DNA of 46,164 nucleotides, from positions 1 through 46,164 of the forward strand of contig VYFT01000059.1 in assembly GCA_009842245.1 (NCBI GenBank), given 5' to 3'. The stretch is from Gammaproteobacteria bacterium. Its GTDB lineage: Bacteria; Pseudomonadota; Gammaproteobacteria; Pseudomonadales; Azotimanducaceae. Below, piece by piece: positions 1-46,164 of this stretch. Positions within the stretch are counted from its first letter, which is position 1. Each line of letters begins with the position of its first letter. Below the pieces are notes generated by a model. That model was not told the origin of the DNA. It saw only the letters and a program-made list of their open reading frames with translations, and did no database searches. Both the position numbers and the translations under genes were made by a program.

Positions 1-410
1 AAGGTGAACGAGTGTTACTCTCTCATGGAGATATCTATTGCACGAGCGACCACGCGTACCAAGAAATCCGGACCAAGTTTCGCTCTTCGGAGTGGCAACA
101 GTCCTTTCTCTCAAAGTCTTTAGCAGAACGTCGACAACTCGCGATTTCAATGCGAGAGCAAAGCAAGGAAGCCGTGGCTGGCAAGAGTGACTACATAACC
201 GATGTAGTTGAAGAAGACATCGTAGAATCGCTAAAAGCCTACGACTGTCGTACGATGATTCATGGGCACACTCATCGACCAGGACAACATCGTATGGCGG
301 ATGGCTATACCCGTTTTGTACTTGGAGATTGGGGGCGATGTGGTTGGCAGATTTATGCTACGCCCAGTATTCGGTTAGAGTGTTTTTCAATTCGAGGTGA
401 ATCTCGGTGA
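1..410 (+). CDS. lpxH: UDP-2,3-diacylglucosamine diphosphatase, 3' part (partial)
   Basis: LpxH removes UMP from UDP-2,3-diacylglucosamine to give lipid X in lipid A synthesis, at the inner face of the cytoplasmic membrane. The reading frame is already open at the window edge (codons G-E-R-V-L-L-S-H-G-D), so the 5' end lies outside. The GTG at position 12 is an internal valine, not a start. Visible family motifs are LLSHGD followed by a C-T-S-D stretch, and the metal-binding GHTHRP near the C-terminus (MIHGHTHRPGQH), both typical of calcineurin-like phosphoesterases of the LpxH type. The gene converges on miaE with only seven bases between the stop codons, leaving no room for a separate terminator. 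Identification is by motif and spacing. The missing N-terminus should carry the DxH metal ligands. Confidence 0.88.
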   Translation, partial: GERVLLSHGDIYCTSDHAYQEIRTKFRSSEWQQSFLSKSLAERRQLAISMREQSKEAVAGKSDYITDVVEEDIVESLKAYDCRTMIHGHTHRPGQHRMADGYTRFVLGDWGRCGWQIYATPSIRLECFSIRGESR

Positions 411-417
411 GCATTAC

Positions 418-1014
418 CTAACCCTCGGCTTTGACCGGGTCACCACTGTGAAATCTGAACCGGTCGTCAAAACGCGTGATCAATTGAGCTTCGTATTGAA
501 GTAACTCCTGTATCCGTGCATTGATCGCAGTTTCTTCATCTATCTTTTTAGCTAAGTCGAGATAAGTTAAGAAGTGCCGATGTTCGGACTCCTTCAACTT
601 GCTATACAACTTTGCAACTTTTCCTTCAAGAACTACTTCCAATCGTTCGAAGCGTTCGTAACTACGCGCTTCGATTATTGAGGCGATCAGTAGATCATCG
701 ATCTTCGTAGGTTTATTCTCCCGAGCATAAACGTGCATTTCGCGTGCATATTTACTCGGCGATAAATGCACGTATTCAATTTGAAGCGTCTGCATCAATG
801 CATGTACCTGTTCAAAGTGGCGCATCTCCTCGCGGACGATACGAGAGAGTTGGACAGAAAATTTAGATCGCTCACCGTATCGATAAATCATTGACAACGC
901 AGAACTGGCTGCCTTGCGTTCGCAGTTGGCGTGATCGACTAATAACAATTGTTGACTCTGTGCCGCGTGAACGACCCACGACTCAGGTGTGCACACATGG
1001 AGAAACTCGACCAC
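418..1014 (-). CDS. miaE: tRNA-(ms2io6A)-hydroxylase, MiaE type
   Basis: A 198-residue ferritin-like di-iron monooxygenase expected to hydroxylate the isopentenyl group of ms2i6A37 in tRNAs that read U-initial codons. The carboxylate/histidine pattern of the family is complete: E32 in NCERKAA, E63xxH66 in EEMRHF, E115 in IEARSYERF and E144xxH147 in ESEHRHF. The start is a GTG at 1014. No ATG or TTG is available upstream in frame, and the protein aligns from about that point. It lies 46 bp downstream of purF on the same strand and may be read through from the leu-purF gene string. The spacer between them carries a direct repeat TTCGAGAGT (about 1015-1023 and 1051-1059) of no evident function. 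Confidence 0.85.
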   Translation of the reverse strand: MVEFLHVCTPESWVVHAAQSQQLLLVDHANCERKAASSALSMIYRYGERSKFSVQLSRIVREEMRHFEQVHALMQTLQIEYVHLSPSKYAREMHVYARENKPTKIDDLLIASIIEARSYERFERLEVVLEGKVAKLYSKLKESEHRHFLTYLDLAKKIDEETAINARIQELLQYEAQLITRFDDRFRFHSGDPVKAEG

Positions 1015-1060
1015 TTCGAGAGTCGCTATCGGGGTGACTCCTGTTACTATTTCGAGAGTA

Positions 1061-2560
1061 TTAGAAATTTTGAAACGCTAGCGCTGCTTCTGTAGCAACC
1101 TTCGAAGCATTACTGCGAATCTCTGAGAGCGCCATCAGGTAATCCGGACTAATGTCTGGATTATGGTATTCGCCATCAAACACCGAACACTCAAATCCAT
1201 CGACGCTCGAATTACCTTCCTGTGCCGCTGCAATTAGGTCGGGAAGCGTTTGATAGACTAGCATGTCTGCTCCAATGCGATTCGCTATTTGTGTTTCATT
1301 TCGATTATTAGCTAAGAACTCGCTGCTAGTTGGTAAATCGATACCATACACATTGGGATATCGGATCGGTGGTGCAGCTGAGGCTACATAGACTTTCTTC
1401 GCACCCGCGCTTCGTGCTTGGCGAATACTCTCAGTTAAAGTCGTACCACGTACGATTGAATCTTCTATTAAGAGAACATTTTTACCCTCAAACTCAAGCT
1501 CAATTGCATTGAGTTTCTGACGTACCGACTTTCGTCTCAGACTCTGTTCTGGCATGATAAAGGTACGGCCAATGTATCGATTCTTGACGAACCCCTCCCG
1601 TAGTTTCACGTTCAATCGATTCGCTACTGGAATTGCAGCCGTTCGGCTCGTTTCCGGTATCGGTATGACGACGTCGATGTCGTGATTTCCAGCCGTAAAC
1701 CGTTGCAAGATTTGATCAGCTAATTTGTCCCCCATACGAAGTCTAGCTTTGTATACGGATATGTCGTCCAAAACAGAATCCGGTCTGGCAAGGTACACAT
1801 GCTCGAATATACACGGTGTCAAGCACGGGCTCTCATGACAGACTTGCGCGTGAAGTTTTCCTTGTCGGTCAATAAATATTGCTTCCCCTGGACGTACATC
1901 TCGATAGATCTCATAGCCCAATACCGAGAGTACAGCGGACTCGCTGGCAATGATATAGTCATCGGTTACTCCACGTTTCACACCGACGACGAGTGGCCGA
2001 ATCCCACGAGGATCGCGAATTCCTACTATTCCAGAACCGACAATCAGCGCAACTACCGCATAGCCGCCTCGACATGCTAAATGCAATTTTCGTACGGCAT
2101 CAAAGACATTTTCAGGCTGCACTAAACAGTGGTTTAGTCCATCTAATTCGTTAGCAAGTACATTCAGGAACAGTTCCGAGTCCGACGAGGTGTTGATGTG
2201 TCTTGGCACGTCACGAAAGTACTGAGAACGCAACTCGCGCACGTTGGTTAAGTTCCCGTTGTGGGCAAGTGCAATGCCGAACGGCGAATTTACATATAGC
2301 GGTTGTGCTTCGTGAAAACTGCTCGTACCAGCAGTTGGATATCGAACATGACCAATACCCATGTTTCCACGCAAGCCTTGCAAATGGTGCTCATCAAAGA
2401 CTTCGCTCACCAATCCAGCATGCTTGTAACTGTGACAGCGTTGATCGTGTGCTGTTACTATTCCTGCTGAGTCCTGACCTCGATGTTGCAGTACCAACAA
2501 TGCGTCGTAAATTTCTTGGCTAACTGGGTCACTGCTGACTATGCCGACGATACCGCACAT
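1061..2560 (-). CDS. purF: amidophosphoribosyltransferase
   Basis: First committed enzyme of purine synthesis: PRPP plus glutamine gives 5-phosphoribosylamine. The protein is 499 residues, the usual length. It begins MCGIVGIV, so Cys2 becomes the N-terminal catalytic nucleophile of the class II glutamine amidotransferase domain. HRGQDSAGI follows and the oxyanion and glutamine-site motifs (IGHVRYPT, ALAHNGNL, SSDSE) are present. The C-terminal phosphoribosyltransferase domain has the PRPP loop VLLIEDSIVRGTT. It starts at an ATG immediately after the cvpA stop, which is the classic cvpA-purF arrangement, so the two are co-transcribed. Confidence 0.97.
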   Translation of the reverse strand: MCGIVGIVSSDPVSQEIYDALLVLQHRGQDSAGIVTAHDQRCHSYKHAGLVSEVFDEHHLQGLRGNMGIGHVRYPTAGTSSFHEAQPLYVNSPFGIALAHNGNLTNVRELRSQYFRDVPRHINTSSDSELFLNVLANELDGLNHCLVQPENVFDAVRKLHLACRGGYAVVALIVGSGIVGIRDPRGIRPLVVGVKRGVTDDYIIASESAVLSVLGYEIYRDVRPGEAIFIDRQGKLHAQVCHESPCLTPCIFEHVYLARPDSVLDDISVYKARLRMGDKLADQILQRFTAGNHDIDVVIPIPETSRTAAIPVANRLNVKLREGFVKNRYIGRTFIMPEQSLRRKSVRQKLNAIELEFEGKNVLLIEDSIVRGTTLTESIRQARSAGAKKVYVASAAPPIRYPNVYGIDLPTSSEFLANNRNETQIANRIGADMLVYQTLPDLIAAAQEGNSSVDGFECSVFDGEYHNPDISPDYLMALSEIRSNASKVATEAALAFQNF

Positions 2561-3085
2561 TTATGTAGCTGGTGGAGAATTAGGTAGATGAAAAGGGAAC
2601 GAAATAGACTCGAGAATATCGCGTACGAAGACTTCAAAACCCATAAAAAACTTTAGCAGTCGTGAGTTCTTGAAGAGCTCTTCCTGAGAGGTTCCTAAGC
2701 CAAAAATTATACCAATAGCAATGATCACAAAAGCAGCTGTCACAAAGCCTAAGACCATACCAAGAACTCGATCCAAAGGTTTCAATCCAGTGGAGTCCAG
2801 CGTTTTGCTAACAACTTGTTGCAAGATCGCGCCCGCAATTAGCACTATGATTAATAATGAGGAGAATCCAAGGACTTCAGGTAACCAAGGAATCCGATCA
2901 AAGCCGTTTGGAAACATCAGGTTACCGATCGCAAGCCCAAACATGATACCAAGGACAATTCCGACGACCCAAGATGACAAACCAATCAGAGTCTTCAGGA
3001 AGCCGTTTATGCGTCCAAATAGGGCACCGAGGAGCAACACCACACAAATAATGATGTCAACCATACCGATTTCAAAAGGCGACAT
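2561..3085 (-). CDS. cvpA: CvpA family membrane protein
   Basis: A small inner-membrane protein, named for its requirement in colicin V production and usually found directly upstream of purF, as here. With the ATG at 3085 it has 174 residues. The open frame extends to a TTG at 3109, but that would overlap the preceding gene by 20 bases. The ATG four bases after that gene's stop, or the next ATG seven codons on (MVDIIICVVLLLG), fits the family N-terminus. Four hydrophobic segments are visible: about residues 8-25, 35-55, 70-95 and 105-130. The motif GxxxGxxK is seen as FGRINGFLKTL. The molecular function of the family is not settled; envelope maintenance is the common view. Confidence 0.9.
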   Translation of the reverse strand: MSPFEIGMVDIIICVVLLLGALFGRINGFLKTLIGLSSWVVGIVLGIMFGLAIGNLMFPNGFDRIPWLPEVLGFSSLLIIVLIAGAILQQVVSKTLDSTGLKPLDRVLGMVLGFVTAAFVIIAIGIIFGLGTSQEELFKNSRLLKFFMGFEVFVRDILESISFPFHLPNSPPAT

Positions 3086-3089
3086 TTGA

Positions 3090-3629
3090 TTAATCTTTGT
3101 AAGACACAATCATCGGCTCGATGTCGTACTTTGTCTCCAGACTAGATAACTGAGATTCAGCGTCGTCTCGCTTGAGGAATGGACCGACGGCAACGCGATG
3201 CATTTTCTTACCATCCACCTTCGCGACCGATATCCAAGCTTGGTCGCCAGAAGCAATACATTGGTCAACCAAACTTTGTGCACTTACCTCGTTCGCAAAA
3301 CTAGCAAGCTGGACTGCCCACCGTGTCGTGTCAGCGACTTCGGGATTTAATTCTGGTTCACCGACTCGCACGCCAGAGTCTTTTTCAAACCCTTCTTCAT
3401 CGACAAGTGCGTCCAGTCTTGCACCAGACTCGAAGACGGGCTCGGTCGGTGGTTCTACAACGGTAAGATCGGGTGACTCTATTTCTGGATTTTCGAAATT
3501 GTCGATTTCAGTTGTAATGTGTACCGGTTCATCAAAGAGCATCGGCACGAAGATAACCAACACCGCAACTAAGAAACCACTCCCCACGACAAAGCCCCCC
3601 GCCCAACCACCCATTCTGTTCTTATCCAT
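3090..3629 (-). CDS. SPOR-domain protein, DedD-like
   Basis: A bitopic membrane protein of 179 residues. It has a short cytoplasmic N-terminus, one transmembrane helix (about residues 10-31, GFVVGSGFLVAVLVIFVPML), a long acidic and proline-rich periplasmic linker (about 35-98), and a C-terminal SPOR domain (about 101-177, beginning RWAVQLASF and including RVAVGPFLKRDDAE). SPOR domains bind denuded glycan strands at the septum. The position between folC and cvpA matches dedD of enteric bacteria and its SPOR counterparts in other gammas. The four-base gap to cvpA and three-base gap from folC support one transcript. Confidence 0.88.
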   Translation of the reverse strand: MDKNRMGGWAGGFVVGSGFLVAVLVIFVPMLFDEPVHITTEIDNFENPEIESPDLTVVEPPTEPVFESGARLDALVDEEGFEKDSGVRVGEPELNPEVADTTRWAVQLASFANEVSAQSLVDQCIASGDQAWISVAKVDGKKMHRVAVGPFLKRDDAESQLSSLETKYDIEPMIVSYKD

Positions 3630-3633
3630 TCCA

Positions 3634-4902
3634 TTAACTCGCGACTTTTGTCCGGAGTCGGCCTACGACATCAAAAGATCCAACAACTAAGATCAAGTCT
3701 CCTGATACCGTATTGGCTACCAATTCTTGGTAAGCGAGATCCAATTCTTCGATACATTGTATTCCAAATTCGCTACACTGTCTCTCCCAAGATGATCCGC
3801 GTCGTCCCTGGGTCGCAGTCAATAAGATTCGATTAGTCGGTAATCTCAGTGCTTGAACAATGCCTGAAAAGTCTTTGTGCTTCGATATACCCAACAACAC
3901 CCTAGCGACTTGATTGTGGTTAATTTTTGGCAAGAATCGCATCAAATACTTTATGGCATCTGGATTGTGCGCGACGTCCAAAAACCATTGTCGGTCCTCA
4001 TGGTGAATGAGTTCCATCCGACCTGGTAATTGCGTGGTTTGAGTATCTGCAAGATCAGATTCGTCAACGCTGAATCCTAGCGTGACTAGTGTTTGAACCG
4101 CTAGTGTCAGTGAAAGGGGGTTTTTTGGTGCTTTAGACAAACACAATTGTCGCGCTCGTTGCCCAATGCCAATTACGACAGAAAATTTTTCATGGTCATG
4201 AGATTTGTAGTCAAAATCTTTAACCCTTTCAATTAGTGGAGACTGTAGTGAGCCAGCGCGATTAACCACAGTACTTACCTGATTCAAATCTCCATAGATG
4301 AGAGGTACTCCACAACGGGAAATTCCTGCCTTTTCCCAACCAATAGTCTCTACATCAGGTCCGAGCATGTTTTGGTGATCTAGCGCAACCGACGTGATCA
4401 CATTAGCGTCTCGAAAAACAACGTTGGTAGCGTCATAGCGTCCGCCCACTCCTACTTCCAGAATCGCAAAGTCGACTTGATGTCGTTTGAATATCCAAAA
4501 ACTCGCAAGAGTTGCGTAGTCGTGATAGCTTAAATGCACGCCACCTTGCGCGTCATAAATCCCTTCAAAAGCTGACACGATTTCTTCGTCCCCAACTTCT
4601 TGACCATTGATACGAATTCTTTCGTTGTATCGTTGTAAATGAGGAGAGTACGTGCTTCCTACTTTAACTCCCTGTGCAACTAGTAGTTGTTCCGTGTAGT
4701 GCACCGTGGAACCCTTACCATTTGTTCCTGCTACAACCACCGTCTGCGATGCGGGTTGCAACAATTCCAAACGTCGCGCGACGGTCAACACCTGGTACCA
4801 ACTCCGTCTGCGACCAGTTTGGTGAGCATGTTCAATCCAGCGCAGCCATTGGTGCAGATCAGTAAACCCTAACGGGGATTTGGATTGTTGGAGTTGAGCC
4901 AG
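3634..4902 (-). CDS. folC: dihydrofolate/folylpolyglutamate synthase, apparent non-AUG start
   Basis: Adds glutamate to dihydropteroate and to folates. The ATP P-loop VAGTNGKGST, the SPHL motif, LEVGVGGRYDATN, the ALDH loop, WEKAGI and the C-terminal FLDVAHNPDA are all present. The first conventional start (GTG at 4791) lies only about 18 residues before the P-loop. The frame stays open and clearly homologous well upstream (SPLGFTDLHQWLRWIEHAH, the equivalent of SPLASWLSYLENLH in E. coli). It remains open to an in-frame TAG at 4915-4917, yet contains no ATG, GTG or TTG. A CTG at 4902, five bases after the truA stop, would give a full-length product of about 422 residues and is used here provisionally. 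If GTG-4791 is used, the product is 385 residues and lacks the N-terminal helix. accD and trpF, often between truA and folC, are absent. Confidence 0.9.
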   Translation of the reverse strand: MAQLQQSKSPLGFTDLHQWLRWIEHAHQTGRRRSWYQVLTVARRLELLQPASQTVVVAGTNGKGSTVHYTEQLLVAQGVKVGSTYSPHLQRYNERIRINGQEVGDEEIVSAFEGIYDAQGGVHLSYHDYATLASFWIFKRHQVDFAILEVGVGGRYDATNVVFRDANVITSVALDHQNMLGPDVETIGWEKAGISRCGVPLIYGDLNQVSTVVNRAGSLQSPLIERVKDFDYKSHDHEKFSVVIGIGQRARQLCLSKAPKNPLSLTLAVQTLVTLGFSVDESDLADTQTTQLPGRMELIHHEDRQWFLDVAHNPDAIKYLMRFLPKINHNQVARVLLGISKHKDFSGIVQALRLPTNRILLTATQGRRGSSWERQCSEFGIQCIEELDLAYQELVANTVSGDLILVVGSFDVVGRLRTKVAS

Positions 4903-4906
4903 ACTA

Positions 4907-5770
4907 CTACTCGGCTAGTGAGTTGTGTGGTTCTATGAATTCTCGTACGTTGACGAAATCATCCGATTCCCATTGTAGTATGTTCACATTGGAACCTAGG
5001 ATTCGAGGGACGCGTAGCCTACTCAACTCTGGGTAGTCTTGATAAGAAATTTGAACCAGATATAAGCCTGTCGCTGGCGCGGTAGCCGGTGCGTAAATTC
5101 GATTTCGGTACGCTAGCAACGTGCTTAAATCCAAATCACTTCCACGTCCTATATCCAACAACGCGCCAGCGATATTGCGGACCATACGCAACAAAAACGC
5201 ATTTGCGACAATGTCAAAAACAACGTAGTCGCTAGCGCGAAACACCGAAATTGCATGAACGCAACGATGTGGAGAATTGGACTGACAGTGCGCTCCGCGA
5301 AAAGAAGAGAAGTCGTGCTCACCCAAGAGTAGTTGTGCTTGGAAATCCATTCTCTCTATTTGTAAACCCGAAGAGACCCAGGCGGCTAAGTTTTTCCCTA
5401 TGGCAGGCGTATGTTCACTTTCGCCCCAGATGTATAGATAGCGTCGCCAACGTGAAGATCTTCTTGCGTCGAAATTTTGGTCTACCGATATTACCGTATG
5501 TACTGCTATGTCTTCTGGAAGGTAAGTGTTAACACCATCACGCCAATTGTGAATATCACGAAACGAGTTAGTTTGGAAAGCTACAACTTGGCTGGTGGCG
5601 TGTACCCCACAGTCCGTGCGACTAGACAGCCTAATGGAGACGGGTTCCGCCGCAACTTGGGAAACTGCGCGTTCAAGCTCCAATTGCACCGTTCTTTGTT
5701 CGTTTTGTGTTTGTGTTCCACTAAACTTCGAACCTACATACTCAATCCCAAGTGCAAGATGGTGCTTCAA
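4907..5770 (-). CDS. truA: tRNA pseudouridine(38-40) synthase
   Basis: Converts U38-U40 in the anticodon arm to pseudouridine. The protein is 287 residues. The catalytic aspartate is D53 in SSRTDCGVHA. The second conserved block reads HDFSSFRGAHCQS, and the C-terminal block F-L-L-R-M-V-R-N-I-A-G-A-L is intact. The N-terminal motif has Thr in place of the usual Trp (GSKFSGTQTQ). The start is a TTG at 5770, preceded by AGAAGG at a spacing of about 8 bases, and MKHHLALGIEYVGS aligns with the family start. It sits between asd and folC on the same strand. Confidence 0.94.
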   Translation of the reverse strand: MKHHLALGIEYVGSKFSGTQTQNEQRTVQLELERAVSQVAAEPVSIRLSSRTDCGVHATSQVVAFQTNSFRDIHNWRDGVNTYLPEDIAVHTVISVDQNFDARRSSRWRRYLYIWGESEHTPAIGKNLAAWVSSGLQIERMDFQAQLLLGEHDFSSFRGAHCQSNSPHRCVHAISVFRASDYVVFDIVANAFLLRMVRNIAGALLDIGRGSDLDLSTLLAYRNRIYAPATAPATGLYLVQISYQDYPELSRLRVPRILGSNVNILQWESDDFVNVREFIEPHNSLAE

Positions 5771-5808
5771 TCTGTTGACCTTCTGAGTTCAGCCACGGCA
5801 TCGGACAA

Positions 5809-6828
5809 CTAAGCCAAGTGTTGTGCGAGTTCTTCGGCGATTTGAACGCTATTAAGTGCAGCGCCCTTACGAGAGTTGTCTGATACGACCCATAAATTTA
5901 AACCGTTCTCGCAAGAAAGGTCCTCGCGAACTCGTCCGACAAATACTGCGTCGTGCCCAGGTGCGTGTGTTACTGGAGTCGGATAACCACCCTCTGAGTC
6001 TGATTCAACCAGTTCTACCCCAGCAGCCGCGTGAAGTAATTGCTCTGCTTCTGTAGTGTGAAGCTTCTTATGGGTTTCAACATGTAGAGCAAGAGAGTGT
6101 CCAAAAAACACTGGAATGCGTACGCAGGTAGGATTGATCTTGACGCTTGGATCATCGAAGATCTTTTGAGTTTCAAGCACCATTTTCATTTCTTCTTCCG
6201 AATACCCATTTTCCTGAAACGCTCCAATCTGCGGTATCACATTGAACGCAATTTGTACTGGTGCGATTTCTGGTGTAATTTCTTGAGCGTTCAATACATT
6301 GGCTGTTTGCTTTGCCAGTTCTTCAAGCGCGCGCGCTCCTGCTCCAGAAACTGACTGGTACGTGGACACGTTGATACGTTTAATTCCCACCGCGTCGTGA
6401 ATGGGGTTCAGTGCTACCACCATTTGGATAGTTGAACAATTCGGATTAGCAACGATTCGAGTTTGTATGCCTTTTCGAGTCTGTTCCCCATTGACCTCTG
6501 GCACGACGAGTGGGATACTGGGTTCTAACCGATACTTGGAGGTGTTATCCACCACAATCGCTCCGCTAGCCGTCGCGCGCGGAACATGCAGCGCGGAAAT
6601 TGCACTACCAGCGGTAAAGAAAGCAATGTCGGTTCCGGCGAAATCGAACTGTTCAAGTGATTGGACACGTATATAGCCACCTTGAAATGGGTACCGCTTT
6701 CCAGAACTGCGCTCACTGGCGAGCAAATGTAAGTTCGTGACAGGAAAGCGTCGTTGTTCCAATATCTCGATCAACATGCCACCCACGACTCCTGTCGCAC
6801 CGACAATGGCAACAGAAAACTCTCTCAA
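5809..6828 (-). CDS. asd: aspartate-semialdehyde dehydrogenase
   Basis: Reduces aspartyl phosphate to aspartate semialdehyde with NADPH, feeding lysine, threonine, methionine and diaminopimelate synthesis. The dinucleotide-binding start [14 protein letters not shown], the catalytic Cys at about residue 131 (ANPNCSTIQ), [15 protein letters not shown] and [13 protein letters not shown] are all present. It is therefore a true enzyme and not the Usg paralogue that often occupies this locus without the active-site cysteine. The start is a TTG at 6828 overlapping the leuB stop (TTGA), with AAGGA about 9 bases upstream, indicating translational coupling. Its place between leuB and truA is standard in gammaproteobacteria, although fimV, often found nearby, is absent. 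Confidence 0.95.
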
Positions 6829-7931
6829 ATTTCCGTTTCCTTCAAGCAGGCAATCACCGAATCGACGATTTCTCTCGTACCAACCAGTTGCAATGTTTCG
6901 GACGGTTTCGGTGGCATGATGTCTGCAGTTCGGTATCCTTGAGAAAGCACATCTCCGACGGCGAATTCAACTCGGTTAGCGACGCTAGGTTGGTTCAGAC
7001 TGTATCGAAACATCATGGCAATCGACAAGATGGTCGCAAGCGGATTTGCTATGTTCTTCCCCGCAATATCTGGCGCGCTACCATGCACGGGTTCGTAAAT
7101 TCCCTGACCACGAGCATTTATTGATGCCGACGGGAGCATTCCAATGGAGCCGGTTAGCATAGCTGCCGTATCCGACAGTATATCACCGAACATGTTTCCA
7201 GTGAGAATTACGTCAAATTGTTTAGGCCAACGAACCAGTTGCATCGCCGCGTTGTCAACGTACATGTGAGATAGTTCGACATCTTCGTACGACTGGTGCA
7301 CTTCGGTAACTACATCTCGCCACAATTGAGTGACTTCAAGAACATTCGCCTTATCGACTGAGCAAACTTTCCCACGACGCTTTCGTGCTAGATCAAACCC
7401 TACTCTAGCTATCCTTTCGATCTCCGTCTCATCGTACTCTAGAGTGTTGAACCCACGGCGTCTATTATTTTGTAGTTCAACGCCGCGAGGAGTTCCAAAG
7501 TAAATTCCACCGGTTAGTTCTCGCACAATTAGAACATCTAATTCTGAGACAATTTCAGGTTTGAGAGTTGATGCATCGATCAGCGCCGTAAATGTAAGTG
7601 CTGGACGTAAGTTAGCAAAACAATCTAATGCTGATCTGAGATTTAAAAGAGCTTTCTCTGGCTTCTTTTCCATCGGTAGATCGTCCCACTGGGGTCCCCC
7701 GACTGCGCCAAGGAGCACTGCATCAACCCGCATAGCTTGTTGAAGAGTTTCCTCGGTCATTGGGACTCCGTATCGATCGATGGACACTCCGCCGAAGTCG
7801 TGCGTGAGAATGTCGAGAGTTCCGATCTCTGACGAAACAGCTTCCAGTACACGAAGTGCTTGCGGCATGATTTCCGCACCTATACCATCACCCGGCAAAA
7901 CTAATATTTGCCAGCGTTTCCCCGTTGCCAT
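6825..7931 (-). CDS. leuB: 3-isopropylmalate dehydrogenase
   Basis: NAD-dependent oxidative decarboxylation of 3-isopropylmalate in leucine synthesis. The protein is 368 residues, normal length. It shows the N-terminal [11 protein letters not shown], the substrate-binding [10 protein letters not shown], the [16 protein letters not shown] helix, the metal-binding [19 protein letters not shown], and the NAD-specificity stretch [18 protein letters not shown]. The ATG at 7931 overlaps the leuD TAA by one base, and the stop overlaps asd. Part of a leuC-leuD-leuB-asd operon. Confidence 0.97.
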
Positions 7932-8584
7932 TAGTCGCTAAACAACCAAGGCATTTGCTGTTTGTGTTCTACTTCAAAATCTTCAATTAAAGATTTGTGC
8001 TCTAGAGTGAGCGCGATATTGTCCATCCCGGATAATAATCGTTGCTTGCGAGTTGAATCGATGTCAAACGTCGCCTCGATACCGGCGCTAGACCGAATCG
8101 TTTGCTGTGGTAGATCCACAGACACAGTCGTTGGGGATGACTGACTTGCTTCGATAAACAACCGATCAATAATAGACTCCTCTAGTTCGACAGGTAACAA
8201 GCCATTATTGAACGAGTTGTTGTAAAAAATATCGGCATACGAAGGCGCGAGAACGCATCGAAATCCGAACTGAAGAATCGCCCACACAGCATGTTCTCGA
8301 CTGGATCCACATCCAAAATTTCGCCGCGCTAGCAGGATAGAAGCATCCTTATAGCGGGGATCATTTAGGATAAACGCGGGATTGATCACTCGATCCGTCT
8401 TACCAATGCTCCCTTCATCGAGGTAGCGCCATGAATCAAACAGATTTTCACCAAACCCAGTACGCTTGATCGACTTTAAAAACTGTTTTGGAATGATTTG
8501 ATCAGTATCGACATTCGCCCGATCGAGTGGGACTACTACACCCACGTGATGTGTGAAAACAGGAAAAGCTGTATTCCGCATCAC
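7931..8584 (-). CDS. leuD: 3-isopropylmalate dehydratase, small subunit
   Basis: Small (swivel) subunit of isopropylmalate isomerase, paired with LeuC. The protein is 217 residues. Family motifs are [28 protein letters not shown], the substrate-recognition loop [17 protein letters not shown], and [11 protein letters not shown]. The frame can start at a GTG (8584) or at the ATG of the next codon. Both overlap the leuC stop (ATGTGATG), so translation is coupled to leuC. Confidence 0.97.
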
Positions 8585-10026
8585 ATAAACTCTCGAACGT
8601 CAGCGAGTGTGCCGCAGATCGCACTAGCCGCGGCAGTCGCGGGACTTACTAAGTGAGTTCTTCCTTGATGTCCTTGCCGTCCTTCAAAATTGCGGTTCGA
8701 TGTTGAAGCACAACGTTCACCTGGAAATAGTCTATCATCGTTCATCGCAAGACACATGGAACAGCCTGGTTCGCGCCATTCAAATCCTGCGTTCTTGAAT
8801 ACTTCGTCTAATCCCTCACGTTCTGCTTGTCGTTTAACCAATCCGGAACCGGGCACAACGTATGCACCCTTCAATCTGGAGGCAACTTTACGACCCTTCA
8901 CGATCTTGCTGGCTTCCCTTAGATCTTCAATGCGGGAGTTTGTGCAAGAACCGATGAAGACTTTGTCCAACTGAATGTCTTTCACTGCCATCCCCGGAGC
9001 GAGCCCCATATATTTCAATGCACGTTCAGCGATCTCGGAACTGTTAGCATCTTCAAAGTCAGATGGAGCAGGTATCGTAGCGTCAATATCAACGACCATC
9101 TCGGGGTTCGTACCCCAAGACACTTGGGGCGATATCTCTGATACATTTAGAACTTGTTCTTGATCGTAGACGGCATTGGAGTCGGAATTTAGAGTGAACC
9201 AATAGTCCACAGCGCGCTGCCACATCGCTCCTTTTGGCGCGAACGGTCGTTTTTCTAAGTACTCAACAAGCTTGTCGTCTACACCAATCAAACCAGCACG
9301 CGCACCTCCTTCGATGGACATATTGCAAACGGTCATACGACCTTCAATGGACAATTTCCGGATCGCCGAACCCGTGTACTCAATAGTGTGACCTGTCGCT
9401 CCAGCCGTACCGATCAACCGAATTAGAGCAAGAATTAGATCTTTAGCATAAATGCCCGGTCCTAAGCTCCCGGTCACCTCGACCTTGAAATTTTTACTCT
9501 TCTGTTGAACTAAACATTGCGTAGCAAGGACATGTTCTACTTCCGAAGTTCCAATTCCATGCGCTAGGGCTCCAAATGCACCATGTGTTGACGTATGAGA
9601 ATCTCCACACACAATAGTCATACCAGGTAGTGTTGCGCCCTGTTCCGGACCGACAACGTGAACAATCCCTTGACGTTCATCTAACAAGTCAAAGTACTCG
9701 ATCTGAAACTCTCTACAGTTTTGGTCCAGAGTGATCACTTGTTCTTTGGCAATAGGATCAAGAATCCCAGATACGCCATTAGAACGATCAGTCGTTGGAA
9801 TCGCGTGGTCCACTGTTGCTAAGTTACTTGACCTTCGCCATGGTTGTCGATGCGCGATTTTTAAACCTTCAAAAGCTTGCGGCGAAGTCACTTCATGAAG
9901 TAAATGTCGGTCGATATACAACAAATCCAAGCCATCGGAGCGAGTTCCCACTAAATGACTCGACCAAATTTTGTCGTAAATAGTCTGTGTAAAAGAGTTC
10001 AGCGCGCTAGTTGAATATTCGTTCAA
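8581..10026 (-). CDS. leuC: 3-isopropylmalate dehydratase, large subunit
   Basis: Large, [4Fe-4S]-bearing aconitase-family subunit that isomerises 2- to 3-isopropylmalate. The protein is 481 residues. The three cluster cysteines are in [12 protein letters not shown] and GCSMCLAMN, and [31 protein letters not shown] is the standard N-terminal block. No ATG or GTG is available before the homologous [10 protein letters not shown]. The start is a TTG at 10026, giving about ten residues ahead of the usual N-terminus. A good -10 box lies only 11 bases upstream, so the leader would be very short and no Shine-Dalgarno is seen. Confidence 0.96.
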
Positions 10027-10037
10027 ATTTAGAAAAA

Positions 10038-10064
10038 ATTATAGATTCGGTCATTTAAGACCAA
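10038..10064 (-). promoter_or_regulatory. putative leuC promoter with dyad
   Basis: On the minus strand a perfect TATAAT lies at 10043-10038. About 15-16 bases upstream is TTGGTC/TTTGGT, a moderate -35 match. Between them is the inverted repeat GGTC-TTAAAT-GACC, overlapping the spacer, where an operator could sit. Predicted transcription would begin only about 4-6 bases before the TTG start of leuC. Inference from sequence only. No attenuator-like leader peptide rich in Leu codons is visible. Confidence 0.4.
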
Positions 10065-10097
10065 ACTACGGTGCACGCGCTACGCAACCGTGATAGG

Positions 10098-10346
10098 CTA
10101 CTTGTCATCGCCTCCACCTGAACTCTTTGTTTCAGTTTTCAAACCAAAAATAACCCCTCGGAGTATTTCAAAGCAGATGAAGATTCCTACTACAGCCCAA
10201 AATCCCGGTGCTTGTAGAGTCTCTGGTAAGAACGAGAAATAGTTCCTCCCAACTCCACATACGGTCCAAATGAACCAGAATGGAATGGAAAGGAAGACGT
10301 TGATTACGAAGCTGATCAGCCAGCCAACAACAGGTATAGCGTTCAC
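10098..10346 (-). CDS. small membrane protein, copy 2 of a duplicated family
   Basis: An 82-residue hydrophobic protein I cannot assign to a named family. The frame extends to a TTG at 10379, but the GTG at 10346 is preceded by AGGAG at five bases and is the better start. Its core (F-W-F-I-W-T-V-C-G-V-G-R-N-Y-F, then FLPETLQAPGFWAVVGI) is nearly identical to the protein encoded at 11423-11644, so the two are paralogues. Two or three membrane segments are predicted by eye, followed by a short polar tail (KTETKSSGGGDDK). It follows a YIP1-like gene, as does its paralogue. Confidence 0.7.
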   Translation of the reverse strand: MNAIPVVGWLISFVINVFLSIPFWFIWTVCGVGRNYFSFLPETLQAPGFWAVVGIFICFEILRGVIFGLKTETKSSGGGDDK

Positions 10347-10576
10347 TTTAACTCCTAAACTATTAAGTGTTAACAACAAAAAAATTGCTCATTCTGTCCC
10401 AGTGGTTCGACTGTTCGTATATTAGGTGTTTCCGGTCTGTAGAGCTCAAAGGAAAGGACAGAACATCCCAATAGTACATTGGTCTAGAAAACTACAGTGC
10501 ACCACTTTTCTTACTAAAACCACGACGACTTGTGCTGGCCTTATTGCAAAAATGAAAAGTTCAGTGACACGAAAGA

Positions 10577-11230
10577 TTACAGAATGCTCGGTGCATAAAA
10601 CAAGACAATTACAACATAGGGTACAGAAGCTATCCCAATACAAACGGAGGTCTTTTTGTCTGTCCAGCTTCGCAAACCTTGCACCGTAATGCAAAAGCTC
10701 CAGAAAATCGGAAGAAGTACAAACACGCACCAGAGCATGAACAACAGAGTGTTGGAGGTCCCACTCCCTAACGAGAGCAACACCGCAATCGTTTTCGCCA
10801 CCGGAACGATCACCATAGGTAAATATGTCCAACAAGCAAAACCAAACCAGTTTTCCCACTTCGCGTCCATTTTTAAAAACCTTCCAACAGCATAAAAGTA
10901 AGTCCCGAGTAGTATCAGTCTCACGACGACTTGGAAGACTATCTCCAAGGAACCGAAAAGTACACCAGCAAGAAGTAAGAGGAACGACAAACTGATCAAA
11001 CCGTCTTCTTGCTGAGATCCCCATACGTTGCTCCCTAAACCAATCTCTGTAAGACCCGCGTGACTGCCAAACAGATACAGAGCTTGCAAAGTCGACACAG
11101 CGGTAGAGAACAACCAGAGCGATACGGACACTACGACAATAAGCAACAGAGGAAATAGTATCGGAGTCTTGTTCGTCATCTCATCAAACACTCGACGAGA
11201 TAGCGAACACACTCTCCAAAAACGACTCAT
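10577..11230 (-). CDS. YIP1-like multi-pass membrane protein, copy 2
   Basis: A 217-residue protein with about five membrane segments and a polar N-terminus (SRFWRVCSLSRRVFDEM). It closely resembles the product of 11960-12679. Shared blocks include FDEM(T/R)(N/D)(K/Q)TP, LLGTYFYA(V/I)(G/A)R, KWENWFGFACWTYLPM against RWENWFGLSCWTNVPM, and PIFWSFCITVQGLRSW against PIFWSLYITIEGLRSW. The W-E-N-W-F-G and C-W-T-x-x-P-M blocks suit the YIP1 superfamily (PF04893) of bacterial membrane proteins of unknown function. The family assignment is from pattern, not from a profile search. The ATG at 11230 has a weak AGGTAAAG upstream. Confidence 0.72.
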   Translation of the reverse strand: MSRFWRVCSLSRRVFDEMTNKTPILFPLLLIVVVSVSLWLFSTAVSTLQALYLFGSHAGLTEIGLGSNVWGSQQEDGLISLSFLLLLAGVLFGSLEIVFQVVVRLILLGTYFYAVGRFLKMDAKWENWFGFACWTYLPMVIVPVAKTIAVLLSLGSGTSNTLLFMLWCVFVLLPIFWSFCITVQGLRSWTDKKTSVCIGIASVPYVVIVLFYAPSIL

Positions 11231-11422
11231 GTCGAACTTTACCTATTCACGGATTGAAACATAAACGAAGACATAGTCGAATCAAGCATTGCGTCGACGA
11301 CGGGATCCGACAATTGTTTCGCTACGTTGACGAGTATCAAAACCAAAAGCACGCAATGACAGCCGAGACGATGATTCAAGCGGTCACTTTCATGTACCGA
11401 TTAGATTCCAGTTTTAGTTGGT

Positions 11423-11644
11423 TCAGCCAAAAACGAGGTTACCCAAGATCGAGACACATATCAGTATGCCTAAAACCGCCCAAAAACCTGGTGCTTGTAG
11501 ACGCTCAGGTAAGAAATCAAAGTATTTTCTACCAATTTCACAAATCGTCCAGACAAACCAAAATACAAAAGAGAGAGCAAAAAGTATCAGAATGCCTGCG
11601 ACCCACACCCAGATTGGAAACAAGGCTAAAGAGAAATGTGACAT
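11423..11644 (-). CDS. small membrane protein, copy 1 of a duplicated family
   Basis: A 73-residue hydrophobic protein, paralogous to the one at 10098-10346 (shared FWF-V/I-W-T-V/I-C, then FLPE-x-LQAPGFWAV-x-GI-x-IC). The ATG at 11644 has a strong Shine-Dalgarno, GGGAGG, four bases upstream, which is good evidence that this short gene is translated. Two membrane segments are seen (about residues 13-35 and 50-70). No function is recognised. Pairing with a YIP1-like gene in both copies suggests that the two proteins work together. Confidence 0.7.
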   Translation of the reverse strand: MSHFSLALFPIWVWVAGILILFALSFVFWFVWTICEIGRKYFDFLPERLQAPGFWAVLGILICVSILGNLVFG

Positions 11645-11695
11645 AGTGCCTCCCAGTGCATATTGAGTTGTAAATGTTGTTGAATTTCATTGATT

Positions 11696-11957
11696 TTAGT
11701 TGGATTTGGCTTTCAAGACTTTCAGTGGTTTATGAGGATTTGCGAACGTTCTTAACAGAACAATACGAGAGCCGTAAGGTAAAGAGGATGCAATTTCAAT
11801 CAAACTTACCCACCGAGTGTCTGGTTCAAATTCTTGCTCAGCAAGTTCTATGATCTCTGGAGTGTCTTCCGGCTAAATTGTCTGCAGAGTGTTTTAACTC
11901 ATGGAGGTCTTTCCCGTGTTGGCACTCGTTCGTATACGTCTTCGAGTCGATTCTCAT
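11696..11957 (-). pseudogene. small gene interrupted by a one-base frameshift
   Basis: This stretch looks empty in single-frame ORF searches. An ATG at 11957, two bases after the YIP1-like stop, opens a frame reading MRIDSKTYTNECQHGKDLHE and on to SADNLA at about 11872. From there the adjacent frame carries on as EDTPEIIELAEQEFEPDTRW and continues through VSLIEIASSLPYGSRIV to a TAA at 11696-11698. Removing one base near 11869-11873 (the GG of GCCGGAAG on the coding strand) joins them into an 86-residue protein. The total length of 262 bases, one more than a multiple of three, fits a single-base insertion. It may be a true pseudogene, a sequencing or assembly error, or a +1 frameshift site. 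No family recognised. The acidic, charged composition is unlike its membrane neighbours. Confidence 0.42.
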
Positions 11958-11959
11958 GA

Positions 11960-12679
11960 CTACCCAAGAATTCGCTGAAATGGATTGAAAAAGAGAGATG
12001 CAATGATTGCGGGAGAATAAGTCAACAGCAACAACACATAGGGGACCAAAGCGACTCTCAGGCAGAAAACAGTTCCCTTAGCTGTCCAACTTCGCAATCC
12101 TTCAATCGTAATGTACAGCGACCAAAAAATGGGCGTCAAACAAAACACGATCCAGAATAAAAGCATGAAGAATCTAGGCACCTGTTGCGCTAACCCAAGT
12201 GTCGCCAAAATCAGAACAGCCGAAGGTACTAAGATCATCGGTACGTTGGTCCAACAGCTCAAACCGAACCAGTTTTCCCATCGGGTATCAATACGCAACC
12301 ATCGGGCGATAGCGTAGAAGTAAGTACCGAACAACACGAGTCTCACACCGACGTTGAAACAAAACTTCAAGACTTCAAAGATCAATCCCATCGCCACAAC
12401 GGGTGTCAACCAAAACCCGTTGATCAAATCAATTTTCACGTCACCGACACTGAAATGTCGCTGAACGTTAACACCTGATGATCCGCGCTCAAGCAAGCGG
12501 TCGAATAGGTCGATGAACAGGAAATAAGCAGTTGGATATGCTACTACTACCATTAATAGCAGAGATCCCAATACGACGACAAGCAGTGGAAACAGAAATG
12601 GAGTCTGGTCTCGCATCTCGTCAAATGCTTGGTACGCAGAAGGACTACACACTTTCCAAATCAGGTTCGCTTTACTCAT
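11960..12679 (-). CDS. YIP1-like multi-pass membrane protein, copy 1
   Basis: A 239-residue protein with about five hydrophobic segments, paralogous to 10577-11230 (shared FDEMRDQTP, LFGTYFYAIAR, RWENWFGLSCWT, FWSLYITIEGLRSWTAKG, and a final LVPYVLLLLTYSPAI). It probably belongs to the YIP1 superfamily (PF04893), judged by pattern only. Relative to copy 2 it has an insertion of about 20 residues in the first extracytoplasmic loop (RLLERGSSGVNVQRHFSVGD). The ATG at 12679 is 64 bases downstream of the ThDP-enzyme gene. The stop is two bases before the start of the frameshifted small gene, suggesting an operon YIP1 - small gene - small membrane protein. Confidence 0.72.
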   Translation of the reverse strand: MSKANLIWKVCSPSAYQAFDEMRDQTPFLFPLLVVVLGSLLLMVVVAYPTAYFLFIDLFDRLLERGSSGVNVQRHFSVGDVKIDLINGFWLTPVVAMGLIFEVLKFCFNVGVRLVLFGTYFYAIARWLRIDTRWENWFGLSCWTNVPMILVPSAVLILATLGLAQQVPRFFMLLFWIVFCLTPIFWSLYITIEGLRSWTAKGTVFCLRVALVPYVLLLLTYSPAIIASLFFNPFQRILG

Positions 12680-12743
12680 TTAAGTGTTCTCGATACTTCA
12701 CAACGTGCTCCGTAAAAGGGACGCAAACTAGCATGCTAGATCG

Positions 12744-14345
12744 CTACCCTGTTTCTTCAAACCAACTTATCCATTGGTTCGTTCGCATGAACGCTTGTTC
12801 GGATACTTCAACTATTGTCGGAGAGTCTTTCTCGTAAGCGGAGGCTAAGACACTTCTCAGCTCCGATAAGTCTTGCGGATGCCGATAGTGCATAGTGAAC
12901 GCTTGCGCGATTAAAGAAAAGTCCGGAGGATTAGGAGACGCGTAATAACGTGTTGTAGACTCGGATAACATAGCCTTGTCAATCTCTCCGTATCCGTCGT
13001 TATTCCATACTATAAAGGGAATTCCTAGATGCAGTTGACTCGCGGTTTGAAGTTCTGATAAAGTAAACGCCGCTCCTCCATCACCCACAAGGCACGCAAT
13101 TCGTGCTTCTGGTCTTGCAATTTTCGCGCCAATCGTCGCCGGGATGCTGTAGCCAAGAGTTCCAAATCCAGTTACGCTGTGGAAGTATCCCCTCACCGAG
13201 TTTGGTTCATAAAGCAATTGCGCGTAGTAATTAGGCTGAGAAGAGTCTCCAACAAGGGTATCTGTTTGCTCTTGAATCACGTGAAGGAATGCGTGCATGT
13301 CCTCGTTGAAGTGTTTGTTTTGTCGTACTGACGCACGCGTCGCCAGTACCGTTTTACTACCATCGTGTTTTTTCCACAGATCGTACGTTAGGATCGACTG
13401 CAATAATCTCTGGGAATCTGCGACAATACCAATGTCGGCCTTTGCATTTGCATTGAGTTGGTCTGGATGGACATCAACACGAATGAGATATTGACACGCA
13501 ATTTTTTTGTTGGTTAAGAAAAAGTCAAAGTCTGTTTCCCCGAGCTCAGTCCCGATCGCAATCACAACATCCGCCTTGCACAAGAGATCACGAATCTCTG
13601 GGAATGAAGGACTATAACCGACTGAGAGTCGGTGTCCTTTAGGTAGTACCCCTTTGGCGTTCGTGGTATTCACGACTGGCGCATCAATCGTCTCCGCGAA
13701 CTCGACCAATTCTTTCTGAGCGTGTAAGACCCCACCGCCAACAACGATTACTGGCCGGAGTGCATTCTGAAGGACTTCGATCGCATCTGATACTTGTGAT
13801 TCGTCAATATCTTGAACCTTTCTTGCTCGTTCCCAGTCTTCCTCTCTTGGTAGTTCGTGGTCTAGTAAATTCAAAGGAACTTCAACATGAATGGGACCTG
13901 GACGATTCAGACGAAGTGAGTTGTACAAAAAGTCACAGAGTGAGGAGACTGTAGACGATTGATCTAGACGCATATGAGCGCGTGTGATTTCCTTGGAGAC
14001 GGTTGCTTGTCCAATCAGTTCGTGCAATTTGCCACTTTCAGTGCTTTCACCGCATGGAGTCAAGACGATAATTGGAATGGAGTCCGCACGAGCCTGTGCT
14101 ATCGCGGTCGCTGCATTCAAGAATCCAGGTCCGTCAATGAGTAGACAACCAGCGATCCTACCCGATGCCCTTGCGAAGCCGTCCGCCATGAACGCAGCAC
14201 TCTGTTCGTGCCGCACGGTTACTAGTTTGTGTCCATCACTACTGAACACACGGTAAAACGGTAAGTTATGAATTCCTGGAATACCGAAAAAAACGGTCAC
14301 TCCGAAGTCTCGCAATATTCTTGAAACTTGATCTAAGACGGTCAT
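12744..14345 (-). CDS. ThDP-dependent acetolactate synthase-like / 2-oxoacid decarboxylase
   Basis: A 533-residue enzyme of the acetohydroxyacid synthase-like superfamily. The N-terminal Pyr domain has the catalytic Glu at about residue 47 (TVRHEQSAAFMADGFAR), and the C-terminal PP domain has the ThDP/Mg motif GDGGAAFTLSE through NNDGYG. The central domain has VVGGGV and IGTELGETDFD. The pattern GIPGIHNLPFYR, with LHELIGQA and the RPGPIHVEVPLNLL block, is closest to what I recall for AruI-type 5-guanidino-2-oxopentanoate decarboxylases, but substrate cannot be read from sequence. No small regulatory subunit (IlvH) or transaminase gene is adjacent, so it is probably not the valine-pathway synthase. 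A TTG one codon upstream could also initiate, but the ATG at 14345 is preferred. Confidence 0.82.
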   Translation of the reverse strand: MTVLDQVSRILRDFGVTVFFGIPGIHNLPFYRVFSSDGHKLVTVRHEQSAAFMADGFARASGRIAGCLLIDGPGFLNAATAIAQARADSIPIIVLTPCGESTESGKLHELIGQATVSKEITRAHMRLDQSSTVSSLCDFLYNSLRLNRPGPIHVEVPLNLLDHELPREEDWERARKVQDIDESQVSDAIEVLQNALRPVIVVGGGVLHAQKELVEFAETIDAPVVNTTNAKGVLPKGHRLSVGYSPSFPEIRDLLCKADVVIAIGTELGETDFDFFLTNKKIACQYLIRVDVHPDQLNANAKADIGIVADSQRLLQSILTYDLWKKHDGSKTVLATRASVRQNKHFNEDMHAFLHVIQEQTDTLVGDSSQPNYYAQLLYEPNSVRGYFHSVTGFGTLGYSIPATIGAKIARPEARIACLVGDGGAAFTLSELQTASQLHLGIPFIVWNNDGYGEIDKAMLSESTTRYYASPNPPDFSLIAQAFTMHYRHPQDLSELRSVLASAYEKDSPTIVEVSEQAFMRTNQWISWFEETG

Positions 14346-14401
14346 CAAATTTAGTGCAATCGTGCGCCGCTCACGTACCTGAGAACTTTGTTTTAATTGC
14401 G

Positions 14402-15343
14402 TTACCGCTGTTTTTCAAATACTTGATTTTGGTGCCATTCGACAAAGGTGGGATCAGGCCAGTGCTGCTGTTCGAGCGGCAGCAATATATTGCTCCCTCG
14501 TATTTGTTCCAACCACGACTCTATTGGTCCCGAGCTGTTCAACGTGAAGGCGAGAAGGATGCGATACGAGTCGGAATCGCGTTCCAGACCGATAGCACCC
14601 CAATCAAACAACTTGTGATGGGATGAACAAAGTGCTAAACCATTAGGAATAGTATCCGGTCCGTCGTAGCAGTGCCACCGTATATGTGCTGCTTCCAAGT
14701 CCACGAGCGTATCCCGCAAACGTATTGAACTACCGCAGAATGCACACTTTCGACGGTAAGCGTTGAGTACGTTCTCGCGAAAGTTCGGGTCCCGCTTACT
14801 TGTAGGTGTCGCATCGTTAGGCTCAAGCGAAGGGTTCACGAAGTCGAATGTGATGAAGTCCTTAAGTGGATCGGGAAATCCCAATTCTCTACAAATCGCC
14901 GAAAAATAACTCTCGGGAAAGTTCTTAACTAATAATATGTGAGCAATTTGAAGAATTAAGTTAGGTTGATCTAGGAGGACTGTCACCGTCTCCTGATCAA
15001 ATCCTCCAGCTACACCCCGATCCAATAGCTTTCTTTCGCTCAATTTACTGGCGTACTGTCGCTCAAAGTCCTCGATACCCTTCAGCTCCCAACCTATGCG
15101 ATCGGCAAGAAGACGAGTAAATGGATCTGTGGTGTTTTGCTTCTTCTTCGATATATAGAATCGATCAAGCAGTTCAGTTAGCTTCGGATCAATCTCTTCA
15201 AAGGAGAACAGACGATGATTTTGCTCAACCCACAACCGGCTTAGAACATACAGGAGCAGGAGTGGTTTATGCGGTGCGCGATTTCCGTTAATACTTGCTT
15301 GACGAATATTCTGGAATTGGTTGAGAAGAGTGACTTCGTCCAT
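14402..15343 (-). CDS. type IV restriction endonuclease, phosphorothioate-binding plus HNH
   Basis: A 313-residue protein with an N-terminal domain containing APHKPLLLLYVLSRL (about residues 23-37), typical of the sulfur-binding domain of ScoMcrA/SprMcrA-like enzymes, which recognise phosphorothioated DNA. A C-terminal HNH nuclease follows, with a CxxC pair at about C200/C203 (KCAFCGSS), the histidine at about H220 (EAAHIRW), N234 (PNGLALC) and the HH of SSHHKLFDW at about 242-243. Such enzymes cut phosphorothioate-modified incoming DNA. No dnd or ssp modification genes are in the window, as expected for a modification-dependent enzyme. It sits alone among housekeeping genes, which suggests acquisition. 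Confidence is good for HNH and moderate for the sulfur-binding assignment. Confidence 0.78.
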   Translation of the reverse strand: MDEVTLLNQFQNIRQASINGNRAPHKPLLLLYVLSRLWVEQNHRLFSFEEIDPKLTELLDRFYISKKKQNTTDPFTRLLADRIGWELKGIEDFERQYASKLSERKLLDRGVAGGFDQETVTVLLDQPNLILQIAHILLVKNFPESYFSAICRELGFPDPLKDFITFDFVNPSLEPNDATPTSKRDPNFRENVLNAYRRKCAFCGSSIRLRDTLVDLEAAHIRWHCYDGPDTIPNGLALCSSHHKLFDWGAIGLERDSDSYRILLAFTLNSSGPIESWLEQIRGSNILLPLEQQHWPDPTFVEWHQNQVFEKQR

Positions 15344-15374
15344 TCGTCTTAAACGAGTAAATGAGCGGAGAAAG

Positions 15375-16298
15375 TTACTCTAACTCTTGTCGTAATAGTC
15401 GAGGAATGACCAATTCGACTCTGGAGACTGGACTCTGTTCTAACGGAGACAACGGTCCGGTTCCAAAGGGAACCACATTCAATCCAATTTCTTCAAAAAC
15501 CTCAAGAATCTGTTCAGCACAGGTACGAGAATGTTCAAGTAACTTCTCGGTCGGATGGGGTCCGTTGACATGGCACACGACGTAGATCTCTTCGTCGGCA
15601 AATTCTTGTAATTCCGTTTGAGCTAATTCCCTGATTTCTTCCAACTCTTCTGTAGACAACAGACCTTCAGAATCAGGAACAATATTTGCTAACCTCACAG
15701 TACCGTGACGTAATAACTCGCTCGACACGTCAACTGGCGAATCAAAAACGACCCGTTCGTTGGGTAATATCTCAACGACATGTGCGTAGACCCGACGATT
15801 TGAGCGTTCGACGACATAAATCATCAGCAAGTGCTGTACATCCTCTTTGTCTATTGCAACCGCAAGATAATTTTGATTAGCATCCGAAGCTGAAAGTACT
15901 CGTTCTCCGAAGATGTCGCTCGTCCAGATCGTAGCACGCCCACAATCGCGTTGTTCGCACTCAAACTCTATTTCACCACCTAACGTAGTGATCTGCCGTT
16001 TGAACCAGTCGGTTGTATCCGATCTTTTTAGATCCGAAGGCATGCGGTAGGTATTTGAAGAAACTGGTCCGAAGACCTTGATTGCTCTTTCAAAGACGAC
16101 TTCGGTACGAATTCGCTGAACCGACGACAGAATGAAATTAATCGGTTCGTCTTCTTCAGACACTGAAGTGATTTCAAGCTCAGCCCGCGGATGAGCTGGT
16201 AAAACTTGATCTGAAGCGTGAAGACTAAAACCGAACATACACACTATCGTGCATGCTAGACCACAATACCAATTCCGCGTTGTACTAACAGTGTTCAC
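15375..16298 (-). CDS. exported DUF4892-type protein with OmpA-like tail
   Basis: A 307-residue secreted or envelope protein. A signal peptide covers about residues 1-29 (basic start, then CGLACTIVCMFGFSLHAS). The middle region has the pattern of DUF4892 proteins known from Pseudomonas-like bacteria: FECEQRDCGRATIWTSDIFG with a conserved Cys pair, DANQNYLAVAI and IYVVERSNRRVYAHVVEI. The last 90 residues (from about LLSTEELEEI) resemble a degenerate OmpA-like peptidoglycan-binding module. The GTG start overlaps the gpsA stop (GTGA), indicating coupling. Function unknown; an envelope role is inferred from the signal peptide. Confidence 0.72.
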   Translation of the reverse strand: MNTVSTTRNWYCGLACTIVCMFGFSLHASDQVLPAHPRAELEITSVSEEDEPINFILSSVQRIRTEVVFERAIKVFGPVSSNTYRMPSDLKRSDTTDWFKRQITTLGGEIEFECEQRDCGRATIWTSDIFGERVLSASDANQNYLAVAIDKEDVQHLLMIYVVERSNRRVYAHVVEILPNERVVFDSPVDVSSELLRHGTVRLANIVPDSEGLLSTEELEEIRELAQTELQEFADEEIYVVCHVNGPHPTEKLLEHSRTCAEQILEVFEEIGLNVVPFGTGPLSPLEQSPVSRVELVIPRLLRQELE

Positions 16299-17320
16299 CG
16301 AAATTCTGTCGTTAATCGGCTTCCGACAACATCAACATCGTCTTTTTGCTCACCAGTCATGAGTTCAAAAATCGTCTCTTTCAAGTCTTCGCCAAGCACT
16401 AGTACCCTATATAAAGCGTCCGCTAGAGGCATGTACAACTGCATGCGTTGTTTATACGCATACACAGCTTTCAAGGTATTTACCCCTTCAGCCAATTTAC
16501 CTAGTTTATTCATCGCCTCATCTAGAGACAGTCCCGAAGCAAACTGGTAGCCAAGTTGGAAATTTCGAGAGTGCGGTGAAGTACACGTCGCAACAAGATC
16601 TCCGACACCCGCAAGACCGAGAAATGTATATGGATTACCTTCCATTGCCTGAGCAAATCGACTCATCTCGATCAAACTTCGCGTAATTACCAATGACACC
16701 GCGTTTTGTCCTACGTCGAGTGCAGTTGCAATACCACAGATAATAGCGTATACGTTCTTTAGAGCTCCACCAAGTTCGACACCGTATACATCAGGACTGG
16801 AATAAACTCGAAAGGTATTCGTACTTAACCGTTGTTGCACGATCAAACGTAATTGTGGATCGGGACTGGCAATCACCGTGCCAGCAAACTTTCCGAGTGC
16901 AATCTCCTCGGCTAGATTTGGACCACTCAATACTCCGATTACGCCGGGCGGTAACTCTTCAGACAATATTTCGCTCATGAGCTTGAAAGAGTTATGTTCG
17001 ACTCCTTTCGTTGCGCTTACGGCGTAGGTACCTGATTGAATGTGTAGCCCGATCAGGGCCGCGACATCACGAAACGACGCACTAGGGACCGTTACAAATA
17101 CTAGATCGCAGCTCTGTAAAGCCAAACCAATGTCGGTCGTGGGTACTACACGTTCGTGTATTACGTGACCAGGAAGATATCGCCGATTTTCATTGTGTGT
17201 GTTTATATCTGCGAGTTGGTCTTCGTCGCGCATCCAAAGATACGTTTCAAAGCCGTTCGACGCTACTATATTCGCGATGACGGTACCAAAGTTTCCTGCC
17301 CCAACGACCGCGACTGTCAT
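16295..17320 (-). CDS. gpsA: glycerol-3-phosphate dehydrogenase [NAD(P)+]
   Basis: Reduces dihydroxyacetone phosphate to sn-glycerol-3-phosphate for phospholipid synthesis. The protein is 341 residues. It has the dinucleotide-binding GAGNFGTVIANIVASNG, the substrate loop SATKGVE, LSGPNLAEEIALG, the catalytic Lys region ELGGALKNVYAI, and GLAGVGDLVATCTSPHSRNF. It begins at an ATG ten bases downstream of htpG. Confidence 0.96.
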   Translation of the reverse strand: MTVAVVGAGNFGTVIANIVASNGFETYLWMRDEDQLADINTHNENRRYLPGHVIHERVVPTTDIGLALQSCDLVFVTVPSASFRDVAALIGLHIQSGTYAVSATKGVEHNSFKLMSEILSEELPPGVIGVLSGPNLAEEIALGKFAGTVIASPDPQLRLIVQQRLSTNTFRVYSSPDVYGVELGGALKNVYAIICGIATALDVGQNAVSLVITRSLIEMSRFAQAMEGNPYTFLGLAGVGDLVATCTSPHSRNFQLGYQFASGLSLDEAMNKLGKLAEGVNTLKAVYAYKQRMQLYMPLADALYRVLVLGEDLKETIFELMTGEQKDDVDVVGSRLTTEFR

Positions 17321-17330
17321 GTGTGATCCT

Positions 17331-19211
17331 TTAAGCTAACAGTTCCGTGAGCAACCGGTTCACCCGCTTCACGTGGGTACCAGCTTCTATTGGGTAAGTG
17401 CCATCTGCTAGAACTGCCTGTTCGTGCAGTAAATGTACCAAATCTTCAAACCTTGCTTCATCTTGTTCTTGCGACAGGTGCTCCACTAAGCTGTGTGTCG
17501 AGTTTATTTCGAGCGAAGGCTTAGATCTCGGTACTTTCTGACCGGAAGCTTCTAATACCCTTCGCATATGTAGGTCTAGATCATGTTCTCCCAGAACCAG
17601 ACAGGCTGGAGAATCTACTAGTCGCTTGGACTTCCGTACCGATTCGACTTCATCACCTAAAACTGCTTTAATTCGCTCGAGTAAGGGCTCATCAACGTCC
17701 CCATACCGCTCCGCGGTTTCTTCTTCTTCTTCTTTGTTCTCGGGTAGATCGAGACTACTCCGAGTTATATCTTGAAATTTCTTACCTTCAAATTCATCAA
17801 GATGAGACATCATCCAAGCATCAATCGGATCTCCGAAAACTAATACTTCAATCCCCTGGCTCAGAAAAACCTCCAAGTGTGGGCTGTTCCTCGCAGACTG
17901 TTCATTATCACCAACGACGAAATAGATGAATTCCTGATCTTCAGGTGCGCGCTCAATGTAGTCTTTTAGTGAAATTCGTTGTGGGGCATGCTCTTCACCG
18001 GACGATACGGAGTCTTGCGTAGATGTAAACCGTAGGAGTTTTATTAGTGTCTCTCGATTCGGATTCATCGGAACGGTACCTTCTTTCAGTACATTCCCAA
18101 AGTGATCCCAAAACTCCCCGTATGCGTCTGGTTCATCGGTTGCGACCTTTTGAAGTCGGTCGAGAACACGTCGCGCCAGAGCATTACGTATTGTCTCCAC
18201 GGCTTTGTGCTCTTGCAGCATTTCTCGTGAGACATTTAAGGGTAAATCATTGGAATCTACGACACCCTTGACCCATCTCAAGTACATTGGTAAAAATGTT
18301 TCCGCATCATCGAGAATAAACACGCGTTGTACGTAGAGTTTCAGACCTCGTTCAGCATCAGGGTTGTATAGGTCAAAAGGAGCACGCTTGGGAATGTACA
18401 GTAGACTGGTATATTCCAGACGACCTTCGACTCGATTGTGACTCCAGGCGATAGGATCTTCGAAATCGTGCGAGATGTGTTTGTAAAACTCTTTGTACTC
18501 ATCTTCGCTAATGTCGGAGCGAGACCTAGACCACAATGCAGTTGCCGTATTCACGGTATCACGTTCGTCTTGTTTGTCCTTATCCAACGACTGCATCGTC
18601 ACTGGACATGCGATGTGATCGCTGTAGCGTCGCACAATCTCTCGCAAACGATAGGAGCTCAAATACTCCTTCGCGTCCTCTTTAAGCTTAAGCGTTACAG
18701 AAGTACCCCGAGAAGCCTCGGCGTCTTCAACGGTGAATCCTTCCTCTCCACTCGACGTCCACTTAGTTCCTACGTCAGTGCCGGCTCGTCGCGTGAGTAC
18801 CTCAACTTCATCCGACACCATGAACGTGCTGTAGAACCCGACACCGAACTGTCCGATCAGCGTTGCATCTGCCTTTTTGTCACCAGTTAATTGCTTCAAA
18901 AACTCCTCAGTCCCTGATTTCGCAATCGTGCCCAGGTTTTCAATGATTTCGTCGCGAGTCATACCGATACCATTGTCAGCAACCGTGATAGTTGCCGCTT
19001 CTTCGTCAAAGTCGATCGCAATCCCTAACTCTGTATCTTCGCCCAACAATTCGTCGTTCTCGAGTGCTTCAAAACGCAACTTGTCAACGGCATCGGAAGC
19101 GTTGGAGATGAGTTCACGTAGAAACACCTCTCGGTTAGAGTAAAGGGAGTTGATCATGAGGTGCAGAAGTTTCTTGGCTTCTGTCTGAAAACTCAGAGTT
19201 TCAGTCGACAT
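17331..19211 (-). CDS. htpG: Hsp90-family chaperone HtpG
   Basis: ATP-dependent cytosolic chaperone, 626 residues, full length. The N-terminal GHKL ATPase has NREVFLRELISNASDAVDKLRF, VADNGIGMTRDE (the Mg/ATP site) and GQFGVGFYS. The middle domain has GVVDSNDLPLNVSREMLQ with the catalytic arginine, and the C-terminal dimerisation region is complete. It carries its own heat-shock-like promoter upstream (19245-19271) although it sits downstream of the suc genes on the same strand. Confidence 0.97.
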   Translation of the reverse strand: MSTETLSFQTEAKKLLHLMINSLYSNREVFLRELISNASDAVDKLRFEALENDELLGEDTELGIAIDFDEEAATITVADNGIGMTRDEIIENLGTIAKSGTEEFLKQLTGDKKADATLIGQFGVGFYSTFMVSDEVEVLTRRAGTDVGTKWTSSGEEGFTVEDAEASRGTSVTLKLKEDAKEYLSSYRLREIVRRYSDHIACPVTMQSLDKDKQDERDTVNTATALWSRSRSDISEDEYKEFYKHISHDFEDPIAWSHNRVEGRLEYTSLLYIPKRAPFDLYNPDAERGLKLYVQRVFILDDAETFLPMYLRWVKGVVDSNDLPLNVSREMLQEHKAVETIRNALARRVLDRLQKVATDEPDAYGEFWDHFGNVLKEGTVPMNPNRETLIKLLRFTSTQDSVSSGEEHAPQRISLKDYIERAPEDQEFIYFVVGDNEQSARNSPHLEVFLSQGIEVLVFGDPIDAWMMSHLDEFEGKKFQDITRSSLDLPENKEEEEETAERYGDVDEPLLERIKAVLGDEVESVRKSKRLVDSPACLVLGEHDLDLHMRRVLEASGQKVPRSKPSLEINSTHSLVEHLSQEQDEARFEDLVHLLHEQAVLADGTYPIEAGTHVKRVNRLLTELLA

Positions 19212-19244
19212 GTGATTTTCCGATAGTTAAAGACTTGGGTAAAA

Positions 19245-19271
19245 ATAATGTCTTACATCAAAAATTTCAAG
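19245..19271 (-). promoter_or_regulatory. putative sigma-32 (RpoH) promoter of htpG
   Basis: On the minus strand CTTGAAA (19271-19265) is a perfect match to the sigma-32 -35 core. After a 14-base spacer comes ACATTAT (CATTAT at 19250-19245), a partial match to the CCCATnT -10. It lies 33 bases upstream of the htpG ATG, in the short gap after sucD. htpG is a classic RpoH target, which raises plausibility. Not tested. Confidence 0.45.
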
Positions 19272-19281
19272 AATTCAAGCA

Positions 19282-20154
19282 CTAGTTACTCAATACCTGT
19301 GCTAGGGCTTCCCCAATGTGTGCGAGGTTTCGAACAGTCTGCGCACCCGCTGCATCTAGAGCAGCATATTTATCCTCAGCGGTACCTTTACCTCCAGCGA
19401 TAATCGCACCTGCGTGCCCCATCCTTTTACCCTTCGGTGCTGTTGCTCCTGCAATGTAAGCAATGACTGGTTTGGAAACATGCTCCTTAATAAAGTCCGC
19501 AGTCTCTTCTTCCGCAGTCCCACCAATTTCTCCAACCATTACTATTGCGTCGGTTTGTGGGTCGTTTTCAAATAACTCGATAACGTCTATGAAGTGTGTC
19601 CCAGGAATCGGGTCTCCACCAATTCCTACACAAGTACTCTGTCCAAAACCGTTATCTGTTATTTGTTTAACTGCTTCATAAGTTAATGTTCCAGAGCGAG
19701 AAACTACACCTACATTGCCTGGACGATGAATTTCTGCTGGCATGATGCCAATCTTACAATCACCAGGTGTAATAACTCCTGGACAATTTGGACCTACTAA
19801 GCGAGTATGTGTTCGATTGAGTAACGCTTTAGCCCTCAACATGTCCAATGTTGGAATGCCTTCTGTGATGCAAACTATCAAGTCCAACCCAGCTTCGATG
19901 CTTTCAAAGATAGAGTCGAGACAAAAAGGTGCGGGGACGTAAATTACGGAGACCGTCGCGCCTGTGGAATCTATCGCATCTTTAACCGTATCAAATACGG
20001 GTAGTCCGAGATGTTCTGAGCCGCCGCGACCCGGAGTAACTCCGGCAACTAGTTTTGTGCCGTATGCAAGTGCCTGAGTGCTGTGAAGAGTACCCTGGGA
20101 TCCAGTCAGCCCTTGACATAAAACCTTCGTGTTTTGATCGACTAGTATGCTCAC
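19282..20154 (-). CDS. sucD: succinyl-CoA synthetase, alpha subunit
   Basis: With SucC forms the TCA-cycle enzyme making succinate and a nucleoside triphosphate. The protein is 290 residues. It has the CoA-binding [30 protein letters not shown], and the phosphohistidine loop [19 protein letters not shown]. The start is a GTG at 20154 overlapping the sucC TGA (GTGA), so it is translationally coupled. Confidence 0.97.
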
Positions 20155-21320
20155 GACTGCGCTCCCGCTGCTTCGACGGATTTTTGTGCTGCGTCTTGTA
20201 GCGAATCGGCAGCAATGATGGCTAAACCGCTCGCTCGTAGAAATTCTCGTCCTTCGTCTGCACTGTTGCCGTCGAAGCGGACGATCACCGGTACGCTTAC
20301 GCCTACTTCGCGATACGCCTCAACAATACCCTCCGCGATCACGGCACAGGAGACAATACCACCAAAAATATTGATCAGGACGGCGCGTACTTGAGGGTCG
20401 GAAAGAATTATTTTGAATGCCTCCGAAACTGACGCGGTGTTCACGCCACCACCCACGTCTAAGAAGTTTGCAGGACTCCCCCCATAGAGTTTTACTAAAT
20501 CCATCGTACCCATTGCCAGCCCTGCACCATTGACCATACATCCAATATTGCCATCCATCGCGACATAGCTAAGTTTGAATTTGGCTGCATGTTCTTCCCT
20601 AGGATCTTCTTGCGAGGAATCGCGCATCTCTGCGAGTTTTGGCTGGCGAAATATCGCATTACTATCAATGTTTATTTTTGCATCTAAACAATGAACATCG
20701 CCGGCTTTAGTCACTACTAACGGATTCACTTCAACTAGCGCACAGTCGAGTTCATGAAACAAGCGACAAAGGTTTAAAAATATGGAAGTAAATTGACGAA
20801 CTTGGTGCTTCTTTAATCCCAGTTTATACGCCATCGCTCGACCTTGAAACGCTTGCGCACCGATACTCGGATCTATTGAAGCTCGAATGATTTTCTCTGG
20901 ACTCTCCGCCGCTACAGTCTCGATTTCAACACCACCCTCAGTCGATGCCATTACTACGACGCTTTGGGAAGCGCGATCAATCACTGCGCCAAGGTAGATT
21001 TCTCGATCAATATCCGTGAGCGATTCATAGTAAACGCTAGCTATCTGTTGCCCATCCGCATCCGTTTGATGAGTTACTAGTCTCTTACCCAACCAAGAAG
21101 ACGCGAAGTCCTGTGCCGCTTCTACGCTCGAAACTAGCTTGACTCCGCCAGCTTTACCTCTTCCTCCGGCATGCACCTGAACCTTAGCCACCCACGAGTC
21201 TCCACCAATCTGCGACAGCGCATTCGGTACCTCATCGGCGCTTTGAACAACTCTACCGATAGAAACCGGTAGCCCAAAGTCGTGAAACAACGTTTTAGCT
21301 TGATATTCGTGCAGATTCAA
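20151..21320 (-). CDS. sucC: succinyl-CoA synthetase, beta subunit
   Basis: ATP-grasp subunit of succinyl-CoA synthetase, 389 residues, normal length. The N-terminus [18 protein letters not shown] is canonical and fixes the start, which is a TTG at 21320 with AAGGA about 11 bases upstream. [37 protein letters not shown], and the GGGVNTASV and [16 protein letters not shown] loops are present. A 92-base gap separates it from lpdA and contains a weak inverted repeat (CACACG at about 21362-21367 with CGTGTG at 21384-21389). Confidence 0.96.
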
Positions 21321-21412
21321 TTAGTTTTCTGTCCTTTCTTCGTTGCTTGAGTGGGTGGATCCACACGAAGGAATTTAATCCAACGTGTGAGGTGAAATAG
21401 CCTTCCTTTGTG

Positions 21413-22849
21413 CTACTTCTTCTTTCTTCGATTTACGGTATGGATGGCGTTTCCACCTACGCTTAACGCCGCTTCATGCACAGATTCTGACAGCGATGGA
21501 TGGGCGAACATCGTCAACGCGAGATCTTCAGCAGTAGCACCAAATTCCATGGCGATAACACCTTGGGCGATGAGCTCCGACGCTTGCGCACCAAGAATGT
21601 GGACTCCCCTTATTCGGTCGGTATTAGCATCGGCAATAACTTTGACAAATCCTTCGGTTTCATGAGCTGCCATCGCGCGGCCGTTGGCACTATAGGAAAA
21701 CATTCCAGAATTGAATTTCTCTCCGTTTGCTTTCAGTTCGTCTTCGCTTTGCCCCACCCAAGCGATCTCCGGATGCGTGTAAATCACCGACGGTACTGTT
21801 TCATAGTTAACAATGGGTTTGTGTCCCGCGATTCTCTCTGCAACCATCACCCCTTCTTCCATTCCCTTATGCGCTAACATTGGTCCGCGTACAACATCTC
21901 CGACCGCATATACGTCCGGTGCATCCGTCAAACAAAGGTCATTGACAAATAAAAACCCACGTTCATCAATATTCACTTCGCACTCTTGGCTGAGCAAATC
22001 CTCGGTGTAGGGTCTGCGACCGACTGCCACGATTAGTTTATCACACTCAAGCACCAGATCTTCACCTTTGAGCTGGTACGAAACGTTTACCACTCCGTCT
22101 TCGACCATCGATGACACAACTCTCGCGCCAAGTCGAACGTCTAACCCTTGTTTCTTGAAGATTTTCGCAGCCTCCCGGGCGACGCGGCGATCCGCCATGG
22201 GTAAAAAGTCTTCCAGAGCTTCCAAGATCACAACTTCTGAGCCAAATCGATTCCAAACGCTACCAAGTTCTAAGCCGACAATGCCCGCACCGATTACTCC
22301 TAGACGTTTCGGTACTTCTTCAAATTCCAGCGCGTCAGTGGAATCCACTATTAATTCATGGTCCACTCGTGCAGCTGGTATGTCGATTGGTGTTGATCCC
22401 GGAGCCAAAATGACGTGATTTGCTGTGATTGTCTCTTGCGTACCGTCATGACTGGTATAGGTCACTTCACGTCCGCTGCCCAGTTGTCCTGTACCAGATA
22501 GGTAGGTCACATCGTTTCCTTTAAAAAGAACCTCAATTCCCGATGTGAGCTTGTCCACAATTGAGTTCTTATACGCGAGCATCTTAGAAATATCTATTTG
22601 TTGATCCCCGACGGAGATCCCCATCTTTTGGAACTCGCTCATCCGAGCATAAGTGTAGGACACATCAAGCAGTGCTTTCGAAGGAATACATCCCCAGTTT
22701 AGACAGGTGCCTCCGAGCGTAGGATTCCCGTTTCGATCAATAGACTTATCGATACAAACAACCGCGTGACCCAGTTGCGCGCTACGAATAGCAGCGGCAT
22801 AACCGGCTGGACCCGCGCCGATCACGACGATATCAGCTTCACGACTCAT
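21413..22849 (-). CDS. lpdA: dihydrolipoyl dehydrogenase (E3)
   Basis: FAD-dependent E3 component of 2-oxoacid dehydrogenase complexes, 478 residues. It has the FAD-binding VIGAGPAGYAAAIRSAQLG, the redox disulfide GGTCLNWGCIPSKALLD, the NAD-binding GAGIVGLELGSVW, DVYAVGDV, and the C-terminal active-site FAHPSLSESVHEAAL. Its location between sucB and sucC assigns it to 2-oxoglutarate dehydrogenase. The ATG is preceded by a GGGAGAAAAG Shine-Dalgarno. Confidence 0.97.
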   Translation of the reverse strand: MSREADIVVIGAGPAGYAAAIRSAQLGHAVVCIDKSIDRNGNPTLGGTCLNWGCIPSKALLDVSYTYARMSEFQKMGISVGDQQIDISKMLAYKNSIVDKLTSGIEVLFKGNDVTYLSGTGQLGSGREVTYTSHDGTQETITANHVILAPGSTPIDIPAARVDHELIVDSTDALEFEEVPKRLGVIGAGIVGLELGSVWNRFGSEVVILEALEDFLPMADRRVAREAAKIFKKQGLDVRLGARVVSSMVEDGVVNVSYQLKGEDLVLECDKLIVAVGRRPYTEDLLSQECEVNIDERGFLFVNDLCLTDAPDVYAVGDVVRGPMLAHKGMEEGVMVAERIAGHKPIVNYETVPSVIYTHPEIAWVGQSEDELKANGEKFNSGMFSYSANGRAMAAHETEGFVKVIADANTDRIRGVHILGAQASELIAQGVIAMEFGATAEDLALTMFAHPSLSESVHEAALSVGGNAIHTVNRRKKK

Positions 22850-22860
22850 CTCTTTTCTCC

Positions 22861-24072
22861 CTAAAGTTCCAGCAGAATTCGTGCTGGATCTTCCAGCATT
22901 CCTTTAATCGCAACCAAAAATCGCACCGCTTCTGAACCGTCAATTAGCCGATGATCGTAAGACAGCGCTAAATACATCATAGGTCGGATCTCAATATTGC
23001 CGTCCACAACCACCGGTCGTTCCTGAATCTTGTGCATGCCTAAGATCGCGGTTTGTGGGGGATTCAATATCGGTGTCGACATCAATGAACCGAACACTCC
23101 GCCATTAGAAATGGTAAAAGTTCCGCCTTGCATATCTTCAATTGCTAGTTTTCCGTCTCGCGCTTTTTGACCGAACTCCACTATTTGGTCTTCGATTTGT
23201 GCGAGTCCTAAAGCATCGGCGTCTCGTACTACGGGTACGACCAGACCGCGCTCAGTACTAACTGCGACGCCAATGTCGTAAAAGCCGTGGTAGACGATGT
23301 CTGAGCCGTCAATGGACGCATTTACTAAAGGAAAACGTTTGAGTGCTTCTACGGACGCTCGAACGAAAAAGCTCATAAAGCCCAGTCTCGTACCGTTGTG
23401 CGTACGTTGAAACTCCTCTTGATATTGCTTGCGCATGCGAATGATTGGAGCCATGTCTGCTTCATTGAAAGTCGTGAGCATCGCCGCCGTCTGTTGGGCT
23501 TCAACCAATCGGTTCGCAATGGTCGCGCGCAGTCTCGTCATTGGCACACGTCGCTCGACGCGCTCTCCAGTGTCATCCGACGGCTCGTCAATCTCAGGCT
23601 CCGGAGCTTTAGTTCGCCCAGTCTTTGCTTCTACACGAACTGTTCGGGACGCAATCGCGGCTTCTACATCACCCTTTGTAATCATACCACTGCGACCAGA
23701 CCCGCGAACCGTGCTTAAATCAATGTTCTGTTCTAAGGCTAGTTTCCGCGCTGACGGAGCAGCTGTGACATCTTTGGTTTCGGTGACTTCAGGCTTCTCG
23801 CTGGACTGCTCCGCTTGTTCTGTTACTGGAGCTTCTCCTTCTTCGACCACGGCGATCAGATCGAGACCCACAACCGTCGCACCCTCTGGTTTTACTATCT
23901 TCGCTACGGTCCCAGCGACTGGAGAAGGAATTTCCAACGTAGTCTTCTCGGTTTCAACATCCGCCAAGAGTTCATCACGCGCGATGAACTCTCCCTCTCT
24001 CTTGTACCATTTTGTGAGCTCCCCTTCTACGATAGACTCGGGAAAGGCTGGAGTAGTAATTTCAGTGGTCAC
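22861..24072 (-). CDS. sucB: 2-oxoglutarate dehydrogenase E2, dihydrolipoamide succinyltransferase
   Basis: A 403-residue core of the 2-oxoglutarate dehydrogenase complex. A single lipoyl domain carries the lipoylated Lys at about residue 43 ([13 protein letters not shown]). A peripheral-subunit-binding domain follows ([16 protein letters not shown] through [12 protein letters not shown]), then the catalytic domain ending in [18 protein letters not shown] with the catalytic His/Asp. The start is a GTG at 24072, 11 bases inside the sucA 3' end, with GGAAGAAA just upstream. Confidence 0.97.
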
Positions 24073-26920
24073 TTATTTCTTCCAAATTTCCAAAAAGTGC
24101 TTCTTCAACAAGTTCACGTTGCTGCCGAGCGTGACGCGCTGGCAGACCTACGGCTGGGGCTGCATACGGTTTACGTCCCGCATACTTAAGCGTAAGGTTT
24201 TGATGCGTCGTAGCGACTGCACGTTCCATGTGATGTTTACTTGAGTACCATGCTCCTTGGTTTTTGGGTTCTTCTTGACACCACACGACTGTCTTCAACT
24301 GGCTGTACTTGGACAGGACGTCAAGCAATTCATCTCGAGGAAATGGGTACAGCTGTTCTAAACGAACTATAGCAACCGTACCGTTATTTGCTTCCCGACG
24401 CCGTGTGAGCAAATCATAGTACACTTTCCCACTGCACATGACCAAACGTTCAACTTCCCTCGGCTTTAACGGGTCGTACTCATCGATCACGTTTCGAAAC
24501 GCCCCATTTGCTAGTTCGTCAATGGTCGACGTGGCGAGTTTGTGTCGGAGTAAACTCTTGGGGGTTAGTGCAATCAATGGTCGGCGCATCGGCCGGATCA
24601 TCTGCCGACGCAACATGTGAAAGATTTGGGACGGTGTCGTAGGGATACAAATTTGCATGTTATGTTGCGCGCACATTTGCATAAATCGTTCTAGACGTGC
24701 CGAGGAGTGCTCCGGCCCTTGCCCTTCTAATCCATGAGGTAAAAACACTACCAAACCACACTGTCGCCCCCACTTCGCTTCGCCACTCGAAATAAACTGA
24801 TCGAACACGACTTGAGCCCCATTGGCAAAGTCCCCGAATTGTGCTTCCCAGATGACTAATGTATTCGGGGTGGTTGTCGCATATCCATACTCAAACGCGA
24901 GCACTGCTTCCTCAGACAACAATGAATCGTAAATTTCAAATCTACGAGTGTCGAATGCTTCTTGCAGAGGAATGACTTGATCACCAGTGCTCTGACAATA
25001 CACGCATGCGTGCCGGTGCGAAAATGTTCCCACGCCAACATCTTGTCCAGTAATCCTTACGTCAAATCCTTGGTCCAACAACGTGGCATAAGCCGCCATC
25101 TCGCCAAAACCCCAGTTAACCGCGAGACCACCAGCAGACATGTGGCGACGATCGGCATAAATACCTTGTACTTGCTTGTGTAGCTTGATACCCTTACGAA
25201 TCTTGTTCGCACGCGACATAACGTGTTGAAGTTGTAAGAGTGGAAAAGAAGTATCCGCAGGTGCGTCCCAATTGTGACCCAAATATGGCTTCCAGTCGAC
25301 AAACATGCTCGTGTCTGGTTGCTTGATAACAGACAGCGCGACCGTCTCACCACGATCTAATCGATCGCGAAGCTCGTTCGCTAAGTTCTCAGATTCTTCA
25401 TGGGAGACTACGCCCTCATCCGCGAGTTGGTCTGCGTAAATTTTTCGCGTAGTCGGATGCTGTCTGATCTGTTGATACATTAGTGGTTGGGTCTTCATTG
25501 GGTCTTCAGCTTCGTTATGACCGCGCCGACGATAGCACACCAAATCAATCACGACATCCTTCCCGAATACATTGACATAATCCGACGCAATTTGTGCAAC
25601 GAACGTAACCGCTTCTGGATCGTCCGCATTAACGTGGAAAATCGGTGCTCGAATGATCTTGGCAACTTCGCTGCAGTACTCGGTTGAACGTGCGTCTTCC
25701 AGTCGACTCGTGGTAAATCCTACCTGATTATTAATGATGATGTGCATCGAGCCACCCGTGGAAAATCCCCGTGTCTGAGACATCTGAAACGTTTCCATGA
25801 CTACCCCTTGTCCTGCGATGGCGGCATCGCCATGGATTAAGATTGGAAATACCTGTTCTCGACTGACATCAGCCCGGCGGTCCTGCCGCGCTCGACAAGA
25901 ACCTTCGACTACTGGCGTGACAATCTCTAAGTGCGAAGGATTGAAGGCGAGTGCTAAATGAATTTGGCGACCGTGGGTTTCCAAATTAGTCGAGAAGCCC
26001 ATGTGATACTTCACATCGCCGGTTTCGTACTGTTGGCGGGCTCGGCCTTCAAACTCCTGAAACAGCTCGCTGGTTTGTTTTCCCAACAAGTTAACGAGAA
26101 CGTTTAACCGACCTCGGTGAGCCATCCCGATGACAACTTCTTGAACTCGCCACATCCCGGAACGTTGAGTGATTTCGTGCAACATTGGAATCAAGCTCTC
26201 CGCGCCTTCCAAACCAAATCTCTTGGTACCCGGATATCGATTGTGAAGGTAGCGCTCGAGCCCTTCCGCTGCAGTCAGACGTTCCAAAATTCGGTACTTC
26301 GTCTGATCGTCAAACTGCATCTGAGAATGAACACTCTCTAAGCGACCGCGAATCCACTCCCGCTCCTGCGTTGAGGTCACGTACACGTACTCTGTACCGA
26401 TAGAGCCACAATAGGTCTTTTCTAACGCGTCGACAATGTCGCGAAGTTTGGCATCTTTATCCGTGAATAAATGCGATGAACCGATATTAAATATCGTATC
26501 GAAATCAGCGAGACTGAGCCCGTGAAACTTCAATTCAAGATCTGCAGCTTTTTCTCTCTCCCAAACGCCGAGTGGATCAATTCGAGCTTTACGGTGACCT
26601 CGAGATTGATATGACTCAATCAGTTCCATTACTTGAATCTGTTTTCGATGGTATTCGGAGAGTATTGAAGTACTGACTCGTTCCGGACGAGCTTTTAGTC
26701 GATTCCGCCCCAGCCTTTCGAAATGGTGTACTATGGTGCTGTGCGCAACGTCTGGATGCCCATTGTCTGCTTGTGGTAGTGTGTTGAAATAGTCACGCCA
26801 TTCCTGAGGAACTAGGTTCGCACTCTCTAAGTACTTTTCGTACATCGCTTCGATGTACGCGACGCTACCACCCGCAAGATGAGAACTTGCTTCCATTCGT
26901 TCTAAAAAAGAGTCAGTCAT
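24062..26920 (-). CDS. sucA: 2-oxoglutarate dehydrogenase E1
   Basis: ThDP-dependent decarboxylase component, 952 residues. The N-terminal segment ([27 protein letters not shown], which tethers E1 to the complex), the [17 protein letters not shown] block, [15 protein letters not shown] (ThDP/Mg site), and the C-terminal [22 protein letters not shown] are all characteristic. It starts at an ATG 21 bases downstream of sdhB. Confidence 0.97.
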
Positions 26921-26941
26921 TGTTATTCCTCTGAAGCACTT

Positions 26942-27646
26942 TTAAGTTCCTTCTTTCACCATAAGAGTTCGAATTTCACCGATCGCCCTTGTCGGGTTAA
27001 GGTCTTTTGGACAAACACTAACACAGTTCATAATGCTACGACAGCGGAATACACTGAAATGATCATCGAGCTTTGCTAGTCTCTCTTCCGTAGCGGTATC
27101 GCGACTATCCGCAATAAAGCGATAGGCGTGTAATAACGCGGCAGGACCAAGGAACTTATCTGGATTCCACCAAAACGAGGGACACGAAGTGGTGCAGCAC
27201 GCACACAGAATACACTCGTATAGTCCTTCAAGTTTTTCTCGTTCTTCGATACTCTGCAGTCGTTCCTTTGATGGTGGTAAGTCCTCATTTATCAAATAAG
27301 GTTCCGCGCGTTCGTACTGTTTGTAGAACTGGGACATGTCGACTACAAGATCGCGGATAACTGGCAGTCCTGGCAACGGACGAAGCACCAAACGATTCCT
27401 TGAAATCACGGATCCAACTGGCGTCTTGCAGGCAAGCCCGTTGGTACCGTTCATATTCATCCCGTCAGAACCACAGACGCCTTCTCTACAAGAGCGACGG
27501 TAGGTGATCGTCGGATCTTGAACCTTGAGCTGCTCCAACACATCCAGTACCATCAAATCTCGACCCTCTGGTCGGGTAAACTCGTAGTTTTGCATCCGCG
27601 GCTTCGTGTCCTGTCCAGGGATATAACGATAAATACTTACCTGCAC
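26942..27646 (-). CDS. sdhB: succinate dehydrogenase iron-sulfur subunit
   Basis: A 234-residue subunit of complex II. [2Fe-2S] ligands are in SCREGVCGSDGMNMNGTNGLAC. [4Fe-4S] and [3Fe-4S] ligands are in CILCACCTTSCPSFWWN and CRSIMNCVSVCPKDLNP. The start is a GTG at 27646, three bases after the sdhA stop. Co-transcribed with sdhCDA and probably with sucAB. Confidence 0.97.
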   Translation of the reverse strand: MQVSIYRYIPGQDTKPRMQNYEFTRPEGRDLMVLDVLEQLKVQDPTITYRRSCREGVCGSDGMNMNGTNGLACKTPVGSVISRNRLVLRPLPGLPVIRDLVVDMSQFYKQYERAEPYLINEDLPPSKERLQSIEEREKLEGLYECILCACCTTSCPSFWWNPDKFLGPAALLHAYRFIADSRDTATEERLAKLDDHFSVFRCRSIMNCVSVCPKDLNPTRAIGEIRTLMVKEGT

Positions 27647-27649
27647 GAT

Positions 27650-29422
27650 TTAGTACTCTCTCTTGATCGGATTAAAAGGGTCTACGAACTCTGGAGTAAA
27701 GTTCACTGCCCGTTTCTTGATAGACTTATCAGTAGAAAAATATAGTGAGTGACACAGCCAATTGTCGTCGTCCCTTTCTGTGTAATCGATTCGCGCATGC
27801 GCACCGCGAGTCTCTCGTCTTGCTTCCGCGGCAATCGCAGTAGCCTCCGCAACTTCAAGTAAATTATCAAGTTCTAATGCTTCAATTCTGGCAGTATTAA
27901 ATATTTTAGACTTGTCTTCGAGGTGAGCATTACGCAACCGTTCGCGCAGATCGGCGAAAATCGCAATCCCTTTTCGCATATGCTCTTCAGAACGAAACAC
28001 GCTGAAGTTCATCTGCATCGTTTTTTGTAATTCCGTTTTCAGGGTAGCCGGATGTTCACCTCCACTAGATTCATCCCATCGTCGAATACGTGCTAATGCT
28101 GGTTCAAAATCTGAATCCGAGGGGTCACGGTACTTTACGCCTTGTTCCAACACTTCTTGTATGTGCAATCCTGCTGCTCGACCGAAAACCACCAAATCAA
28201 GCAAAGAATTTCCACCTAAGCGATTTGCTCCGTGTACAGATACCGATGCTGCTTCTCCAATGGCATAAAGCCCCTCGACTGGACAATCTGTCTCGTCTTC
28301 TTGCGTAATCGCTTGACCCGAGACAAGAGTAGGAATCCCACCCATCATATAGTGACAGGTAGGTACGACTGGAATCGGTTCGACCACTGGATCAACTAAC
28401 GCATAGGTACGAGAGAGTTCCAATATACCCGCTAATCTCAGTTCTAACGTCTGTTTCCCTAGGTGGTCGAGTTTTAAATACACATGATCTTTGTCTGGAC
28501 CGCAGCCGCGGCCTTCTTGAATTTCTATGATCATCGATCGAGAGACGACATCTCGACTCGCTAAGTCTTTGGCGGTGGGAGCGTACCGTTCCATGAATCG
28601 TTCCCCTTGAGCGTTGACCAAATAGCCACCTTCACCGCGACAACCTTCAGTCACTAACACCCCAAGGGGATGAATGCCGGTGGGATGGAATTGCCACATC
28701 TCGATGTCTTGGACCGGGATCCCACTTCGCAGAGCCATCGCGATACCATCGCCGGTGTTCATCAATGCGTTGGTAGTGCTAGCATAAATACGGCCTGCTC
28801 CCCCAGTTGCAATCAACGTAGCTTTGGCCTGCACCAGCACTGTCTCACCACTTTCAATGTTGATTGCGATCACTCCACAAACGACACCGTCTTGATTGCG
28901 TACTAAGTCGACCGCGAACCATTCGTTCAAGAATGTCGTCTTTGCTTTCACATTTGCTTGGTAGAGCGTGTGAAGAAGTGCATGTCCGGTTCGATCTACC
29001 GCCGCACAGGTTCGTGCAGCTTGGCCGCCTTTACCAAAGTTCTTTGATTGACCTCCAAATGGTCTTTGGTAGATTCGACCGGTTTCTGTACGAGAGAAAG
29101 GTAGGCCCATGTGTTCGAGCTCGTACACGACCTCTGGTCCAACTTTGCACATGTACTCGATAGCATCCTGATCACCGATGTAGTCTGATCCTTTGACTGT
29201 GTCATACATGTGCCAACGCCAATCATCATCAGGGTCGTCGCTCCCGATCGCACACGTGATACCACCCTGAGCTGAGACGGTATGCGAACGCGTTGGAAAC
29301 ACTTTCGACATGACCGCAGTCTTGAATCCGCTTTCGGCAAGGGGTAAACTGGCGCGCAAACCAGCACCGCCGCCCCCAACGACTACGGCATCAAACTGCA
29401 AAGTACGTATTGATTGGGACAC
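27650..29422 (-). CDS. sdhA: succinate dehydrogenase flavoprotein subunit
   Basis: FAD-bearing catalytic subunit. It has the [11 protein letters not shown] dinucleotide fold, the covalent-FAD histidine in [45 protein letters not shown], and the catalytic [22 protein letters not shown]. The open frame extends to 29479, but those extra residues overlap sdhD. The GTG at 29422, eight bases after the sdhD stop, gives [16 protein letters not shown] and about 590 residues, the usual family length (E. coli 588). Confidence 0.96.
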
Positions 29423-29430
29423 GGAATAGG

Positions 29431-29793
29431 CTACAAAATAGTGACGAATCCAAACACGAAATACACGACGATCAAACAAATAACTCCGAACTGATAGACC
29501 AACCGAATAGCCGTAGCGAACTTACCGATGTGCTGTTCATTCAAATAGTCTGTACCCACCGTCCACATCCCAATCCAAGCATGGATTCCCCATGACAACA
29601 ACGTGAGGATGCCCAAGACTACCATTTGAACCGACTCTATGAAATATCTCCATTCAGTGTAGCCAAAATTAGGATTCGTTAACACAAACCAAATAACACA
29701 TCCAGCGTATACGGCAATGAGAATAGCGGACACTCGTTGCAGGAGAAAGTCTGCGACTCCGCTACGAGTAAGACTCGTGGCGTTCAAAACCAA
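29431..29793 (-). CDS. sdhD: succinate dehydrogenase membrane anchor SdhD
   Basis: Heme/quinone-binding membrane anchor with three transmembrane helices. The diagnostic N-terminus [26 protein letters not shown] and the later [18 protein letters not shown] fit SdhD. There is no ATG. Of several TTG codons, the one at 29793 (giving LVLNATSL) has GGAG seven bases upstream and is preferred; the frame is open to a GTG at 29832. It overlaps the end of sdhC by about 10 bases. Confidence 0.88.
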
Positions 29794-30161
29794 AACCAAA
29801 CTCCAATTGCCATGGACAATGCGACTGAGCACACAAGCACAAGGACAGCGCTAACGCGACCAATTTTCAGTGAATCTCCAATGTGCAAATCTAAAAGTAA
29901 ATGGCGAACGCCAGCGACTATGTGATAACCTAGAACAGACAATGTGAGCCACAGAGCGATCGAGTGTAAGGGATGCTCTAGCATTGTCTGAAGTTGGTCA
30001 AAGGATGACGTATTCCAAGTCGACAACCACAGTAGCCACAACAGATAAAAGGATGCACCGAATAACGCAACACCGCTCACCCGATGCAGAAACGAAACAA
30101 CCGCACCCACAGGTAATCGGATCACAAACAGATTTAAAAAGACAGGGCGAGAGCTTTTCAT
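29784..30161 (-). CDS. sdhC: succinate dehydrogenase cytochrome b subunit SdhC
   Basis: A 125-residue anchor with three transmembrane helices. The N-terminal RPVFLNLFVIRLPVGAVVSFLHRVSG contains the S-x-x-H-R-x-S-G quinone/heme motif, and GYHIVAGVRHLLLDLHIG contains the heme-ligand histidine and the signature H-x-x-x-G-x-R-H-L. First gene of the sdhCDAB-sucAB-lpd-sucCD string. The ATG at 30161 has no clear Shine-Dalgarno. Confidence 0.95.
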   Translation of the reverse strand: MKSSRPVFLNLFVIRLPVGAVVSFLHRVSGVALFGASFYLLWLLWLSTWNTSSFDQLQTMLEHPLHSIALWLTLSVLGYHIVAGVRHLLLDLHIGDSLKIGRVSAVLVLVCSVALSMAIGVWFWF

Positions 30162-30518
30162 CGGCTAGTATGCGAGCAAGCGCGGTGATACAATCGCGCT
30201 GCGTGTTGGATTGAAATAGTGCGCACTTCGTACTTGTTTAGTAAAGGTAGGTTGAGACGACATTCTTCCTCATAATTTTAGTGTGAGCGTTAGTCTTGTA
30301 TATCGTCTCTCCTACAATCTCTCTCAAACCAATTATTCTCTAGTCTGTGTGCGCAACTACATTTCTCCAATCGAACATTGAAATAATGTGTTTATTCCAA
30401 TCTCACTTCGCTACCTTACTCTAGTGGTTATATACCGTGGTCGGTGGAGAAACGGAGGAGTGCGTGTTGAGGAGAATAGATCGAAACGACTGAATGGACA
30501 ACGCCTTCCACGTCGCTT
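30162..30518. other. divergent intergenic region between sdhC and the RiPP operon
   Basis: These 357 bases separate the minus-strand sdh operon from the plus-strand RiPP operon and must hold both promoters. Candidates are weak. For sdhC, CATACT (30172-30167, minus) with TTGTAT 15 bases upstream would give an almost leaderless transcript. For the plus strand, TGGTTATATA near 30427-30436 is an extended-10-like box without a good -35. A run of purine-rich SD-like motifs (GGAGGAG, GAGGAG) near 30455-30478 precedes only very short frames. No tRNA, repeat or ORF of note was seen. Confidence 0.4.
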
Positions 30519-32933
30519 TTGAGCATACTTCAGAGATACTTTAATAGACGTTTACGACAACGATCTCAAGTTATTCGAAATTCCAGTCCAGTGAACCCTC
30601 CCGAAACTCCTAAACGCCAATGGGCAAAACAGTACGCTGAACTAGTGCTCTCAGCTCGCTGGATTGTCATCCTCGCCACGGTAGCTTTAGTGATCGTGGC
30701 ATCACTAGGAGTTATGCGGCTTGGGTTTGAAGCGGACTACAAAATTTTCTTTGATGAACACAATCCCCAACTACTAGCTCTAGAGACCCTGGAACACACC
30801 TATGGGAAGAGTGAAAATGTCGCGTTCTTAATCGTACCAAACGACGGAAATGCTACATCAGAGAGTGCGCTGTCGGCGACCGTATGGCTGACAGACGAGG
30901 CTTGGAAAACGCCCTATTCAAGCCGCGTCGACTCCCTCGCAAACTTTCAATACACAACTGCCGACGGAGACGATTTGTACGTAAGAAACCTCATCGAGCC
31001 CGACGAACTGTCTCTCCCAAGGACCCAAGATCACATACGATCCATCGCGCTATCGGATCCGCGAATAGAGGGTAGTATGCTGGCACGAAATGGAGATGTT
31101 TCCGTCGTGAACGTCACCATTGAACTACCGGAACTTTCGGGTACTGACCTGTTAGAGCCTGTAGCAGAAGTCGCTAACTTTGCCAGAGAACTCGCAGCAA
31201 CAGTTGAAGAACGATATCCAAACATCGACATCCGCGTGGTTGGTACGGTCATGGTAAATCAAACCTTCGTCGCAGCCTCTCTAGAAAGCCAGTTGATTTT
31301 CTTTCCTGCGAGCCTACTTCTGATGGCGCTGATCTTGGGTGTGCTAACTCGAGGTGTTTCTGGAGTTCTAGCGACCGGTATGGTCATGGTTTTTTCGGTG
31401 TTAGCCTCAATGGGTATCGGGGGCTGGTTTGGACTACCGTTTTCTCCGCCGTTAATGCCTGTACCCACTATCGTTCTGATGATCGTGGTCGCGAACTGCG
31501 TACATCTACTGGTGACCACCCAGAATCGTATGCGCGCTGGCGACTCCAAACACGACGCGATCGTCGAGTCGATTCGTTTAAACCTACACCCTGTTTTTCT
31601 TGCGAGTCTTACGACAACGCTCGGTTTCCTTAGTATGAACTTCTCCGAGGTTCCACCGTACCGACACTTAGGAATGTTTGTGGCGTTTGGCATTATGGTC
31701 TCGTTCGTTCTGTCCGTATCTTTCTTGCCCGCGGTTCTATCAATTCTTCCGTTCCGCGCAAAAAAGACAGATCAATCGTCCCCTACTTTTTCTATGAAAA
31801 GACTTGCGGAGGTAATCCTCAGGCATCGAAAATTACTGTTCTGCGTTTGGTTAATCGTCATACCAGCTATGATTGTGGCAATCACCCGTAATGACCTGAA
31901 CGATGTACTAGTTCACTTCTTTAACAAAAGTGTCGAATTTCGGCAGGACACAGACTTCATGGATGAACGTTTGAGTGGCAATACCCTGCTTGAATACTCG
32001 TTAGAAGCTGAGACATCTGGGGGCGCGACTGATCCAAATTTCCTACAAGACGTATCGAACTTTGCCGATTGGTACCGAGAACAGCACCCAGTACGTCATG
32101 TAGCGACAATTACGGATACGTTTAAACAGCTCAACAAGAGTATGCATGGCGATGATCCGGTAATGTATCAGATTCCCGATAGTCAGGAGCTAGCAGCTCA
32201 ATATCTCCTTCTCTACGAACTTTCGCTACCTCAGGGCTTAGGACTAAACAATCAGATCGACAGGTCCCGCACAGCCACTCGGGTCTCTGTCTCCACAGAA
32301 ACTTTGAATTCAAAAGATCTACTCGACTTAAACGCACGCGCGAAGGAGTGGTTGGAAGAAAACGCACCACACGTTGCCAAAGTCTCAGGTACGGGACCAT
32401 CAACACTGTTCGCTTACATCGGTCAACGCAACATTCAGACTATGCTGGTCGGTACCGTAATCGTACTTTTAGCTATTTCTGCGATTCTTTTGGTTGCATT
32501 GAGATCGTTCCGAATCGGATTAATCAGCATTGTTCCGAATTTAGTACCAGCGATCATTGGATTTGGTGTGTGGGGGCTGACCGTTGCACAGGTCGGACTC
32601 GCGCTATCGGTTGTCGTTGCGATGACTATAGGAATTGTCGTAGACGACACCGTGCACTTTCTGGGAAAGTATCTTCGTGCCCGTCGTGAGTTGAATCTCG
32701 ACCCCGAATCCGCCATTCGTTATGCGTTCGAGACTGCTGGTCGAGCACTACTCACGACCACGCTTGTATTAGTAGCAGGGTTCTTGATATTTGTGTTTTC
32801 GCCGTTTGTCCCGACCGCACAGGTGGGCATCCTGACAGCTCTAATCATCGGCTTTGCGTTTATCGCCGACCTCACACTCCTACCAGCACTCTTAATGTGG
32901 GTTGATAGAAGTGATAACCGCGTTCGAGATTAG
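30519..32933 (+). CDS. RND-superfamily (MMPL/Patched-like) exporter
   Basis: An 804-residue inner-membrane protein with the two-fold RND layout. TM1 (about residues 47-67) is followed by a large periplasmic loop. Then comes a five-helix bundle (about 248-415, with PTIVLMIVVANCVHLLVTTQNRMR), a second TM-loop unit from about residue 440, and a second bundle (VVAMTIGIVVDDTVHFLGKYLRARRE, with the conserved Asp pair likely to carry protons). This is the COG1033 type of predicted exporters of lipids or hydrophobic compounds, not the tripartite AcrB type. The start is uncertain: a TTG at 30519 without an obvious Shine-Dalgarno, since no ATG lies near. It stands 69 bases before the mini-HlyD gene on the same strand and may export or flip the product of the locus, which is inference from position only. 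Confidence 0.8.
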   Translation: MSILQRYFNRRLRQRSQVIRNSSPVNPPETPKRQWAKQYAELVLSARWIVILATVALVIVASLGVMRLGFEADYKIFFDEHNPQLLALETLEHTYGKSENVAFLIVPNDGNATSESALSATVWLTDEAWKTPYSSRVDSLANFQYTTADGDDLYVRNLIEPDELSLPRTQDHIRSIALSDPRIEGSMLARNGDVSVVNVTIELPELSGTDLLEPVAEVANFARELAATVEERYPNIDIRVVGTVMVNQTFVAASLESQLIFFPASLLLMALILGVLTRGVSGVLATGMVMVFSVLASMGIGGWFGLPFSPPLMPVPTIVLMIVVANCVHLLVTTQNRMRAGDSKHDAIVESIRLNLHPVFLASLTTTLGFLSMNFSEVPPYRHLGMFVAFGIMVSFVLSVSFLPAVLSILPFRAKKTDQSSPTFSMKRLAEVILRHRKLLFCVWLIVIPAMIVAITRNDLNDVLVHFFNKSVEFRQDTDFMDERLSGNTLLEYSLEAETSGGATDPNFLQDVSNFADWYREQHPVRHVATITDTFKQLNKSMHGDDPVMYQIPDSQELAAQYLLLYELSLPQGLGLNNQIDRSRTATRVSVSTETLNSKDLLDLNARAKEWLEENAPHVAKVSGTGPSTLFAYIGQRNIQTMLVGTVIVLLAISAILLVALRSFRIGLISIVPNLVPAIIGFGVWGLTVAQVGLALSVVVAMTIGIVVDDTVHFLGKYLRARRELNLDPESAIRYAFETAGRALLTTTLVLVAGFLIFVFSPFVPTAQVGILTALIIGFAFIADLTLLPALLMWVDRSDNRVRD

Positions 32934-33002
32934 TCGCACACAAATGTGCCCGTTAAAATTTGTGGTGTTCGCTTCTTTATAGCGAGGTAGCAAAGTAGCA
33001 AC

Positions 33003-33551
33003 GTGTTTAACAACCCACTTGAATCATTCCACAACACCGTTGCCGAGGCGAAAGCGGAGCGGGAACAACTCGACCGACTGCTAACCGTATCTTCTCCCCG
33101 AGAACTGTTACTGTTAGTCCTTGTGATAGTTCTATTAGTCGCGCTCACCACTTGGCTCGTGTTCGGTGTTCTGGACCGAACCGTCGCGGCTAATGCTACT
33201 GTGCTCGAGCATTCAACTACAGCCGACAATACAAAGCAAGTCCTGCGGATGGACGCATGGCTAAGTACCGAGCTCGATCTGGAGGTCAAGACTGGAATGC
33301 CTGTGATGATTAAACCTGCGAGTGTTCAAGGAAAGTCGGAAACTATAAAAGGTATGCTTCGATCCATTCTGTCACTAGACGGATCGAAAGATTTAATGAC
33401 AGCAGGTCACACTCCGTTAGTTGCTAAACGTATCGAGATCACCGTCGACCCTGAAGTCGAATTTTCATCCGACATAGGTGATGAGTGTGTTGTAATCATC
33501 CATCTTGGACGACAGTCCCCGATTGAGTTGATCGGAACAATTCTGCTTTAG
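33003..33551 (+). CDS. minimal HlyD-like NHLM secretion protein
   Basis: A 182-residue protein with one transmembrane helix (about 34-58) preceded by EQLDRLLTVSSPRELLLL, the N-terminal signature of membrane-fusion proteins in NHLM/NHLP bacteriocin systems. The C-terminal part (KTGMPVMIKPASVQGKSETIKGMLRSI, and near the end RQSPIELIGTILL) matches the beta-barrel portion of those proteins. The usual long coiled-coil hairpin and lipoyl halves between them are absent, so it is about half the normal size. The start is GTG at 33003. It ends one base before the C39 ABC transporter gene. It probably acts as the periplasmic adaptor of the following transporter(s). Confidence 0.7.
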   Translation: MFNNPLESFHNTVAEAKAEREQLDRLLTVSSPRELLLLVLVIVLLVALTTWLVFGVLDRTVAANATVLEHSTTADNTKQVLRMDAWLSTELDLEVKTGMPVMIKPASVQGKSETIKGMLRSILSLDGSKDLMTAGHTPLVAKRIEITVDPEVEFSSDIGDECVVIIHLGRQSPIELIGTILL

Positions 33552-33552
33552 T

Positions 33553-35763
33553 ATGGCTTCACGCTCGACCCAGACTAAAAAACAAGAGTCTGTTCTTCGT
33601 CAAAAAAAGCAAAAGATAACTACGCCTATTCTGTTGCAAATGCACGCTACAGAGTGTGGCGCTGCGTGTTTAGGAAGCGTGTTAGCCTATTTCGGACGTT
33701 GGGTTCCACTCACGCAATTACGTGAAAAATGTGAAGTCAGTCGAGATGGTAGTAGCGCGGCGAGTATAGTGCGAGCGGCTCGACATTATGGCCTTGAGTG
33801 CAAAGGCCTGAGCGTAAATGCTAACCTGCTAAAAAACCTCAGTTTGCCGCTCATCTTGTTCTGGCAGTTTAGCCACTTTGTCGTACTTGAAGGGATTTCT
33901 GAACGCCACTTTTACTTGAATGATCCTGCTTCCGGACGACGGAAGCTTACCAAGGAAGAATTTGTAAAAGGTTATAGCGGTATAGCACTTCAATTGAAAC
34001 CTGGCGAAGACTTCACGCGCGGTGGCGAGTGGCCAAATCTATTTAAACAACTGAGAACTTTCCTCTCCGGTGCATGGCGCGTGCTAACCGGTGTGTTCGC
34101 TTGCGCCGTGACGATGACATTGTTAGCTCTTGTAATACCAGTGTCTTTGACTGTTTTCGTAGATGAAGTAATGCAAAACCATAGTGCTTGGCTCGGCGTT
34201 GTGGTCGCGCTTCTCACCGCGGGAATCTTGATATATTCCTTTTCTTGGTTGAAGCACCGACTGCTTGAACGACTATCCGTAAGGATTTCTGTAATTGGAT
34301 ACAACGAAAGCTTGACCAAACTCTTACGATTGCCACTTGAATTTTTTGAACACCGACAAGTGGGTGACTTAACAGACCGAGTGTCGACCATCGATCGGAT
34401 TGCAAAGAATCTTACGACTGAGTTCCTCGTACTACTCATTGATATGGCGATGAGTGTGGTACTTCTGGTCGCGATGCTGTTCTTTAATGTGATTCTCGCT
34501 ATCGTCGTTCTGATGCTTGCTTTACTCCATGGGTCATTGACCTATTTTCTTAACCACAAGCAATCAATTCAAAGTCAGACAATGAGGCGTGAGCAAGGAC
34601 TGCTACTTGCGATTGGTATGCAGATGTTGAGCCACGCAGAAAATCTTCGTATGACCGGCGCGGACGACCGATTTTTTTCTCGATGGAGCGGACAGCAAGC
34701 GCGAGAACTGCAAGCTCGTCAGCTGAATTCCGAATTGAGTGCGATCAACTCCGCACTTCCAGGACTCATCTCTGTTTGGCGAAGTGCTGCCATATTGACC
34801 ATTGGTGGAGTGCTAGTCATTTCGGGAGAAATGAGTTTGGGAGTTTTGGTAGGGTTCTATTTCTTAGCCGAAATGTTTTTGGACCCCATTGCTCGTTTTA
34901 TGGAATTTGCCGACAAACGACACACTCTTGAAACTGACTTACAGAGACTTCAAGACATTTCAAATACGACGGAAGACCCTATATTCAGCCGACGAAGTCC
35001 AGAGTCCGTTTCAATTCCTACCTTTGAAGGAAGATTTCAGTTAACTGGTCTAGTTGAATTGCGGAATGTGACCTTCGGGTACAACAAGAGCCGTCCCCCA
35101 CTGATCAAAGATTTCGACCTTACGATCAAACCCGGTCAAAGGGTTGCCGTGGTTGGAACCAGTGGATCTGGGAAATCGACGTTGCTGCGACTCATTTCTG
35201 GTATCAGTCATCCGTGGTCTGGAGAAATTCTGTTCGATGGTCATCTACGAGATGAAATTCCCGAGGAAGTTCTTCGAAGATCCATTTCCGTAGTAAATCA
35301 AGAGGCGATGCTTTTTGCCGCAAGCGTTCGAGACAACATAACATTGTGGAATCCGGCGGTATCCGATGAAATCATAGTCTCGGCTACGCGAGATGCGTCT
35401 ATCCATCACGATATCTTGGCACGTCCCCATGGCTACTCGACAGAAGTTGAGGAAGGCGGGGCAAACTTCAGCGGCGGTCAGCGACAACGGTTAGAAATCG
35501 CACGGGCTTTGGTAGGCAATCCCACCTTGCTACTGTTAGATGAAGCCACTAGTTCGCTTGACGCGGCGACGGAAGAATCCGTGGATGACAGTCTACGACG
35601 AAGAGGAGTCACGTGTTTTATTATTGCGCATCGACTTAGCACCGTCCGTGATTGCGACGAAATAATCGTGCTCGAAAAAGGCGCGGTAGTACAACGTGGT
35701 ACGCACGACGAATTGATCGCCGAGAAAGCTGGCACCTACTACAAGCTAGTCAGGCAGGGTTGA
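33553..35763 (+). CDS. NHLM-type peptidase/ABC exporter (C39)
   Basis: A 736-residue bifunctional protease-exporter. The N-terminal C39 peptidase has an oxyanion Gln and nucleophile Cys at about residue 35 (LLQMHATECGAACLG), the catalytic His at about 108 (FSHFVVLEG) and Asp at about 124 (LNDPASGRR), so it appears active. Six membrane helices follow (about 170-460). The nucleotide-binding domain has Walker A GTSGSGKSTLL (Lys at about 541), the signature FSGGQRQRLEIARAL, and Walker B LLLLDEATSSLD. Such proteins cut double-glycine leaders and export the core peptide. The minus-strand peptide at 46080-46164 has exactly such a leader. The stop overlaps the next gene (TGATG). Confidence 0.93.
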   Translation: MASRSTQTKKQESVLRQKKQKITTPILLQMHATECGAACLGSVLAYFGRWVPLTQLREKCEVSRDGSSAASIVRAARHYGLECKGLSVNANLLKNLSLPLILFWQFSHFVVLEGISERHFYLNDPASGRRKLTKEEFVKGYSGIALQLKPGEDFTRGGEWPNLFKQLRTFLSGAWRVLTGVFACAVTMTLLALVIPVSLTVFVDEVMQNHSAWLGVVVALLTAGILIYSFSWLKHRLLERLSVRISVIGYNESLTKLLRLPLEFFEHRQVGDLTDRVSTIDRIAKNLTTEFLVLLIDMAMSVVLLVAMLFFNVILAIVVLMLALLHGSLTYFLNHKQSIQSQTMRREQGLLLAIGMQMLSHAENLRMTGADDRFFSRWSGQQARELQARQLNSELSAINSALPGLISVWRSAAILTIGGVLVISGEMSLGVLVGFYFLAEMFLDPIARFMEFADKRHTLETDLQRLQDISNTTEDPIFSRRSPESVSIPTFEGRFQLTGLVELRNVTFGYNKSRPPLIKDFDLTIKPGQRVAVVGTSGSGKSTLLRLISGISHPWSGEILFDGHLRDEIPEEVLRRSISVVNQEAMLFAASVRDNITLWNPAVSDEIIVSATRDASIHHDILARPHGYSTEVEEGGANFSGGQRQRLEIARALVGNPTLLLLDEATSSLDAATEESVDDSLRRRGVTCFIIAHRLSTVRDCDEIIVLEKGAVVQRGTHDELIAEKAGTYYKLVRQG

Positions 35764-38705
35764 TGGATCACGCATCAAACGAACGTACATCCGTCTCCGA
35801 AATCGCGTTACGGTCAACCATGAGCGTACCCTGTGAAGGAAATTCACCAGTCGCACTTGACGACGACCATTGCTTCTGGTATGTAGAAAACGGTGCTGTT
35901 GATCTCTTTCTTGTAGAGACCAAGGAAGGCGTAGAACAAGCAGCACCGCAACACTTAATGCGGGTCGAGTCTAAGAGGCTATTGCCGAGTGTCGTCGCGG
36001 ATAAACAGGACCGAGAGGAAAGTGAAACAACGCTCGGTTTAGTCGCGAAAGGAAAACCTGGTACCCGCTTGACGCGAATACCAGTTGCAGATCTTGCAAA
36101 GATACACACGTACGAGATAGCTGCACAGATCGATGGTTGGTTGAGTGCACTAACTCAAGCACTATCGCGATTCGTTATCCGTTCACCGAGACCGAATGCG
36201 TTGTTAGAACCCACTGAGGAAATCACTTTGTCAGCGGGAACTGTGAGCGTTTCGCGTAGCCTAGTATGGGTATCCGGTGCAACGCAGGGCACGGGTTTAT
36301 TCATGGACATGGTAGACCCCGCGGAGATAGTCAAAGAAGTAGCTGAAACGGCAATCCCTCTAACGCGGGCAAGCTGGATCTCAATTTTCGAAGAGGTAAC
36401 TATTTCCGGTTACTCTACGGAAACACTCGCATCGGATGGAACACTCTTAGACGCGCTCGCGTCTTTCCATCGGATTGCTTTACATATGGAACGACTGAAC
36501 CGTCGATTAGCAGTAGTCGACGACGCGAATCTCGAGCGGGACCGAATTATGAGTCGCCGCGTTGCCGAAGACGTGGCTCGAACTCGGCTTTTCAACATTT
36601 ACGACCAACAAAAAACGACACCAACAGAAGCCGACGACACCGCCCTTGCAAGTGCACTACGGCTTATAGGTCGTCGCTTGGGTATTGAGTTCAAGATTCC
36701 TCAAAAATCGGAGTCATTCGAAGAGCCAGTTACTTTAATAGACATTCTTGATGTGTCTAGCGTGCGTGCAAGACGTGTGAGTCTCGATTCAGAGCAAAAA
36801 TGGTGGCGTAGCGACAGCGCGGTGCTCTTAGCTTTCCGGGCGACTGACAATCAACCGATTGTCCTAATACCTGGAATGCATGGAAGGTATAACCAAATTG
36901 ATCCAATTACCAAGAAAAGGACGATAACGTCTAAGACTCGCGCTGAGGAACTGAAAGAAGATGCTTGGATGTTCTATCAACCGTTGCCTTCGGGTTCGGT
37001 GACGGCGGCCGAACTCCTACGATTCAGCTTGCGACGCTCTGGTAAGGACTTGGCGCGACTTGTAATATCCGGGATCGTTGGCGGGTTAGTAAAACTAATC
37101 CCAGCACTAATGCTTGGTTTGGTAGCCAACTACATCGTTGCAGGCGGGAATACAACTGGACCACTCTTTGTAGTAGCAGTTCTACTAGTCGTAGTTGGAC
37201 TTTTGAGTGTATTAGTAAACCTGTTGCAAAACACGGCCATGATGCGTTTTGAAGGTCGATCCGCGTCTCGATTAGAAGCAGCTCTTTGGGATCGCTTAAT
37301 GCGTCTACCATCGGAAGTTCTCCATCGGCAACCAAGTGGAGAATTAGCGATGTCGGGGATGGCTTTTCAGAACTTGCGGGACGGTTTGCAAAGAGTCGTC
37401 GCCAACAGTGTCTTGTCACTTATCTTTTTGCTGCCCGTCTTCGGTGTTGTCTTCTTTTACGACGTTGTACTAGGTAGCGTCGTTTTGATTTTTAGCCTGG
37501 TTGCTCTTTCGATAATGTTTTTTTGGGGAATGTGCCAAGTATCACCCTATGGACGCATGATTGGTGCAATCCGGCGAGTTTCAGGGTTGTTGTTTGAAAT
37601 CATAGAAGGTATTTCAAAACTTCGGGTTGAAAACGCTGAAGGTTCTGCGTTCGCCATGTGGGCTCAAGACTATCGAGAACAAAAACGTGCGGAACTGAAA
37701 CTTGGTAAATATGAGCGACACGCACGTGCGCTAGGTGCAGCTCTGCCATTTCTTGCAGGAGCTGTTCTGGTGTTCGTGGTGGTAACTATTGGAAATGGCG
37801 ACTTTTTAGTCGGTGACTTTTTAATTGCCTTCGCGGTGTTCATTGTCTTTCAGCATGCTATCGCTCGCTTCGGTGAGTCTTTCGGTCTGGTTGCTTCAAT
37901 GCTACCTGCGATGAAGCAGATGCGTTCGATGCTGGCGGCGGACCCACATACTAAGATGTTAGGAGAGCCCGTTGACAGTCTGCAGGGCGACGTCCTGTTT
38001 GACCGGATTTCGTTTCGATACACGCCAGAAGGACCGCTAGTTCTCAGTGATGTCACTATTCACGCTCGTCCCGGCGAATTCATCGCTATCGCGGGTGAAT
38101 CTGGTGCAGGGAAGAGCACTCTATTTCGACTTGCAATCGGTCTTGATCGACCTACCAATGGAGCGGTTTATTACGACGGTCGAGATTTGCGACACCTCAA
38201 TTTGAAACAGCTACGACGAAAGATGGGTGTGGTACCTCAGTCGGTGAGACTTCATCCGCAGGATATCTGGGACAATATTGTCGTCCATCATGAAGACCCC
38301 AACACGGAACAAGTTTGGGAGGCCGTTCGTTCCGCCAGCATTGAGCAGGAAATTCGATCCATGCCTATGGGAATGATGACTATGGTAGGTGCGAGTGGAT
38401 CGGTGCTGTCTGGCGGAGAAAGCCAGCGGATTTCCATCGCTAGATCTCTGTTGGGTAATCCTCGAATCATGCTGTTCGACGAGGCAACCAATTGGCTCGA
38501 CAACGACAAACAAGCCCATGTTATGCAGAACTTAGCGCTCCTCACTTCTACGAGAATTGTTATCGCACATCGTCTTTCGACTTTGAAGCAAGCTGATCGA
38601 ATATTCGTAATGCAAGCGGGCAAGGTCGTGCAAAGTGGCACATTCGATGAACTCATGGAAGTTCAAGGTGTGTTCAAAGAACTGGTGAAGCGACAGATAG
38701 CGTAG
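35763..38705 (+). CDS. NHLM-type ABC transporter, ATP-binding/permease protein without peptidase
   Basis: A 980-residue partner transporter of the NHLM system. The start used is the ATG at 35763 overlapping the preceding stop; the frame is open farther upstream but inside the previous gene. The first 120 residues (including DHCFWYVENGAVDLFLVE) resemble the cyclic-nucleotide-binding-like domain typical of this subfamily. A long linker region (about 120-430) is followed by a transmembrane domain (about 435-690) and an ABC domain with Walker A GESGAGKSTLF (Lys at about 784), signature LSGGESQRISIARSL and Walker B RIMLFDEATNWLD. There is no C39 domain. It probably forms a heteromeric exporter with the C39 protein. 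Confidence 0.88.
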   Translation: MDHASNERTSVSEIALRSTMSVPCEGNSPVALDDDHCFWYVENGAVDLFLVETKEGVEQAAPQHLMRVESKRLLPSVVADKQDREESETTLGLVAKGKPGTRLTRIPVADLAKIHTYEIAAQIDGWLSALTQALSRFVIRSPRPNALLEPTEEITLSAGTVSVSRSLVWVSGATQGTGLFMDMVDPAEIVKEVAETAIPLTRASWISIFEEVTISGYSTETLASDGTLLDALASFHRIALHMERLNRRLAVVDDANLERDRIMSRRVAEDVARTRLFNIYDQQKTTPTEADDTALASALRLIGRRLGIEFKIPQKSESFEEPVTLIDILDVSSVRARRVSLDSEQKWWRSDSAVLLAFRATDNQPIVLIPGMHGRYNQIDPITKKRTITSKTRAEELKEDAWMFYQPLPSGSVTAAELLRFSLRRSGKDLARLVISGIVGGLVKLIPALMLGLVANYIVAGGNTTGPLFVVAVLLVVVGLLSVLVNLLQNTAMMRFEGRSASRLEAALWDRLMRLPSEVLHRQPSGELAMSGMAFQNLRDGLQRVVANSVLSLIFLLPVFGVVFFYDVVLGSVVLIFSLVALSIMFFWGMCQVSPYGRMIGAIRRVSGLLFEIIEGISKLRVENAEGSAFAMWAQDYREQKRAELKLGKYERHARALGAALPFLAGAVLVFVVVTIGNGDFLVGDFLIAFAVFIVFQHAIARFGESFGLVASMLPAMKQMRSMLAADPHTKMLGEPVDSLQGDVLFDRISFRYTPEGPLVLSDVTIHARPGEFIAIAGESGAGKSTLFRLAIGLDRPTNGAVYYDGRDLRHLNLKQLRRKMGVVPQSVRLHPQDIWDNIVVHHEDPNTEQVWEAVRSASIEQEIRSMPMGMMTMVGASGSVLSGGESQRISIARSLLGNPRIMLFDEATNWLDNDKQAHVMQNLALLTSTRIVIAHRLSTLKQADRIFVMQAGKVVQSGTFDELMEVQGVFKELVKRQIA

Positions 38706-38729
38706 TTTTCACCCCTTCGAATCACTTCG

Positions 38730-40058
38730 ATGAGTCTTTTTAACCGGATTCTGAATAAGGCTAGTGTAGACGACAATTTCCGCTCACGGCTGCTAGATAA
38801 TCCCAAAGCTGCGATTACGCAGGAGTTTGGGTTGCGATTTGATGAAGATCAAGACATTGTCGTGCACGAAGAGACTGATTCAACGACGCACTTGATACTT
38901 CCGCCAAAAGACAAGCTGAGCGTCACCGAACGATCCGAAGCGAAAACTGGAGCGGCGTCGCTGGACTTTCTAAAGAAAACCATGTACGACCCCGCACCTC
39001 CGAAGCGTCCTTCGGTCAGTCCCAAGGAGCGTGTACGCCTGGAATCCGATGACACTGAGTCATTAGTAAATACGGCAAGAAAAAGCATTGTGCGAGGTCT
39101 CAATTTTCTGCAGACTACCGTTAACGAAACGGGTGCGTGGCACTGCATTCGATTCAATGTTGGAGATCCAAACATACCTCGACACTTCGAACGCCCCCCT
39201 TTTATTTCCGCATTTTGTGCGCTTGCTATACAACGAAGTAAAGAGCCAGTCGCACGTGAGTTGTACAAACAAACCAAAAACTACCTCGTCGACACCATGG
39301 AATACCCAGGTTTTTGGAGATACTACCGCCACCTGCCACAAGATCTTGACAGCAGTTCGTTGTGCTCAATGGTCATTGATACTCATCCGTGGATTGGGCT
39401 AGGACGGAATCTGCCTCGAATTTTGGCAAATCGAGACAATAACGGACTGTTTTTAACCTGGGTACTGAACGAAGACGAACCAAGTGTCGTGTCGCCTTTC
39501 CGTATGGAAGCTGACCCAGTAGTCAACGCGAACATTATTGCCTATGCTGGTGATTTACCAGCGACTAAGACGGCGCAACAGTGGCTACGGGAATTGGTCG
39601 AAAAAGATACAAATCTCGAGGATGCTTCAAAATGGTACCCAGACCCAGCTTCGATTTACTACGCGATTGCGCGTGCTACGGTTCGAGTACAACTTGGATC
39701 TGAGAAATTTCCTTTGATACTAGCTGAACGGATTCTGAGTCTGCGGGATGAAACTAGCGAATTTGAAAATGTTCTTCAAGCCGCGCAAGCCATCGTCGCA
39801 CTTCATAATATTCGACAGTTACACAATTTAAACGTCCTGCATCAGATTGCATACTTTGTTGACTCGCAACAAGAGGACGGCAGTTGGCCTGAGCTGCTTG
39901 CATTCGGAGATCAATCTTTGCGCTTTGGAGTTGTTGGACAAATAGGTCATGGATCAGAGTCGGTAACTTCTGCGTTTTGTATCGAAGCACTGGAGTGTTT
40001 ACTCGAAGCACTCGAGACCGAGGGAAGCAGTGGTCGTGTTAACGTGTCGAGAGACTAG
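38730..40058 (+). CDS. NHLP-leader domain fused to squalene-cyclase/prenyltransferase-like toroid
   Basis: A 442-residue fusion. Residues about 8-62 read like a nitrile-hydratase-type RiPP leader: NFRSRLLDNPKAAITQEFGL, then IVVHEETDSTTHLILPP. After a proline-rich linker, residues about 105-430 have prenyltransferase/squalene-oxidase-type repeats: GLNFLQTTVNETGAWHC, RNLPRILANRDNNGLFLTW, ADPVVNANIIAYAGD, and QQEDGSWPE at about 381. A D-L-D-S at about 205-208 partly matches the class II cyclase DxDD acid motif. An NHLP leader on an enzyme rather than on a small peptide suggests that the leader docks the protein to the modification or export machinery, or that it is vestigial. Catalysis is unproven. 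It lies 24 bases after the second ABC gene. Confidence 0.72.
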   Translation: MSLFNRILNKASVDDNFRSRLLDNPKAAITQEFGLRFDEDQDIVVHEETDSTTHLILPPKDKLSVTERSEAKTGAASLDFLKKTMYDPAPPKRPSVSPKERVRLESDDTESLVNTARKSIVRGLNFLQTTVNETGAWHCIRFNVGDPNIPRHFERPPFISAFCALAIQRSKEPVARELYKQTKNYLVDTMEYPGFWRYYRHLPQDLDSSSLCSMVIDTHPWIGLGRNLPRILANRDNNGLFLTWVLNEDEPSVVSPFRMEADPVVNANIIAYAGDLPATKTAQQWLRELVEKDTNLEDASKWYPDPASIYYAIARATVRVQLGSEKFPLILAERILSLRDETSEFENVLQAAQAIVALHNIRQLHNLNVLHQIAYFVDSQQEDGSWPELLAFGDQSLRFGVVGQIGHGSESVTSAFCIEALECLLEALETEGSSGRVNVSRD

Positions 40059-40102
40059 CGGTTATTGGACTTAACATACAATAATGAAAAGGGATTGTTG
40101 CG

Positions 40103-42490
40103 ATGACTGAAAACTTAAGCGTCGGTAATACAGTCGGTTCAGGAAAACCGGACGAGGTTAAATTCTTTGAGCCTTCGTTTCTCAATGCTCTACCGCACTA
40201 CTTGCCTCTTCTCGTTTTCCCGTTGTTGATTTTGGCCGCTCTCTACGGTGGTTTTTGGTTACTTGGTCCGTTCGTCTTCATGAGCGTCGCCGGCTTTCTT
40301 GATCGCGTGTTCGGGGTTGATGGTCTCAATATGAACCCTCGAGGCATTTCGGAACGGCGTTTTATTTGGTACAACATACCAGTGTGGGGATGGGCAGTGC
40401 TTTGGCCGCCAACATTGGTTTTCGGATTATGGCAGATTTTCGGAGGAGCTTCGTACCCAATATGGCAAAAAGTATGTCTCGCTATGCTACTGACCATGGA
40501 AGCACAAGCGGTGTTCGTTGTCGGGCATGAACTGGTTCACAGACGCTCTACGTGGGAACGACGACTCGGGGAATTTCTTCTTGCTTCGAATTCCTACCCT
40601 CAATATGCCACAGAGCACGTTTACATTCACCATGCTAAGGTCGGCACGCCTCACGACGTCGGATCAGCTCCAAAAGGAGAGAGTTTCTGGCGGTACTTCC
40701 CTCGTGAAGTCGTTAGTAATCTAACCAATTCGTGGAAAGTCACTGGCGAACGTTTGGCGCGTCGAAAGCTGTCCCGTTGGCACTATAGCAATCCGTTTTG
40801 GCGTTATGGCATTGCATTAGCGTTCTGGTACGGAATAGTTTATTACTTAGGTGGAATATGGGCTCTGCCCATTTACATATTCCTTGGTCTAAGTTGTGTA
40901 TTCTCGATGAAGATCAGCAACTACTTTCAACACTATGGATTACGACGAGTTCTCATGTCTAACGGGCGATGGGAGAAAATTTCACCACGCCATTCGTGGA
41001 ATGCAGATTGGAAGTTCACGAACTGGATGTTTTTCAAAATGCAGCGGCATGCGGATCATCATGCTATGGCTACCCGACCGTACGCGCAATTGCAGCATCG
41101 AGCCGACGAGTCACCGGAGCTTCCCGGAACCTACGGTGATATGATGAACCTCGTGCTTCGACCGAAACGTTGGTTCGCAAAGATGGATCCTTTAGTCGAT
41201 CAGTGGCGTCAACACTTTTACCCTGAGATCGACGATTGGAGTCCCTACGACAGTTCTGTTTCCGCTACTCGGCCAGACGACTTTAATGAAATCGTCGAAA
41301 TATTTGGAGTTGCGCCTAGACTCGCAGAACGCGTCGAACGCAATCCAGAACTACTCAATAATCTTTCCGAGAGGGAATTTACGGATCTCAATCTACCGAA
41401 GGGAGTGTTGGACGAACAGGAGTATGACATAGCCCGGCGCGGGCTAGCCAGGCTCTATTGGACTACCGAAATGGGCGTTCATGAAATGCGAGATTTGATT
41501 GGCGAAATCCCTTCGACTAACTCTAGCGAGACTGCGGAAATTGCGCGGAATTGGGTGAACGACAAAGCCTTTCAGATTGGCATGCACGTCCTTCGAGAAA
41601 ATTTGTCCACCGCCGAATCTTCAATTGCTCTTACCAATCTTGCAGAGGCTACGATTACCGCGGTAATTTCTTCGACGATTACAGATTTTGTTGAGCAAGT
41701 AGCGGGCGATTCAGACGGCGGATTAGCCGTGATTCTGTTTGATGAACTTGCGACGAAGGAAGCGTTTCCTGGTGTCAACATCAAATTACTAATCTTGTTC
41801 GATGGTTGGAACTCTGACGCAATCAAACGTATGTCTCGTAATCTACGTGATCGGATCGGACATCTGGCAAAAGATAGCATATTGTTTTCGCCGCTTCAAC
41901 GAAAGACCAAGGACGTTTTAGCTCTAACCTTTGCGGATCTTCAAAATCATTTCGGAGGGTCTGATTTAGAAACAATTTCTGATCTTGCTAAAGCCCGATG
42001 TGTCTGGGAATATGGAAACACAGGACTGACACATCGGTACGACAAAACTCGACTCACACTTCTCCAAGATTGTCGAACGAACAACTCTCAACTTGCACTT
42101 AATGGATCTCTCAATACTCAGCCCGACCGCAGCGTGTCTCCCTATATTGGAGTGAGTGAAAAAATCGATCAATTTGAGCAAGTCGCACGATTCCTTCAAT
42201 TAACAAAAGACGCAATAGACCTCAACGATTGCGCGCCAACGGCTACCACCATATTCCGGCGTTTAGGTGAAGATGGGTTAGCGGAAGGTTCTTCCCTGTG
42301 GCGCAATCTTCAAGGTGTCGCTCGCCTTGTTCATGAAGACAGTTTTGACTTAGATGATGCTAAACCAAAAGTACAGGCGCTTATTGCCAATGCGTGCGAA
42401 CAAGCGGAGTTTGATGCCTTAACCTCCAAATTAGCAGAAATCGAATCAACCACTGCGAAAGCGATCAACGCCATCGTCGGGCGTCCGTAG
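40103..42490 (+). CDS. AlkB-type di-iron membrane hydroxylase fused to degenerate GlnE-like domain
   Basis: A 795-residue protein with two unrelated halves. Residues about 1-375 form an AlkB/XylM-like integral-membrane hydroxylase with HELVHR (about 142-147), EHVYIHH (171-177; G to I against EHxxGHH), NYFQHYGL (about 273; E to Q against NYxEHYGL) and QRHADHHAMATRPY (about 314). Residues about 393-795 follow the GlnE order. VEIFGVAPRLAERVERNPELL comes first, then a helix region, then GLAVILFDELA aligned to G-L-A-x-I-G-L-G-K-L-G, and NIKLLILFDG where GlnE has the catalytic SDxD. Next are an R-x-V-W-E-like block, EKIDQFEQVARFLQL aligned to R-E-I-E-F-x-V-Q, and a terminal helical bundle. The metal-binding aspartates are replaced, so this half is probably catalytically dead. 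Substrate unknown. Confidence 0.72.
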   Translation: MTENLSVGNTVGSGKPDEVKFFEPSFLNALPHYLPLLVFPLLILAALYGGFWLLGPFVFMSVAGFLDRVFGVDGLNMNPRGISERRFIWYNIPVWGWAVLWPPTLVFGLWQIFGGASYPIWQKVCLAMLLTMEAQAVFVVGHELVHRRSTWERRLGEFLLASNSYPQYATEHVYIHHAKVGTPHDVGSAPKGESFWRYFPREVVSNLTNSWKVTGERLARRKLSRWHYSNPFWRYGIALAFWYGIVYYLGGIWALPIYIFLGLSCVFSMKISNYFQHYGLRRVLMSNGRWEKISPRHSWNADWKFTNWMFFKMQRHADHHAMATRPYAQLQHRADESPELPGTYGDMMNLVLRPKRWFAKMDPLVDQWRQHFYPEIDDWSPYDSSVSATRPDDFNEIVEIFGVAPRLAERVERNPELLNNLSEREFTDLNLPKGVLDEQEYDIARRGLARLYWTTEMGVHEMRDLIGEIPSTNSSETAEIARNWVNDKAFQIGMHVLRENLSTAESSIALTNLAEATITAVISSTITDFVEQVAGDSDGGLAVILFDELATKEAFPGVNIKLLILFDGWNSDAIKRMSRNLRDRIGHLAKDSILFSPLQRKTKDVLALTFADLQNHFGGSDLETISDLAKARCVWEYGNTGLTHRYDKTRLTLLQDCRTNNSQLALNGSLNTQPDRSVSPYIGVSEKIDQFEQVARFLQLTKDAIDLNDCAPTATTIFRRLGEDGLAEGSSLWRNLQGVARLVHEDSFDLDDAKPKVQALIANACEQAEFDALTSKLAEIESTTAKAINAIVGRP

Positions 42491-42492
42491 AG

Positions 42493-44838
42493 GTGCCGAC
42501 GCGCTTTACTGGGAATGTCGATTCACCCGATCGATTAGATGAGGATGCTCGACCATCGGGTATTCTGACCAAGACCACCCCTGAAGACCAAGGACTGGTT
42601 AAACTACCGGTTCTCGCTCCCCACCTTAAGTTTCACGACATCGGAGATCAACAAGTTTTGTTGGTCTCTGAATCTTTCAATACGCTCCTACACGGGAAAA
42701 TGTATTGCAACTTGTTACCTCTTTTAGACGGGAGCAATAGTCTCGATTCCTTATTGTCGTCGCTCGATTCGGAGCACGACTTTACAAGCTTATTGTCTGC
42801 AATTGTCTCTCTCTCTACCAAGGGATATATTGTGTCTGCAGACCATAGCTTGGACTCGGCAACCGCAGCCTATTGGTCGTCTCTCGGAGCGTCGCCGCGC
42901 TGGGTTGAACATAGGCTTGCAAATTCGTGTGTTTCAGTAGTGGAAGAACAAGGCAATTTGGTTCGACATTTGAAAGAAGCCAGCGTGTCAACTGACAGCG
43001 AAAACCCAAATCTCAAGGTCATAGTTTGCGATGACTTCTTAGCTGGAGAGTTTGAGCAAACGAATCGGCTAAATTTTGATCAGAAGATTCCATGGATGCT
43101 CGTGCGACCACAAGGTATTGAGACACTATTCGGTCCTATTTTTATTGCCGAGAAGAATAGTCCATGTTGGATGTGTCTTACGGATCGTCTTCGCCTTCAC
43201 CAAGAGGTACACAACTTCTTGAGACACAGTCTGGGGGAAGATCGTGCATTCAAAGCATTTGCAACGGAATCAATCGCTCGCCAATCTGTCTTTGCGCTCG
43301 TAGCGAGTGAAATCGTTAAATGGCTAGTTCTAACTGAATTAGCCCCGCTCCACCAACACGCGATCACTTTTAACCATAGCGGACTTTCACTCTCCAAGCA
43401 TCTACTGAGTAGACGACCACAATGCTCGGTTTGCGGCGATCCAGACATGTATAGACCTAATCGAAGTCCTGTTCCGATTACCCTAAGCTCAAGTCCGAAG
43501 AGAAGTAGCAACAGTGGAGGTGTGCACACGGTAGTGCCTGCAGAAACACTAGCAAAATATCGACACCTTGTAAGTCCAATAGCTGGCGTGGTGAGCTGGC
43601 TACGCCGGAGTTCGGAAGAAACTGATAACTTCATGCACGTCTATTGGGCAGGTAGCAATTTTGGGTCACGTGGTAGAACTTTAAGCTCGCTTCGTCGTAG
43701 CCTGCGAAGCAAGAGTGCAGGGAAAGGGAGTACGAGGGAACAGTCGAAAGTCAGTGCGTTGTGTGAAGCCATTGAACGAGTGTCCGGTAGTTTTGACGGA
43801 AGCGAGATTTACATTAACAAGGGGTTCATCGAGTTCGAAGATGATGAGGCAGCGATCCATCCCAATGACGTTCAGTTGTTTAGCGCTCATCAACTAGACA
43901 ATTCACAAGTACTCAATGCTCAAGGACATCCGTACAACGTCATACCGCAACACTTCGATGAATCGACATCAGTTAAATGGACGCCGGTCTGGTCATTTAC
44001 GCAACAAAGGCAGCGGTATCTACCGACATCAATGTTGTACAGCATGCCAACCGAACTCAGAAGTCCTAATGACCGGATTGCCGACTCAAATGGCTGCGCT
44101 GCTGGCAATACCCTAGAAGAAGCAATCTTGCAAGCGTTTTACGAATTGGTTGAACGTGATGCGTTTGCCATATGGTGGTACAACCGCATACAAGCGCCAG
44201 CGGTTGACGTTCCCAGTTTCGAAGATCCGTACCTTGAAAAAGCCTCAGAATACTACGACCGGCTCGATCGAGACTTATGGCTGCTCGATGTTACTTCAGA
44301 TCTTGAGATTCCAACATTTGTCGCACTCTCCCGGCAAAGGAATTCAAACACTGAAGACATCATCTATGGTGCTGGCGCGCATTCCGATCCGCAAATAGCT
44401 GCGCTGCGGGCGGTGTGTGAACTCAACCAATGTCTATCTTGGCTACCCAATGAACCAGGAGGAAATAATCGACCAAAAATCGATGACCCAATGGCTTTGA
44501 ATTGGTGGCGCAACGCGCGTCTCAAGGATTGTGTCTGGCTTACACCCTCCGATTTGGTTCGAACAGCCGCTGACTACCCTGCACTCGACACCGAGGACAT
44601 GAGGGATGACATTGAACATTGTCGAGCTACAGTTGAAGCTAAAGGTTTAGAGTTTTTGGTACTAAATCAAACACGTCCAGATATTGGTATGCCAGTGGTT
44701 CGGGTGATCGTACCGGGAATGCGACACTTTTGGGCAAGACTTGCCCCAGGACGTCTGTACGATGTACCTGTACACATGGGATGGCGCAAACGAAGTCTCG
44801 ACGAAAACGAGTTAAATCAAACACCGGTAATTGTGTAA
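42493..44838 (+). CDS. fused leader-binding (ThiF/E1-like) and YcaO cyclodehydratase
   Basis: A 781-residue C-D fusion typical of azol(in)e RiPP pathways. The N-terminal 380 residues hold a winged-helix leader-binding region and an E1-like fold with two CxxC zinc pairs (about C225/C228 in PCWMCLTD, C311/C314 in CSVCGDPD). The YcaO domain (about 395-781) has the ATP/Mg motifs CEAIERVSG (about 424-431) and YELVERDAFAIWWYNR (about 550-565), and a conserved R-Y-L-P-T-S block. YcaO activates the backbone amide with ATP so that a Cys/Ser/Thr side chain can cyclise. The C-terminus ends TPVIV rather than the PxPxP common in azoline-forming members. The start is GTG two bases after the previous stop. 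Three consecutive Cys of the putative precursor are the natural substrates. Confidence 0.9.
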   Translation: MPTRFTGNVDSPDRLDEDARPSGILTKTTPEDQGLVKLPVLAPHLKFHDIGDQQVLLVSESFNTLLHGKMYCNLLPLLDGSNSLDSLLSSLDSEHDFTSLLSAIVSLSTKGYIVSADHSLDSATAAYWSSLGASPRWVEHRLANSCVSVVEEQGNLVRHLKEASVSTDSENPNLKVIVCDDFLAGEFEQTNRLNFDQKIPWMLVRPQGIETLFGPIFIAEKNSPCWMCLTDRLRLHQEVHNFLRHSLGEDRAFKAFATESIARQSVFALVASEIVKWLVLTELAPLHQHAITFNHSGLSLSKHLLSRRPQCSVCGDPDMYRPNRSPVPITLSSSPKRSSNSGGVHTVVPAETLAKYRHLVSPIAGVVSWLRRSSEETDNFMHVYWAGSNFGSRGRTLSSLRRSLRSKSAGKGSTREQSKVSALCEAIERVSGSFDGSEIYINKGFIEFEDDEAAIHPNDVQLFSAHQLDNSQVLNAQGHPYNVIPQHFDESTSVKWTPVWSFTQQRQRYLPTSMLYSMPTELRSPNDRIADSNGCAAGNTLEEAILQAFYELVERDAFAIWWYNRIQAPAVDVPSFEDPYLEKASEYYDRLDRDLWLLDVTSDLEIPTFVALSRQRNSNTEDIIYGAGAHSDPQIAALRAVCELNQCLSWLPNEPGGNNRPKIDDPMALNWWRNARLKDCVWLTPSDLVRTAADYPALDTEDMRDDIEHCRATVEAKGLEFLVLNQTRPDIGMPVVRVIVPGMRHFWARLAPGRLYDVPVHMGWRKRSLDENELNQTPVIV

Positions 44839-44847
44839 CCGACAATC

Positions 44848-45966
44848 ATGAACATTGACGAAGCGGTTGTAATTACCCAAGAGAGGCTCGCACTAGAGGG
44901 TCAAAATATGGGTGATCTGTTAGGTAATCTTCGCGACCGCATTTCGCCTTCGCTAATTGGTGAATCTCAGTGGAAGTGTATTCTTGAGCGCGCTGAAACA
45001 CTTCCGATTGAAATGGGAGCCCTACCCTTTGGATTTGAGATTCCGTTGCACGAGAGTAGACCTGAGGCCGATTTTGGAGTCTCTCTTGCGAGTGGTACCC
45101 GAACCGCTACCTTCTACGAAGAACTCCAACGTAAAGACTGTACCGATGATACTGCAAATGCTATTTTGAAACTATTCCAGCAGATGGAATCGGATAAATC
45201 AACACTTCGAGACATTGTTGGTCGAAAATTGATGTTAGAGTACGACATCGATTCTGGGTCAGACAACACAAACGCGATGCCAGGAATGTTTTTGAGACCT
45301 GGTGAGCGTCCTATTTTGGGTTCCGGTCAACAAGTTGAAGATGTGAGAACGGTAGTCGATGCTCTTGTCTCCTGCGTAGGTTGGAGTCGAAGCGAAACAG
45401 AGAGTAAGAATGTTGAGCGTGTATATTTAGCACAACCGGAACATACGCGCACAGACTCTTTCGGGATATTCCCTTCGCGTTCCCGTTCGATTCGACTTGC
45501 CGTAATGGGGTTCAAGAATATTCAGGAATTAAGCATCTATCTCGAGAAAACGGGATGGCCAGGCAAAATCTCTGCGGTAAAGTCTGTTGTATCACGATTT
45601 CAACAGCGCGCCAATGTAGTCCGCAGTGGAGTAAATATTGATGTTCGGGAAAATGGTTTAGGACCTTCGCTTGGGCTCACTCTCATTGTCAAGCAACGGT
45701 TTACGAAGGATTCTCGGTATTGGCTCGACGGTCAAACGGATTGGGAACCGTTTCTACGAGCACTGAGTTTAGAAAATGTCGTAGACGCCAAGAAATTAAA
45801 AGAACTTGAGAATTGGTATTCAAAGCCTACTGTACTGTTCGCAAAGTCCGGTCGCTTTGTCTTACTACAAGGCATCCACCACATAAAGCTTGTCGTATCC
45901 GACAATCAGCTTCAAAAGGTAAAGGCGTATGTGTTCCTTGTACTATCGGGGGCAATTACTCTTTAG
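44848..45966 (+). CDS. conserved-looking protein of unknown function, RiPP operon
   Basis: A 372-residue soluble protein starting at an ATG nine bases after the YcaO stop. I do not recognise a catalytic signature. In particular it lacks the FMN-binding pattern of SagB dehydrogenases and has no membrane segment or signal peptide. Distinct blocks are FGFEIPLHESRPEADFGVSL (about 60-80), GMFLRPGERPILG (about 148), RLAVMGFKNIQELSIYLEKTGWPG, and FVLLQGIHHIKLVVSDNQ near the end. It could be a RiPP-associated scaffold, immunity protein or tailoring factor; the position at the end of the operon gives no more than that. Confidence 0.7.
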   Translation: MNIDEAVVITQERLALEGQNMGDLLGNLRDRISPSLIGESQWKCILERAETLPIEMGALPFGFEIPLHESRPEADFGVSLASGTRTATFYEELQRKDCTDDTANAILKLFQQMESDKSTLRDIVGRKLMLEYDIDSGSDNTNAMPGMFLRPGERPILGSGQQVEDVRTVVDALVSCVGWSRSETESKNVERVYLAQPEHTRTDSFGIFPSRSRSIRLAVMGFKNIQELSIYLEKTGWPGKISAVKSVVSRFQQRANVVRSGVNIDVRENGLGPSLGLTLIVKQRFTKDSRYWLDGQTDWEPFLRALSLENVVDAKKLKELENWYSKPTVLFAKSGRFVLLQGIHHIKLVVSDNQLQKVKAYVFLVLSGAITL

Positions 45967-45986
45967 CTTACCCCAAAAATGCAAAA

Positions 45987-46021
45987 GCCGCCACCTCGCT
46001 GAGATGGCGACTCCTCTTTTT
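45987..46021. terminator. probable bidirectional rho-independent terminator
   Basis: Imperfect stem 45987-46011 (GCCGCCACCTC-GCT-GAGATGGCGAC; 11 pairs possible with two mismatches). On the plus strand it is followed by TCCTCTTTTT. On the minus strand it is followed by TTTTGCATTTTT. It lies between the convergent RiPP operon and the precursor-peptide gene, so it can serve both. Confidence 0.62.
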
Positions 46022-46050
46022 CAACGCGAACTGCGTTAGCTCGCGTTGAA
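46020..46050. repeat. perfect 10-bp inverted repeat (hairpin)
   Basis: TTCAACGCGA (46020-46029) and TCGCGTTGAA (46041-46050) are perfect inverted repeats around an 11-base loop. A second small dyad, TAAACGT/ACGTTTA (46053-46059 and 46065-46071) with an A5 loop, follows. Both lie in the 3' untranslated region of the minus-strand peptide gene and could stabilise its mRNA or assist termination. No long U-tract follows the first hairpin on either strand, so it is not itself a canonical terminator. Confidence 0.6.
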
Positions 46051-46079
46051 TTTAAACGTAAAAAACGTTTAGATTTTGT

Positions 46080-46164
46080 CTACCAGCAACAACAAAGACC
46101 TGCGGAAATTGCTTCGAGTTGTTCCTCGGTGATATTCGGATCCGGCGGCAAAGCAAGGTGAACA
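46080..46164 (-). CDS. putative RiPP precursor peptide, 3' end (partial), core LCCCW
   Basis: The minus strand at the right edge is open and ends with TAG at 46082-46080. The visible 27 residues are VHLALPPDPN, then ITEEQLEAISAG, then LCCCW. The middle block fits the double-glycine leader consensus L-S-x-x-E-L-x-x-I-x-G-G position for position, with Ala-Gly at -2/-1. That is what the C39 peptidase-exporter of the adjacent operon should cut. The remaining core would be only five residues, three of them adjacent Cys, suited to YcaO heterocyclisation. The 5' end lies beyond the window. The gene converges on the biosynthesis operon with a shared terminator. The alternative, a chance frame in non-coding DNA, seems unlikely given the leader match. 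Confidence 0.72.
   Translation of the reverse strand, partial: VHLALPPDPNITEEQLEAISAGLCCCW

What the first reader, a model, noticed from the sequence alone, without database searches (positions are those of the whole stretch)
30519..46164. Unusual RiPP locus combining YcaO azoline chemistry, NHLM export, an AlkB hydroxylase fusion and a cyclase-like enzyme
Seen in the sequence: eight closely packed plus-strand genes (RND pump, mini-HlyD, C39-ABC, NHLM-ABC, NHLP-leader/squalene-cyclase-like, AlkB-GlnE-like, fused leader-binding/YcaO, unknown) with a convergent mini-precursor. Established: YcaO plus an E1-like partner makes azolines, and C39-ABC and NHLM-ABC pairs export RiPPs. I know of no described RiPP class that brings together a membrane di-iron alkane-type hydroxylase and a terpenoid-cyclase fold with these. 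Inference: the product may be a very small thiazoline peptide carrying, or processed with, a lipid or terpenoid group.
Basis: partly seen in the sequence, partly recalled or inferred. Interest (0 to 1): 0.93.

Follow-up and report, generated by a model that had tools for sequence, protein, structure and literature searches.

The report
Sponge-symbiont RiPP with hidden terpenoid genes
This is a copy of a known peptide-making gene cluster that many sponge-dwelling bacteria share; two of its unexplained genes look like a prenyl-attaching enzyme and a terpene cyclase, so the unknown product may be a tiny sulfur-ring peptide carrying bromine and a ring-shaped terpenoid.

Summary
In detail: the eight genes lie where stated. 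The precursor's core, LCCCW, is the published SrpE core, so this is an srp locus ("sponge-derived RiPP proteusin"), a described cluster; "no described class" is wrong. The contig ends inside the precursor; contig C49 of the same genome carries the leader's start and a Trp halogenase. I read three poorly explained genes as follows. (1) The NHLP/"squalene-cyclase-like" gene is a class II terpene cyclase: profile match to drimenol synthase E 3.6e-10, its invariant DLDS aligned with the catalytic DxDTT. (2) The "unknown" 372-aa protein is predicted, with a confident model, to be an ABBA-fold aromatic prenyltransferase; sequence searches find nothing. (3) AlkB is an alkane-monooxygenase-type enzyme fused to a GlnE-like domain without the catalytic motif. 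Of 200 family genomes searched, 40 have at least one of the YcaO, prenyltransferase, cyclase, AlkB and halogenase genes, and 32 have all five. Cyclase genes go with cores that hold Trp or Tyr. Most likely the peptide gets thiazolines, bromine and a cyclised isoprenoid, as reported for NctPC and suggested by the mpp cluster. The prenylated residue, chain length and AlkB step are inferred. The primary srp paper could not be read here.

The parts
30519..32933 (+). HAE3/MMPL-type RND transporter; probably exports a hydrophobic product (inference)
   Evidence: PF03176 6.7e-31, TIGR00921 4.5e-44, below its cut-off; present in 28 of 81 loci (threshold 35% identity)
33003..33551 (+). short HlyD-like membrane-fusion protein
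   Evidence: TIGR03794 N-terminal match, 34 bits, below the cut-off
33553..35763 (+). C39 peptidase-ABC transporter (NHLM ABC1); cuts leader from core and exports
   Evidence: TIGR03796 6.8e-251 (just below cut-off), PF03412 3.8e-36
35763..38705 (+). NHLM ABC2 transporter
   Evidence: TIGR03797 5e-198, just below cut-off
38730..40058 (+). NHLP-leader-like domain (about residues 1-66) fused to a class II terpene cyclase domain (about 107-434); putative catalytic Asp in DLDS, residues 205-208 (D207)
   Evidence: TIGR03793 8.4e-12, below cut-off; AlphaFold pLDDT 87.9; Foldseek top hits drimenol synthase 9.7e-12, then SHC-type and MstE; profile vs drimenol synthase 3.4e-7 and 3.6e-10
40103..42490 (+). 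AlkB-type membrane di-iron monooxygenase (about residues 50-368) fused to a degenerate GlnE-like nucleotidyltransferase domain
   Evidence: 8f6t alkane monooxygenase 5e-66, GlnE 3k7d 2.1e-14; invariant His clusters
42493..44838 (+). SrpC-like leader-binding plus YcaO cyclodehydratase
   Evidence: PF02624 2.2e-93, TIGR03604 8.9e-79, TIGR03882 3.8e-33
44848..45966 (+). predicted ABBA (PT-barrel) aromatic prenyltransferase, no sequence family
   Evidence: AlphaFold pLDDT 91.9, pTM 0.90; the 50 PDB fold matches listed, of 72 below 0.001, are all aromatic prenyltransferases, best E 8.6e-6
46080..46164 (-). 3' end of the SrpE-like precursor gene, core LCCCW; 5' part lies on contig C49
45983..46015 (.). 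terminator-like hairpin between the convergent genes
   Evidence: 3 terminator-like sites found in 365 bases, shuffles 0.5 +/- 0.7; a consensus match, not proof

Best explanation
It is an srp locus. [quoted passage not shown] both steps were shown by others for srp, and here they are inferred from homology. The 372-aa protein is most likely an ABBA-fold prenyltransferase that puts an isoprenoid on the core, most likely on the Trp indole. The NHLP-fused class II cyclase then protonates and cyclises that chain through the Asp of its DLDS motif. The AlkB enzyme oxidises the product, possibly the isoprenoid. C39-ABC1/ABC2/HlyD remove the leader and export, and the RND pump, with the LolA-like protein and the 409-aa neighbour on C49, carries the greasy product across the envelope. 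The product would be a thiazoline-bromotryptophan-isoprenoid pentapeptide.
For: srp identity: core and leader motif; a halogenase 89% identical to that of locus L032, and the other part of the precursor, on C49 (PF04820 1.5e-45). Cyclase: fold, profile matches, alignment of DLDS with DLDTT of drimenol synthase, the Asp being the one that reads N in the D333N mutant chain, a change reported to abolish cyclisation; both Asp of the motif are invariant in all 45 sequences and all 23, which includes remote relatives with DADD. Prenyltransferase. Pairing: in G039 and G080 remote homologues of the two lie side by side next to NHLP precursors, with no YcaO match. Linkage: all five genes in 32 of the 40 genomes that have any, 200 searched. 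One locus (L062, the same place as G144:C63) has AlkB and YcaO in one reading frame. Cyclase with Trp/Tyr core, by locus: 55 with both, 2 aromatic without cyclase, 4 non-aromatic without cyclase, 0 non-aromatic with cyclase (Fisher p 2.9e-5, loci not independent). Precedents: NctPC, mpp/MppC.
Against: The prenyltransferase call rests on fold alone: Pfam and NCBIfam scans of 51 members, scans of remote members and two PDB profile searches give nothing relevant, and in the listed fold matches TM-scores are moderate (0.36-0.57) and rmsd high (5.9-10.8). Homologues of it also occur where the core has no aromatic residue (L094, L095, L120, L125), so Trp may not be its target in general. Four cyclase-bearing loci (L077, L079, L080, L082) hold a Trp-less precursor (MCCCGI) besides the Trp one, so the cyclase-aromatic link is by locus, not by precursor. 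Two of the 54 Trp-core loci show no cyclase in the DNA held (L053, a 7-kb contig; L092). G040 and the single-contig genome G062 lack the halogenase. The papers seen show no isoprenoid on SrpE.
Confidence: 0.64

Rival explanations
1. The prenyltransferase-fold protein acts on another site (Cys sulfur, N- or C-terminus), and the cyclised isoprenoid hangs there rather than on Trp.
For: Its homologues accompany Cys-rich cores without aromatic residues: LCCCGL, LTCCGC, MCCCL, VCQC, GGECIC, LCACM; four cyclase-bearing loci also encode MCCCGI.
Against: Cyclase presence follows loci with aromatic cores; NctPC and MppC prenylate Trp; the homologues in Trp-less loci are diverged (36-45% in L094, L095, L120; 33-34% in L125).
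Confidence: 0.2
2. The cyclase acts on a free isoprenyl diphosphate first, as drimenol synthase does, and the cyclised unit is attached afterwards or is a separate product.
For: Closest solved relatives are drimenol synthases, which act on free FPP.
Against: The HAD-like/DDxxE domain of those enzymes is replaced by an NHLP-like domain; MstE and NctPC cyclise chains already attached.
Confidence: 0.1
3. The product is only the published thiazoline-bromo peptide; the cyclase-like and prenyltransferase-like proteins are scaffolds or export helpers.
For: Only SrpC and SrpI chemistry is shown in the passages read; the GlnE-like domain shows that catalytic decay happens here.
Against: Both Asp of the motif invariant across remote cyclases; the pair is kept without a YcaO match in G039 and G080; all five genes in 32 of 40 genomes with any.
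Confidence: 0.06

Closest known systems
srp biosynthetic gene clusters of sponge microbiomes (SrpE/SrpC/SrpI; Nguyen et al. 2021, not readable here; described in PMC10858898 and PMC10286304)
   Same: Identical core LCCCW, near-identical leader motif (NITEEQL vs NLTEEQL), YcaO cyclodehydratase, Trp halogenase on the adjoining contig, relatives in many taxa of sponge symbionts.
   Different: Nothing shown to differ. The prenyltransferase, terpene cyclase and AlkB readings are not mentioned in the passages read; the supplement said to show the clusters was not available.
mpp cluster of Moorena producens (PMC11791876, PMC12715784)
   Same: Halogenase, ABBA-type prenyltransferase, terpene synthase and oxygenase genes with a long-leader RiPP that has Trp in its core; the halogenase and prenyltransferase were shown to work, the other two are predictions.
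   Different: Nif11-type leader and lanthionine ring instead of NHLP and thiazolines; oxygenase type not given in the passage; cyclase not stated to be NHLP-fused.
NctPC/ChrPC-type RiPPs with polycyclic isoprenoid moieties (Hubrich et al. 2024, seen only as described in the review PMC13290415)
   Same: ABBA-fold prenyltransferase (NctPC) plus MstE-like cyclase working on Trp.
   Different: There the two domains are one protein; here they are two genes, and the cyclase carries an NHLP-like domain. ChrPC's prenyltransferase has another fold.
Bacterial drimenol synthases (AsDMS) and MstE
   Same: Class II cyclase fold and, for AsDMS, the DxDTT motif that aligns with DLDS.
   Different: Free FPP (AsDMS) or a prenylated benzoate (MstE) as substrate; different partner domain.
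AlkB alkane 1-monooxygenase
   Same: Full catalytic domain with conserved His clusters.
   Different: C-terminal degenerate GlnE-like domain; substrate unknown.

Membership tests
srp clusters | NHLP-type leader ending in the LxxxxL region and core LCCCW | tested here: met
   the first L of LxxxxL is I in this copy (NITEEQL)
srp clusters | YcaO cyclodehydratase (SrpC) | tested here: met
   not compared letter by letter with SrpC, whose sequence was not at hand
srp clusters | flavin-dependent Trp brominase SrpI near the precursor | tested here: met
   Trp halogenase on contig C49 that also holds the precursor's 5' part; not compared letter by letter with SrpI, and bromination itself not tested
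srp clusters | thiazolines and 6-bromo-Trp actually made | not testable with these tools
   needs expression and mass spectrometry
class II terpene cyclases | alpha-helical class II cyclase fold | tested here: met
class II terpene cyclases | DxDD/DxDTT-type catalytic Asp | tested here: met
   DLDS aligned to DLDTT; both Asp invariant in the alignments; two remote relatives read DADD
class II terpene cyclases | cyclisation activity | not testable with these tools
   assay needed
ABBA aromatic prenyltransferases | ten-stranded barrel of alpha-beta-beta-alpha repeats | tested here: met
   predicted model with five strand pairs separated by helix pairs; the 50 PDB matches listed are all of this class
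ABBA aromatic prenyltransferases | sequence match to a known prenyltransferase family | tested here: not met
ABBA aromatic prenyltransferases | diphosphate and acceptor binding residues | tested here: inconclusive
   invariant E64, K127, K347 lie on strands, which suits it, but no coordinates were available to superpose; the comparison with DMATS residues is recalled
AlkB monooxygenases | His-rich di-iron motifs | tested here: met
GlnE adenylyltransferases | GG...SSDLD catalytic motif | tested here: not met
   GlnE GKLGGWELGYSSDLDL aligns to a family consensus without GG and SSD; the window reads FPGVNIKLL there. That these residues are catalytic is recalled

The most novel reading that the evidence does not exclude
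The cryptic srp product, encoded in sponge symbionts of many phyla, is a ribosomal meroterpenoid: three thiazolines, 6-bromo-Trp, and an isoprenoid that a previously unrecognised prenyltransferase family attaches, an NHLP-tethered class II cyclase closes, and an AlkB enzyme oxidises. The cyclase wears a precursor-like NHLP domain, perhaps to dock on the same leader-binding surfaces or on the partner enzymes.
Probability: 0.5. Interest if true: 0.84.

Novelty: new variant of a known kind. Interest (0 to 1): 0.68.

Why it matters
srp loci are reported as shared among sponge symbionts, and no end product is given in the passages read. If the core carries a cyclised isoprenoid, extracts have probably been searched for the wrong masses, and the locus gives a separable enzyme pair (leader-guided prenyltransferase plus terpene cyclase) for adding terpenoid rings to peptides. 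The core is LCCCW in 53 and LSCCW in 1 of the 54 Trp-core loci, across phyla, which suggests one conserved function rather than an arms-race toxin (inference). The predicted prenyltransferase family got no relevant match from Pfam or NCBIfam, so similar pairs elsewhere may be missed.

Tried and rejected
Considered and set aside: a GlnE-type adenylylation step (motif lost); hopanoid biosynthesis (the cyclase domain is about 330 aa and closest to drimenol synthase and MstE; HpnN matches of the RND protein stay far below the cut-off); "mini-precursor" (contig-end artefact); a categorically new RiPP class.

Led nowhere: PF11991 in 299 phylum genomes rang nowhere, the 14 control genomes included, so it says nothing. 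Profile searches of the 372-aa family against PDB sequences found nothing relevant. Foldseek against viral proteins gave one match under 0.001, an uncharacterised cyanophage protein. The 1520-aa proteins matching the GlnE-like part turned out to be RND pumps with that domain (the L117 copy scanned).

Row choices: orthologue lists kept hits covering at least 85% of the window protein. Alignments used 51 of 55 (A1), 45 of 51 (A2) and 42 of 58 (A3) of the references printed there; A4 and A6 hold 42 and 23 cyclase domains and A5 24 prenyltransferase homologues, picked by hand. In one search, 24 of 81 loci had no precursor in the DNA held and are left out of the core counts; for L094 and L095 the cyclase is absent only from the DNA held. 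The 80 loci were found through AlkB, so AlkB's presence there is by construction. The profile came from separate searches and uses a cut-off of 200 bits that I chose; its genome lists were copied by hand. Identity thresholds were mine. Named loci and G handles overlap (for example L062 is G144:C63, L034 is G140:C42), so the two sets are not independent. In one search one of the 55 precursors counted, L114, is the window's own fragment and entered as gaps.

Literature: nine searches; I saw listings, not all rows, and opened the papers named in the report.

I left the odds as they were.
Full report
What is there. The window is a whole contig, C34, of a 2.58-Mb genome in 83 contigs. Its first 29.5 kb hold 18 ORFs of at least 250 aa, 17 of them on the - strand; the 10 scanned are housekeeping types such as 2-oxoglutarate dehydrogenase, a succinate dehydrogenase-type flavoprotein, CoA ligase, aconitase, isocitrate/isopropylmalate dehydrogenase and Hsp90, plus a DUF4892 protein. 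At the contig end, on the - strand, is the last part of an NHLP precursor, VHLALPPDPNITEEQLEAISAGLCCCW. A terminator-like hairpin lies between the convergent genes.

The missing half. Searching the same genome with the halogenase and precursor of a related locus (L032) found a halogenase, 89% identical, and the first 60 residues of that query on C49, a 6002-bp contig that ends inside the precursor gene. C49 then carries a LolA-like protein (PF17131, 1.2e-59), a 409-aa protein without a Pfam match (called 'DUF1302-like' in my notes from recall only), the Trp halogenase (PF04820, 1.5e-45) and an FG-GAP/UnbV protein cut by the other contig end. This is the order seen unbroken in L032, so the locus very probably continues there.

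It is an srp locus. In PMC10858898 and PMC10286304 (passages read), SrpE has the core LCCCW; its three Cys are turned into thiazolines by the YcaO SrpC, and its Trp is brominated by SrpI. PMC9426513 (one section and passages read) cites srp as conserved across sponge species. The primary paper (J Am Chem Soc 2021) is not held, so I cannot say how it names the other genes. In the listings of four searches that paired srp, sponge or RiPP words with prenyl or terpene words (not all rows were shown) I saw no paper that describes a prenyl or terpenoid step for srp; the library holds open-licence PMC papers only.

Conservation. The AlkB-GlnE protein has relatives in 80 kept loci (of 89 found), from MAGs labelled Gamma- or Alphaproteobacteria, Acidobacteria, Nitrospira, Latescibacterota, Gemmatimonadetes and others; that most come from sponge studies is my recognition of isolate names. 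Of 81 loci examined (those 80 plus L120), 57 had a readable precursor: 54 with a Trp core (53 LCCCW, one LSCCW; four of them, L077, L079, L080 and L082, also with a second core MCCCGI) and 3 without Trp (LCCCGL, LTCCGC, MCCCL). The 54 have YcaO and the 372-aa gene in all 54, the cyclase in 52 and the halogenase in 38. The 3 Trp-less loci have the 372-aa gene in 3, the cyclase in 0 and the halogenase in 0. AlkB is in all 54, but these loci were found through it. In separate searches of 200 family genomes, the window's own included, with matches of at least 200 bits, YcaO is in 38, AlkB 38, 372-aa gene 36, cyclase 36, halogenase 36; all five are in 32 of the 40 that have any. Exceptions: G040 and G062 (no halogenase; G062 is a single contig), G060 and G130 (no YcaO or 372-aa gene), G123, G138, G160 and G114.

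The cyclase. AlphaFold gives pLDDT 87.9. The best PDB folds are bacterial drimenol synthases (E 9.7e-12), small squalene-hopene-type cyclases and the meroterpenoid cyclase MstE. A profile of the domain alone matches drimenol synthase at 3.4e-7, and its invariant PxDLDS aligns with PDDLDTT; in the chain of the D333N mutant the aligned residue is N. PMC9128629 (passages read) reports that D333N abolishes formation of the cyclised product and suggests D333 as the proton donor. With three remote homologues included, the match improves to 3.6e-10, and two of them read DADD. The N-terminal 66 residues are an NHLP-leader domain. What that domain does is unknown; docking to leader-binding partners is inference.

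The 'unknown' gene. Fifty-one homologues and the predicted model (pLDDT 91.9, pTM 0.90) give, in the PDB, 72 matches below 0.001; the 50 rows listed are all ABBA-type aromatic prenyltransferases, several of them indole or tryptophan prenyltransferases. TM-scores are moderate (0.36-0.57). No sequence library supports or contradicts it. The strongest independent support is genetic: in G039 and G080, which have no YcaO match, remote homologues of this gene (23-26% identity) and of the cyclase (34-36%) are neighbours beside NHLP precursors with Tyr-containing tails (HLQTAGMYGGSRIVPHSH and relatives). In G180 a similar set, with a stop in the prenyltransferase-like frame, sits with a precursor ending in AGDHIVW. 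Counting these by locus, cyclase presence and an aromatic core go together (55, 2, 0, 4; Fisher p 2.9e-5), with two warnings: the loci are related to one another, and four of the cyclase-bearing loci also hold a Trp-less precursor.

Against a simple Trp story. The 372-aa family also occurs with cores lacking any aromatic residue: L094, L095, L120, and L125, where two copies (33-34%) sit with an HvfB-like MNIO enzyme, an HvfC-like protein and a methyltransferase. So either the target residue varies, or some members do something else.

AlkB. The N-terminal half matches alkane 1-monooxygenase structures at 5e-66 and 1.2e-52 with the His clusters invariant in 42 sequences. The C-terminal half is GlnE-like (2.1e-14) but without the GG and SSD residues of GlnE. 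AlkB and YcaO are one reading frame in one locus, L062, which is the same place as G144:C63. A 40%-identical copy in G171 (L119) stands outside an srp locus, among genes that look like housekeeping ones by eye, so the AlkB-GlnE fusion is not exclusive to srp. Its substrate is not shown; oxidation of the isoprenoid is my inference.

Precedents. A 2026 review (PMC13290415, passages read) reports NctPC, an ABBA-fold prenyltransferase fused to an MstE-like cyclase, which geranylgeranylates Trp and cyclises the chain; the original (Hubrich et al. 2024) is not held. PMC11791876 (passages read) lists for the mpp cluster a halogenase, a prenyltransferase, a terpene synthase and an oxygenase, and PMC12715784 (parts 1 and 2 of 3 read) shows MppC to be a leader-dependent ABBA prenyltransferase acting on Trp. 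The srp set reads as a parallel of these on another scaffold, which is why I call it a new variant of a known kind and not a new class.

How sure. srp identity about 0.97; cyclase about 0.85; prenyltransferase about 0.8; isoprenoid on the core about 0.65; on Trp about 0.5; AlkB acting on the isoprenoid about 0.35. These are judgements.

Noticed in passing
L117:4861-9417 and L118:1593-6158 (G006:C7, G122:C93): Proteins of about 1520 aa; the L117 copy was scanned and is an AcrB-family RND pump with a GlnE-like C-terminal domain, the L118 copy is judged by length and match. The same kind of membrane-protein fusion as AlkB-GlnE.
   Followed up: partly
L125:5424-17622 (G006:C21): Three NHLP precursors ending VCQC, GGECIC and LCACM with an HvfB-like MNIO enzyme, HvfC-like protein, methyltransferase, NHLM transporters and two homologues of the predicted prenyltransferase; no cyclase match in the 19 kb held.
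   Followed up: partly
L122:7931-11540 and L123:9290-11920 (G039, G080): Compact NHLP precursor(s) plus prenyltransferase-like plus DADD-motif cyclase set; no srp-type YcaO match in either genome.
   Followed up: partly
L034 (G140:C42): YcaO, prenyltransferase and cyclase frames are broken while AlkB and halogenase are open; decayed copy or assembly error.
   Followed up: no
L077:18266-18535, L079:18465-18734, L080:18266-18535, L082:18248-19240: A second NHLP precursor ending MCCCGI beside the LCCCW one.
   Followed up: no
L042, L046, L058, L065, L070-L073: A Rieske-type oxygenase gene (recognised by its motifs, not scanned) in 8 of 81 loci.
   Followed up: no
BFVD A0A1D8KGK9: An uncharacterised cyanophage S-CAM1 protein resembles the predicted prenyltransferase fold (E 2.7e-4).
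   Followed up: no
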